33,650 bases of DNA from Nitrospira sp. bin75. GTDB lineage: Bacteria > Nitrospirota > Nitrospiria > Nitrospirales > UBA8639. The number at the start of each line of letters is the position of its first letter. Position 1 is the first letter of the stretch. Below, piece after piece: positions 1 to 33,650 of the stretch. The position numbers were made by a program, and so were the translations under genes. The DNA lies in NCBI GenBank assembly GCA_002238765.1, contig MPMZ01000031.1, forward strand, positions 1 to 33,650, in the 5' to 3' direction. The notes beneath the pieces are model-generated. The model was not told the DNA's origin and did no database searches. It worked only from the letters and a program-made list of their open reading frames with translations.

Positions 1-2
1 GC

Positions 3-23
3 GGACACACCGTCACGGTGTCC
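3..23 (+). promoter_or_regulatory. Leader hairpin 1 (edge copy)
   Basis: The arms GGACAC and GTGTCC pair around a 9-base loop and are followed by AAGGAAA at about 32-38, the same order as in the other leaders of this region. No ATG follows at the expected distance, so either the copy is degenerate or the match is fortuitous. Confidence 0.35.
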
Positions 24-230
24 AGCTTCTCAAGGAAACTCACCTCGGTTCAGCGCCGAACTATTCTTGCTGAACCGTGTGAACAATGCGGGGCGGCCGT
101 TCCACTTCCGCGCATCATTCGCCAAGTCTGCGACTCATGCCTCGGAAGCCTTGAAACCCTCGGCCACAAGCTCTTTTGTCGCCGGTGCGGCCTTCCCTAT
201 GAATACAAAGCCGGCACTGACGAAAGATAA
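18..230 (+). CDS. Small zinc-ribbon protein, 5' end uncertain
   Basis: A 70-residue reading frame contains three CxxC pairs (CEQC, CDSC, CRRC) near residues 21, 38 and 54, the spacing expected of a small zinc-binding treble-clef or ribbon protein. The frame stays open to the left window edge, so GTG at 18 may not be the true start and the gene may begin outside the window. A ribosome-binding-like AAGGAAA lies inside the frame with no good start codon after it. Role unknown. It sits at the head of a series of small same-strand genes. Confidence 0.6.
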   Translation: MSSFSRKLTSVQRRTILAEPCEQCGAAVPLPRIIRQVCDSCLGSLETLGHKLFCRRCGLPYEYKAGTDER

Positions 231-293
231 GAGAATTTCCGCAGAAAACCAGGCATGCTTTCCACCGCCAGAGGCTCGCCGGTCGTGCTGCTA

Positions 294-316
294 GCCCTCT
301 CCCTCGAGTGAAGGGC
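294..316 (+). promoter_or_regulatory. Leader hairpin 2
   Basis: GCCCT pairs with AGGGC around a 13-base loop ending in GTGA. The tract CAGGCGCTCACAC, then AAAAGGAG and ATG at 348, follows. It belongs to the AGGGCCAG sequence class of the leader family. Confidence 0.7.
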
Positions 317-347
317 CAGGCGCTCACACTTAAAAGGAGTCACGACC

Positions 348-557
348 ATGTCTCTCTCCTCGGATCTTGAACGAAGCATCCTCGCTGAATTGAAGACGCT
401 TCTCTGCAATCGCAAACTGCGAATGAAAGACCTCTATGAATGGTCCTCCGGTCCGGTCACACCCCGCGCCGGCGAAATCGCCGTCGACGTAAAGCTCTAC
501 AATACGGTCTGGCACTGCTGCGTCCCTGAAAGCGCAGAGAAAAGACCATCCGGTTAA
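348..557 (+). CDS. Small hypothetical protein (69 aa)
   Basis: The ATG at 348 is set by a strong AAAAGGAG about 8 bases upstream and by the leader hairpin at 294-316. The 69-residue product has an amphipathic N-terminus (SSDLERSILAELKTLL) and a short aromatic C-terminal part containing VWHCCVP. No family was recognised. It has no signal peptide or membrane segment. It is followed by 440 bases without a gene, so it is probably transcribed as its own short module. Confidence 0.7.
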   Translation: MSLSSDLERSILAELKTLLCNRKLRMKDLYEWSSGPVTPRAGEIAVDVKLYNTVWHCCVPESAEKRPSG

Positions 558-939
558 TCGGCCGGCCGGTGCCGGACACCCACTCTCGTCGGCCACTCTC
601 TTTTCTCGGCTTTGCCACGGCTCCTTCGGTACCGACTTCCCGCTCTTTCCCTTTTGCCCGGGGTCACACCCCGTCGTCTTCTCTCCTCGCCCCCGCCCCT
701 CATACCTTGAGACCCTCCTGCCAGCCTTCCGCGCTTCACACCTTCCTCACCCTTCCGGCTCCTTCCGTGTCTCCTGATCTCGATTCCCTGGCCGTAGCTC
801 GGGCCGCTTCGCTCCGCGTCGGACGCGCCTTGCCTCACAAAGGACATGCCTTCTCTCTGTTCACGCATTTGTCCTTGCAGCGCCGCTTACCGACCAGCGC
901 CCCGCCCAGCCGGTCGTCTCCTTCTGCATTCATGACGCA
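558..939 (+). other. C-rich, G-poor intergenic leader region
   Basis: No convincing gene is present on either strand. The plus strand is strongly pyrimidine-rich, with C well above G over most of the stretch. Long reading frames here are low-complexity translations of CT-rich DNA. The composition is what Rho-dependent terminators use, and it also resembles the unstructured upstream parts of the other leaders (3050-3460, 8180-8410). Confidence 0.5.
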
Positions 940-963
940 GACCTCCTGCCTTCGTGAGAGGTC
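940..963 (+). promoter_or_regulatory. Leader hairpin 3
   Basis: GACCTC pairs with GAGGTC around the 12-base loop CTGCCTTCGTGA. It is followed by AGTTCATTCA, then AAGGAG at 983-988 and ATG at 998. This is a typical member of the GAGGTC class, nearly identical to copies at 2753 and 8413. Confidence 0.8.
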
Positions 964-997
964 AGTTCATTCATAAACTTACGAAGGAGACTTCATC

Positions 998-1171
998 ATG
1001 GAATCCATCATCGACACTTTCACCGGCATTCAACCCCCTCCGGTCATACCAACACCCGATGGGCTTGAAATCGATCAAGCCGATATCGTCGCCTACAAAG
1101 ACATGGGTTTCGGCTACCGCGTCACGCTGGCAAACGGCACTCGGCGCTTCGTCTCTTACGACGACATGTAG
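998..1171 (+). CDS. Small hypothetical protein (57 aa)
   Basis: The ATG at 998 follows AAGGAGACTTCATC and leader hairpin 3, exactly as in the other leader-driven genes, which supports this short frame. The 57-residue product is acidic, with a Pro-rich N-terminal part (IQPPPVIPTPDG) and a C-terminal segment, YRVTLANGTRRFVSYDDM, that reads like a small beta-hairpin domain. No family was recognised. A GC-rich hairpin starts ten bases after the stop codon and probably ends the transcript. Confidence 0.65.
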   Translation: MESIIDTFTGIQPPPVIPTPDGLEIDQADIVAYKDMGFGYRVTLANGTRRFVSYDDM

Positions 1172-1180
1172 CTGCCCTCC

Positions 1181-1208
1181 GGCCGGCCTGGGGGTTCCCG
1201 GGCCGGCC
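1181..1208 (+). terminator. GC-rich hairpin after the 57-aa gene
   Basis: The arms GGCCGGCC and GGCCGGCC pair around an inner GGG/CCC extension. There is no clear T tract, only GTCTTCGTC, so it may act as a transcript 3' end or processing barrier rather than a strong intrinsic terminator. Confidence 0.45.
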
Positions 1209-1253
1209 GTCTTCGTCATCCGGTTGCGGGATCGCGGTCGGAACCGAAGAATC

Positions 1254-1285
1254 GAGCCGGTCCAGGTTCGAACCTGGGCCGGCTC
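1254..1285. repeat. Near-perfect 32-bp palindrome
   Basis: The half GAGCCGGTCCAGGTTC is followed by GAACCTGGGCCGGCTC. The two arms are complementary except for one T/G position, which would still pair in RNA. The centre GGTTCGAACC resembles a tRNA T-arm but no tRNA body is present. It may be a transcript-end hairpin or a protein binding palindrome. Confidence 0.6.
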
Positions 1286-1887
1286 TTTGAGTGATCTTGT
1301 CACGGCCGCCCTTTCTCTCATCCACCCCTTTTCCGGAAGCTCCCATCAGAAAGTCCCATCAGAAGTTACGATCGGAAACTGTCCGTCCGAAGCCATCACC
1401 AACACCCACTGCCCATCACGTCGCGGCCCTCACCTTATTCTCTCTCCGCTCATCATGATTGCCCTCCCCACATGCTCGCCCCGCCTGGCCTAATGGCTAG
1501 GCGGAGGTCCGGAGCGCGGGAGCGAAGCGCCGGCGCTCCTCTCGCCTCACGTTCGCCCCCAAAAATCCTCGGCCGCCACACCTCATGCTTCGGTCTTCCG
1601 GCGCGCGTCTTGCCCCTCCATCTTCCCTTCTGTCTGCCGGCAGCCGAAAAGGTTACGGGCTTCACAACTCATGTTGTCGGATTGCGTCGATCGTCGCCTC
1701 TTCCCGAAGGGCCTGGAGGCGCTTAGGCTCACCTCCTCTTGGCTCATTGACGTGCGGCTTAGGCGATCTGCTCTCATCGCCGCGTCCTGGAGGGTTTGGG
1801 CTCCGCCCTCGATCCGGACAAGCGCTACGCGCTAGGTCCTCTCGACCATCCACCAGATCCCCGCGTGTCTCCTTGTCGTTTCTCTCA
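1286..1887 (+). other. Long intergenic region with hairpins and repeats
   Basis: No supported gene. It contains two copies of TCCCATCAGAA (1341-1351, 1354-1364), a hairpin CCGCCTGGCC/GGCTAGGCGG at 1481-1504, and the GGAGCGC hairpin at 1511-1539 that recurs near 13828. A GTCTCCTTGTCGTT box at 1867-1880 recurs upstream of other leader hairpins. Confidence 0.5.
1505..1540 (+). repeat. GGAGCGC/GCGCTCC repeat hairpin, copy 1
   Basis: AGGTCCGGAGCGCGGG, then GCGCCGGCGCTCCT, form a stem with arms GGAGCGC and GCGCTCC. Nearly the same sequence is found at 13823-13858 at the end of the last small gene. Here no gene ends at it, which suggests a copied transcript-end element or the remains of a lost gene. 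Confidence 0.6.
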
Positions 1888-1921
1888 CGACCCCTCCCTA
1901 TCAGGGTTCCCTATAGGGTCG
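1888..1921 (+). promoter_or_regulatory. Leader hairpin 4
   Basis: CGACCC pairs with GGGTCG around a long loop that contains a smaller CCCTATCAGGG-type hairpin. GATTCATTCAC and AAGGAG at 1938-1943 follow, with ATG at 1950. The stem sequence differs from other copies but the pairing and position are kept. Confidence 0.7.
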
Positions 1922-1949
1922 ATTCATTCACTAAATCAAGGAGACGAAC

Positions 1950-2159
1950 ATGAAGCAGACTCACAAAGCCACACTCAACACCCAAACCGCACGGCAGCCC
2001 GTCACGCACCAGATCCACAGTTACGACGTCACGATCACACTCTCTTCCGACAACAAAAACCAAGAACCCATAACCGTTAAAACCGTCCGCCTCGCAGACT
2101 TGCCAGCCTTGCTGCAAGCCTTGGCAAAAATCGAGGAGCAACACGCCGCGATCGCTTAA
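1950..2159 (+). CDS. Small hypothetical protein (69 aa)
   Basis: The start is fixed by AAGGAG seven bases before ATG and by leader hairpin 4. The 69-residue product has a polar N-terminus, a short beta-rich centre (SYDVTITLSSDNK, then TVKTVRLADLP) and an amphipathic C-terminal helix (LLQALAKIEEQHAAIA). The ending resembles that of the 80-aa protein at 3522 (INQQIAALA). No family was named. A strong hairpin follows the stop, and the next small gene is less than 100 bases downstream, so the two may share a transcript. Confidence 0.7.
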   Translation: MKQTHKATLNTQTARQPVTHQIHSYDVTITLSSDNKNQEPITVKTVRLADLPALLQALAKIEEQHAAIA

Positions 2160-2172
2160 AGAAGCGATCGCA

Positions 2173-2205
2173 CCGCCGCGACGGCCAGGGTGCCGTCGCT
2201 GGCGG
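2173..2205 (+). terminator. Strong hairpin between small genes
   Basis: CCGCC-GCGACGGC pairs with GCCGTCGC-T-GGCGG around CAGGGT, about 13 bp with one bulge. A related hairpin with the same CCGCACCGCCGCG context occurs after the 80-aa gene at 3785. There is no T tract directly after it; it may protect or define the 3' end of the upstream message. Confidence 0.55.
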
Positions 2206-2247
2206 CCGGCGAACCTTTCTCTAACTTTCACTTCTCTGGAGGACACT

Positions 2248-2385
2248 ATGAGAATCACTCGAAAGAAATTCTTCAAAACCACGGCCGCGAAGATCGCCAA
2301 TCCGTATCTCGGCTGGCGCTGCATCTTCTTTGGACTCCTCCGAGTCTCAGAAGATTGTTACCGCACCGGCCCGCCGATCCGCTAA
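2248..2385 (+). CDS. Small basic protein (45 aa)
   Basis: ATG at 2248 is preceded by CTGGAGGAC (GGAGG about 6 bases upstream). The 45-residue product begins MRITRKKFFKTTAAKIANPY, is strongly basic, and continues with a hydrophobic WRCIFFGLL stretch. The charge suggests nucleic-acid binding or membrane association, but this is inference. An excellent intrinsic terminator starts 12 bases after the stop, which supports a real transcription unit. The basic start recalls the 54-aa protein at 13681. Confidence 0.6.
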   Translation: MRITRKKFFKTTAAKIANPYLGWRCIFFGLLRVSEDCYRTGPPIR

Positions 2386-2397
2386 GGCCTTCCCTCC

Positions 2398-2437
2398 GGG
2401 CCTGGATCTCGCTTCTCGGGATCCAGGCCCTTTTTTT
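2398..2437 (+). terminator. Intrinsic terminator
   Basis: GGGCCTGGATC pairs with GATCCAGGCCC and is followed directly by seven T residues. This is a textbook Rho-independent terminator closing the module that ends with the 45-aa gene. Confidence 0.92.
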
Positions 2438-2588
2438 ACTCATCCCACTGCATTTCAAAACCGGCTTCCTGACTCTCTCCCTCCGACAGAAGATCCGAGT
2501 CTCAACAACCTCTCGCAGATCGGCTCCCGTGGCAGCCCAAGCGCCCTCTCCCATCCTTTCTACTCCCTGCGCTGGCTCCGAATACGGC

Positions 2589-2810
2589 TTTTTGTCCTGT
2601 TGCTCCGTGGTCCTCCCAGGCCTGGGCTACGCCCCCTCCCGCGCCGGCAGAGGCCGTGCCTTACTCTGCGTTTCAGTCACTTTGGCCTTGCCGATCGGCG
2701 CTTGGTCGACCGGCCCTCCGGCCGCCGGCCGTCTCCTTGTCCGTGTCTGTCCCGACCTCCTGCATTCGTGAGAGGTCGATTCATCTACTAACAACCAAGG
2801 AAACTTCATC
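2589..2810 (+). repeat. Long leader repeat, copy A
   Basis: About 220 bases upstream of the 39-aa gene are closely matched by 6722-6942, including the long shared blocks around CGCGCCGGCAGAGGCCGTG and GGCCTTGCCGATCGGCGCTT. A shorter, diverged copy is at 8302-8468. The repeat ends in the leader hairpin, ribosome binding site and start codon, after which the genes differ. Confidence 0.85.
2753..2778 (+). promoter_or_regulatory. Leader hairpin 5
   Basis: CGACCTC pairs with GAGGTCG, 7 bp, around CTGCATTCGTGA. ATTCATCTACTAACAACCAAGG leads into a ribosome binding site (AAGGAAA) and ATG at 2811. Confidence 0.82.
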
Positions 2811-2930
2811 ATGACGAACAACAAAGCCATCAAAATCAACGCCACCGCCAAAGTCACCGGAAGCAAAAAAGGCGCCAAGAGAGAAGCTGCCAAGAAGGCC
2901 CGTCGCCTCTTCACCCGAGTGCCCCGCTGA
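2811..2930 (+). CDS. Very small, highly basic protein (39 aa)
   Basis: The ATG at 2811 follows AAGGAAACTTCATC and leader hairpin 5. The 39-residue product is rich in Lys, Arg and Ala, including SKKGAKREAAKKARRLFTR, with almost no acidic residues, so it may bind nucleic acid. A perfect intrinsic terminator begins 26 bases after the stop. The full leader-gene-terminator arrangement makes a real monocistronic unit likely despite the length. Family unknown. Confidence 0.65.
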   Translation: MTNNKAIKINATAKVTGSKKGAKREAAKKARRLFTRVPR

Positions 2931-2955
2931 TCGTCGAAGGGAGAGAAATACAGAA

Positions 2956-2990
2956 GGCGTCGCGGTCTCTGACCGCGACGCCTTTTTCTT
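2956..2990 (+). terminator. Intrinsic terminator
   Basis: GGCGTCGCGGTC pairs perfectly with GACCGCGACGCC around a 3-base loop, followed by TTTTTCTTT. A very strong Rho-independent terminator for the 39-aa gene. Confidence 0.95.
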
Positions 2991-3459
2991 TATCCCCTCA
3001 ATCTCCAAAGCACACTTCAAGAACACTACAAAACCCAATTTTTCTGTTTACCCAGGGCTTCCACCTTTTTCCTGGAATCGCGGCCTAGCGGACCGGGTGT
3101 CGCGGGATCCGGAAACCGGATCGGCGTCTCTGGTCTTTCCTGGTTCACATTTCTCACCCGCTGGCCGGACCGGTTGCTTCCTTGCCTGACTCGACTCCCC
3201 CGGGCCCAGGACTCTTTCTTCCTCATTCTTCTTACTCTGGCTTCTGTGCTTCGTCTCGGCGACGGGGCAATAGGGGCTTGTTCCGTTGTCGGCCTTCCGG
3301 CCGGCTTGAGCTTCGCTCTCGGCCGCACGCTCTCGGTTCGGGCTCCTTGACGCCCGGTCCTTCCGTCCATTCGCGCCTCCAGGCATCGGGCTACCGAGCC
3401 GTGCATATGTTGGCCGACCAGCCGGACCGGGGCCGACCGTCCCCTTGTTGTTCACTCGA
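2991..3459 (+). other. Intergenic leader region, C-rich
   Basis: No supported gene. The plus strand is C/T-rich, with a few long open frames that look like composition artefacts. A GTCCCCTTGTTGTTCA box at about 3439-3454 corresponds to GTCTCCTTGTCGTTCA before other leader hairpins. Confidence 0.45.
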
Positions 3460-3488
3460 CTGGCCCTCTCCGCTTGGTGTAGGGCCAG
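3460..3488 (+). promoter_or_regulatory. Leader hairpin 6
   Basis: CTGGCCCT pairs with AGGGCCAG, 8 bp, around CTCCGCTTGGTGT. It is followed by TTCATTCAC, AAGGAG and ATG at 3522. It joins the AGGGCCAG stem type to the TTCATTCAC tail typical of the GAGGTC class, linking the two subfamilies. Confidence 0.82.
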
Positions 3489-3521
3489 TTCATTCACGAA
3501 CACAAACAAGGAGACTCAACT

Positions 3522-3764
3522 ATGGATCAGCCCCAAAATAACACCCCTCAAAAACCCGTGATCGAGCACAAAGACGGCGCCATTAAGGCCGCGGTCTGGC
3601 CGAACGAGGGAGCCAATGGGCCGTATCACACGGTCTCGATTTTCCGCATTTACAAAGCTCAGGACGGCAAATGGAAGCAAACCAAGTCGTTCCGGGCCAA
3701 AGACATGCCGGTTGTGGCGCGAGTCGCCACCGAAATCAACCAGCAAATCGCCGCGTTGGCTTAG
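3522..3764 (+). CDS. Small conserved-type protein, paralogue of the 6943 gene (80 aa)
   Basis: The start is set by AAGGAG and leader hairpin 6. The core pattern GAIKAAVWPNEGANGPYHTV, then F-IYK-DGKWK-T-FRAKDMPVVA, is matched residue by residue by the protein at 6943 (GAVVASVWKNDGQNGPYRTV). The fold looks like a small all-beta domain followed by one helix. From memory, similar W-N-GPY-TV-R-YK-W proteins are common as hypothetical proteins in plasmids and Planctomycetes; this was not checked. Function unknown, possibly single-stranded DNA or RNA binding. Confidence 0.8.
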   Translation: MDQPQNNTPQKPVIEHKDGAIKAAVWPNEGANGPYHTVSIFRIYKAQDGKWKQTKSFRAKDMPVVARVATEINQQIAALA

Positions 3765-3784
3765 AAAGCCTCCGCACCGCCGCG

Positions 3785-3805
3785 CGACGGGCGCTTGGCC
3801 CGTCG
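3785..3805 (+). terminator. Hairpin after the 80-aa gene
   Basis: CGACGGGC pairs with GCCCGTCG around GCTT. The flanking CCGCACCGCCGCG resembles that at 2170, showing that 3' hairpins here are also related to one another. No T tract. Confidence 0.5.
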
Positions 3806-3853
3806 TTAGCGGCCGCGATTCCTTTCAAATCTTTCTGGATGGAGGAAAACCCA

Positions 3854-4321
3854 ATGCCAGACGACACACAACCCCATCGCCTCGAATTTGGATCCATCAC
3901 CCTTCACCAACCACCCGAAGGTGATGAGATCCCGCCCGAATCCGTCAAAGTCTTCATGCCGGCTTCGGACGGCGGCAGGCACTGCATCGGCTTCCTGTTC
4001 GCCGATTCCAGCATGGATAGCTGCTGGGGCGCGTCTGACGGCGTCCGCGAGGCACTCGCGGCAGGACAGTTCACCACGTTTCCTGACCTGACCTCCCTGA
4101 AACAACACCTGCGCGCCCTTTACGCCACGCGCCATGCCACGGATCGCCGACTCAAAGACAGCATCAATACCGTCTATCAGCGGGCGCACGAGCTCGAATC
4201 GCTGGCACGGCAAGCGGACAACATCCACGTCCGCGATTCCATGTTCACTTTCAAGCTCCACCTCGACTCATGCCGCGCCATTTTGGAACTCGGTGGCCAC
4301 GAACACGAAATCCCTCGATAG
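3854..4321 (+). CDS. Hypothetical protein (155 aa)
   Basis: The frame is open further upstream, but the ATG at 3854 is preceded by ATGGAGGAAAAC, an ideal ribosome binding site, so it is taken as the start. The N-terminal half is beta-like (VKVFMPASDGGRHCIGFLFAD). From about residue 75 it is helical (LKQHLRALYATRHATDRRLKDSI). There is a His-rich tail (GGHEHEIPR). No membrane segment or known domain was seen. It heads a close run of three larger genes (3854, 4366, 4772) that probably share a transcript. Confidence 0.75.
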   Translation: MPDDTQPHRLEFGSITLHQPPEGDEIPPESVKVFMPASDGGRHCIGFLFADSSMDSCWGASDGVREALAAGQFTTFPDLTSLKQHLRALYATRHATDRRLKDSINTVYQRAHELESLARQADNIHVRDSMFTFKLHLDSCRAILELGGHEHEIPR

Positions 4322-4365
4322 CCGCCCACCTCTTGCTCACTTTCCAAACCAAAGGACGTTCACTC

Positions 4366-4755
4366 ATGCCTCAATTCGAACTCCCGGAAAAAACCATATC
4401 TGGAAAACCCCTCACGATCGCCGGCCTGTCCGACCAGGCGCAACGACTCCTCCGCCAGGGCTGGACCAAGGGAACCATCGCGCGCGATTCACGCGGAGAC
4501 GCCCTCGACTGCGACGATCCTAACGCCGTCTCCTGGTGCCTCATCGGCAGCATCAATCGCGCCTACTACGACCTCACCGGCCGACGCCCAAACTACACCG
4601 GCCCCTACCGCGAATTTTGGGAACGCATCGAAGCCGGCCTCTTGCATCGCTATGGCCACAAGGACCTCATTGAAGCCAATGACGCCCAAACCACCGTCTC
4701 CCCTCTGCTCGCTCTGCTCCGCGACGCTCGCTTTCCGCAACCTCCCATATACTGA
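4366..4755 (+). CDS. DUF6197-like protein (129 aa)
   Basis: ATG at 4366 follows AAAGGACG, which selects it over earlier in-frame starts. The block GWTKGTIARDSRGDALDCDD, then AVSWCLIGSINRAYYDL, matches what I recall of the DUF6197 family of actinobacterial, proteobacterial and plasmid proteins (W-x-G-x-x-A-RD..G, D-A-x-x-WC-x-x-G-A). The assignment is by motif only. The molecular role of that family is not established. It lies between two other unassigned genes in the same direction, 44 bases after the first and 16 before the next. Confidence 0.7.
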   Translation: MPQFELPEKTISGKPLTIAGLSDQAQRLLRQGWTKGTIARDSRGDALDCDDPNAVSWCLIGSINRAYYDLTGRRPNYTGPYREFWERIEAGLLHRYGHKDLIEANDAQTTVSPLLALLRDARFPQPPIY

Positions 4756-4771
4756 TCTCTAAAGGAGAACC

Positions 4772-5185
4772 ATGACCACCATCACCCTTGAAATCCAAAA
4801 AGAACCCCGCGATGCCGTGCGCTTCCATCGCCACTACAATCCGGACTCGCACCAATGGGAGCTCGTCCGCATTACCGAATACCACGTCGGCTCCTTCGAC
4901 GATGAAAAAACGACCCAGCAACTCGCCAATTTTTGGGGCCAGGTCTACTTTGAGCGGACTTACTACAATGCAACCCGAGTCTACCTCGAGGGCGCTTACG
5001 TCGCCGATATCGTCCTCGTTCATTCCAGAACCGAGGCCTCAAAATGGTTCATTGATCGCCGCGTTCAGAACGCCGTCGAAATGGCTTTCGAGACGAGCGG
5101 CTTTCTCTCCTCTCACGCGGCTGAAAAACTAATCCTCGATGCCTGGCAAGCGAAATGCCAGCGCGAAGGCAAGACCTTCCCCTAA
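4772..5185 (+). CDS. Hypothetical protein (137 aa)
   Basis: AAAGGAG six bases before ATG fixes the start. The 137-residue product is rich in aromatic residues and His (RFHRHYNPDSHQWELVRI) and has an alpha-helical C-terminal third. There is no signal sequence or transmembrane helix. No family recognised. The short gap to the preceding gene (16 bases) suggests translational or transcriptional coupling; the next gene has its own hairpin leader. Confidence 0.75.
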   Translation: MTTITLEIQKEPRDAVRFHRHYNPDSHQWELVRITEYHVGSFDDEKTTQQLANFWGQVYFERTYYNATRVYLEGAYVADIVLVHSRTEASKWFIDRRVQNAVEMAFETSGFLSSHAAEKLILDAWQAKCQREGKTFP

Positions 5186-5199
5186 ATACTGATCGCGCC

Positions 5200-5229
5200 C
5201 TGGGCCCTCTCCCCAGAGTGAAGGGCCAG
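5200..5229 (+). promoter_or_regulatory. Leader hairpin 7
   Basis: GGCCCT pairs with AGGGCC, extendable with one bulged G to CTGG-CCCT/AGGGCCAG, around CTCCCCAGAGTGA. CGCTCACTCACT, AAGGAGG and ATG at 5262 follow. Nearly the same downstream tract is found after hairpin 2. Confidence 0.78.
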
Positions 5230-5261
5230 GCGCTCACTCACTGACACAAGGAGGCTTCACG

Positions 5262-5429
5262 ATGGTTCGACTGCAAATACAGGAAACCGCTACCGGCTGG
5301 CACGTGCACGTCCACCCTTCTGATAAATTCAATCTCGACCAGGACTACACCCTCGCCTCCAAGCGCGAAGCGCTGCAAAAGGCCAAGGACGTGCTCGAAC
5401 AATGGATCTTGGAGGTGGAGGACTGCTGA
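5262..5429 (+). CDS. Small hypothetical protein (55 aa)
   Basis: The ATG at 5262 lies eight bases after AAGGAGG and behind leader hairpin 7. The 55-residue product has a beta part (VRLQIQETATGWHVHVHPSD) followed by a single helix (SKREALQKAKDVLEQWILEV), a layout resembling small HicB-like or double-stranded-RNA-binding-like folds. No family is claimed. A GGCCGG/CCGGCC hairpin follows the stop within three bases. Confidence 0.68.
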   Translation: MVRLQIQETATGWHVHVHPSDKFNLDQDYTLASKREALQKAKDVLEQWILEVEDC

Positions 5430-5431
5430 CC

Positions 5432-5445
5432 GGCCGGGGCCGGCC
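5432..5445 (+). terminator. Short GC hairpin
   Basis: GGCCGG pairs with CCGGCC around GG directly after the stop codon of the 55-aa gene, then GTCTTGAC. It resembles the hairpin after the 57-aa gene at 1181, including the GTCTT tail. Confidence 0.4.
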
Positions 5446-5495
5446 GTCTTGACAATTTGCTCCAAACGTCACATGCTTATGAAAGGAGAATTCTT

Positions 5496-5810
5496 ATGAG
5501 CGATACCGTCATCTTCGACACCAATCTGCACATCAAGCGCATCACAAAAACCGGCGTCTCTCACGAAACCGCCGAAGCCTTCGTCGAAACCGTCGCGCAC
5601 GTCCTCGAACACAATCTCGCCACGAAGACCGACATTGAAGCCTTGCGTCTCGCGACGAAGACCGACATCGAACTCCTGCGAAAAGAGACTCAAATAGCCA
5701 TCACAAAGCTTGAAAACAAGCTTATTAGGTGGATCGTCGGTATGACCCTCGGCATGACGCTCACCACGATACTCGCTTTTATAGGAATAGCCGCCGTCTT
5801 CATCAAATAG
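5496..5810 (+). CDS. DUF1640-like coiled-coil membrane protein (104 aa)
   Basis: The ATG at 5496 follows GAAAGGAGAA. The product starts with a soluble segment, then has two tandem heptad-like repeats (LATKTDIEALR, LATKTDIELLR), a coiled-coil stretch (KETQIAITKLENKLI) and a C-terminal membrane helix of about 25 hydrophobic residues (WIVGMTLGMTLTTILAFIGI). This order is typical of DUF1640/CCDC90-type proteins, tail-anchored coiled-coil proteins of unclear function often found on mobile elements. The following gene encodes a shortened relative, so the two are probably co-transcribed. Confidence 0.8.
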   Translation: MSDTVIFDTNLHIKRITKTGVSHETAEAFVETVAHVLEHNLATKTDIEALRLATKTDIELLRKETQIAITKLENKLIRWIVGMTLGMTLTTILAFIGIAAVFIK

Positions 5811-5826
5811 CGGGGAGAGGAACCCA

Positions 5827-5985
5827 TTGCCCGAAACCAATCTTGGGACGAAGACCGACATCGCGGCCGTCGTGCTTGAACTGAAAAACGACCTCACTAA
5901 AGAGATTCAAGCCGCCCAATTCAGAATCATCGCCTTCTTGGGCGGCTTTGCCACCTTCCTCTTCACGCTCGACAAGTTCTGCTGA
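5827..5985 (+). CDS. Mini DUF1640-like membrane protein, TTG start (52 aa)
   Basis: A 52-residue frame starts at TTG 5827, after GGGGAGAGGAACCCA, 16 bases behind the preceding stop. It repeats the sequence plan of its neighbour in miniature: one heptad block (LGTKTDIAAVVLELKNDLTKE) and a C-terminal membrane segment (IIAFLGGFATFLFTL). No ATG is available. The shared TKTDI motif and tight spacing support a real gene that arose by duplication. It may form a mixed coiled-coil complex with the 104-aa protein. Confidence 0.65.
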   Translation: MPETNLGTKTDIAAVVLELKNDLTKEIQAAQFRIIAFLGGFATFLFTLDKFC

Positions 5986-5997
5986 TCGCTTCCCCTG

Positions 5998-6025
5998 GGC
6001 CGACGTCCTCCAAGACGACGTCGGC
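5998..6025 (+). promoter_or_regulatory. Leader hairpin 8 (variant)
   Basis: GGCCGACGTC pairs perfectly with GACGTCGGCC, 10 bp, around CTCCAAGAC-like bases. GACTCACAC follows as in other leaders, but ATG comes at once (6036) without an AAGGAG. Confidence 0.6.
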
Positions 6026-6035
6026 CGACTCACAC

Positions 6036-6260
6036 ATGCCGCGCTACCACCAACGAAGAGGACGCTTCACGCACTACTACGGCCGACGCTGGGATCTCGG
6101 CCTCTGTGGGCAGCGCTCCAAAAGCATCGGCGAATCAAAATACGTCACTTGCCCGAAGTGCATTGCGCTGATGAAAGCGCGCGGTATTCCGCTCGAACCC
6201 GACAGACACGCAATCACCGGCGAGCTCATACCTCACCCGGGCGTAGCACCCTCATCTTGA
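6036..6260 (+). CDS. Small zinc-ribbon-like protein (74 aa)
   Basis: The ATG at 6036 comes ten bases after a 10-bp leader hairpin, without a normal ribosome binding site, so the start is less sure. The product is basic at the N-terminus (PRYHQRRGRFTHYYGRRW), then has C-x(16)-CPKC, possibly a three-Cys zinc site. Such W-LCG...TCPKC proteins occur in phages and plasmids. Function unknown. The stop codon lies inside one arm of a 15-bp inverted repeat that continues to 6423. Confidence 0.55.
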   Translation: MPRYHQRRGRFTHYYGRRWDLGLCGQRSKSIGESKYVTCPKCIALMKARGIPLEPDRHAITGELIPHPGVAPSS

Positions 6261-6423
6261 GAATGAGAAAATCCGCTCGGCCGAAGGCATTTTACCTTTT
6301 TTTTGAGCGTTTTCTGACACCCGCTATTCATGCGGGGTTTGCGATTTTACTTTCCGGCCGCGTCCGGACGACGTGGCCGCGATCAAGCTCCTCGAGAACC
6401 GGTACCACTTTTCTCATTCTCAA
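6257..6423. repeat. 167-bp segment bounded by perfect 15-bp inverted repeats
   Basis: TTGAGAATGAGAAAA at 6257-6271 is the exact reverse complement of TTTTCTCATTCTCAA at 6409-6423. The inside is non-coding, more AT-rich than its surroundings, and contains a T8 run and a CCCGC/GCGGG hairpin. This is the build of a small MITE-like element, though no target-site duplication is evident. Confidence 0.55.
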
Positions 6424-6721
6424 TTAGATTTCCCCTCCTTTTCAGGCCCCATGGGGTCCTCCTGGCAGGAAGCGCCACGTCGCTCCGGGTCAATTGATCC
6501 GCACCTGGGCTTTGCTCAAGCACTCAGGGGTCCTCTGATCGTGCTCTTGGCCCTCCGGTTTTCTCCGGACCGGCCACGCTGGAAGACGACGCCGGCTGCC
6601 GGCGTCGGGGTCCCCTGCCTGTCCTGTCTCTTGCGTCAGGGACACCTCATACCCGGTGCCTTCGTGAGGCGACTCTACTACCGCGCCCTGGGCTTGCTTC
6701 TTGGTCTCTGGCCTCGGGGTC
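6424..6721 (+). other. Intergenic, nothing clear
   Basis: No gene with a credible ribosome binding site on either strand. The plus strand is C/T/G-rich. CTTTGGT-like and GACGACGCCGGCTGCCGGCGTCG-type self-complementary patches occur around 6586-6610. It leads directly into long leader repeat B. Confidence 0.4.
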
Positions 6722-6942
6722 TTTCTGTCCTGCTGCGCCGGGGTCCTCCCGGGCCTGGCCGCTGTCCTCTCCCGCGCCGGCAGAGGCCGTGCCTTACTCT
6801 CCGTTTCAGGCACTTTGGCCTTGCCGATCGGCGCTTGGTCGACCGGCCCTCCGGCCGCCGGCCGTCTCCTGGTCCGTGTCTGCCTGCCCTCCTGTCTTTG
6901 CGAGAGGTCAGTTCATTCACTAACAACCAAGGAGACTTCATC
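6722..6942 (+). repeat. Long leader repeat, copy B
   Basis: This is the closest relative of 2589-2810, with long identical blocks. It runs up to the start codon of the 110-aa gene. Copy A precedes an unrelated 39-aa gene, so the leader, not the gene, is what has been duplicated. Confidence 0.85.
6885..6910 (+). promoter_or_regulatory. Leader hairpin 9 (one mismatch)
   Basis: TGCCCTC pairs with GAGGTCA with one C/T mismatch, around CTGTCTTTGCGA. GTTCATTCAC, AAGGAG (6929-6934) and ATG at 6943 follow. Confidence 0.7.
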
Positions 6943-7275
6943 ATGGACAAGACCCTGCAAAACACTCAACCCGAAGCAAAATTCAAATCCGGCGCCGTCG
7001 TCGCCTCGGTCTGGAAGAACGACGGCCAAAACGGCCCGTACCGGACCGTCACCCTGACTCGTTCCTACAAGGACAAGGATGACAAATGGCAGCGGACCAC
7101 CACGATGCGTCCGAAAGACATGGACGACGTGATCATCGTGGCCGGCCAGGTCACGGAGAAACTGGCGGAGTTGGAGCCGGCCGCGCCGGAAACCGGCACG
7201 GACGCCGTCCACGAGACGCCTCCTCCGAAGCCGAAGAAGGCCTCTCGGCCGCGCAAAGCCAAGCAGGCTGCGTGA
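6943..7275 (+). CDS. Paralogue of the 3522 protein with a basic tail (110 aa)
   Basis: The ATG at 6943 follows AAGGAGACTTCATC, which excludes the much longer upstream open frame. Residues 16-75 match the 80-aa protein at 3522 (GAVVASVWKNDGQNGPYRTV, then YKDKDDKWQ-TT-MRPKDMDDV). A Pro/Ala/Lys-rich C-terminal tail (PPPKPKKASRPRKAKQAA) is added; such tails often bind DNA or RNA. Followed by a long intrinsic terminator. Function unknown, but the duplication shows that this small domain matters to the element. Confidence 0.8.
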   Translation: MDKTLQNTQPEAKFKSGAVVASVWKNDGQNGPYRTVTLTRSYKDKDDKWQRTTTMRPKDMDDVIIVAGQVTEKLAELEPAAPETGTDAVHETPPPKPKKASRPRKAKQAA

Positions 7276-7281
7276 TCCGGA

Positions 7282-7325
7282 GCTTCTGCGACGGCCGCAA
7301 GGCCGTCGCGGGAGCGCGCTTTTTT
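7282..7325 (+). terminator. Intrinsic terminator
   Basis: GCGACGGCC pairs with GGCCGTCGC around GCAA, extended below by GCTTCT/GGGAGC with G-T pairs, then GCGC and a T6 run. Closes the 110-aa gene. Confidence 0.85.
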
Positions 7326-7354
7326 CTTTCATTCGCTCCAGGAGAAACCCCCAA

Positions 7355-7645
7355 ATGGAAATCATCGCCCTCAACGACGAAAACCGGCTCGGCACCGGTA
7401 CCCGCATTTACCTGGTACTGAAACGCGGCCGAAAATGGGTCCGCCTCCTCTCCCTCGGCTGTCTCCGGAAAATCACCGTCGCCAGGGCACGCGCTGAATA
7501 CGCACGGCCGGTCGAGGCCAATCCTAAGAACCTCACTCAATTATTGGACCGGCTCGTGGGATACTACCGACATCGCCTCTCGGACAGTGACCTCGCGCAG
7601 ATCCAACACCTCAAGACGGCGATTCGCAACAAAGCGGCCGCGTAA
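7355..7645 (+). CDS. Hypothetical protein (96 aa)
   Basis: ATG at 7355 is preceded by CCAGGAGAAACC. The 96-residue protein is basic, with a beta-like N-terminal half (GTRIYLVLKRGRKWVRLLSL) and a helical C-terminal half (LTQLLDRLVGYYRHRLSDSDLAQIQHL). No known family or motif recognised, no membrane segment. It lies between a terminator and another hairpin leader. Confidence 0.72.
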   Translation: MEIIALNDENRLGTGTRIYLVLKRGRKWVRLLSLGCLRKITVARARAEYARPVEANPKNLTQLLDRLVGYYRHRLSDSDLAQIQHLKTAIRNKAAA

Positions 7646-7675
7646 TCCTCATCAGCCTTCTTGTCGCTCACTCCC

Positions 7676-7703
7676 CTGGCCCTTTTCCCGGGTGAAGGGC
7701 CAG
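7676..7703 (+). promoter_or_regulatory. Leader hairpin 10
   Basis: CTGGCCCT pairs with AGGGCCAG, 8 bp, around TTTCCCGGGTGA. GTCGCTCAAACGAGAC and two successive ribosome binding sites, AAGGAGG (7720-7726) and AAGGAG (7734-7739), follow. Confidence 0.8.
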
Positions 7704-7745
7704 GTCGCTCAAACGAGACAAGGAGGCTCGTTCAAGGAGAATGTC

Positions 7746-7928
7746 ATGCTCTACACACTGACTAGGATCGAAATAACGGGAGAAGAAGAGACCGTCCAAG
7801 CCGAGGCTTCGACGTTAGCCGACGCGCTCGCACAATTCGCCGACTACTTTGCCGGCGATTACCGGCCGAGCGCGGATACCACCATTTCCATCGGAACAGG
7901 ATCACCCCCAATCCCGTTCTTTCAATAA
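7746..7928 (+). CDS. Small hypothetical protein (60 aa)
   Basis: ATG at 7746 follows a double Shine-Dalgarno region (AAGGAGG, then AAGGAG with six bases to the start). A second ATG at 7741 opens only a six-codon frame, which could be a leader peptide or chance. The 60-residue acidic product contains LTRIEITGEEETVQAEASTL and ends in Pro/Phe. No family recognised. The next gene starts 19 bases downstream, probably co-transcribed. Confidence 0.7.
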   Translation: MLYTLTRIEITGEEETVQAEASTLADALAQFADYFAGDYRPSADTTISIGTGSPPIPFFQ

Positions 7929-7947
7929 CCCCTGAAAAGGAGGAAAT

Positions 7948-8142
7948 ATGGGAAAGTTTGTCGTAACTCACAAAAACCGAGCCAGTGGCGTCCTCGAACA
8001 AGTGACCGTCGACGTGGACACGGAAACCTACGGGAAAAACCACTTCCACGCCGTCCTCGCTTCCGCCCCTGGTATCGGCAACTGCCCCATCAGCGACGGC
8101 GACAGCATTCACGTCGAAGAGATCACCGAAGAAGACGAGTAA
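7948..8142 (+). CDS. Small acidic hypothetical protein (64 aa)
   Basis: AAAAGGAGGAAAT before ATG is a very strong ribosome binding site. The 64-residue protein has a beta-strand start (GKFVVTHKNRASGVLEQVTV) and an acidic C-terminus (SIHVEEITEEDE). No family or catalytic motif recognised. A hairpin follows the stop after four bases, so it ends the two-gene unit 7746-8142. Confidence 0.72.
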   Translation: MGKFVVTHKNRASGVLEQVTVDVDTETYGKNHFHAVLASAPGIGNCPISDGDSIHVEEITEEDE

Positions 8143-8146
8143 GTTG

Positions 8147-8176
8147 ACGGTAGGGCACCTCAGGGTGCCCCGCCGT
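8147..8176 (+). terminator. Hairpin after the 64-aa gene
   Basis: GGGCACC pairs with GGTGCCC around a 4-base loop, with outer ACGG/CCGT. GAACTTATTCC follows; the T run is poor, so termination may be weak. Confidence 0.6.
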
Positions 8177-8301
8177 GAACTTATTCCTCACTAGCACCCG
8201 ATCCCCCTGGCCTCTGGCCAGCACATTCCTGTTCGGTTTTTCCTTCGTGGCCACCACTTCCCGTTCCACCGTCGCCGCCCGCAAATTCCCATACTCTCTT
8301 C

Positions 8302-8468
8302 CGGCCGTCCTGCACAGGCCGTGCCCTCCTCTGCGTTTCAGGCACTTTGGCCTTGCCCACGTCGCGGGCCGGCCGGACGTGCGGCTCCAGTCTCCTTGTC
8401 GTTCATTCCATGGACCTCCTGCTTTCGTGAGAGGTCGATTCATTCACACACTTCAAGGAGACAAGACG
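8302..8468 (+). repeat. Long leader repeat, copy C (shorter, diverged)
   Basis: Shares CAGGCCGTGCC, TCTGCGTTTCAGGCACTTTG and GCCTTGCC with copies A and B, then a GTCTCCTTGTCGTTCATTCC box and the hairpin. Parts between these blocks differ. The upstream bases 8177-8301 contain no gene. Confidence 0.7.
8413..8436 (+). promoter_or_regulatory. Leader hairpin 11
   Basis: GACCTC pairs with GAGGTC around CTGCTTTCGTGA, the same loop as in hairpins 3 and 5 with one change. GATTCATTCACACACTTC, AAGGAG and ATG at 8469 follow. Confidence 0.82.
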
Positions 8469-8639
8469 ATGGAACAAACCACTCAAACCTCAATATTCTT
8501 AGTCCGGATCGGCTCACAAACACTGAGCATCGTTCCCGCCGTCCCTAACCCTGTCACTTGCACCAATCCGCGCTGCAAATACACCTACAGCGCCCAGTCC
8601 CAGGTCGCATCCGGCCTTTGCCCGATCTGCCGGCCGTAA
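8469..8639 (+). CDS. Small zinc-ribbon protein (56 aa)
   Basis: The ATG at 8469 follows AAGGAGACAAGACG and leader hairpin 11, which sets it apart from the longer open frame upstream. The C-terminal half has CTNPRCKYTY, then CPICRP, giving C-x(4)-C and C-x(2)-C pairs 17 residues apart, a likely zinc ribbon of the rubredoxin or FmdB type. It may be a small regulator or a protein partner. No near family is named. Confidence 0.7.
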   Translation: MEQTTQTSIFLVRIGSQTLSIVPAVPNPVTCTNPRCKYTYSAQSQVASGLCPICRP

Positions 8640-8905
8640 TCATTCGGAAAGGAATTTTCCTCTTGACCGATTCTCCTTTACACGACAATCACTTCCATCC
8701 GGCCGACGCGGGCGGATAATACCCTTATTGCTACCCTTATTTAGGCGTTACTACCCTTATTCTTGCAGAAACGCCAGCGTGCCCTCGGCCCCTGCATGCC
8801 AGCATGGTCCTTCTGACCACTGCTTCGCGCTGGCCTAGGGCCACGTCGATTCGGCACCCTGCTCCTCCCGGCATCGGCGCGACCCAAACTGCCGTGTTCA
8901 TTTCA
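8640..8905 (+). other. Intergenic region with TACCCTTATT repeats
   Basis: No gene supported. Three direct copies of TACCCTTATT occur at 8720-8729, 8732-8741 and 8752-8761. The remainder has leader-like composition and ends in GTTCATTTCACGACC, a box shared with the region before hairpin 17. Confidence 0.6.
8720..8761. repeat. Three direct repeats TACCCTTATT
   Basis: Identical 10-mers at 8720, 8732 and 8752, start-to-start distances 12 and 20. They are AT-richer than the surroundings. Possible binding sites for a regulator or an iteron remnant. Confidence 0.75.
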
Positions 8906-8931
8906 CGACCTCTTGATGATATGAGAGGTCG
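8906..8931 (+). promoter_or_regulatory. Leader hairpin 12
   Basis: CGACCTC pairs with GAGGTCG, 7 bp, around TTGATGATATGA. The loop differs fully from hairpins 3, 5 and 11 apart from the final TGA, while the stem is the same. ATTCATTCACC, AAGGAG and ATG at 8962 follow. Confidence 0.82.
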
Positions 8932-8961
8932 ATTCATTCACCCTGACAAGGAGCTTTCATC

Positions 8962-9144
8962 ATGGACAACCCCACCGCGACGCCAGAGACGCGAAGGCTG
9001 GCTGCCAAGCTCGCGCGTCACTACGTCTTCCTCCAGGAACTCGTCAATGACCTCGAGTCCGGAGCCATTCACATTCAAGACTTCGATCAAGAATCTCTCG
9101 ATCGCTTGCGCGCAGCGCTTGAGAAAGGAAGGGTTTCACCATGA
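8962..9144 (+). CDS. Small helical hypothetical protein (60 aa)
   Basis: ATG at 8962 follows AAGGAGCTTTCATC and hairpin 12. The 60-residue product is predicted helical throughout (TRRLAAKLARHYVFLQELVN, then DQESLDRLRAALEKG), like a small helix-turn adaptor. No family recognised. Its stop overlaps the next start in an ATGA, so the two genes are translationally coupled. Confidence 0.72.
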   Translation: MDNPTATPETRRLAAKLARHYVFLQELVNDLESGAIHIQDFDQESLDRLRAALEKGRVSP

Positions 9145-9353
9145 ATCAGGTACTCCAATCCACTCACACTCCCAATGCCGGCGTCGACATCGAGGGCGCT
9201 TTCATTCTCTACTGCCCTAAGCCATTCAAGCGACCCCGCAATCGCAACCCGCACATCAAAGGCTGCTGGTATTGCGGACGCTCGGTCGACATCCACCGAG
9301 ACCCACATTTCTATACTGACAGGACACGCCTCACTTGCGAGGCGTGTTACTGA
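9141..9353 (+). CDS. Small zinc-binding protein (70 aa)
   Basis: The start overlaps the preceding stop by four bases (ATGA), behind AAAGGAAGGG. It contains CWYCGRSVDIHRDPHF, then CEACY: two CxxC pairs with His residues between, a probable zinc-ribbon. The N-terminal half holds GAFILYCPKPFKRPRNRN, also with a Cys. Its function is unknown; the coupling to the helical 60-aa protein suggests that the two act together. Confidence 0.72.
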   Translation: MNQVLQSTHTPNAGVDIEGAFILYCPKPFKRPRNRNPHIKGCWYCGRSVDIHRDPHFYTDRTRLTCEACY

Positions 9354-9369
9354 CATCGCCACCGCGCGG

Positions 9370-9396
9370 CTGGTCCTCTTCCAGGGTGAGGACCAG
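9370..9396 (+). promoter_or_regulatory. Leader hairpin 13
   Basis: CTGGTCCTC pairs with GAGGACCAG, 9 bp, around TTCCAGGGT. GCCGCTTACTCACTGC follows, then a weaker ribosome binding site (AGAAAGGG) and ATG at 9429. Confidence 0.8.
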
Positions 9397-9428
9397 GCCG
9401 CTTACTCACTGCAAACAGAAAGGGTCAC

Positions 9429-9590
9429 ATGCCCACCAATAACACCATCTACAAATGCGAAACCTGCGGGAAAGAAGAGATATGGGAATGGGGCGGCGAA
9501 TACATTGAACACCTGAGCCACATGGGAAAAGGAAATTGCGGCTGGATGTATCCCGTCCCAAGCAACACTCCGACGACATCCACCCACTGA
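9429..9590 (+). CDS. Small zinc-finger-like protein (53 aa)
   Basis: ATG at 9429 follows AGAAAGGGTCAC and hairpin 13. The product has CETCGKEEIWEWGGEYIEHL, then SHMGKGNCGW: CxxC plus two His and a later Cys, resembling a single zinc finger. It ends in a Thr/Ser/Pro-rich tail. A DNA-binding role is possible but not shown. The next gene starts 20 bases after the stop. Confidence 0.62.
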   Translation: MPTNNTIYKCETCGKEEIWEWGGEYIEHLSHMGKGNCGWMYPVPSNTPTTSTH

Positions 9591-9610
9591 AAATATGAAA
9601 GGATTTCCGC

Positions 9611-9898
9611 ATGCCTTGGAAAATCGTCAGTCCTCACGACACCAAACTCATTCAGCAAATCGCAAAACGGGCCAGCGAGCTCACAAACACCAAATACCCG
9701 TTCGCTCACCCCGAGGATCTCGTCTTCGCCCTTCGGCTCGGCCACCTTTCGATGCCCCTCGATCTCGAAGCCCTCTTTGCGGCCGAGGACGACCAATTCG
9801 CGGGCGACGTCTTCGGTATTCACCTCAATCTCCGTCTCCGGCCGGGTCCCATCTTCAACAATAACTTCACTCCCCGCTTTGCCCGCGTCCAAACTTGA
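9611..9898 (+). CDS. DUF6874-like protein (95 aa)
   Basis: ATG at 9611 follows GAAAGGATTTCC. The sequence has the features I recall for DUF6874 proteins of proteobacterial integrative elements: an N-terminal helix (DTKLIQQIAKRASELTN), a central MPLDLEALFAAEDDQFAGDV-like block followed by FGIH-L, and a C-terminal FTPRFARVQ. The match is from memory of the family pattern (A-DD-FAHD-FGI, PRFARP). Biochemical function unknown. Its presence supports a conjugative-element origin of this region. Confidence 0.72.
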   Translation: MPWKIVSPHDTKLIQQIAKRASELTNTKYPFAHPEDLVFALRLGHLSMPLDLEALFAAEDDQFAGDVFGIHLNLRLRPGPIFNNNFTPRFARVQT

Positions 9899-9909
9899 AT
9901 CATTGTGAG

Positions 9910-9939
9910 CCTGGTCCTCTTTCGTGGTGGAGGACCAGG
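9910..9939 (+). promoter_or_regulatory. Leader hairpin 14
   Basis: CCTGGTCCTC pairs with GAGGACCAGG, 10 bp, around TTTCGTGGTG. TCACTCACTCAACCGC, AAAGGAGG and ATG at 9970 follow. Confidence 0.83.
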
Positions 9940-9969
9940 TCACTCACTCAACCGCAAAGGAGGCCTTGC

Positions 9970-11463
9970 ATGACACCCACCGCGACACTCGATCTCGAAG
10001 AGCCACTTGAAGACGCTAATACCGTGGCCCGCAATACCGGGATGATTCCCCGCGCCACAATTGACGCCATCGTCGCGCTTCGCAATGCTGCGCTCGACCG
10101 GTGCCGCTTCGCTCATCAGAAAATCGCCGAAGCGGAGGACGCGATCGCGGCCGCGCAAAAGGCCATCATGGAGTCTGCTCCCGAACAGGTTAGCACCTAC
10201 ACCTTCGGCAGCCGTGCGCGTAATGAATTTCTAGCCTCGCTTGAACCCCCGCACGTCGACAACTTCATGAAAGACGCCCGCGAAATGATTGACACCCATG
10301 TCTGGTCCTACATCATCCATCTCACCGACATGCACTCCCTCATGGATCGCCAGGAAAAGGACAGCATGCGAAAGAGTCTCCAATCCGAACCGCCAGAAGT
10401 CACCGTCGACAACGTCCACGCCACGCTCTCCCGTTTCCTCGCCGATGCCGACACCATCTGGAAACGCGGGCTCGCCAATACCTTTGCCGGCCTCGACCGG
10501 CGCTTCCGCTCACACAATGGCTGGCGCTTCGGCAGCCGTATCATCCTCGATCGTGTCTTCGACGAATACGGCTGCTGGAGCTACCGCAACACGAAAGAAG
10601 ATTTCATCATCGACGCGGAACGCGCCTTTTTCATTCTCTCCGGCCAAACGCCTCCTCCTAATTGGTACGGCCTCGTCGACAAGATCCGCCGAGAGCGCCA
10701 ATACGGCCAAGGGCCGCGGCAATCCACCGTCACCTCCATGTTTTTCAAAATCAACATCTACAAAAACGGCAACTGCCATCTCTGGTTCACTCGGGATGAC
10801 CTCGTAAAGAAAGCCAATCGCATCCTCGCTGAATACTACGGCGAGGTCCTCAGCGACGGTGACGCGCACGAACCCGAGGACACCTTTGCTTCGAAAACCA
10901 GCCTCGCCCGCAACTTCGGCCACTACCCGACACCCGAATCCGTTGCAAGGCGTGTCGTCGAAGCCGCCTCCATCCGAAGCCCTCGGGACGGTGAATCCCC
11001 ATCACTTATCCTTGAGCCCAGCGCCGGGGGCGGCAATATCGCGTTGCTTGCCGCCCAACACGCTCGCGTCGACTGTATTGAAATTCAACCCCATCTCGCC
11101 GACGCCCTACGGGCCTCCGGCTGTTACCGCAATGTCTGGACAGCCGATTTCCTCGACAGAACGCCGAACCCCAGCTACGACTACGTGTTGATGAATCCCC
11201 CCTTCGACCGGGACCGCGACGTCGACCACGTCACTCATGCGCTTGAGTTCCTCAAGCCTGACGGTCTCCTCATCGCCGTGATGTCGGCCGGCACGGAATT
11301 CCGGGAAACGGCCAAATGCCGTGCCTTCCGTGATCGCATGGCGAAAATGAAGGCCCAATGGAAAGACCTGCCCATCGGCGCGTTCTCCTCCGTCGGAACC
11401 AACGTCAACACCCTCCTCCTAAAAGTCTATAAAGACGGCCGGGCACAGTCCCGTTGGTGGTAG
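9970..11463 (+). CDS. DUF4942 DNA adenine methyltransferase (497 aa)
   Basis: Probable N6-adenine DNA methyltransferase using S-adenosylmethionine. ATG at 9970 follows AAAGGAGGCCTTGC and hairpin 14; the open frame upstream has no comparable start. The N-terminal about 300 residues match the DUF4942 type (helical, with many W and Y, for example NGNCHLWF). The C-terminal part is a class I methyltransferase: motif I LEPSAGGGNIALLA near residue 348, IEIQPHLADAL as the acidic loop, and the catalytic NPPF at residues 409-412. DUF4942 methyltransferases are carried by plasmids and integrative elements, where they may give protection from host restriction. No restriction partner lies beside it, so it acts as an orphan methylase. 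Confidence 0.9.
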   Translation: MTPTATLDLEEPLEDANTVARNTGMIPRATIDAIVALRNAALDRCRFAHQKIAEAEDAIAAAQKAIMESAPEQVSTYTFGSRARNEFLASLEPPHVDNFMKDAREMIDTHVWSYIIHLTDMHSLMDRQEKDSMRKSLQSEPPEVTVDNVHATLSRFLADADTIWKRGLANTFAGLDRRFRSHNGWRFGSRIILDRVFDEYGCWSYRNTKEDFIIDAERAFFILSGQTPPPNWYGLVDKIRRERQYGQGPRQSTVTSMFFKINIYKNGNCHLWFTRDDLVKKANRILAEYYGEVLSDGDAHEPEDTFASKTSLARNFGHYPTPESVARRVVEAASIRSPRDGESPSLILEPSAGGGNIALLAAQHARVDCIEIQPHLADALRASGCYRNVWTADFLDRTPNPSYDYVLMNPPFDRDRDVDHVTHALEFLKPDGLLIAVMSAGTEFRETAKCRAFRDRMAKMKAQWKDLPIGAFSSVGTNVNTLLLKVYKDGRAQSRWW

Positions 11464-11495
11464 ACCTTTCAACCTCTTCCCTGCTTCGTCGTGAG

Positions 11496-11524
11496 CCTGG
11501 TCCTCTTCCAGTTGGAGGACCAGG
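11496..11524 (+). promoter_or_regulatory. Leader hairpin 15
   Basis: CCTGGTCCTC pairs with GAGGACCAGG, 10 bp, around TTCCAGTTG. TCACTCACATAACC, AAGGAG and ATG at 11558 follow. Same stem as hairpin 14 with a different loop. Confidence 0.83.
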
Positions 11525-11557
11525 TCACTCACATAACCTTTCACAAGGAGACTCCAC

Positions 11558-12082
11558 ATGATGCCGCACACCTTAACCATCGACGTTCAGCAATCTCATG
11601 TGGAGCTCGTCTGGCGACTCGATCCCCGTTACGGCATGACCCCCTTTCATCCGGCTTTACTCGATCGCTTTGGTAAATCCACGGTCGTCACCGTGGACGC
11701 GGAACACGTTCACATCGAGCAGCCGGACGGCCAAAAAGCCACCTATGACCTCACTCCCGAAGCCCACGATTACCTCACCACGTTTCAGGAGGCCGTCCTG
11801 GACGGCACGGACGCACACATCCCCAAAGCCTTCGCGCCCGTCGCCTTTACCTTAGAGATCCACCAGGACAACCCCACCATTGATCCTCGATGGGAACAGC
11901 ATCCGACCAAGGGCTCCTATTACAAACTCATCCGGCCTTCCGGAGGCGGCTGGGCCGTCATCCGCGTCGACACAACCCGCATTCGCACCTTTCCTGAAAC
12001 CCAAGGCCGCGCCGCCGCTGAATACCGGGACCGGCTCAACGACCGAGCTCACGAATACGACCTCAATCACCGGGACCTCTAA
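11558..12082 (+). CDS. Hypothetical protein (174 aa)
   Basis: Two adjacent ATG codons (11558, 11561) lie seven and ten bases after AAGGAG; either may serve. The 174-residue protein is beta-rich in the N-terminal half (VTVDAEHVHIEQPDGQKATY), with a W-containing central part (GSYYKLIRPSGGGWAVIRVD) and a charged helical end (AAAEYRDRLNDRAHEYDLNH). No family recognised. It is the first gene of a close group (11558, 12116, 12552) in which all members have their own ribosome binding sites and short gaps. Confidence 0.75.
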   Translation: MMPHTLTIDVQQSHVELVWRLDPRYGMTPFHPALLDRFGKSTVVTVDAEHVHIEQPDGQKATYDLTPEAHDYLTTFQEAVLDGTDAHIPKAFAPVAFTLEIHQDNPTIDPRWEQHPTKGSYYKLIRPSGGGWAVIRVDTTRIRTFPETQGRAAAEYRDRLNDRAHEYDLNHRDL

Positions 12083-12115
12083 ACCCTTGTCCCGCTGAAA
12101 CCCATGGAGACCTCA

Positions 12116-12508
12116 ATGGAATATCTCACGACACAGTTCATGACCGAAGAAGAACACGGCCACATCCTCTCGCGTTGGACGAAAGAAGTCACTGACAAGG
12201 TCCACGCAATCGCCGATGATATCGTCGCTCACTACGACGGCGACTTTGAAGCTGCCCGCGACGGCGAAGATGAAGCCGCCTACACCTTTGTCAGCGACGA
12301 TGCCTGCCACCAGGACATCAATTTTGTCTTCAAAACCATTCGCACCATGAGCGACGAAGAAGAATCCCACGCCTGGGGGCTCCTCTTTAATGAAGACCTC
12401 GGCTCGACGCGCTATTTCACGGGTCTCATGTGCAACTTTGTTGAACTCTATCTACAGGAGCGCGTCAAACTCCGCCTCGCGGAGCTCGAAGCCATCGCCG
12501 CGTCCTAG
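12116..12508 (+). CDS. Acidic helical hypothetical protein (130 aa)
   Basis: Two in-frame ATG codons exist. The one at 12116 is preferred because GGAGA lies seven bases before it, whereas 12104 has no ribosome binding site. The product is strongly acidic and mostly helical (HYDGDFEAARDGEDEAAYTF, then SDEEESHAWGLLF), the charge profile of DNA-mimic anti-restriction proteins such as Ocr or ArdA. That comparison rests on charge only; no ArdA motif was seen. It sits 33 bases after the 174-aa gene. Confidence 0.72.
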   Translation: MEYLTTQFMTEEEHGHILSRWTKEVTDKVHAIADDIVAHYDGDFEAARDGEDEAAYTFVSDDACHQDINFVFKTIRTMSDEEESHAWGLLFNEDLGSTRYFTGLMCNFVELYLQERVKLRLAELEAIAAS

Positions 12509-12551
12509 ACCCATCAATCCCTCAACCTTCCACCCTGACTACGGAGGCCCC

Positions 12552-12932
12552 ATGAACGTACTCTGCAACATTTACGAAGTTACCAATCGCCGTCACCTCC
12601 TCAGTGGCGCGGATGAAGATTACACCTGGCATCTCTTCCGTAATAAACAGGGAACCATCGCGGGGGGCACGTTTCACCGCAGCTACGCCAAAGCCGTTTT
12701 CATCCGCGTTCCCCGCTACTCCAATCTCGACGAGATCGCCCCCCTTGTTCACAAAGCAATCGGCCGTGAAGAACCCTATGCCGTCTGCGAACTCGGCACA
12801 GATGCCTCGATCGTCAATATCCAACCCCTCCTGCACCAAAACAACATCCCCTACTGTGCCTCCTTCAATCTCTATGAACAGCCACAAGACGAAGCGAAAC
12901 GGCGCACCGTAGCCCCACTCATGGTGAAGTAG
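12552..12932 (+). CDS. Hypothetical protein (126 aa)
   Basis: ATG at 12552 follows ACGGAGGCCC, which selects it within a longer open frame. The product has W, H and Y residues in a beta-rich core (YTWHLFRNKQGTIAGGTFHR), then NLDEIAPLVHKAIGREEPYA. No known family. It shares the direction and spacing of its two upstream neighbours and probably belongs to their transcript. Confidence 0.73.
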   Translation: MNVLCNIYEVTNRRHLLSGADEDYTWHLFRNKQGTIAGGTFHRSYAKAVFIRVPRYSNLDEIAPLVHKAIGREEPYAVCELGTDASIVNIQPLLHQNNIPYCASFNLYEQPQDEAKRRTVAPLMVK

Positions 12933-13024
12933 GCCACTCCTCACTTCATTCAGAGCGCCGTTCGACGGCCGTTTTCTCGTTCACTCGGCACTCCTTCTCG
13001 CCAAGGCGCTCGCCCCTTCTCCCT

Positions 13025-13078
13025 GAAAAAGCCCTTCCTAGTGAGGACTTTGTTCACGACAAAGGGGTTGTCTTTTTC
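13025..13078 (+). promoter_or_regulatory. Leader hairpin 16 (compound variant)
   Basis: An outer stem GAAAAAG/CTTTTTC encloses an inner hairpin CTTTGT-TCACG-ACAAAG. AAAAGGAG and ATG at 13100 follow. The stem bases are unrelated to other copies, but the position is the same. Confidence 0.5.
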
Positions 13079-13099
13079 AAACACAAAAGGAGCGCCATC

Positions 13100-13657
13100 A
13101 TGAACAATGCTTGCTTCCAGCACACCAATCAAACGGCCTTTGTCCTTTCTCCGGATCAGCATTCCGCCTTCGTCCGGCTGCTCGACACTCACGTCCGGCC
13201 GTCTCTCGCGAAAGACGTTTCCTCTTACGCGCCAGGGCGAACGCGCTGCTGGCTCCGCTGGGAAGGCCCACTCTCTCAATCCCAGGACTATCGCCCGGGA
13301 CTCGTCGTTCCCCCCTTATGGAGGGCCATCACTTCGTGCTGGCAGACGGCCGCGCTCGCCGGTGTTCCGGATCTCGCGCTTGCCATCCATGGTCCCATCG
13401 GCATCCAGCCACACCGAGACGCTTCCTATGCGGCATCCGTCGCTCTCTCCATCAATCTCGGACCTATGGAATGGGGCTGGTCTCCAGATCGCCAATCGAA
13501 TGACGATCAGGATCTCGTCTGGCTTCCCATGACAGGCGGTGAGGTCACCGTCTTCGACTGCAAGCATCGGCATGCAGCCCGTCAGGTCGCCGCGGATCGT
13601 TGGGGAATCATCGCTTGGCAAACCAAGCCCCATCCACTTCCAGACCCGGGGCCATAA
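13100..13657 (+). CDS. Possible 2-oxoglutarate/Fe(II) oxygenase-like protein (185 aa)
   Basis: The start is set by AAAAGGAGCGCCATC. The second half has the residue pattern of a double-stranded beta-helix Fe(II) oxygenase: H105-R-D107 in GIQPHRDASYA, a distal His in VFDCKHRHAAR (H156 or H158), and an Arg about ten residues later (DRWGIIAWQ). In that superfamily the HxD...H triad binds iron and the Arg binds 2-oxoglutarate; substrates range from nucleobases to proteins. The assignment is motif-based and unconfirmed. Being in the same array as an orphan methylase, it could act on nucleic acid, but this is inference. Confidence 0.7.
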   Translation: MNNACFQHTNQTAFVLSPDQHSAFVRLLDTHVRPSLAKDVSSYAPGRTRCWLRWEGPLSQSQDYRPGLVVPPLWRAITSCWQTAALAGVPDLALAIHGPIGIQPHRDASYAASVALSINLGPMEWGWSPDRQSNDDQDLVWLPMTGGEVTVFDCKHRHAARQVAADRWGIIAWQTKPHPLPDPGP

Positions 13658-13680
13658 CGGCCCCATCACGGAGGCCCTCG

Positions 13681-13845
13681 ATGCTCAATAAACTTCTCAA
13701 GATCACCTCTCGCCGAAGCGTCTCGGCCATCTATGGCGAGCGCCTCAAGAAAGACTCCAAGCGCGCCGCCAATCGCGTCGCGCGACGACTCTATCAACCC
13801 ACTACAGTCACTCATCCTTCCAGGTCCGGAGCGCGGGCGCTCTAG
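13681..13845 (+). CDS. Small basic protein (54 aa)
   Basis: ATG at 13681 follows CACGGAGGCCCTCG, 23 bases after the previous stop. The 54-residue product is strongly basic (LLKITSRRSVSAIYGERLKK, then RAANRVARRL), similar in character to the 45-aa protein at 2248. Its last codons lie inside the GGAGCGC terminator-like repeat hairpin, so the C-terminus may have been created by a repeat insertion. Function unknown; nucleic-acid binding is plausible. Confidence 0.62.
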   Translation: MLNKLLKITSRRSVSAIYGERLKKDSKRAANRVARRLYQPTTVTHPSRSGARAL

Positions 13846-13862
13846 CGCCGGCGCTCCTTTCT
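13823..13862 (+). terminator. GGAGCGC repeat hairpin, copy 2 (terminator-like)
   Basis: GGAGCGC pairs with GCGCTCC, with an inner GGCGCT/AGCGCC helix separated by one mismatch, followed by TTTCTCTCTTCC. It overlaps the stop codon of the 54-aa gene and is related to 1505-1540. Confidence 0.65.
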
Positions 13863-13917
13863 CTCTTCCGTCCCTCTCTTTCTCCGGCATACGCTGTCTC
13901 CTTGCCAGTTCATTTCA

Positions 13918-13943
13918 CGACCTCTTTCCCTTACGGAAGGTCG
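13918..13943 (+). promoter_or_regulatory. Leader hairpin 17, orphan
   Basis: CGACCT pairs with AGGTCG around CTTTCCCTTACGGA. GATTCATTCACACACCAC and AAGGAG (13961-13966) follow as in other leaders. ACTT at 13967-13970 is the last conserved part; no ATG or gene follows, and tRNA-Leu starts at 13987. Confidence 0.8.
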
Positions 13944-13986
13944 ATTCATTCACACACCACAAGGAGACTTGATTAAAACATTGATT

Positions 13987-14071
13987 GCCGGAGTGATGAA
14001 ATTGGCAGACATGCTACCTTGAGGAGGTAGTGTCTTCGGGCGTGCAGGTTCGAATCCTGTCTCCGGCACCA
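13987..14071 (+). tRNA. tRNA-Leu (GAG)
   Basis: Acceptor arms GCCGGAG and CTCCGGC pair. The anticodon stem CTACC/GGTAG encloses loop TTGAGGA with anticodon GAG. The T-arm CAGGTTCGAATCCTG is standard, a short variable arm helix is present, and CCA is encoded. It decodes CTC/CTT leucine codons. Confidence 0.97.
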
Positions 14072-14091
14072 ATACGACATACATCTTATGC

Positions 14092-14186
14092 GGAGAGGTG
14101 GCTGAGTGGCTAAAGGCAACGGTCCCGAAAACCGTCGTCGGAGAGGCAACTCCCGGCCGTGGGTTCAAATCCCACCCTCTCCGCCA
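14092..14186 (+). tRNA. tRNA-Ser (CGA)
   Basis: Acceptor arms GGAGAGG and CCTCTCC pair, with G discriminator and encoded CCA. The anticodon stem ACGGT/ACCGT holds loop CCCGAAA with anticodon CGA. The long variable arm expected of tRNA-Ser is present. The 3' end is the probable attachment site of the integrase immediately downstream. Confidence 0.97.
14160..14186 (+). other. Probable attachment site (attL) in the tRNA-Ser 3' end
   Basis: The T-arm and acceptor end of tRNA-Ser directly precede an integrase gene reading away from the tRNA, the standard layout for tRNA-targeted islands. No second copy of this 3' end was found to the right within the window, so the other boundary should lie beyond 33650. 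Confidence 0.5.
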
Positions 14187-14337
14187 TATACACAGTCTCA
14201 CGTAGTCTGCCGTGGTCCACGACGTCCCCGCCTGTTCCATCATAACACCTTGATGTTTTTGATATTTTAGTGCATGATGTCTGTCAATCCCAACACGGAC
14301 ACGGGGATGGCGTCACCCCAACGCCCTGGCCTATTCT

Positions 14338-14357
14338 TGGGAACAAACTTGGGAACA
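14338..14357. repeat. Direct repeats TTGGGAAC before the integrase
   Basis: TTGGGAAC occurs twice, 12 bases apart start to start, between tRNA-Ser and the integrase start. Such repeats next to a tyrosine integrase can be arm-type integrase sites; this is inference from position. Confidence 0.45.
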
Positions 14358-14377
14358 CCTGGCAGCTTGGAGGCACC

Positions 14378-15550
14378 ATGAAGGGGCTCACGGACACCAA
14401 AATCAAAACCCTCACCACGCCCGGACGATATGGTGATCGCATCCCCACCCTGTATCTGCTCGTCAAGTCCGCCACGAGAAAAACGTGGGTGCAACGCTTG
14501 ACGATCCACAAAACCCAACACGATTTAGGCTTGGGGCCGTGGCCCCTGGTCACCATCGAAGACGCGCGCCGGAAAGCCATGGACAATCGCCGCAAGCGGT
14601 TCCAGGGCGAGACGCTCATTCACGGGAAACGACAAGTGCTCGGCATCACGTTCCACGAAGCGGCGGACACGGTGATCGCCTTACACGAGCCCACGTGGAA
14701 GAATGGTGGAAAATCCGCGCAACTCTGGCGAGCCACCTTGCGCACCTATGCGTTCCCGTTTCTCGGACAGAAGCCGGTCGCCGCGATCACGCCGGCGGAC
14801 GTGATGACGATGCTCGATCCCATTTGGACGACCAAACCGGAAACCGCGAAGCGGGTCAAGCACCGGGTGGGCCGGGTGATGAAATGGGCCAAAGCGCAGG
14901 GACTTCGGTCCGACGACCCGACGGACGGCCTCAGAGCGGCCCTCCCCAACACGGTGACGCTCAAAAAGCGGTTCAAAAGCATTCCCCATGAGGAGGTCGC
15001 CGAGGCCCTCAGCACGGTGCAGGCCTCGGGCGCCCATCGCGCCACCCGATGGTGCTTCGAGTTTCAAGTCCTCACGGCCACGCGCTCCCAGGAAGTGCGG
15101 CTGGCGACCTGGGAGGAAGTCGACCTAAGAAAACGGACGTGGATCATTCCGGCCGCCCGCACCAAAACGGGCAAGGAGCATCGGGTGCCCTTGTCCGCCC
15201 GTGCCCTGGCGCTCCTGCACGATGCCAAGAAGTCCGGTGGCGACAGCCCCCTCCTCTTTCCCTCCACCCGGGGCAAGGCCCTGTCCGACGCGACGATTTC
15301 CAAGCTGGTCCGAGAGAACGGGATCAATGGCGTGCCACATGCCATTGCCCGGGCATGTTTCCGGTCGTGGTGTGCGGACGCGAACGTGTCACGAGAAGTG
15401 GCCGAAGCCTGTCTTGCCCATGTTGTCAAAGGCGTGGAGGCGTCCTATCAACGCTCCGATCTGTTCGAGCGGCGGCGATCGGTGATGCAGAAGTGGTCCG
15501 AGTACGTCACAGGTACCACAAGTGCCGACGTGATCCCGTTGCACGGTTAA
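14378..15550 (+). CDS. int: Tyrosine integrase with altered HxxR box (390 aa)
   Basis: Site-specific tyrosine recombinase that would insert the island at tRNA-Ser. ATG at 14378 follows TTGGAGGCACC and gives the usual N-terminus (MKGLTDTKIKTL) of the DUF4102 arm-binding domain. A SAM-like core-binding domain follows from about residue 90. The catalytic domain shows Arg236 (TATRSQEVR), a Lys in ARTKTGKEHRVP, His348 in CLAHVV and the nucleophile Tyr357 in EASYQRSD. The second box reads PHAIARACFRSW, that is H-x3-R, where relatives usually have H-x2-R (HGFR-xxFR-W). One extra residue may impair activity. Confidence 0.93.
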   Translation: MKGLTDTKIKTLTTPGRYGDRIPTLYLLVKSATRKTWVQRLTIHKTQHDLGLGPWPLVTIEDARRKAMDNRRKRFQGETLIHGKRQVLGITFHEAADTVIALHEPTWKNGGKSAQLWRATLRTYAFPFLGQKPVAAITPADVMTMLDPIWTTKPETAKRVKHRVGRVMKWAKAQGLRSDDPTDGLRAALPNTVTLKKRFKSIPHEEVAEALSTVQASGAHRATRWCFEFQVLTATRSQEVRLATWEEVDLRKRTWIIPAARTKTGKEHRVPLSARALALLHDAKKSGGDSPLLFPSTRGKALSDATISKLVRENGINGVPHAIARACFRSWCADANVSREVAEACLAHVVKGVEASYQRSDLFERRRSVMQKWSEYVTGTTSADVIPLHG

Positions 15551-15896
15551 TTGACACGGACCTGCACCGCTTCCTTCCCAGTTTAGAAACGCCGGGCTTC
15601 CCGCCCCCGGGCGTAGGCCAACAACGTCGAGCTCGACTTCTGCGACCCAGCACACCCACGGATAACGCCTACATCGAGGCGTTCAATGCACGGCTACGGG
15701 CCGAGTGCTTGAATGCCTCCTGGTTCTTATCGCTGCACGACGCCAGAGACCGGATCGAAAGTTGGAGGCACGACGACAATACCGCTCGGCCGCACTCGGC
15801 GCTCGGCAATTTGACGCCAAGGGCCTTTGCGCGCCAAGCTCACGAGGCCCCAAAAATCGCATAGAAGCTGAATCAACTTCGGGGGCAGATCCACGG
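15551..15896 (+). pseudogene. IS3-family transposase (OrfB) C-terminal remnant with frameshift
   Basis: The end of an IS3-group DDE transposase is readable: VELDF in one frame at about 15627-15641, then after a one-base shift TDNAYIEAFNARLRAECL, WFLSLHDARDRIESWRHD and RPHSALGNLTPRAFARQ, ending at 15864. TTCGGGGGCAGATCCA at 15879-15894 resembles the right terminal repeat of the IS407-like group. The 5' part and left end are missing, the fragment abuts the integrase stop, and it cannot be functional. Confidence 0.88.
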
Positions 15897-15945
15897 CGCC
15901 GGCCGTCACCCTCGACGCGGATCTCAATTGGACGATCAATTCACA

Positions 15946-16632
15946 ATGACAGTTCGAGAATCCATCGATAAATTCATTGCCTTCTTTAGGCAGCAGAGGC
16001 TGGATATAGGTCAAATTGAAGCGCTTCCCATTTACAGAAAAATTCTTTACTTAGTTGAGATTGATGCGCTTAGCCGTGCAGCTTTCCCTAGCGAAAAGGG
16101 CCATAAAGACCGAGTGCTTAAATTTCTAAATGAGTACTCTAACTGGAGTATAAGAGACAGGGTCAGCGCAATTCATCTGCAACATTCTCTCAAAACAAAT
16201 GGGGAACTCTCAGGTCCACTTTTCGACCTCGTCACTGCCCAAGTCCAGGAATTCAAGATCCGCAAATCAAAAATATACCCAAACGACGATCTCACTATTG
16301 AAGAGGTACAGTGCTCCGCATGTTCAGAGGTCCCAAGTATTGTGAAGGAGGCTCGGTATGACGAGCTTTTTTATACCTACCGCAATACTTTGATTCATGA
16401 ATTCAGAGAACCTGGTAAATACCAACTTCCATTTGAAGAGTATCCGAATCCCTTTTGGGATAGAGTGCTGATCCTCAATGCTCGAGAAATGCCATGGGAA
16501 TTAGTTTTTCCGGAAAAATTTCTGGAGAAATTGTGTGAAGGTTGCATAAATGGACTTGAGAGGTGCCTTATAGAACAAAATAGAGATCCTCTTCTCGCCT
16601 ACAAATTTGAAACACCATGGCCGCGTAGATAA
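15946..16632 (+). CDS. Unknown protein with an RNxxxH motif (228 aa)
   Basis: ATG at 15946 is preferred over TTG 15928; neither has a clear ribosome binding site. Base composition shifts here to AT-rich, unlike the 14 kb to the left, consistent with transfer. The protein is mainly helical and holds YRNTLIHEFREPG, where R146-N-x3-H151 fits the R-x(4)-H signature of HEPN-type RNases found in toxins and abortive-infection proteins. One motif alone is weak evidence. Two Cys pairs (CSAC) lie upstream. It is the first intact gene after the integrase and IS remnant. Confidence 0.75.
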   Translation: MTVRESIDKFIAFFRQQRLDIGQIEALPIYRKILYLVEIDALSRAAFPSEKGHKDRVLKFLNEYSNWSIRDRVSAIHLQHSLKTNGELSGPLFDLVTAQVQEFKIRKSKIYPNDDLTIEEVQCSACSEVPSIVKEARYDELFYTYRNTLIHEFREPGKYQLPFEEYPNPFWDRVLILNAREMPWELVFPEKFLEKLCEGCINGLERCLIEQNRDPLLAYKFETPWPRR

Positions 16633-16643
16633 AAGAATCTTGG

Positions 16644-16856
16644 TTGCTCCATGAGTCAACTATAAATAAAGGCGATTTCGGGAAACACCTTCCAAGCCCG
16701 TACGATGCCAAAGAGTGGCCCGAGTACCACTACAATCGCAAGACCGGCAAGATCACGCCGGTGGGCACCCACTTCAAGCCTGATGCCACCGAGAACTTAC
16801 GCGATTGTTTTCTCTTCATTCACGAGCCCCACAGCAACACAGGGGATGCTCCTTAA
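16644..16856 (+). CDS. Doubtful small ORF or gene fragment (70 aa)
   Basis: A TTG-started frame of 70 residues (SPYDAKEWPEYHYNRKTGKI, then THFKPDATENLRD) reads like natural protein, with GC-rich codons from about 16690 on, unlike the gene before it. The first 15 codons are AT-rich and there is no ribosome binding site, so this is probably the truncated end of a gene joined to other DNA. Family not recognised. Confidence 0.35.
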   Translation: MLHESTINKGDFGKHLPSPYDAKEWPEYHYNRKTGKITPVGTHFKPDATENLRDCFLFIHEPHSNTGDAP

Positions 16857-17139
16857 AAAAAGAGGGAGTTATCCATTAACGCGACAAGAGGAACGGCATG
16901 GAGCAACGAAAGAAAACGTTCGGCAGAATCGTCGAACTCCCATGCCTAAACCCACCTAGAGGAGGTGTGCCGGGGCAGAACTGCCGATCGCGGATACCAA
17001 CAAGACGGCGCGCGCGACAACGCAACGTCCGTCAACGTACAGGGATAAATCCCCTTCATAGGACCGAAAAATGACCGATAAGCAAGTAGCCAAAGATCAG
17101 ATTTTGGTGCTGCAATCTCCCGTGCTTTTCCGAAATTGG
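16857..17139. other. Intergenic, nothing recognised
   Basis: No supported gene or RNA seen. The change from AT-rich to mixed composition and the broken frame before it suggest old rearrangement junctions. Confidence 0.4.
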
Positions 17140-17988
17140 TTAATCCAATAGCCTAAATTCCAGGCCACAAATAAGATCACGGAGAGTGTTCCCCTTCTTC
17201 TCAAGATAAGCCTTTAGATCAGACCAAGTAAGATTTTCATCTGGAACTGTAATGCACAATTGTGGCTCCCCGTAATCGTCCAAGCCGCCCAGGCCATTTC
17301 GATCTAATGTGTCGGCGAGCTTCGTGATTCTGTAGTTGGAGAGTTGCCCTTTGCCAATACTCAACGTCTTCAAGTCGTCGGGATGAACACTTACGCCGTA
17401 TTGTCCCTCCCGAGATCCCCCCAACACTATCGCTTTTTCGACGATTGCTCGAACAAGTTCGCGATCACCTTTTGAGAGGTTCCGTAGCTGGCCTGCATAG
17501 GCTCTCACGGTGCTTGGTGAATGTTCGTCAATGGTATGACTATAATTCTGATCGTTCAGGAACTTTATATATCCAGCTAGAGTACGCGGAGCTTCTAAAT
17601 CCGCCAGCTCCGCTTCATCGGTTACTTCCTCCACATATTGTTGTTGCAACCTATCACCGATGGCAGCAAAGCGCTTCTCCCGGTCCTTCTTCCAATTGGA
17701 AAGAAGACGAACTGAGTAGTTCGCTGGTTCCGCATCAACGAGTGTGTGACAAGTACTGCACAAAAGAATGAGATTCTCGGCCGCTCGACGCTGATCTGCG
17801 GTCAGTTTTTTGTCGAAACGGGGACCGCCGGGTTGTGCAGCCTTAATGTGGCATACCTCAGCCACTAGTGTACCGTTTGCGTTGATTAGCACGGTAAGGC
17901 ATTTGGGATTCGCGCACTGATTTCCAGAGAGCAGATACAGGTTTCGAAGCGTCTGCGGAGAAGGTGGCTTGCGCTTAGCTTTAACCAT
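17140..17988 (-). CDS. HNH endonuclease family protein (282 aa)
   Basis: Putative metal-dependent DNA nuclease. The N-terminal 90 residues form an HNH domain with structural zinc: CANPKC (C25, C30), VAEVCHIKAAQPGG with the first catalytic His (H47), and NLILLCSTCHTLVD (Asn, C77, C80, H81). The remaining about 190 residues are unassigned and helical, probably for target recognition or regulation. HNH proteins of this layout are common in restriction and defence islands. It runs opposite to its neighbours and has no strong ribosome binding site (an AAAGGG is too far away). Active residues appear intact. Confidence 0.88.
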   Translation of the reverse strand: MVKAKRKPPSPQTLRNLYLLSGNQCANPKCLTVLINANGTLVAEVCHIKAAQPGGPRFDKKLTADQRRAAENLILLCSTCHTLVDAEPANYSVRLLSNWKKDREKRFAAIGDRLQQQYVEEVTDEAELADLEAPRTLAGYIKFLNDQNYSHTIDEHSPSTVRAYAGQLRNLSKGDRELVRAIVEKAIVLGGSREGQYGVSVHPDDLKTLSIGKGQLSNYRITKLADTLDRNGLGGLDDYGEPQLCITVPDENLTWSDLKAYLEKKGNTLRDLICGLEFRLLD

Positions 17989-18537
17989 CGTAATCTGAAC
18001 GCCCTTTGCGCGGTGGAGTTTCTTGAACCCACGTCACAAGAGGGATTCGGCGAATGTAAGCTAGCACTTCTCATTTCTCCAGGCAAGATGTCGGAATTTA
18101 TACGTAATACTGGCCAAGTTTGTGTACTCAGCAAGCTTCCGCTCTTTTTTGGTCAATCGCCTTACGGCACTCATCCAACGTGATAATCTGGAAAATGACG
18201 GTTACTCTATTGGAACCGGCCCTGTAGGATTCATATGCCAGTATAGCTTCAATATCATCTTGGTCGCTATCTGGCGTTCTACAACCGGCGCCGACCGCAT
18301 TCCTCACTTGGCGGGCAAACGCCCGATCAAGCATATTTCACCCAGCCAACTCCAAGCTCGGCGTCGGCATAACCAGAGCGGAGAGCCACTTATCAACAGC
18401 TCACAAACTGTTCAAGGAAATCGAGCCACCTCTGGTTGATGGTCGCTAAAGAGAGATATTGCTCAATAGACTTTATTGACAGCATAATTTAGGTGCGATT
18501 TTGCTTGCCCTTTCAGTTTAACGAGAGGAGATGCTTA
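17989..18537. other. Intergenic with one doubtful ORF
   Basis: Apart from the 68-codon minus-strand frame at 18128-18334, no gene was seen. Composition is mixed. The region separates the HNH gene from the DUF2971-like gene. Confidence 0.4.
18128..18334 (-). CDS. Doubtful small ORF (68 aa)
   Basis: The ATG-started frame encodes a plausible soluble protein (FARQVRNAVGAGCRTPDSDQ, then RVTVIFQIITLDECRKAIDQ), but there is no ribosome binding site and an overlapping longer frame exists on the other strand. The sequence could be the remnant of a larger gene. Not recognised. Confidence 0.3.
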   Translation of the reverse strand: MLDRAFARQVRNAVGAGCRTPDSDQDDIEAILAYESYRAGSNRVTVIFQIITLDECRKAIDQKRAEAC

Positions 18538-19401
18538 GTGGACATTAACGACTTTGAGCAAGCAGAAGCAGGATGTGAAATAGCGAAGCACATAGGCAAA
18601 GCAATGAAGATTCATGAAGAGCACGGCGTTCTATCTGGTGATGAAGAATCTGGCTTAGGGAGGCTCCACGCACGACTTGAGAACATTTGCTTGCAAAATA
18701 ATGAAAAAATGGCAGCTATGCCCTTCCCAGGCTTTGCGAAATTGCTTGACCAGCGAGAGGAACGCGATAGGCACAGATGGTTTATTAATGAGAGGAAGGC
18801 TGGTGAGCCCGAACCGCCAACTCTCTTTCGTTTCGTGAAGGGAAATGAAGCCGTGGAGAATCACTTGACAGGGAAACTTTGGTTCCAGTCACTCCCATCG
18901 CTTCGCAATATCGAGGGTGAAGGGCAAGACGTCTCAGAAGGCATCGGTTCTTACGCATTGCCAGATGGAAGAAGATGCCGAGACGTTAACGACGAGAACC
19001 CGACCGCCTTTATTCTGAGCTTTGGTGAACAAGCGGAATCAGTGAAGAAGTTTGGAGAATATTGTTTGGAAGTACGGAACCCACTGGAACTGAAGAGACG
19101 AGTGGAAGATCGCCTGTGTCCTGGAAGTCAAGTAGAATGGCGAAAAATCCAATACGACAAGGAAATGGATAAAGACAACAAGGTCATGCAACTTGAGACC
19201 AACCCTGGTCCTACTGAAAGCTGGGATCTCATGTACTACTCGAAGCCTAAGGCATTTGCTCAAGAAAAAGAATGGCGGTTGTTGATTTTCCTCCCAATGC
19301 GGTTGCTCAACGACACCCTGAAGTTGCACGTTGGAGACTTGCCAGATGTCTTCCGTCTGGTTGATCTTCGATGTCAAGAGAAGCGCAAAGATGGTGACTG
19401 A
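18538..19401 (+). CDS. DUF2971-like protein (287 aa)
   Basis: GTG at 18538 is chosen as start because GAGAGGAG lies seven bases upstream. The first 95 residues are charged and helical. From about residue 95 it resembles DUF2971: LFRFVKGNEAVENHLTGKLW (first strand-helix block with G-LWF), a central FILSFGEQ strand, and the C-terminal SKPKAFAQEKEWRLLIF, equivalent to the usual K-x-W-x-x-E-x-E-x-R motif. DUF2971 proteins are frequent in defence islands; their activity is poorly understood. The TPR protein at 27920 has a related C-terminal domain. Confidence 0.72.
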   Translation: MDINDFEQAEAGCEIAKHIGKAMKIHEEHGVLSGDEESGLGRLHARLENICLQNNEKMAAMPFPGFAKLLDQREERDRHRWFINERKAGEPEPPTLFRFVKGNEAVENHLTGKLWFQSLPSLRNIEGEGQDVSEGIGSYALPDGRRCRDVNDENPTAFILSFGEQAESVKKFGEYCLEVRNPLELKRRVEDRLCPGSQVEWRKIQYDKEMDKDNKVMQLETNPGPTESWDLMYYSKPKAFAQEKEWRLLIFLPMRLLNDTLKLHVGDLPDVFRLVDLRCQEKRKDGD

Positions 19402-19792
19402 GCCACTGCCTTGACAATCCCCCAAAGGGTGCCGCAGCATCCCGCTGGTTCGATTGCATTTCCCCTGGTCCTGGAAACCGTGCCACTTCCGGACTCCGCT
19501 TCACGCCCTCGCCGTGGATCTAAATTGAAGGGAAGGTCAGATGGGCTATGCCGAAAATCATCCCAACAAGGTAAAAGCCAACTTTAGCCAATTCTTTTGT
19601 ATTATAAGCAGACGACTCGACAAGAGGTAGCCTGAATGACGCAAGTAGAAAAGGTGTAGCGAAGAAGGGCTGTTGGATTCAAGCGAGAGGTAGGACCAAA
19701 ACCAAAGCACGCCGCATCTATCCGTGCGATAGCAAGGCGAAGAGCACGGATGAAGCGGCACTAACACCTGATGTAGACAGGGAGGATCAAGA
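19402..19792. other. Intergenic, nothing recognised
   Basis: No gene with supported start was found. The last 25 bases hold the ribosome binding site AGGGAGGATC of the downstream Mrr gene. Confidence 0.4.
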
Positions 19793-20776
19793 ATGTGCAG
19801 AGCTTGGGTTGTTCGCCCGTATCCACATGGCATCTATAGGATGCAGGAATTCCTTGACGAAAACATGATAGCGATTGGGTGGCCAGGGATCGGTGACTTG
19901 TCGTTCGTAAGAACACGTGATGACATTGAACAAGCACTGGGAACGGAATACCAGTCTTCGCCCAAACAGTTAGGTCAGGCCAAAGGGAACCTCTTCCGGT
20001 TTGTAAGAGAGATAGAGCTTGATGACTATGTAGTAGTTCCTGATGGGGGTGATGTGTACTTCGGAAGTGTAACCTCTGATTACAAGTACGTAGCAGAGAA
20101 CGATGAACAAGGCTTTCCACACCAGAGAAGTGCAATCTGGTTCCATGAAAAGAGTCCCTTTCCTAGGCAACACCTCACGGGACTAAACTGGAACACACTC
20201 AAAGGGAAACTGAGCGTATTCGAGATCCGCCCCGTTGAAGACGTTCGTGATACTGTAGAGAACAAATCCCACTTGTTCATATCTCCGGGCAATGATAGGC
20301 CAAATACCGAGCTGAAGAAAGTCTATTTGTCCTCTCTGCAGAGGGGAAGCCTTCGCGGCGTAAATTCCAACACATTTGAGTATGCAGTCTGTGAATTGCT
20401 CTCTAAGTATTATCCGGGTCTCCGCCGGTTATCTACCACCAACAGCAGTGAGGGGGACACCGACCTGATGACTGAATTGCCAGGCAATGTCATAGTCAGG
20501 GTGCAAGTCAAACACTTCTATCCTAAGGAAGGAGACTTGAGGCCCCAGGACGTAGAGCAACTCGCTGCTTCGATGGACCTAGGCGACCACGGAATTATCG
20601 TAACTTCGGGTACAATTGGACCGGAAGCGAAAAATCGTGCATCACGCTACGAGAATATCAATATCGACTTCATAGATGGAGACCAATTCGTTGACCTTCT
20701 GTTTGAGAACATCAACGAGATAGATGACAATTCGCTGCATGTCTTTGGGCTCACCCGAACACTCAGAATGATCTGA
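19793..20776 (+). CDS. Mrr-type restriction endonuclease A (327 aa)
   Basis: Probable type IV-like or modification-dependent DNA endonuclease. ATG at 19793 follows AGGGAGGATCAAGA. Residues 1-145 form an N-terminal domain (IAIGWPGIGDLSFV, FRFVREIELDDYVVVPDG, FPHQRSAIW) shared with the protein at 24198. The C-terminal half is an Mrr_cat nuclease: FEYAVCELLSKYYPGLRRL, the acidic pair in EGDTDLM (E220 to D224) and Q238-V-K240, followed by ATSG-like strands. The N-terminal domain probably senses the target. The catalytic D...QxK is intact, so it should be active. Confidence 0.87.
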   Translation: MCRAWVVRPYPHGIYRMQEFLDENMIAIGWPGIGDLSFVRTRDDIEQALGTEYQSSPKQLGQAKGNLFRFVREIELDDYVVVPDGGDVYFGSVTSDYKYVAENDEQGFPHQRSAIWFHEKSPFPRQHLTGLNWNTLKGKLSVFEIRPVEDVRDTVENKSHLFISPGNDRPNTELKKVYLSSLQRGSLRGVNSNTFEYAVCELLSKYYPGLRRLSTTNSSEGDTDLMTELPGNVIVRVQVKHFYPKEGDLRPQDVEQLAASMDLGDHGIIVTSGTIGPEAKNRASRYENINIDFIDGDQFVDLLFENINEIDDNSLHVFGLTRTLRMI

Positions 20777-20973
20777 TGCCCTTGCAACGCAGTTGTCGTA
20801 GGAAACGCCACCCGGATGAGGGGGGACGATGAGATTCAGGATTTAATTCAGGAGGAACCTAACTAAGCAAAAAGTATAGGATAGCCAACTGGCTACGCGC
20901 CGTACTCGGTTAAGTGCCCCCATGCCCGAGACGCTTCGCGCACCTCGTCCCTGCACGTTGCCGTTGGGTGGGC
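20777..20973. other. Short intergenic region
   Basis: Between the converging Mrr A gene and higA. No gene seen; a hairpin-forming CGAAGCGCTT-type patch lies near its right end. Confidence 0.35.
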
Positions 20974-21372
20974 CTACACGAAGACCGAAGGGGAGACCCC
21001 GAAGCGCTTTGACAAAGCGCGGATCTGTCTGACATTCAGGTCCCGTTTGCCGTTCAGAATCTCCGAAACAACCCCTTGGGACCCGACCTCTGGTAAGTCC
21101 GACTGGGTCAGATTGTGCTCCGCCATGAAGAACCGCAGCACATCCGCTCCCCCGCATTCAGGCATCGCGTGGTGTTGTTCTTCCCAGGCGTGAAGCACGG
21201 TGCCAAGCGTATCCAGCAGAGAATAGAGCGGATGCCGCTCATCGGTGCCCACCTCATCAAGGAGGGTATTGAGGTGCTCCACTGCCACATCATAGTCCTG
21301 TTCGTTTCGAATCTTGAACAAGTCGCTCACGTGGGTCCAGGATCGCTGAATCTGTGGGCTTATGGCATTCAT
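20974..21372 (-). CDS. higA: HigA-like antitoxin (132 aa)
   Basis: Antitoxin and transcriptional repressor of the HigBA module. The C-terminal half is an XRE helix-turn-helix (DVLRFFMAEHNLTQSDLPEV, then VVSEILNGKRDLNVRQIRAL), and the N-terminal half is the usual HigA helical region. Of two nearby ATG codons the second (21372) is chosen: GGAGG lies nine bases before it and it overlaps the toxin stop codon as ATGA. The toxin gene lies upstream, the order typical of HigBA and opposite to most toxin-antitoxin pairs. Confidence 0.92.
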   Translation of the reverse strand: MNAISPQIQRSWTHVSDLFKIRNEQDYDVAVEHLNTLLDEVGTDERHPLYSLLDTLGTVLHAWEEQHHAMPECGGADVLRFFMAEHNLTQSDLPEVGSQGVVSEILNGKRDLNVRQIRALSKRFGVSPSVFV

Positions 21373-21656
21373 GTCATCCATCCTCCGCGGTCATAGGCTT
21401 GGTGCGTCAGGACGTGGCGAATGTACACTTTTCCCCGATTGAAGTGCAGGGATGCAATCAGGCGGTACTTGTTCCCGGCAATATTGAACACGACATACTC
21501 TCCGACTTTATCAGCCGTAGGAAACGTACGGCGTAGTGCCGTCAAACTGCGAAACCGAGTCTGCCGCATAATCTTGAACCAGCGGTTCAGAGGCTCCTTA
21601 CTGTCGGGATGCTGCACCCAAAACGCCTGAAGAGCTTTGCGCGAAATGATGTGCAC
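21369..21656 (-). CDS. higB: HigB-like mRNA interferase toxin (95 aa)
   Basis: RelE-superfamily ribosome-dependent RNase that cuts translated mRNA. The frame can extend to TTG 21674, but GTG at 21656 gives the standard family N-terminus (V/M-HIISRKALQAFWVQHPDS). Conserved blocks are W-P-D, FRSLTALRRTFPTADKVGEY, VVFNIAGNKYRLIASLHFN and VYIRHVLTHQAYDRGGW. Neither start has a strong ribosome binding site, consistent with low toxin synthesis. It is followed by higA with a 4-base overlap. Confidence 0.92.
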   Translation of the reverse strand: MHIISRKALQAFWVQHPDSKEPLNRWFKIMRQTRFRSLTALRRTFPTADKVGEYVVFNIAGNKYRLIASLHFNRGKVYIRHVLTHQAYDRGGWMT

Positions 21657-21722
21657 TTGATCAGCATATCTCAAAGCGCGATATACCGCAAGGGGACTTA
21701 TACGGGATGCTCGCCAAGCGAA

Positions 21723-21863
21723 TTAGGCTTTGGACTTCGGCGGTTTCCGCCCGGCCTTGAAAATGGCTTGAGCTACTTGTTCAGGTGCGGCATCTATTTT
21801 GATTGCTCGGATAATCGGACGGGCTCGGGGGCGTTTGGGTTTGAGAGACTTTGAGGGTTTCAT
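21723..21863 (-). CDS. Small basic conserved-type protein (46 aa)
   Basis: A 46-codon frame begins at ATG 21863: a Lys/Pro/Arg-rich start (KPSKSLKPKRPRARP) followed by IIRAIKIDAAPEQVAQAIFK and a basic end (AGRKPPKSKA). The second part (I-A-I--DA-PE-VA-AIF) matches a pattern I recall from many short bacterial proteins of unknown function, which makes it believable despite its size and the absence of a ribosome binding site. It is upstream of higB in the same direction. Confidence 0.6.
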   Translation of the reverse strand: MKPSKSLKPKRPRARPIIRAIKIDAAPEQVAQAIFKAGRKPPKSKA

Positions 21864-22013
21864 ATGACAAATATCAGATAATCATGAGATACACACTGTA
21901 CGAAAGTTGCCGCAGATAATTGCCGCAACGAATTGAGAAAGAAAAAGACCGCCGAAATAAAACAATCCAAAGGCCATTGGGGCTTATAAAGTGCCTGACC
22001 AGTAGTGCCTAAT

Positions 22014-23099
22014 CTAAGCAGGAGGTTTCGCATAGAGTGACCTATTGCCGAAGGCTGCTGACATTTCCCGAAAGAATTCCTCGTAGCCCATAACCAGGGT
22101 TTCTGGGTTGTCATTGACGTGCATTGAGATACGAATCTGTTTCTGATCAAGGTCGGGGTCGAGATAAAACCTAGGCGCAGTGAATGTCGCAGTGAAAGTA
22201 TACGTTTGACCTTCTATGAGTGAAGGCTGGAGTGAATGCTGTTGAAGCAGCTGTTCGTCATGTTTATTTGCTACCTCATCCAACAGCGTCTTCACCGGCC
22301 CTGCTATAGACACATCAACCCCTATAACAAAGTCGCCCAGCGTGTAGAGATTTTGAAGCAAAAATATGATTTCCTTGATGTTCGACGTAGCCGATAGCTT
22401 CTCCGTCAATCCTCGCAACTTGGCTATTAAATCGTTGACGGTTATGCCATAGACCGCTTTCCAGACCTGAGAGAAGTATTCTACGAAGTTTATCTTAAGT
22501 CCTATTTGATGCGTTTTAGACATGAACTTCTTGTCTGAGAAGAGGTCTACCACAAACTGATCTCTTATCAGTACGTATCTATTATGAAGAAGCAAGTCGG
22601 CGAATTTACTCAACCCAATGCTGTCTACTATCCTGCCATCGTAGTCATAAACGTTTATCTTATACTGCTTCAGTTTTTGCGGGAATATTTCAGATAGTAT
22701 TCGAATGTTCACAGAGATGATCAGCAGTATTTCCTCAATTAAATTCTCCTGATCATCTAAGATGGTTTCCGTTACTTCAGACTCAGGTAGCACTTCGCCG
22801 CCCTGAACGCGAGGAGTAATGCCTTTGGCATCTAACGTGGCCTTGGTTTTCGATTGAAAGCTTTTCAACCTCGCGTCTTGAGATACGATCTTCTCTAGTA
22901 TTCGCTTCACAGTACCGTACACAATTTCTTCTTTGCCGGGCCTTCGTTTAGAAATGACAAAAGGCTTCCCCCATGGGTGATTCTTCACACTTCCTTTGAC
23001 GATACGTACTGCGCCATACACGTACGGCTTGTGCTGATCGTTGTATATGATTTGTAATTTGTGTCCGATCATTGAATTTCCAGGACGAGATTTCTTCAT
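22014..23099 (-). CDS. Unknown 361-aa protein coupled to the thermonuclease
   Basis: The start ATG overlaps the stop of the thermonuclease gene (ATGA), so the two are co-translated. A later ATG (residue 10) is an alternative. The protein is rich in helices (ENLIEEILLIISVNIRILSE, NDLIAKLRGLTEKLSA), with an N-terminal beta region (LQIIYNDQHKPYVYGAVRIV) and a beta-rich C-terminus (YTFTATFTAPRFYLD). No signal peptide and no motif known to me. The AT-rich codon use is unlike that of the nuclease gene before it. Possibly an immunity, targeting or sensor partner; this is inference. Confidence 0.82.
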   Translation of the reverse strand: MKKSRPGNSMIGHKLQIIYNDQHKPYVYGAVRIVKGSVKNHPWGKPFVISKRRPGKEEIVYGTVKRILEKIVSQDARLKSFQSKTKATLDAKGITPRVQGGEVLPESEVTETILDDQENLIEEILLIISVNIRILSEIFPQKLKQYKINVYDYDGRIVDSIGLSKFADLLLHNRYVLIRDQFVVDLFSDKKFMSKTHQIGLKINFVEYFSQVWKAVYGITVNDLIAKLRGLTEKLSATSNIKEIIFLLQNLYTLGDFVIGVDVSIAGPVKTLLDEVANKHDEQLLQQHSLQPSLIEGQTYTFTATFTAPRFYLDPDLDQKQIRISMHVNDNPETLVMGYEEFFREMSAAFGNRSLYAKPPA

Positions 23100-23614
23100 G
23101 GACTTGGATGAGGCTTAATGCTTCCGTCTCCACTCCCACGGGGGAGTAAACTCCCTGACCAGACTCCACGTTTTATGGCCGTTGCTTTTTCTTCCTCAGA
23201 GACATATCGGGTTGAACATTTTTGATCGGCTGGCGCATGCCCGTATTGGACCAGCCAGCCGTTCAGATTAAGATCATCGAGATAGCACGTCGCCATGAGT
23301 CGGGTATAGCGGTCGCGGGTGTCCCCCACACACGTCAGGGGAGTGATCCCGATTTTGTCAATGAGGGCGTTGGTGGCGACCTGTCCGCAGGGATATGATT
23401 GCTGCTTTGCGTCGAGGCATCGTTGCGTGGTTTCCGGAGCATCAATGCCTTTGAGTCGAATCCGTTCGCCTGACATAATGACGGTATCCGCATCAAGAAT
23501 GACAGGGTTGCCGGTCAGAGTGGCCGCTTCAACCGCGCCACTCCAAACCAGAAGCACGACAAGGCAGGAACCGACGGTCCCGCATAACAACCACACGTGA
23601 AGGAAAGCAATCAT
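23096..23614 (-). CDS. Exported thermonuclease (SNase) (172 aa)
   Basis: Staphylococcal-nuclease-type protein that cuts DNA and RNA with Ca2+. The family core is clear: GNPVILDADTVIMSGERIRL, KGIDAPET, and DRYTRLMATCYLDDLNLN with the catalytic Arg equivalents. ATG 23614 gives an N-terminal signal sequence (hydrophobic stretch about residues 3-25, then GAVEAA); an open frame to 23728 exists but crosses the divergent gene. Several Cys pairs suit an exported protein. It is divergent from the lipoprotein at 23613, with start codons overlapping, and coupled to the 361-aa gene. Confidence 0.88.
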   Translation of the reverse strand: MIAFLHVWLLCGTVGSCLVVLLVWSGAVEAATLTGNPVILDADTVIMSGERIRLKGIDAPETTQRCLDAKQQSYPCGQVATNALIDKIGITPLTCVGDTRDRYTRLMATCYLDDLNLNGWLVQYGHAPADQKCSTRYVSEEEKATAIKRGVWSGSLLPRGSGDGSIKPHPSP

Positions 23615-23888
23615 GATGAAGATGCTGAAAGTCTCGGCTTTGGTGTTCGCGTTTCTCTTGGGAGCGGTTTCTTGTACCACCCAAGAAGAGACCAAAACCG
23701 CTGCCGAAATCAAGCAAATTCTAATCAAAGAGTCAATTGCACAGTATCCGGGCAGTTGTCCGTGTCCCTACAATGTTGATCGAGCAGGACGACGGTGCGG
23801 CAAACGGAGCGCGTACAGCAGACCTGACGGGGCGTCTCCGCTTTGCTATGCCAGTGACCTATCGGATGACATGGTGAAGGGGTATTGA
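23613..23888 (+). CDS. Small secreted or lipoprotein-type protein (91 aa)
   Basis: ATG at 23613 (or 23616) follows GAAGGAAAGC. The N-terminal MKMLKVSALVFAFLLGAVSC is a signal peptide ending in a lipobox-like AVSC. The mature part has IKQILIKESIAQYPGSCPCP, then GRRCGKRSAYSRPDGASPLC, with several Cys. I recall this YPG-CPCPY...CG-RSAYSRPGG pattern as a widespread periplasmic family that often neighbours thermonucleases; not verified. Its start codon overlaps that of the divergent nuclease, so the two promoters must lie inside each other's coding DNA. Confidence 0.78.
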   Translation: MMKMLKVSALVFAFLLGAVSCTTQEETKTAAEIKQILIKESIAQYPGSCPCPYNVDRAGRRCGKRSAYSRPDGASPLCYASDLSDDMVKGY

Positions 23889-24197
23889 GAAAGAACAGAA
23901 CGATCTTGTGCCGCTCTCGACTCTTCCCCAATTGGGATCCATGTTGAGGGTGAGGAAGTGTGACAATGGAGAATTGTCAAACCGATACTTACTGGAGGAC
24001 GACTCAGTCAGGCTAGGGAGGAAGCCCACTTTCGCATAACCACCATTGCGTCTATAATATCTCCAATCCCTCCGTTCAACCTAGAAGCAAACTGTATGGA
24101 AGGTCACGAAGACTAATCTGAAATGTGTGCCAGCCAATTGTAGGTACGCAGTTTGCGTCGGGCGCGGTGAAATGCAAACAAAGAGAGGAAAAGAGAA
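23889..24197 (+). other. Intergenic, AT-rich
   Basis: No gene supported. A possible -10-like TATAAT (about 24053) lies in GCGTCTATAATATC. The 3' end carries AGAGGAAAAGAGAA, the ribosome binding site of the second Mrr gene. Confidence 0.4.
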
Positions 24198-25199
24198 ATG
24201 AGCGGAAATATGTGGGGCTTACATATGGCGAATATACAGGCCGCTGCCCCCGTCGATGGGAATTTTGTAGGTATCGGTTGGGATGAAATGGGGGATCTAT
24301 CGACCCTGACACAGACCCGAGAGGCATTCAAAATGCGTTATGCTGAGGTCTACCCATCAGAAAAGCCAATCCCACTTCGGATTAAGGCCGGTGTCCTATA
24401 TCGATTTGCACTCGAAATCGATGTTGGAGACATTATTGTTTACCCTTCGAAGCCTGATCGACTCATTCATATTGGCATTGTGGAAGGTGGCTACACGTAC
24501 AGGCCGGAAGCCCTTGAGGGGTATCCACACAGGCGTGCGGTAAAGTGGGTTAAGAGTCTTCCTCGCACGAATTTCTCGCAATCGGCCCTTTATGAGATTG
24601 GGGCGGCCGTCTCGCTCTTTCAAATTACGTCGCATGCGGACGAATTCCGCGCAGCAATGGAGGGGACAGCAATAGTTCCAGAGGACGTCGACGAGGAAAC
24701 TGTAGAAGAAGTATCTTCTCATATGGAAGAAACGACGGAAGACTTCATAACCAAGCGTCTCAAGACGAAATTAAATCCTTATGAATTTGAAAAATTCATT
24801 GCACACCTGCTGACCTGCATGGGTTACCATGCGAGGGTGACTCAGCAATCTTCGGACGGTGGCATTGACGTCATAGCCCATAAAGATGAACTGGGTTTTG
24901 AACCGCCGCTCATCAAAGTGCAATGCAAGCAAACCCTGGAGCAGATTGGACGACCAAAAGTGCAAGAGCTTCACGGGGCGGTAGAGCGAGGAGAACACGG
25001 CCTCTTTGTGACACTGGGTGCTTTTAGTCACGATGCGCGACTCTTTGAGAGATCAAAGCCAAATCTAAGACTCATCGATGGCAATGCTTTGATTGAGTTA
25101 ATGTATACCCACTACGAGAAATTTGACCCGCGATACAAGATGCTGCTTCCGTTAAAGCATACGTATATGCCAGTTTCAGGGCTTGCGCTTGATGACTAA
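24198..25199 (+). CDS. Mrr-type restriction endonuclease B (333 aa)
   Basis: Second Mrr-family nuclease of the island. ATG at 24198 follows AGAGGAAAAGAGAA; MWGLHM at 24210 is an alternative start. The N-terminal domain (FVGIGWDEMGDLSTL, LYRFALEIDVGDIIVYPS, YPHRRAVKWV, LYEIGAAVSLFQI) corresponds block by block to that of the protein at 19793. The catalytic part is a classic Mrr_cat: NPYEFEKFIAHLLTCMGYHA, SSDGGIDVIAH (D220, D224) and Q242-C-K244, then VQELHGAVERGEHGLFVTLG. Mrr proteins cut DNA carrying foreign methylation. All active residues are present. Confidence 0.93.
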   Translation: MSGNMWGLHMANIQAAAPVDGNFVGIGWDEMGDLSTLTQTREAFKMRYAEVYPSEKPIPLRIKAGVLYRFALEIDVGDIIVYPSKPDRLIHIGIVEGGYTYRPEALEGYPHRRAVKWVKSLPRTNFSQSALYEIGAAVSLFQITSHADEFRAAMEGTAIVPEDVDEETVEEVSSHMEETTEDFITKRLKTKLNPYEFEKFIAHLLTCMGYHARVTQQSSDGGIDVIAHKDELGFEPPLIKVQCKQTLEQIGRPKVQELHGAVERGEHGLFVTLGAFSHDARLFERSKPNLRLIDGNALIELMYTHYEKFDPRYKMLLPLKHTYMPVSGLALDD

Positions 25200-25385
25200 A
25201 TTTCAAGTTCCGTCGTAACCCCTTCGAATCTTCCATGATGTGCATTAGGTTTCAGGGACTTGCCCGAATGGCAGTTCCTTCGCAACTAATGGTTCTGTGA
25301 ATGCGTGATCACGATATTGGGAAGTTTTGGGAGGATATTCACACTGCCAACTCGACCCCCTCCTTGACGTTGCACGTGCTCCGTA

Positions 25386-27917
25386 CTATTCCGCAACGAG
25401 TTCGCCGACTTGTTCTTTCCAGCTATCTTCAAACATCATCCTGAAAACAGCCGGGGGTTCGCAGACTCTCATTTCGCCTCTGTCAATGGCCTTGTTGTAC
25501 GCCGCTTCAAGGGTTTCAAGGAGTTTCTGCTTGTAGCTCGTATCCTCATTGCCCTTCAGGTGAACGCCTTTTGTTTCCAGAATAAGAAGTGTCCCGTCAC
25601 CCTGTCGGCAGGCGACGAAATCGGGATAGACGTTCTGCCGTCTCCACCCCTGGAGATGATACTGTTGCTTCGCGGCGATCCTGTGCCACCAGGAAATGGA
25701 ATCGCTTTTGTCCAGATACAGCGCGAAATCCTTTTCGAGCACGTTGAAGTTGCTTTCATACACGGGCTCAAAAAGACTCTGCTGTATCGGCTGCCCATGT
25801 TCGCCCTGAAGAGATCTTTCCCTTCTGGACACGAAAACCTCGAAGGACTTCTCGAGTGCATAATCCAACTCCTCGTCGGTCTCGAGGCGAAACCTGATGG
25901 CATCGTTCTTGATTTTGCTGCGGAAAACCGACTCGGCTCTCCTGTCCAGGTCTTCCCTGATGTTCCGACGCAAAACCTCTGAGAGATAAATCCGCTTATT
26001 CAACAGTTGTGAATCGTTGTATCTCTTGTGCTTTTTGAGAAAATTTGCTGCCAGGCGCGCGGCCTGCCAGGGATTCGGCACCACGTCCGTCAGCCGCCGG
26101 ACGAAATAATCGAGGCGCAACCGTTCCCCGTTATCAAAAACTTCGTTGGAAACTCTTCTGTCACCCTGAACGTCAACCGTAGCGATAATCTCCCGAATCG
26201 TGTCCTTGTCATCCAGATTGACTGCCTTGCCCGCGTCGATTCCGTTCCAATCGATCGCCCCCAGGATGTCGCGGTCGTAATCTATCGGGCGCCACCCGTA
26301 ACCTACCTTATGCAGAACCTGCGGGAGAAAGATCTGAAGTTTTTTGTACTTGGGGCGTCGCTTGACGGTTTGTGGTTGTGGCGCGTCTCCTTCGCCAACG
26401 CCGCGAATGGCATCGCCGAGCCCCGTCAGCCCCTCGTTTTCCAGTCCGGTCTTAACTCCTTCGACGGCTTTTCCCACGTCCGTGTTGTAACAGTAAATAT
26501 AACATTGGTTCAGGGCATCGCTTTTCTCGATTCTGCGCGCGTACGGCTGTCGCATGATGCGTCCGGTCATCTGGGTCATGGCCGTGGTCGCCGTGGTGTT
26601 ATCCAATAAAGCCAGCACGTAGGCGAACGAGCAATCCCAGCCTTCCTTGAGGGCATCCTTGGTGATAATCCAGTGGACGGGACTTTCCTCGCCAAGCAGA
26701 TTTTCGCCCGCGAGTTCCTTCTGTTCCGATGATTGCACCCTGATCCGGTTTTCCGGCACGGCAAGATGTTGTATCAGGTACTCCCGCACGTCCTCCGAAT
26801 GGATGGTTCCTCTACCCCGTTGTTCTCCACCCGTCCGTTGTACCCTGACCAGGGCAATGGGACGGATATAGCGGTTTTCCCGTGTTTGAAGGTTCCGGGC
26901 CTCCGTTTCCAGTTCCTGCAATTTTTTCTGTGTTTCGGCAAGTGTGTGTTTCCAGTCGGAGTTGCCGAAGCTGTGAATTTCTATCGGCAGCTTGATCATC
27001 TCCTCGGCTTGCAACTCGGTGCCCGAGATGTTGACCAAGATGTTGCTGATACCGATTTTGGGCGTGGCGGACAGTTCCAGCACAAAGCGGGGATTGAGTC
27101 GATTGACGGACTTGACGAACTCGCGGTTGTTCGTGTCATTCGGTCCGTACGCCTTGTGCGCCTCATCCAGAATGACGGTCGGGCGAATCAGTTTCAGCAC
27201 GTTGATCAGGCTGTGCTTCACCGAGCCGGCGGTGTTGTTTTTTTCAAGGTCGGGGTGCCGTTCTGAAAGTGCGTGGTTGGCGGTTGAATCGTCCTGTTCG
27301 GGGAAAAACGAGGTGTAACCACCGCTGTCCCGGAATATCTTGAGAAAATCCTTCCCTCTTTGCCTGTTGGCGGACGGTAACATCAGCATCATGATGCAGA
27401 GCCGGTTTTCGACGTCCTGCTTGGTGAAGCGGTTGTCCTTCTGCAACAATTTGACCTTGCCACCCGAAATCCTTTCAAGCATCTGCCTGTACGGATGCTC
27501 GCGGGTCCTGAAGGCCTTGAGCGTCTGCTCGTAAATCGCCCTGGTGGGTACGATCCACAACACGAAGCCCGTGTCCTGCTTGATGCGCTCAAGCGCGGCA
27601 ACGCCCAAAAGCGTCTTCCCACCGCCGGTCGGCACCTTCAGGCAGACGTGCGGAATAGGCTCGCCGGACGTGCCGGTTCGAGATATGTAATCGGGGATGT
27701 TAAGAGTTCCGTTGTCTGAAATGCCGGGGAGGACGTTCTGCTCTTTCAGGCTCTGCCAGGCTGCCCGAGGATAGTTTTTCAATTCTTCGGGAACAGGTCT
27801 TTTCTTTTTCGCATAAAACTCTTCACCGTCCGCCGCGTCTTTATGAGCCTCTTTGAGCGCCACAAGGCAACGCTCCAACTGTTCAAGGGCGTTTTGCTGG
27901 TAGTTTTTGAGTTGCAT
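25386..27917 (-). CDS. res: Type III restriction enzyme, Res subunit (843 aa)
   Basis: DNA-translocating nuclease subunit that forms a complex with Mod. Superfamily 2 helicase motifs are present: Walker A PTGGGKT (residues 96-102), DEAH (251-254), SATPKIG and QMTGRIMRQPYARR (motif VI). The C-terminal PD-(D/E)xK nuclease is YPDF...LLILETKG (D766, E781, K783). The length of 843 is a little below the usual 900-1000. Its ATG is two bases after the TPR gene stop, so the two are coupled. Mod is 4.8 kb upstream, separated by inserted genes, unlike the usual adjacent mod-res order. Confidence 0.95.
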   Translation of the reverse strand: MQLKNYQQNALEQLERCLVALKEAHKDAADGEEFYAKKKRPVPEELKNYPRAAWQSLKEQNVLPGISDNGTLNIPDYISRTGTSGEPIPHVCLKVPTGGGKTLLGVAALERIKQDTGFVLWIVPTRAIYEQTLKAFRTREHPYRQMLERISGGKVKLLQKDNRFTKQDVENRLCIMMLMLPSANRQRGKDFLKIFRDSGGYTSFFPEQDDSTANHALSERHPDLEKNNTAGSVKHSLINVLKLIRPTVILDEAHKAYGPNDTNNREFVKSVNRLNPRFVLELSATPKIGISNILVNISGTELQAEEMIKLPIEIHSFGNSDWKHTLAETQKKLQELETEARNLQTRENRYIRPIALVRVQRTGGEQRGRGTIHSEDVREYLIQHLAVPENRIRVQSSEQKELAGENLLGEESPVHWIITKDALKEGWDCSFAYVLALLDNTTATTAMTQMTGRIMRQPYARRIEKSDALNQCYIYCYNTDVGKAVEGVKTGLENEGLTGLGDAIRGVGEGDAPQPQTVKRRPKYKKLQIFLPQVLHKVGYGWRPIDYDRDILGAIDWNGIDAGKAVNLDDKDTIREIIATVDVQGDRRVSNEVFDNGERLRLDYFVRRLTDVVPNPWQAARLAANFLKKHKRYNDSQLLNKRIYLSEVLRRNIREDLDRRAESVFRSKIKNDAIRFRLETDEELDYALEKSFEVFVSRRERSLQGEHGQPIQQSLFEPVYESNFNVLEKDFALYLDKSDSISWWHRIAAKQQYHLQGWRRQNVYPDFVACRQGDGTLLILETKGVHLKGNEDTSYKQKLLETLEAAYNKAIDRGEMRVCEPPAVFRMMFEDSWKEQVGELVAE

Positions 27918-27919
27918 GG

Positions 27920-29608
27920 TTAGGGGTATGGCTTTCCGTATGGAATGTTGGATTGTTCGGCCTTAATCCCGCGTTCTTTCAACCAGGGTATCAATTCAGG
28001 CACACCACGCGCCTGGGGACCGAGGATGACTTCGCTGAAACGGAAATTCTCATGAGTTTCCAGGTAAAAGCGCGGCGGGGTTTGTGCCTTGTCAACCTTG
28101 ATGTTATTCGAATCTTGCGTCATCTTTGTCTTGTCATAATAACGAACTTGGCCCACGCGAACCTCACCTTCCTCCTTGTAGTGGTGTGACTTGAAGAGAA
28201 AGCGGATGGCGTCAAGCAGGTCGCGAACGAGTTGTTTCAGTTTGTCTTTTATGCAGTCATCTTTTTCAGATATATAACTTTTGATTTGTTCCAGTGATTC
28301 TGCCACTTCGTTCAGTTCTTCTGAGAGTTCTTGATAGTTTTCTTTGTCCCTGTAAACGATTTCATAAAGGTCTGGTTTTGGAGGTCGTCTTTCGCCTGGG
28401 TTGCTGGTATCGCCTGCCGATGTAAGCAGTTTCAATTGTAATTGTTGCATGGCTCCTATTTGTAGACCACAGTTTTCTGCAAACACAGTTCCTTCATGTT
28501 TGAAGATCAGGCAGGCTCCGGCTGCTTCCTTCCCATCGTGTTTTCCATATAAGCGCCACCAAAGCAGTTCGTCTTTCCGCTTCGGGTCTTTTGCAGCCAC
28601 CTTGACGAAACTGCCGATAAAAGCTGGGGATGGATTAGACTGAGCTTCATCTCCATAAAAAATGTCCCGCACGTCTATTCCGGATTTTTGCATGATTTTG
28701 AAGAACTCGCGCCCTTCTTCAGGGTCGTTCATATAGAAAGTATTGTAAAGCCGGAAGCATTCTCTGTCGGCAAGACTCTTGAGTGTATCAAGGCACGTAT
28801 AATGAGCAACTTCTGCATTCTGTTGAGGAGCATAGAATAGTTTTTTCTGTACATTGGAGATTGCCTCTAGCAGCCTGAAATATAGTTCAAAGGCTCTGGC
28901 TCCCTCTTCTTGGGCACGGTCTTTATAGATATCAGCAATCTGTTCTGCGACATAAATTTCTGAAACTTCGGCTTTCAGAACCGGATCGCATTCTGCAGCC
29001 TTCTTAAAATCCTTAAAGGCAGCGAGAAAATTTTCTTGTTCGATATATGCGATCCCTTGACAAAGGTACGCATTTGCGTAATTGGGATCGAGTTCTAGGG
29101 CCCTGGTGAAATCCTCTATCGCTTTATCATGTTCGCCTTTCAGGCTGTATGCGAAACCGCAAAAAAGATGTATCTCCGCATTAGCTGGATCTCGCTCAAG
29201 TATTTTATTGAAATCCTCTAAGGCTTTGTCATGGTCGTTTTTGTTGATGTAGGCAATGCCGCGATTGTGATAAGCGAACATATTATTAGGTTCTAACTCT
29301 AAGCTCTTGGTGTAGTCTGCTATTGCTTTGTCATGGTCACCTTTCTTGTCGTATGCGATGCCGCGAGTAATGTATGCGTTAGCATGAAAGGAGTTTAGCT
29401 CTATTGCCATAGTGCAATCCGCTATTGCTAGATCATGGTTGCCTCTGTGGTTGTATGCAGAACCCCGCTTAACGTAAGCCGATGCTTTTTCACGAGGTTC
29501 TTGTTCCAGATCAATTATTCTTGTACACAAAGGAATCAGTTCGTCCCAACTCCCATCGCTGTCAAGTTTATCTGCTTGTTGTTTCAGATCTTCCAGGTTT
29601 TCGTTCAT
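27920..29608 (-). CDS. TPR protein with DUF2971-like C-terminus (562 aa)
   Basis: ATG at 29608 follows AGGGAAACG. Residues about 10-215 are tandem tetratricopeptide repeats of the canonical type (AYITRGIAYDKKGDHDKAIA, AYHNRGIAYINKNDHDKALE), serving protein binding. The C-terminal half has DUF2971-like features: YTCLDTLKSLADRECFRLYN, NDPEEGREFF, ELLWWRLYGKHDG and, near the end, YKEEGEVRVGQV with FRFSEVILG. TPR-DUF2971 proteins occur in defence islands. Its tight coupling to res suggests that it senses or modulates restriction; this is inference. It is related in its second half to the protein at 18538. Confidence 0.87.
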   Translation of the reverse strand: MNENLEDLKQQADKLDSDGSWDELIPLCTRIIDLEQEPREKASAYVKRGSAYNHRGNHDLAIADCTMAIELNSFHANAYITRGIAYDKKGDHDKAIADYTKSLELEPNNMFAYHNRGIAYINKNDHDKALEDFNKILERDPANAEIHLFCGFAYSLKGEHDKAIEDFTRALELDPNYANAYLCQGIAYIEQENFLAAFKDFKKAAECDPVLKAEVSEIYVAEQIADIYKDRAQEEGARAFELYFRLLEAISNVQKKLFYAPQQNAEVAHYTCLDTLKSLADRECFRLYNTFYMNDPEEGREFFKIMQKSGIDVRDIFYGDEAQSNPSPAFIGSFVKVAAKDPKRKDELLWWRLYGKHDGKEAAGACLIFKHEGTVFAENCGLQIGAMQQLQLKLLTSAGDTSNPGERRPPKPDLYEIVYRDKENYQELSEELNEVAESLEQIKSYISEKDDCIKDKLKQLVRDLLDAIRFLFKSHHYKEEGEVRVGQVRYYDKTKMTQDSNNIKVDKAQTPPRFYLETHENFRFSEVILGPQARGVPELIPWLKERGIKAEQSNIPYGKPYP

Positions 29609-29663
29609 CGTTTCCCTGGTTTCGTAAGACAGGTCTCGTACGAGTAGCAGTAGCGGAACAGTC

Positions 29664-29777
29664 TCAGAGACTTACATGCGGCAAGCCGCAGAACGTGAAA
29701 AACTGTGCTTCCTTGAGTGCCTCAAGCCAGCGATCCAACTGCTCAAGGGCCTGTTGGTGGTAGGTTTTGAATTCCAT
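29664..29777 (-). pseudogene. Chimeric scar: res N-terminus fused to mod C-terminus
   Basis: A 37-codon frame begins MEFKTYHQQALEQLDRWLEA, closely matching the start of Res (MQLKNYQQNALEQLERCLVA), and ends with FTFCGLPH, matching the last residues of Mod (ITFCGLPY). At the DNA level, 29680-29698 and 31127-31145 agree in 18 of 19 bases. The best explanation is a deletion between a former res copy and a former mod copy of a tandem type III locus. Not functional as either subunit. Confidence 0.8.
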
Positions 29778-29814
29778 TGAAAAGACCGGGCACGCGAGGA
29801 CGAACAGTCCCTCG

Positions 29815-30111
29815 TCATGTCCTTTGCCGCCATCTCCTTGGATGCCGACTGCCATGCATAACGGCAAGGACGATGATCTGTTCATCCTCAATCCGATAGT
29901 AAACCCCAAATGGAAATCGACGAATCAAGGCACGGCGGGTCTTTCTGTGGACCACGGGATACATGGCTGGTCTTTCTGCGATTGTTTGGCACAGACTCAG
30001 CAGTTCATCGAGAAATTCATGCCCTAGGCCCTGGTGTTGCTCCTCATACCAGGTTGCGGCCTCCTCAATATCTATTTCCGCTTCATGGCGAATAGAAACC
30101 TTGAGGCTCAT
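29815..30111 (-). CDS. RelE/ParE-family toxin (98 aa)
   Basis: Compact RelE/ParE-fold toxin, either an mRNA interferase or a gyrase inhibitor. Family blocks: VSIRHEAEIDIEEAATWYEE, GLGHEFLDELLSLCQTIAER, P-MYPVVHRKTRRALIRRFP and VYYRIEDEQIIVLAVMHGSR. Its start overlaps the antitoxin stop in an ATGA. The DIEEAATWYE and RRFPFGVYYR motifs are those of the ParE type usually paired with TIGR02574 antitoxins. Confidence 0.93.
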   Translation of the reverse strand: MSLKVSIRHEAEIDIEEAATWYEEQHQGLGHEFLDELLSLCQTIAERPAMYPVVHRKTRRALIRRFPFGVYYRIEDEQIIVLAVMHGSRHPRRWRQRT

Positions 30112-30317
30112 AACCGCTTTTTCAAAGCCGTCACTACGTCGGAGGCCTCACGGCCCTTAATATTGTCTGTTTCGTACGCATCCAAACGCCGATCGAGTTC
30201 AACTCTCTGTTCATCGGTCAGCGGCAAGGCGGCTTGATCGGCGGCGATGCTGTCCCATATGTCTTCTACCAGTTGCATTCTTTCGTCTATTGGGAGAGTG
30301 CGTAGATCATCTGCCAT
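30108..30317 (-). CDS. Addiction module antitoxin, TIGR02574 type (69 aa)
   Basis: Antitoxin partner of the overlapping RelE/ParE toxin. ATG 30317 is chosen because AAGGAGG lies seven bases upstream; the longer frame to 30389 lacks a site. The family core is LPIDERMQLVEDIWDSIAAD, then LTDEQRVELDRRLDAYE. The C-terminus (GREASDVVTALKKRL) probably wraps the toxin. It is coupled to the toxin by a 4-base overlap. Confidence 0.92.
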   Translation of the reverse strand: MADDLRTLPIDERMQLVEDIWDSIAADQAALPLTDEQRVELDRRLDAYETDNIKGREASDVVTALKKRL

Positions 30318-30396
30318 TTTTAGTTCCTCCTTAGCGGCCCGTATCATTGGACAATTTGTTGCCACTCGTGATCCGCTCTTACTGACCATAGCGAAA

Positions 30397-31077
30397 TCAT
30401 TTTAGGTGATTCGCACAAAAATTCTGTACAAAGAGTAACATCTGCTGAACTTGGGCAGAGTCATATTTATCAAAATGCCCATGCGCGGCGTCATTCCGAA
30501 GATTTGCCCAAGATGTAATTTGCTTTTGAACTAAAGCGTTATACACGCCTTTCTTGGCAAGTGCTGTGTTCAATGGATCAATAGTAAGAGGCTTTCCTTT
30601 GGAATTCAGAATGGATACCCCGTTTGCATCAGCGACTTTTCGCAAAGAGTCTTCAAGAACGGCTCCGAGCAATACCGCTGCAGCGTCTTTGTAAGTTTCC
30701 CGAAGAAGATGTTCTGCCATATCAAGAAAATCCGCAAAAACCTCTGCCTGAATTAAACTACGGAAGTTCGCAAGCATGCCGGACTTGATGTCGTGCTCTA
30801 CCGCCTTGAAAATTCCAACAACACTAGCAACGTGATCGTAGCAGTTGCTATGCATGCTGTTGAAATATTCGACTTTGGTAGCGGCTTTAAAAGTCTGGAA
30901 ACAATGACTGTCAGAACCGTATAACCGCGCAATTAACTGCCCGCCACGCGCGGTGATGGACGCAAGTTCCTGAACACGCTTATGGCCCAGACCACTATCA
31001 GAAATAGAGGCATCCGCTACTAATTTCTCTCCCGTGGAAACAAGTTCCTCAATTTCTTGTGTTATTAGTTTATCCAT
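30397..31077 (-). CDS. HEPN-like protein in the type III locus (226 aa)
   Basis: ATG at 31077 follows GAAGGAGAAGGAAG, 24 bases after the mod stop, so it is probably co-transcribed with mod. The protein is all-helical. The C-terminal region LLRETYKDAAAVLLGAVLED, then WANLRNDAAHGHFDKYDSAQ, contains R194-N-x3-H199, the R-x(4)-H active-site signature of HEPN RNases, with the polar Asn typical of catalytic members. HEPN proteins often serve as suicide effectors in defence systems. Placement behind mod suggests an abortive-infection back-up to restriction; this is inference. Confidence 0.83.
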   Translation of the reverse strand: MDKLITQEIEELVSTGEKLVADASISDSGLGHKRVQELASITARGGQLIARLYGSDSHCFQTFKAATKVEYFNSMHSNCYDHVASVVGIFKAVEHDIKSGMLANFRSLIQAEVFADFLDMAEHLLRETYKDAAAVLLGAVLEDSLRKVADANGVSILNSKGKPLTIDPLNTALAKKGVYNALVQKQITSWANLRNDAAHGHFDKYDSAQVQQMLLFVQNFCANHLK

Positions 31078-31101
31078 CGCGTACGTCTTCCTTCTCCTTC
31101 A

Positions 31102-32733
31102 TTAGCCTGTCCTGTAAATCTCATATGGCAATCCGCAGAACGTGATGCCCATCCCAGTCAATTCCTTCTGTCCCATGAATTTGTGGGTGGCGAAGACGAT
31201 GGCGGTTTTCTTCTTTTTCTTGGCCTGCTTGGCGATGCGTTCAGCGAGGTCACTGTTCAGCGCGGAGTCGGCGCTACGCAAGAAGGCAAGGTCCGGTTCG
31301 TATATGAGATAAAAGAGCCGGTCGTTGGTTTCGTAGAAGAAACCGTCTCTGTCTTTTACCTTACGAATTTTGTCCGGTGCCTGGCCTGTTGCGGTGTATA
31401 CGAGGTGGCGGGCCAGGGTTTCGTAGTCCGGCAGGTTCTCTCCGGTGAGCATTTTCTCCGGGCTGATTTCATCGCCTAGCGTGCAATAGGTGAAGCTGCC
31501 GCTCAGCCCGTTTTTCAGGGTTTCGTCTTTTACGTTCGAAACACCTTTTATCGTGCGCCGAACACGCTCGGCGGTGATTTTGTTGGCATAGTCTTCGCAT
31601 TCCACTATGATGAATTTGCGGTTGCCGCCGTCTTCTTTGTTCAAAGCGAGGACCGCATGGGCGGTCGTGCCGGAGCCGGCGAAGGAGTCGAGGATGATGG
31701 AATTTTTGTCGGTGGTGATTTGGAGAATGCGTTTAATGAGGCGTGTGGGTTTAGGCGTATCGAAAGGCGCATCGAAACCTATAATTGCGTTAATCTCTTT
31801 TTTTGCTTCTTGATTATGACCGCACTCTTGATTGCTCCACCATGTCCATGCCCTAACACCGGATGATTCATTGAGATAAGTTTTAGCCCTTGGCCTTGCT
31901 TTGCCGTCGTTGCCAAACCACATTCTCCCTTCGCTCACCAATTTTCGATATGCTGACTCAACATTTACCCAGCACCTGCCGGGTGGAGGTGCGTATTTTA
32001 CGCCTCCGGGGGTGACGAGTTCGTATACCTGGTTAGGACGCCAACCTTGTGCAGTGTAGTCTGTTGATACCCACGGTCCTCGCGGATCATTGTCGGGATT
32101 TGTAAATTTGTTAGTTTGAGTCGTGCTCAAGGGTACTGGATTAAAATCCATAGCGTCTACATTCTTTGCTACCACTAATATATGATCGTGCGCCTGACTT
32201 AAATTGAGTCTGGCATCTGGCGACGTCCTTCGTTGCCATGCAATTGTTGCAACAAAATTCTCTCCCCCAAAAATCTCATCCATCACCATCCGCAAGCGGT
32301 GCTGTTCATTGTCGTCAATGGAAATAAAAATCACCCCGTCCTCAGCCAGCAGTTCGCGCAACAGTTGTAGCCTCGGCCACATCATGCAGAGCCATTTGTC
32401 GTGTCGCTCCAAGTCTTCGCCGTCCACAGGGCTCTTGTCTTTCAGCCACTCCTGCATCATGGGGCTGTTCACGTTGTCGTTGTAGATCCAGCCCTCGTTG
32501 CCGGTGTTGTAGGGCGGGTCAATGTAGATGCAGTTCACTCGTCCTGCATAGCGCGGCATCAGAGCCTTGAGCGCGTGCAGGTTGTCGCCGTGAATGATCA
32601 GATTGTCGTCGAGCGACGGTTTGCTGCCTTTCGGCGGAAGGGATCTTTTGGCATCCGGCTCGAGCGTCCGTGAAGGAACGGTCAGGTGGTGAGCGTAAAC
32701 GAGTTGTTTGCCTTTGAAATCAAGGGTCGGCAT
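31102..32733 (-). CDS. mod: Type III DNA methyltransferase, Mod subunit (543 aa)
   Basis: N6-adenine methyltransferase that also provides the sequence specificity of the type III complex. Beta-class order: catalytic motif IV DPPYNTGN (residues 72-79) precedes motif I DSFAGSGTTAHAV (from residue 349). The variable central part (about 180-320) is the likely target-recognition domain. The C-terminus ends ITFCGLPYEIYRTG. Length is slightly below typical Mod (600-650). ATG 32733 has no obvious ribosome binding site. All downstream genes to res run in the same direction with short gaps. Confidence 0.95.
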   Translation of the reverse strand: MPTLDFKGKQLVYAHHLTVPSRTLEPDAKRSLPPKGSKPSLDDNLIIHGDNLHALKALMPRYAGRVNCIYIDPPYNTGNEGWIYNDNVNSPMMQEWLKDKSPVDGEDLERHDKWLCMMWPRLQLLRELLAEDGVIFISIDDNEQHRLRMVMDEIFGGENFVATIAWQRRTSPDARLNLSQAHDHILVVAKNVDAMDFNPVPLSTTQTNKFTNPDNDPRGPWVSTDYTAQGWRPNQVYELVTPGGVKYAPPPGRCWVNVESAYRKLVSEGRMWFGNDGKARPRAKTYLNESSGVRAWTWWSNQECGHNQEAKKEINAIIGFDAPFDTPKPTRLIKRILQITTDKNSIILDSFAGSGTTAHAVLALNKEDGGNRKFIIVECEDYANKITAERVRRTIKGVSNVKDETLKNGLSGSFTYCTLGDEISPEKMLTGENLPDYETLARHLVYTATGQAPDKIRKVKDRDGFFYETNDRLFYLIYEPDLAFLRSADSALNSDLAERIAKQAKKKKKTAIVFATHKFMGQKELTGMGITFCGLPYEIYRTG

Positions 32734-32925
32734 GGCAATTCAACAATGTACAATCAAACCGCTGAATGGGCAATTATCGTTCCTGTCATCAGGCGGTTGG
32801 CTATCATATATTAACGCTCTGCCCGTTACAATCAAAGTCGGGCATTTCGCATTTGTAGCTGAGGCACCCCGGTCAAGCCGGGATATGTCTTATATGACAG
32901 AAGGGGGTAAGGGCCGCGTATGATT
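32734..32925. other. Upstream region of mod
   Basis: It should contain the promoter of the type III operon, reading leftward, but no confident -35/-10 pair was found. A small CCCGG/CCGGG hairpin lies near 32868-32881. Confidence 0.4.
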
Positions 32926-33262
32926 CTAACCAGAAAGACCGAACCACAAGCGAAAAGCTTGTTCCAGTTTGAACAGATCGGAGGAGGACACACGGCCCAG
33001 GCGTCTCGTCACGTAGGCTCGGTCGAGGGTAAATAGCCCTCGCTTGACCGCGCTGGGAAAGAGAAGCCCCGCCTCTTGCCATTCCTGTAAGACAGTAAGA
33101 CAAACTCTCCAAGCTGAAGATTTTGAGTTTGGGAAGTGAGAGGAAGCAGCAGCAGATCAACGGAAGGATGTGGAACGCTGACGACGATCGCAGGGCACTT
33201 TTTTATGCCGGACAGGTCGGAGAAGGTCACGGTGGCGAGAACGACCTGTCCTCCGGCGCAGA
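32926..33262 (-). pseudogene. mazF/pemK-family toxin pseudogene, frameshifted
   Basis: Before the break the frame reads GGQVVLATVTFSDLSGIKKC, PAIVVS, DLLLLPLTSQ and LQLGEFVL, the pattern of a MazF/PemK-like RNase (G-D/Q-VVL...F-DLSG-KKRPA). Two successive GTAAGACA copies at 33087-33102 shift the frame. With one copy removed the sequence continues QEWQEAGLLFPSAVKRGLFT, then LGRVSSSDLFKLEQAFRLWF and a stop at 32926, giving a normal-length family member. No ATG is present at the 5' end, so the start may also be lost. Confidence 0.82.
33087..33102. repeat. 8-bp tandem duplication GTAAGACA
   Basis: Two perfect adjacent copies of GTAAGACA. Removing one restores an uninterrupted MazF/PemK-like frame on the minus strand. 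Confidence 0.9.
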
Positions 33263-33646
33263 CGCGATTCCCAAGAATCGAGTCAGGCGGTCAGGGCAGC
33301 CCCAGCGGACCGGCCGCCGATGCGGTTCACGTGAATCGACAGAGTCGACGTGAACGAGCCCGGCACCCTCGGCCCGAGACGAGGTGACGGGCGACCGGAA
33401 GACCAACGGTTCTGTCCCCAGACAGAGCCGACGGGAGGCCGAGCCCCAGCGATGCCTCACGGGTTGGGCTGCTGCGCTGTCGCGGCCCACGGGAGTGAGC
33501 CGTGACCAACCCCTGGGAGAGAGGCGCGTCCAGCGACGTGAACCCAACGGGTTCCCCGGGGGTTGGTCACGGCTGGCGACCCCTCGCAACAGCCGGGACA
33601 GCGCAGCGAGGTGAATGGCCCAGGTCCGCCGCGTCCAGCGGGGGGC
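33263..33646 (+). ncRNA. Candidate structured RNA at the window edge
   Basis: GC-rich and non-coding by eye, with many strong nested stems: GTTCACGT/ACGTGAAC (33325-33355, inner CGAC/GTCG), CGGTTCTGTC/GACAGAGCCG (33407-33430), CTCAC/GTGAG (33456-33499) enclosing TGGGCTGC/GCGGCCCA, and CCGTGACCAACCCC/GGGGTTGGTCACGG (33500-33572) enclosing GAACCC/GGGTTC. An ATG at 33647 lies at the edge. The layout, a 250-300 base RNA just before an ORF, recalls HEARO/omega RNAs upstream of IscB nucleases, but no sequence match was tested; the strand is assumed from the ATG. Confidence 0.5.
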
Positions 33647-33650
33647 ATGG

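Follow-up and report, generated by a model that had tools for sequence, protein, structure and literature searches.

A putative mRNA leader family with a predicted helix over the Shine-Dalgarno sequence in conjugative elements of Nitrospira and related Nitrospirales

Results

A leader family at gene starts in the window

The window, i.e. the whole 33,650-nucleotide stretch of DNA analyzed here, carries many small open reading frames (ORFs), a DUF4942-methyltransferase gene (DUF4942 E=4e-45), a tRNA-Leu gene and a tyrosine integrase gene (Table 1). The original prediction had placed about 17 hairpins of one layout in front of small genes encoding non-homologous proteins. Using a descriptor combining stem, loop, YYYRYTYA tract and Shine-Dalgarno (SD) sequence, we counted 11 copies on the plus strand of the window and a single match on the minus strand; a set of 20 Markov-1 sequences yielded 0.2 per 14 kb. 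A covariance model (R2) was built from nine window copies and four copies from contigs C60 and C64 of the same genome. This model recovered the non-seed window copies at 294, 1888, 3460, 5200 and 7676 (all E <= 1.6e-6), giving a window total of 14 leader copies; additional copies in the genome lie on C60, C64 and, in one case, C52. All copies in the window, C60 and C64 are found on a single strand of the respective contig.

Accordingly, 14 of the 17 predicted positions belong to one family, whereas the other three are unsupported or doubtful: the hairpin at position 3 has no R2 match, the one at 13025 is unsupported (R2 E 0.45), and the one at 5998, a perfect 10-bp hairpin with CTCAC, appears to be a look-alike. 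Nor do all copies precede small genes, as the one at 13918 sits before the tRNA-Leu gene. The original prediction knew of no described motif that matches; Rfam searches identified only two tRNAs in the window at the gathering threshold, and solely far sub-threshold matches in the leader stretches at a lax threshold. The leader is an RNA family absent from the RNA-family libraries searched.

Table 1. Leaders and associated features of the window
Feature	Position	Strand	Evidence and remarks
P2-only leader of ORF 348-560	289..347	+	R2 E=1.6e-6, non-seed
P1+P2 leader of ORF 998-1171	916..991	+	R2 E=1.5e-19, seed; P1 9 bp, 916-924 GTCTCCTTC pairs 983-991 GAAGGAGAC, G-C to C-G swap vs other copies; P2 940-963
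P1+P2 leader of ORF 1950-2159	1867..1945	+	R2 E=2.3e-7, non-seed; P1 1867-1875/1937-1945, 9 bp
GC-rich noncoding conserved upstream module	2560..2730	+	Alignment; 3' of terminator 2398-2430; near-identical copy 6700-6863; related copies 8230-8389 and on C60
P1+P2 leader of ORF 2811-2930	2731..2804	+	R2 E=3.3e-20, seed; P1 2731-2739/2796-2804, one mismatch
P1+P2 leader of ORF 3522-3764	3439..3515	+	R2 E=5.7e-15, non-seed; P1 3439-3449/3505-3515; fold z -5.6
Small protein of leader-associated family	3522..3764	+	Family-model match E=5.7e-30
P2-only leader of ORF 5262-5429	5196..5252	+	R2 E=2.4e-10, non-seed
GGCCGACGTC/GACGTCGGCC hairpin before ORF 6036-6260	5998..6025	+	No SD; doubtful member; not in R2 matches
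P1+P2 leader of ORF 6943-7275	6864..6936	+	R2 E=5.2e-22, seed; P1 6864-6870/6930-6936
110-aa leader-associated family protein, candidate regulator	6943..7275	+	Family-model match E=1.4e-31
P2-only leader of ORF 7746-7928	7674..7737	+	R2 E=6.7e-10, non-seed
P1+P2 leader of ORF 8469-8639	8390..8462	+	R2 E=8.9e-19, seed; P1 8390-8398/8454-8462
P2-only leader of ORF 8962-9144	8903..8957	+	R2 E=2.8e-16, seed
P2-only leader of ORF 9429-9590	9368..9426	+	R2 E=2.4e-10, seed
P2-only leader of DUF4942-methyltransferase gene 9970-11463	9905..9968	+	R2 E=2.1e-16, seed; stem lengthened by GTGA/TCAC
P2-only leader of ORF 11558-12082	11491..11554	+	R2 E=9e-16, seed; extended stem
P1+P2 leader without ORF, 18 nt 5' of tRNA-Leu	13896..13968	+	R2 E=3e-15, seed; P1 13896-13904/13960-13968; fold z -4.1
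Tyrosine integrase	14381..15550	+	Phage_integrase, Phage_int_M, Arm-DNA-bind_3; mobile-element context

An inner hairpin and an outer helix involving the Shine-Dalgarno sequence

The inner helix (P2) consists of a 6-10 bp stem with a loop of mostly exactly 12 nt (C...GTGA), and its 3' end is separated from the start codon by 26-33 nt. Changes on both sides were encountered in 7/7 P2 pairs, with 103 both-side-changed cells as compared to 28 in the shuffled control, and the covariation score of 0.592 was well above the shuffled value (0.225; 0/500) and the values obtained with a slid register (<= 0.112). A pseudoknot between loop and TCAC was considered and dropped, since loops with GCGA and ACGA occur without matching change.

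In operon-first copies, seven of them in the window, P2 is enclosed by an outer helix (P1), in which the SD is paired with an upstream anti-SD (CTCC core, ~65 nt upstream). Because MAFFT alignments of all leaders misplace the variable stems, P1 was tested by registered arms and permutations. The cognate arms top every permutation (0/20,000), and remained above all permutations after collapsing relatives to 26, 12 and 8 leaders (z 8.1, 4.4 and 4.7, respectively). The arms exchange as GTCTCC/GGAGAC, TGTTCTCC/GGAGAACA, TGTCCTCC/GGAGGACA and CACCTCCT/AGGAGGTG, and the 3' arm is the SD in every clade. P1 copies have a median upstream gap of 514 nt versus 76 nt for P2-only copies (p=0.0006) and are found 3' of terminators; we therefore regard them as operon-first. 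P2-only copies are located inside operons and leave the SD unsequestered. A conserved, covarying anti-SD:SD helix, by which SD-sequestering translational leaders are recognized, is thus present in operon-first copies only, for which sequestration by P1 is a well-supported prediction.

Across 54 family leaders, folding was much more stable than in shuffled sequences, with a mean z of -4.3 and 91% of the values below -2; a chromosomal control gave -0.4, and the window leaders were less striking (mean -2.3). The P1+P2 descriptor was passed by 33/54 family leaders versus 15/1080 shuffled sequences, and had no match on one chromosomal contig. Taken together, the sequence comparisons provide good support for the P1 + P2 structure. 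They also bear out the proposed compensatory stem changes and selection on RNA shape, which the original prediction would have given up had a larger alignment lacked covariation: both helices covary. Its layout of stem, loop, tract and SD likewise stands, except that P1 had been overlooked and that the loop length is largely fixed.

Leaders recur in conjugative elements

The P1+P2 arrangement is encountered again in ~70 leaders that lie on conjugative elements of Nitrospira and its relatives. The same leader precedes ArdC and RadC genes in Nitrospira as well as DUF932 and DUF4326 genes in this genome, and 18/23 leaders in relatives precede one ~80-aa protein family. An ortholog of ORF 5262-5429 in genome G012 is preceded by a P1+P2-like leader (L026). 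VirB4, VirD4 and a relaxase are encoded in Nitrospira elements. On contig C64, transfer genes adjoin leaders; this transfer system is F-type, and Pfam searches of the same genome for VirB4 and TraG were empty. From the shared leaders, not from assembly, we infer that C42, C60 and C64 form one element.

Among family members on alphaproteobacterial and planctomycete plasmids, only pPSMK1 of Phycisphaera passed the P1+P2 descriptor, and the leader-family pairing is therefore established for Nitrospirota only. In a viral collection, neither the exact leader pattern nor one family protein had a match; relatives of the DUF4942 methyltransferase are present there, without a convincing leader.

A small protein family encoded behind the leader

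Contrary to the original claim of non-homology, the proteins downstream of the leaders are not all unrelated: those starting at 3522 and 6943 and, with weak similarity, the product of ORF 1950-2159 belong to a single family. This ~80-aa family is undescribed, with no sequence match in Pfam, PHROG, NCBIfam or PDB sequences and no member in phage records. Genome G012 contains two leaders and no detectable family protein, in a fragmented assembly. AlphaFold2 models of the family predict a bbbb-alpha arrangement (pLDDT 87-89; 87 for residues 1-84 of the 110-aa protein). The top VIA-align rows were PURA repeats (Z 4.3, 63 residues, rmsd 2.2-3.5), tied with Crl; these rows are weak (Z <5, ~10% identity), all Foldseek rows had E 0.2 or worse, and the fold searches gave nothing significant beyond them. 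The models are thus suggestive of a weak resemblance to PUR nucleic-acid-binding repeats.

Discussion

Because one P1 arm is always the SD, the leader is best read as a translational switch, which is among the roles named in the original prediction. On the basis of these sequence patterns, we lean towards a model in which all copies are versions of a single cis-regulatory leader, present on mRNAs of conjugative elements from Nitrospira and other Nitrospirales related to it, and defining a translational regulon of establishment/maintenance genes that is probably switched by a co-encoded, self-regulating small protein. An operon-first leader would fold into a long imperfect hairpin with P1 outside and P2 inside, the latter carrying a constant loop face on a variable stem, and P1 would hold the ribosome away until it is opened or the balance is shifted. 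In operon-internal copies, P2 alone would stand right before a free SD, and its occupancy could block or aid initiation. The most likely switch would be the ~80-aa family, as candidate for a hypothetical single binding protein of the leaders, which may bind P2 and its flanks, regulate its own synthesis and co-regulate genes required once the element has reached a new host, namely those for ArdC, RadC, DUF932 and the methyltransferase together with numerous small ORFs.

More tentatively, the small PUR/PC4-like protein might repress (or license) a set of mRNAs via this portable leader, such that an incoming copy would be expressed at once in a protein-free cell and would then shut itself down, a form of translational zygotic induction. 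Observations counted against this model are the P2-only copies without SD sequestration, the copy before a tRNA, the lack of a detectable family protein in G012, the weak PUR similarity, the absence of sequence matches for the protein family, the less striking folding of the window leaders and the failure to place a promoter in the search for sigma-70-like sites.

Sequestration of the SD by P1 is also what a thermometer or a small-ligand riboswitch would exhibit, and the leaders of G012 would fit such a protein-free sensor opening P1, the small protein being merely a regulated gene. However, conservation is limited to the 12-nt loop and short flanks, where a ligand pocket would have little space; the stems pair almost perfectly, and the element genes share no common metabolite. 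This explanation is rather unlikely. The P2-only copies between operon genes could instead point to hairpins that act in mRNA stability or processing, by protecting 5' ends or as sites for RNase III or RNase E, and not as a switch; this is quite unlikely, as the covarying SD pairing, the fixed loop and the constant start-codon distance would be left unexplained.

A DNA-level role, with hairpins acting in transferred single-stranded DNA as Frpo-type promoters or EGeRS1-like signals and expression confined to entry, would be in keeping with the conjugative setting, the establishment-type genes, the single orientation of copies per contig and the GC-rich upstream module, which is positioned like EGeRS1 (PMC8708921). 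Yet sigma-70-like sites, the only boxes covered, were not above chance in positions 1-14300 (3 versus 3.4 expected), and none lies inside a leader; moreover, an SD-matching P1 arm is unneeded for a DNA-level signal, and P2-only copies occur inside operons. We therefore consider such a role improbable. That the copies have spread at gene starts by mobility or recombination, in the manner of attC-like cassette sites or REP/MITE, might be suspected from their number per element and the near-identical upstream modules at 2560 and 6700. This is very improbable, since sequences diverge while pairing persists and copies always lie on the strand of the gene at a fixed distance to its start; against an integron attC array, the element integrase scores 28 bits with an integron-type model whose cut-off is 220.

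Control of establishment genes is known to operate via single-stranded DNA promoters and DNA-bound repressors. A covarying, portable, SD-hiding leader before ardC, radC and small ORFs would represent a post-transcriptional route to such control, and offers both an undescribed RNA family and an undescribed protein family. It may also serve as a defined handle for locating establishment genes that lack a known function on conjugative elements from the environment.

The closest analogues of the proposed switch are EGeRS1 of pLS20, Frpo of the F plasmid and BpuR autoregulation, none of which matches the leader RNA. SD-sequestering leaders of ribosomal-protein genes and translational riboswitches share the anti-SD:SD helix and inner hairpin, but here one leader without Rfam match is common to numerous genes that are unrelated to each other and lie on a conjugative element. 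BpuR, a small PUR-domain protein of Borrelia, attaches to the 5' region of the mRNA encoding it and prevents translation of this mRNA (PMC4347634); it has a single known RNA target and no leader family, and the small protein described here is only weakly PUR-like. The Frpo/ssi hairpins of F-like plasmids similarly recur ahead of genes in the leading region of conjugative elements, and their single-stranded DNA fold displays -35 and -10 boxes to RNA polymerase (PMC11541004), whereas the present leaders lack such boxes and pair the SD instead. Like EGeRS1 of pLS20-family conjugative plasmids, whose mechanism is unknown, the present leaders are found upstream of several establishment operons (ArdC, RadC, DUF932, DUF4326) of elements with transfer genes; EGeRS1, in contrast, is a 400-600 bp, sequence-conserved Bacillus element for which no anti-SD helix with constant-loop hairpin has been described (PMC8708921). 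In blastn searches of a collection of 72,556 plasmids, which may or may not include pLS20, window positions 2560-2815 gave no match, and the L030 leader gave one 37-base match, in Burkholderia.

Leader copies in the bin75 genome

The window, an entire contig (C42) of 33,650 bases in a 3.04-Mb assembly of 115 contigs from the order of Nitrospira, carries small genes in series on the + strand within bases 1–14,000, followed by tRNA-Leu, tRNA-Ser and a tyrosine integrase. Using a strict scan pattern (stem, loop, YYYRYTYA tract and Shine-Dalgarno), we obtained 11 matches on the + strand and 1 on the − strand of the window; Markov sequences gave 0.2 per 14 kb. A covariance model of the leader (R2), seeded with 9 window copies and 4 other copies, matched 14 window leader copies and recovered the non-seed copies at 294, 1888, 3460, 5200 and 7676, each with E <= 1.6e-6. 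The original prediction had placed the hairpin family at about 17 positions, the one at 3 as a possible member; the 14 copies matched by the model stand, while those at 5998, 13025 and 3 are unsupported. More copies were found on C60 (13.9–21.5 kb), at the start of C64 and, as a single copy, on C52, and none elsewhere in the assembly at E 1e-3. The C52 copy (3087–3149) is followed by just a short ORF and is possibly a decayed copy of the system, as is possibly a fragment of a family-protein gene (see below) without leader near the start of another contig (C61:1064–1339).

Two helices and their covariation

The inner hairpin, P2, has a stem of 6–10 bp whose sequence varies; its loop is mostly 12 nt long, with C first and GTGA last, the latter being followed by a GAG/GAA/AAG arm in 42 of 54 representative family leaders. 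The P2 stem ends 26–33 nt before the start codon. Many copies additionally carry CTCCTTG 5' of P2, complementary to the Shine-Dalgarno CAAGGAG, which yields an outer helix, P1, enclosing P2.

Among 61 distinct sequences, 95.6% of P2 cells are paired, and both-side changes occur in 7/7 pairs (103 both-side cells versus 28.0 in shuffled alignments). The covariation score is 0.592 versus 0.225 when shuffled (0/500 shuffles as high) and 0.059–0.112 in slid register; as the structure guided the alignment, these controls are the fair comparison. For P1, the best complement between the upstream and Shine-Dalgarno regions of each leader was compared with the same search on arms of different leaders. 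Cognate arms scored 8.9 on average and foreign arms 7.2; the observed sum was reached in 0/20,000 permutations, also with relatives collapsed to 26, 12 or 8 leaders. The CTCC/GGAG core is constant, being set by the ribosome, and its flanks vary in step (GTCTCCTTTG/CAAAGGAGAC; TGTTCTCC/GGAGAACA; TGTCCTCC/GGAGGACA; CACCTCCT/AGGAGGTG), and inside the window element CTCCTTG/CAAGGAG is swapped for CTCCTTC/GAAGGAG at 916. RNAfold gave a mean z of −4.3 for 54 distinct leaders relative to dinucleotide shuffles (91% < −2), −2.3 for window leaders and −0.4 for chromosomal genes (n=9). The sequence comparison shows selection acting on the pairing of P1 as well as P2, and the selection on RNA shape originally proposed is borne out by covariation in the larger alignment.

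Some Nitrospira paralogous leaders (L089:454, L103, L108:366, L116, L122, L076) retain P1 together with the 5' half of P2, but their middle helix has a replaced 3' side, as if rewired within one genome.

Upstream intergenic gaps have a median of 514 nt (326–778 nt) for the six P1 copies before ORFs and of 76 nt (49–322 nt) for P2-only copies (p=0.0006). P1 copies also follow strong terminators, located at 2398, 2952 and 7282. By the long gaps and preceding terminators, P1 plus P2 therefore marks the operon-first gene and P2 alone the inner genes. A conserved GC-rich noncoding module of ~150 nt lies 5' of P1, near-identical before 2811, before 6943 and on C60. Nitrospira leaders have another conserved module, of ~220 nt, at the same position.

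Features of the window and of the C60 stretch (L014)
Feature	Stretch	Position
Leader with P1 (+)	window	916, 1867, 2731, 3439, 6864, 8390, 13896
Leader, P2 only (+)	window	289, 5196, 7674, 8903, 9368, 9905, 11491
GC-rich upstream module	window	2560-2730, 6700-6863, 8230-8389
GC-rich upstream module	L014	13760-13910, 15745-15897, 17130-17275
Mrr-type endonucleases (two)	window	19793-20776, 24198-25199
HTH protein	window	20974-21381
ResIII-type restriction subunit	window	25386-27917
N6/N4 DNA methylase	window	31102-32733

Genes behind the leader and the leader-associated protein

In bin75, the leader precedes genes for DUF932, DUF4326, a DprA/SLOG-like protein, a TSCPD protein and a DUF4942 methyltransferase. 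In a Nitrospira element (G064) it precedes RadC and, with a P1 of 13 perfect pairs, ArdC, known from conjugative plasmids as a gene for establishment and anti-restriction (PMC7213743); RadC genes of two further genomes (G069, G145) likewise carry it. On C64, the leaders adjoin F-type transfer genes (TraC, TraH, TraF, TraN, TrbC, TrbI) as well as ParA and ParB, and Nitrospira elements encode VirB4, a VirD4-type coupling protein, T4SS and relaxase genes; the leader therefore spans more than one conjugative transfer type. C42, C60 and C64 probably form one element. The sequences show that the leaders are one family in which P1 covers the Shine-Dalgarno and whose genes are those of conjugative elements.

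R2 matched 19/98 related genomes, confined to two families, in which 18/23 genes behind leaders encode one family of ~80-aa proteins. Downstream proteins had been described as unrelated, which does not hold for 3522 and 6943, members of this same family (1950 is a weak member); C60 encodes two more, at 15975 (two-domain) and 17350. Family proteins occur in 27/98 genomes of the class, with <=12 copies per genome, and the leader is present at almost all complete gene copies found there. Searches with the protein gave no match among the models of Pfam, PHROGs and NCBIfam or among PDB sequences. AlphaFold2 predicted a ββββα fold for two members (pLDDT 89 and 87), and Foldseek returned no significant match. 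Structural re-alignment of both models placed human and fly PURA repeats on top (Z 4.3, 63 residues), tied with Crl. This likeness of a predicted fold makes nucleic-acid binding no more than a candidate function. BpuR, a PUR protein from bacteria, binds its own mRNA in the 5' region and prevents translation of that message (PMC4347634).

A possible translational switch

P1 would be expected to lower translation, and P2, with constant loop and variable stem, may serve as recognition hairpin. The likely ligand is the small family protein, itself encoded behind the leader, and the data fit a self-limiting translational switch. Upon entry into a new cell, the protein would be absent and establishment genes translated; as it builds up, it would bind P2 and its flanks and stabilise P1, and on P2-only copies block initiation. 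Alternatively, the sign may be reversed, with P1 opened by the protein. Two observations speak against the protein as switch. One genome (G012) has two leaders and no detected family member, perhaps because its assembly is incomplete, and most plasmid-borne family members in other phyla have no leader.

A family gene lies on the conjugative plasmid pPSMK1 (NC_017081.1) of the planctomycete Phycisphaera mikurensis; its ribosome site is surrounded by GGTTTCCTC...hairpin...GAAAGGAAACC, the same P1 plus P2 plan in another phylum.

Relation to known systems and element ends

The original prediction knew of no described motif like the leader, and the Rfam search returned no fitting family. Closest in setting is EGeRS1, GC-rich inverted repeats reaching the ribosome binding site in several establishment operons of pLS20 (PMC8708921); the window leader gave no sequence match in the plasmid collection. 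For Frpo, the folded ssDNA must offer −35 and −10 boxes (PMC11541004), and no such boxes occur above chance here. The leader is of the same kind as other Shine-Dalgarno-sequestering leaders and is set apart in that a whole set of genes on conjugative elements shares one leader. We regard it as a real cis-regulatory RNA leader family, not listed before.

One leader copy lies immediately 5' of tRNA-Leu and tRNA-Ser without ORF (window 13896–14186), and on C60 an apparent array of four tRNA genes (13130–13530) precedes the leader-bearing part; the element seems to carry tRNA genes at its ends. An identical 19-mer, GGGAACAAACTTGGGAACA, occurs just 5' of the integrase (window 14339–14357) and before the C60 tRNA array (13015–13033), possibly as an element-end or integrase-related repeat. 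A defence-like gene cluster, to which the last four entries of the table belong, lies 3' of the integrase (window 16000–33000).
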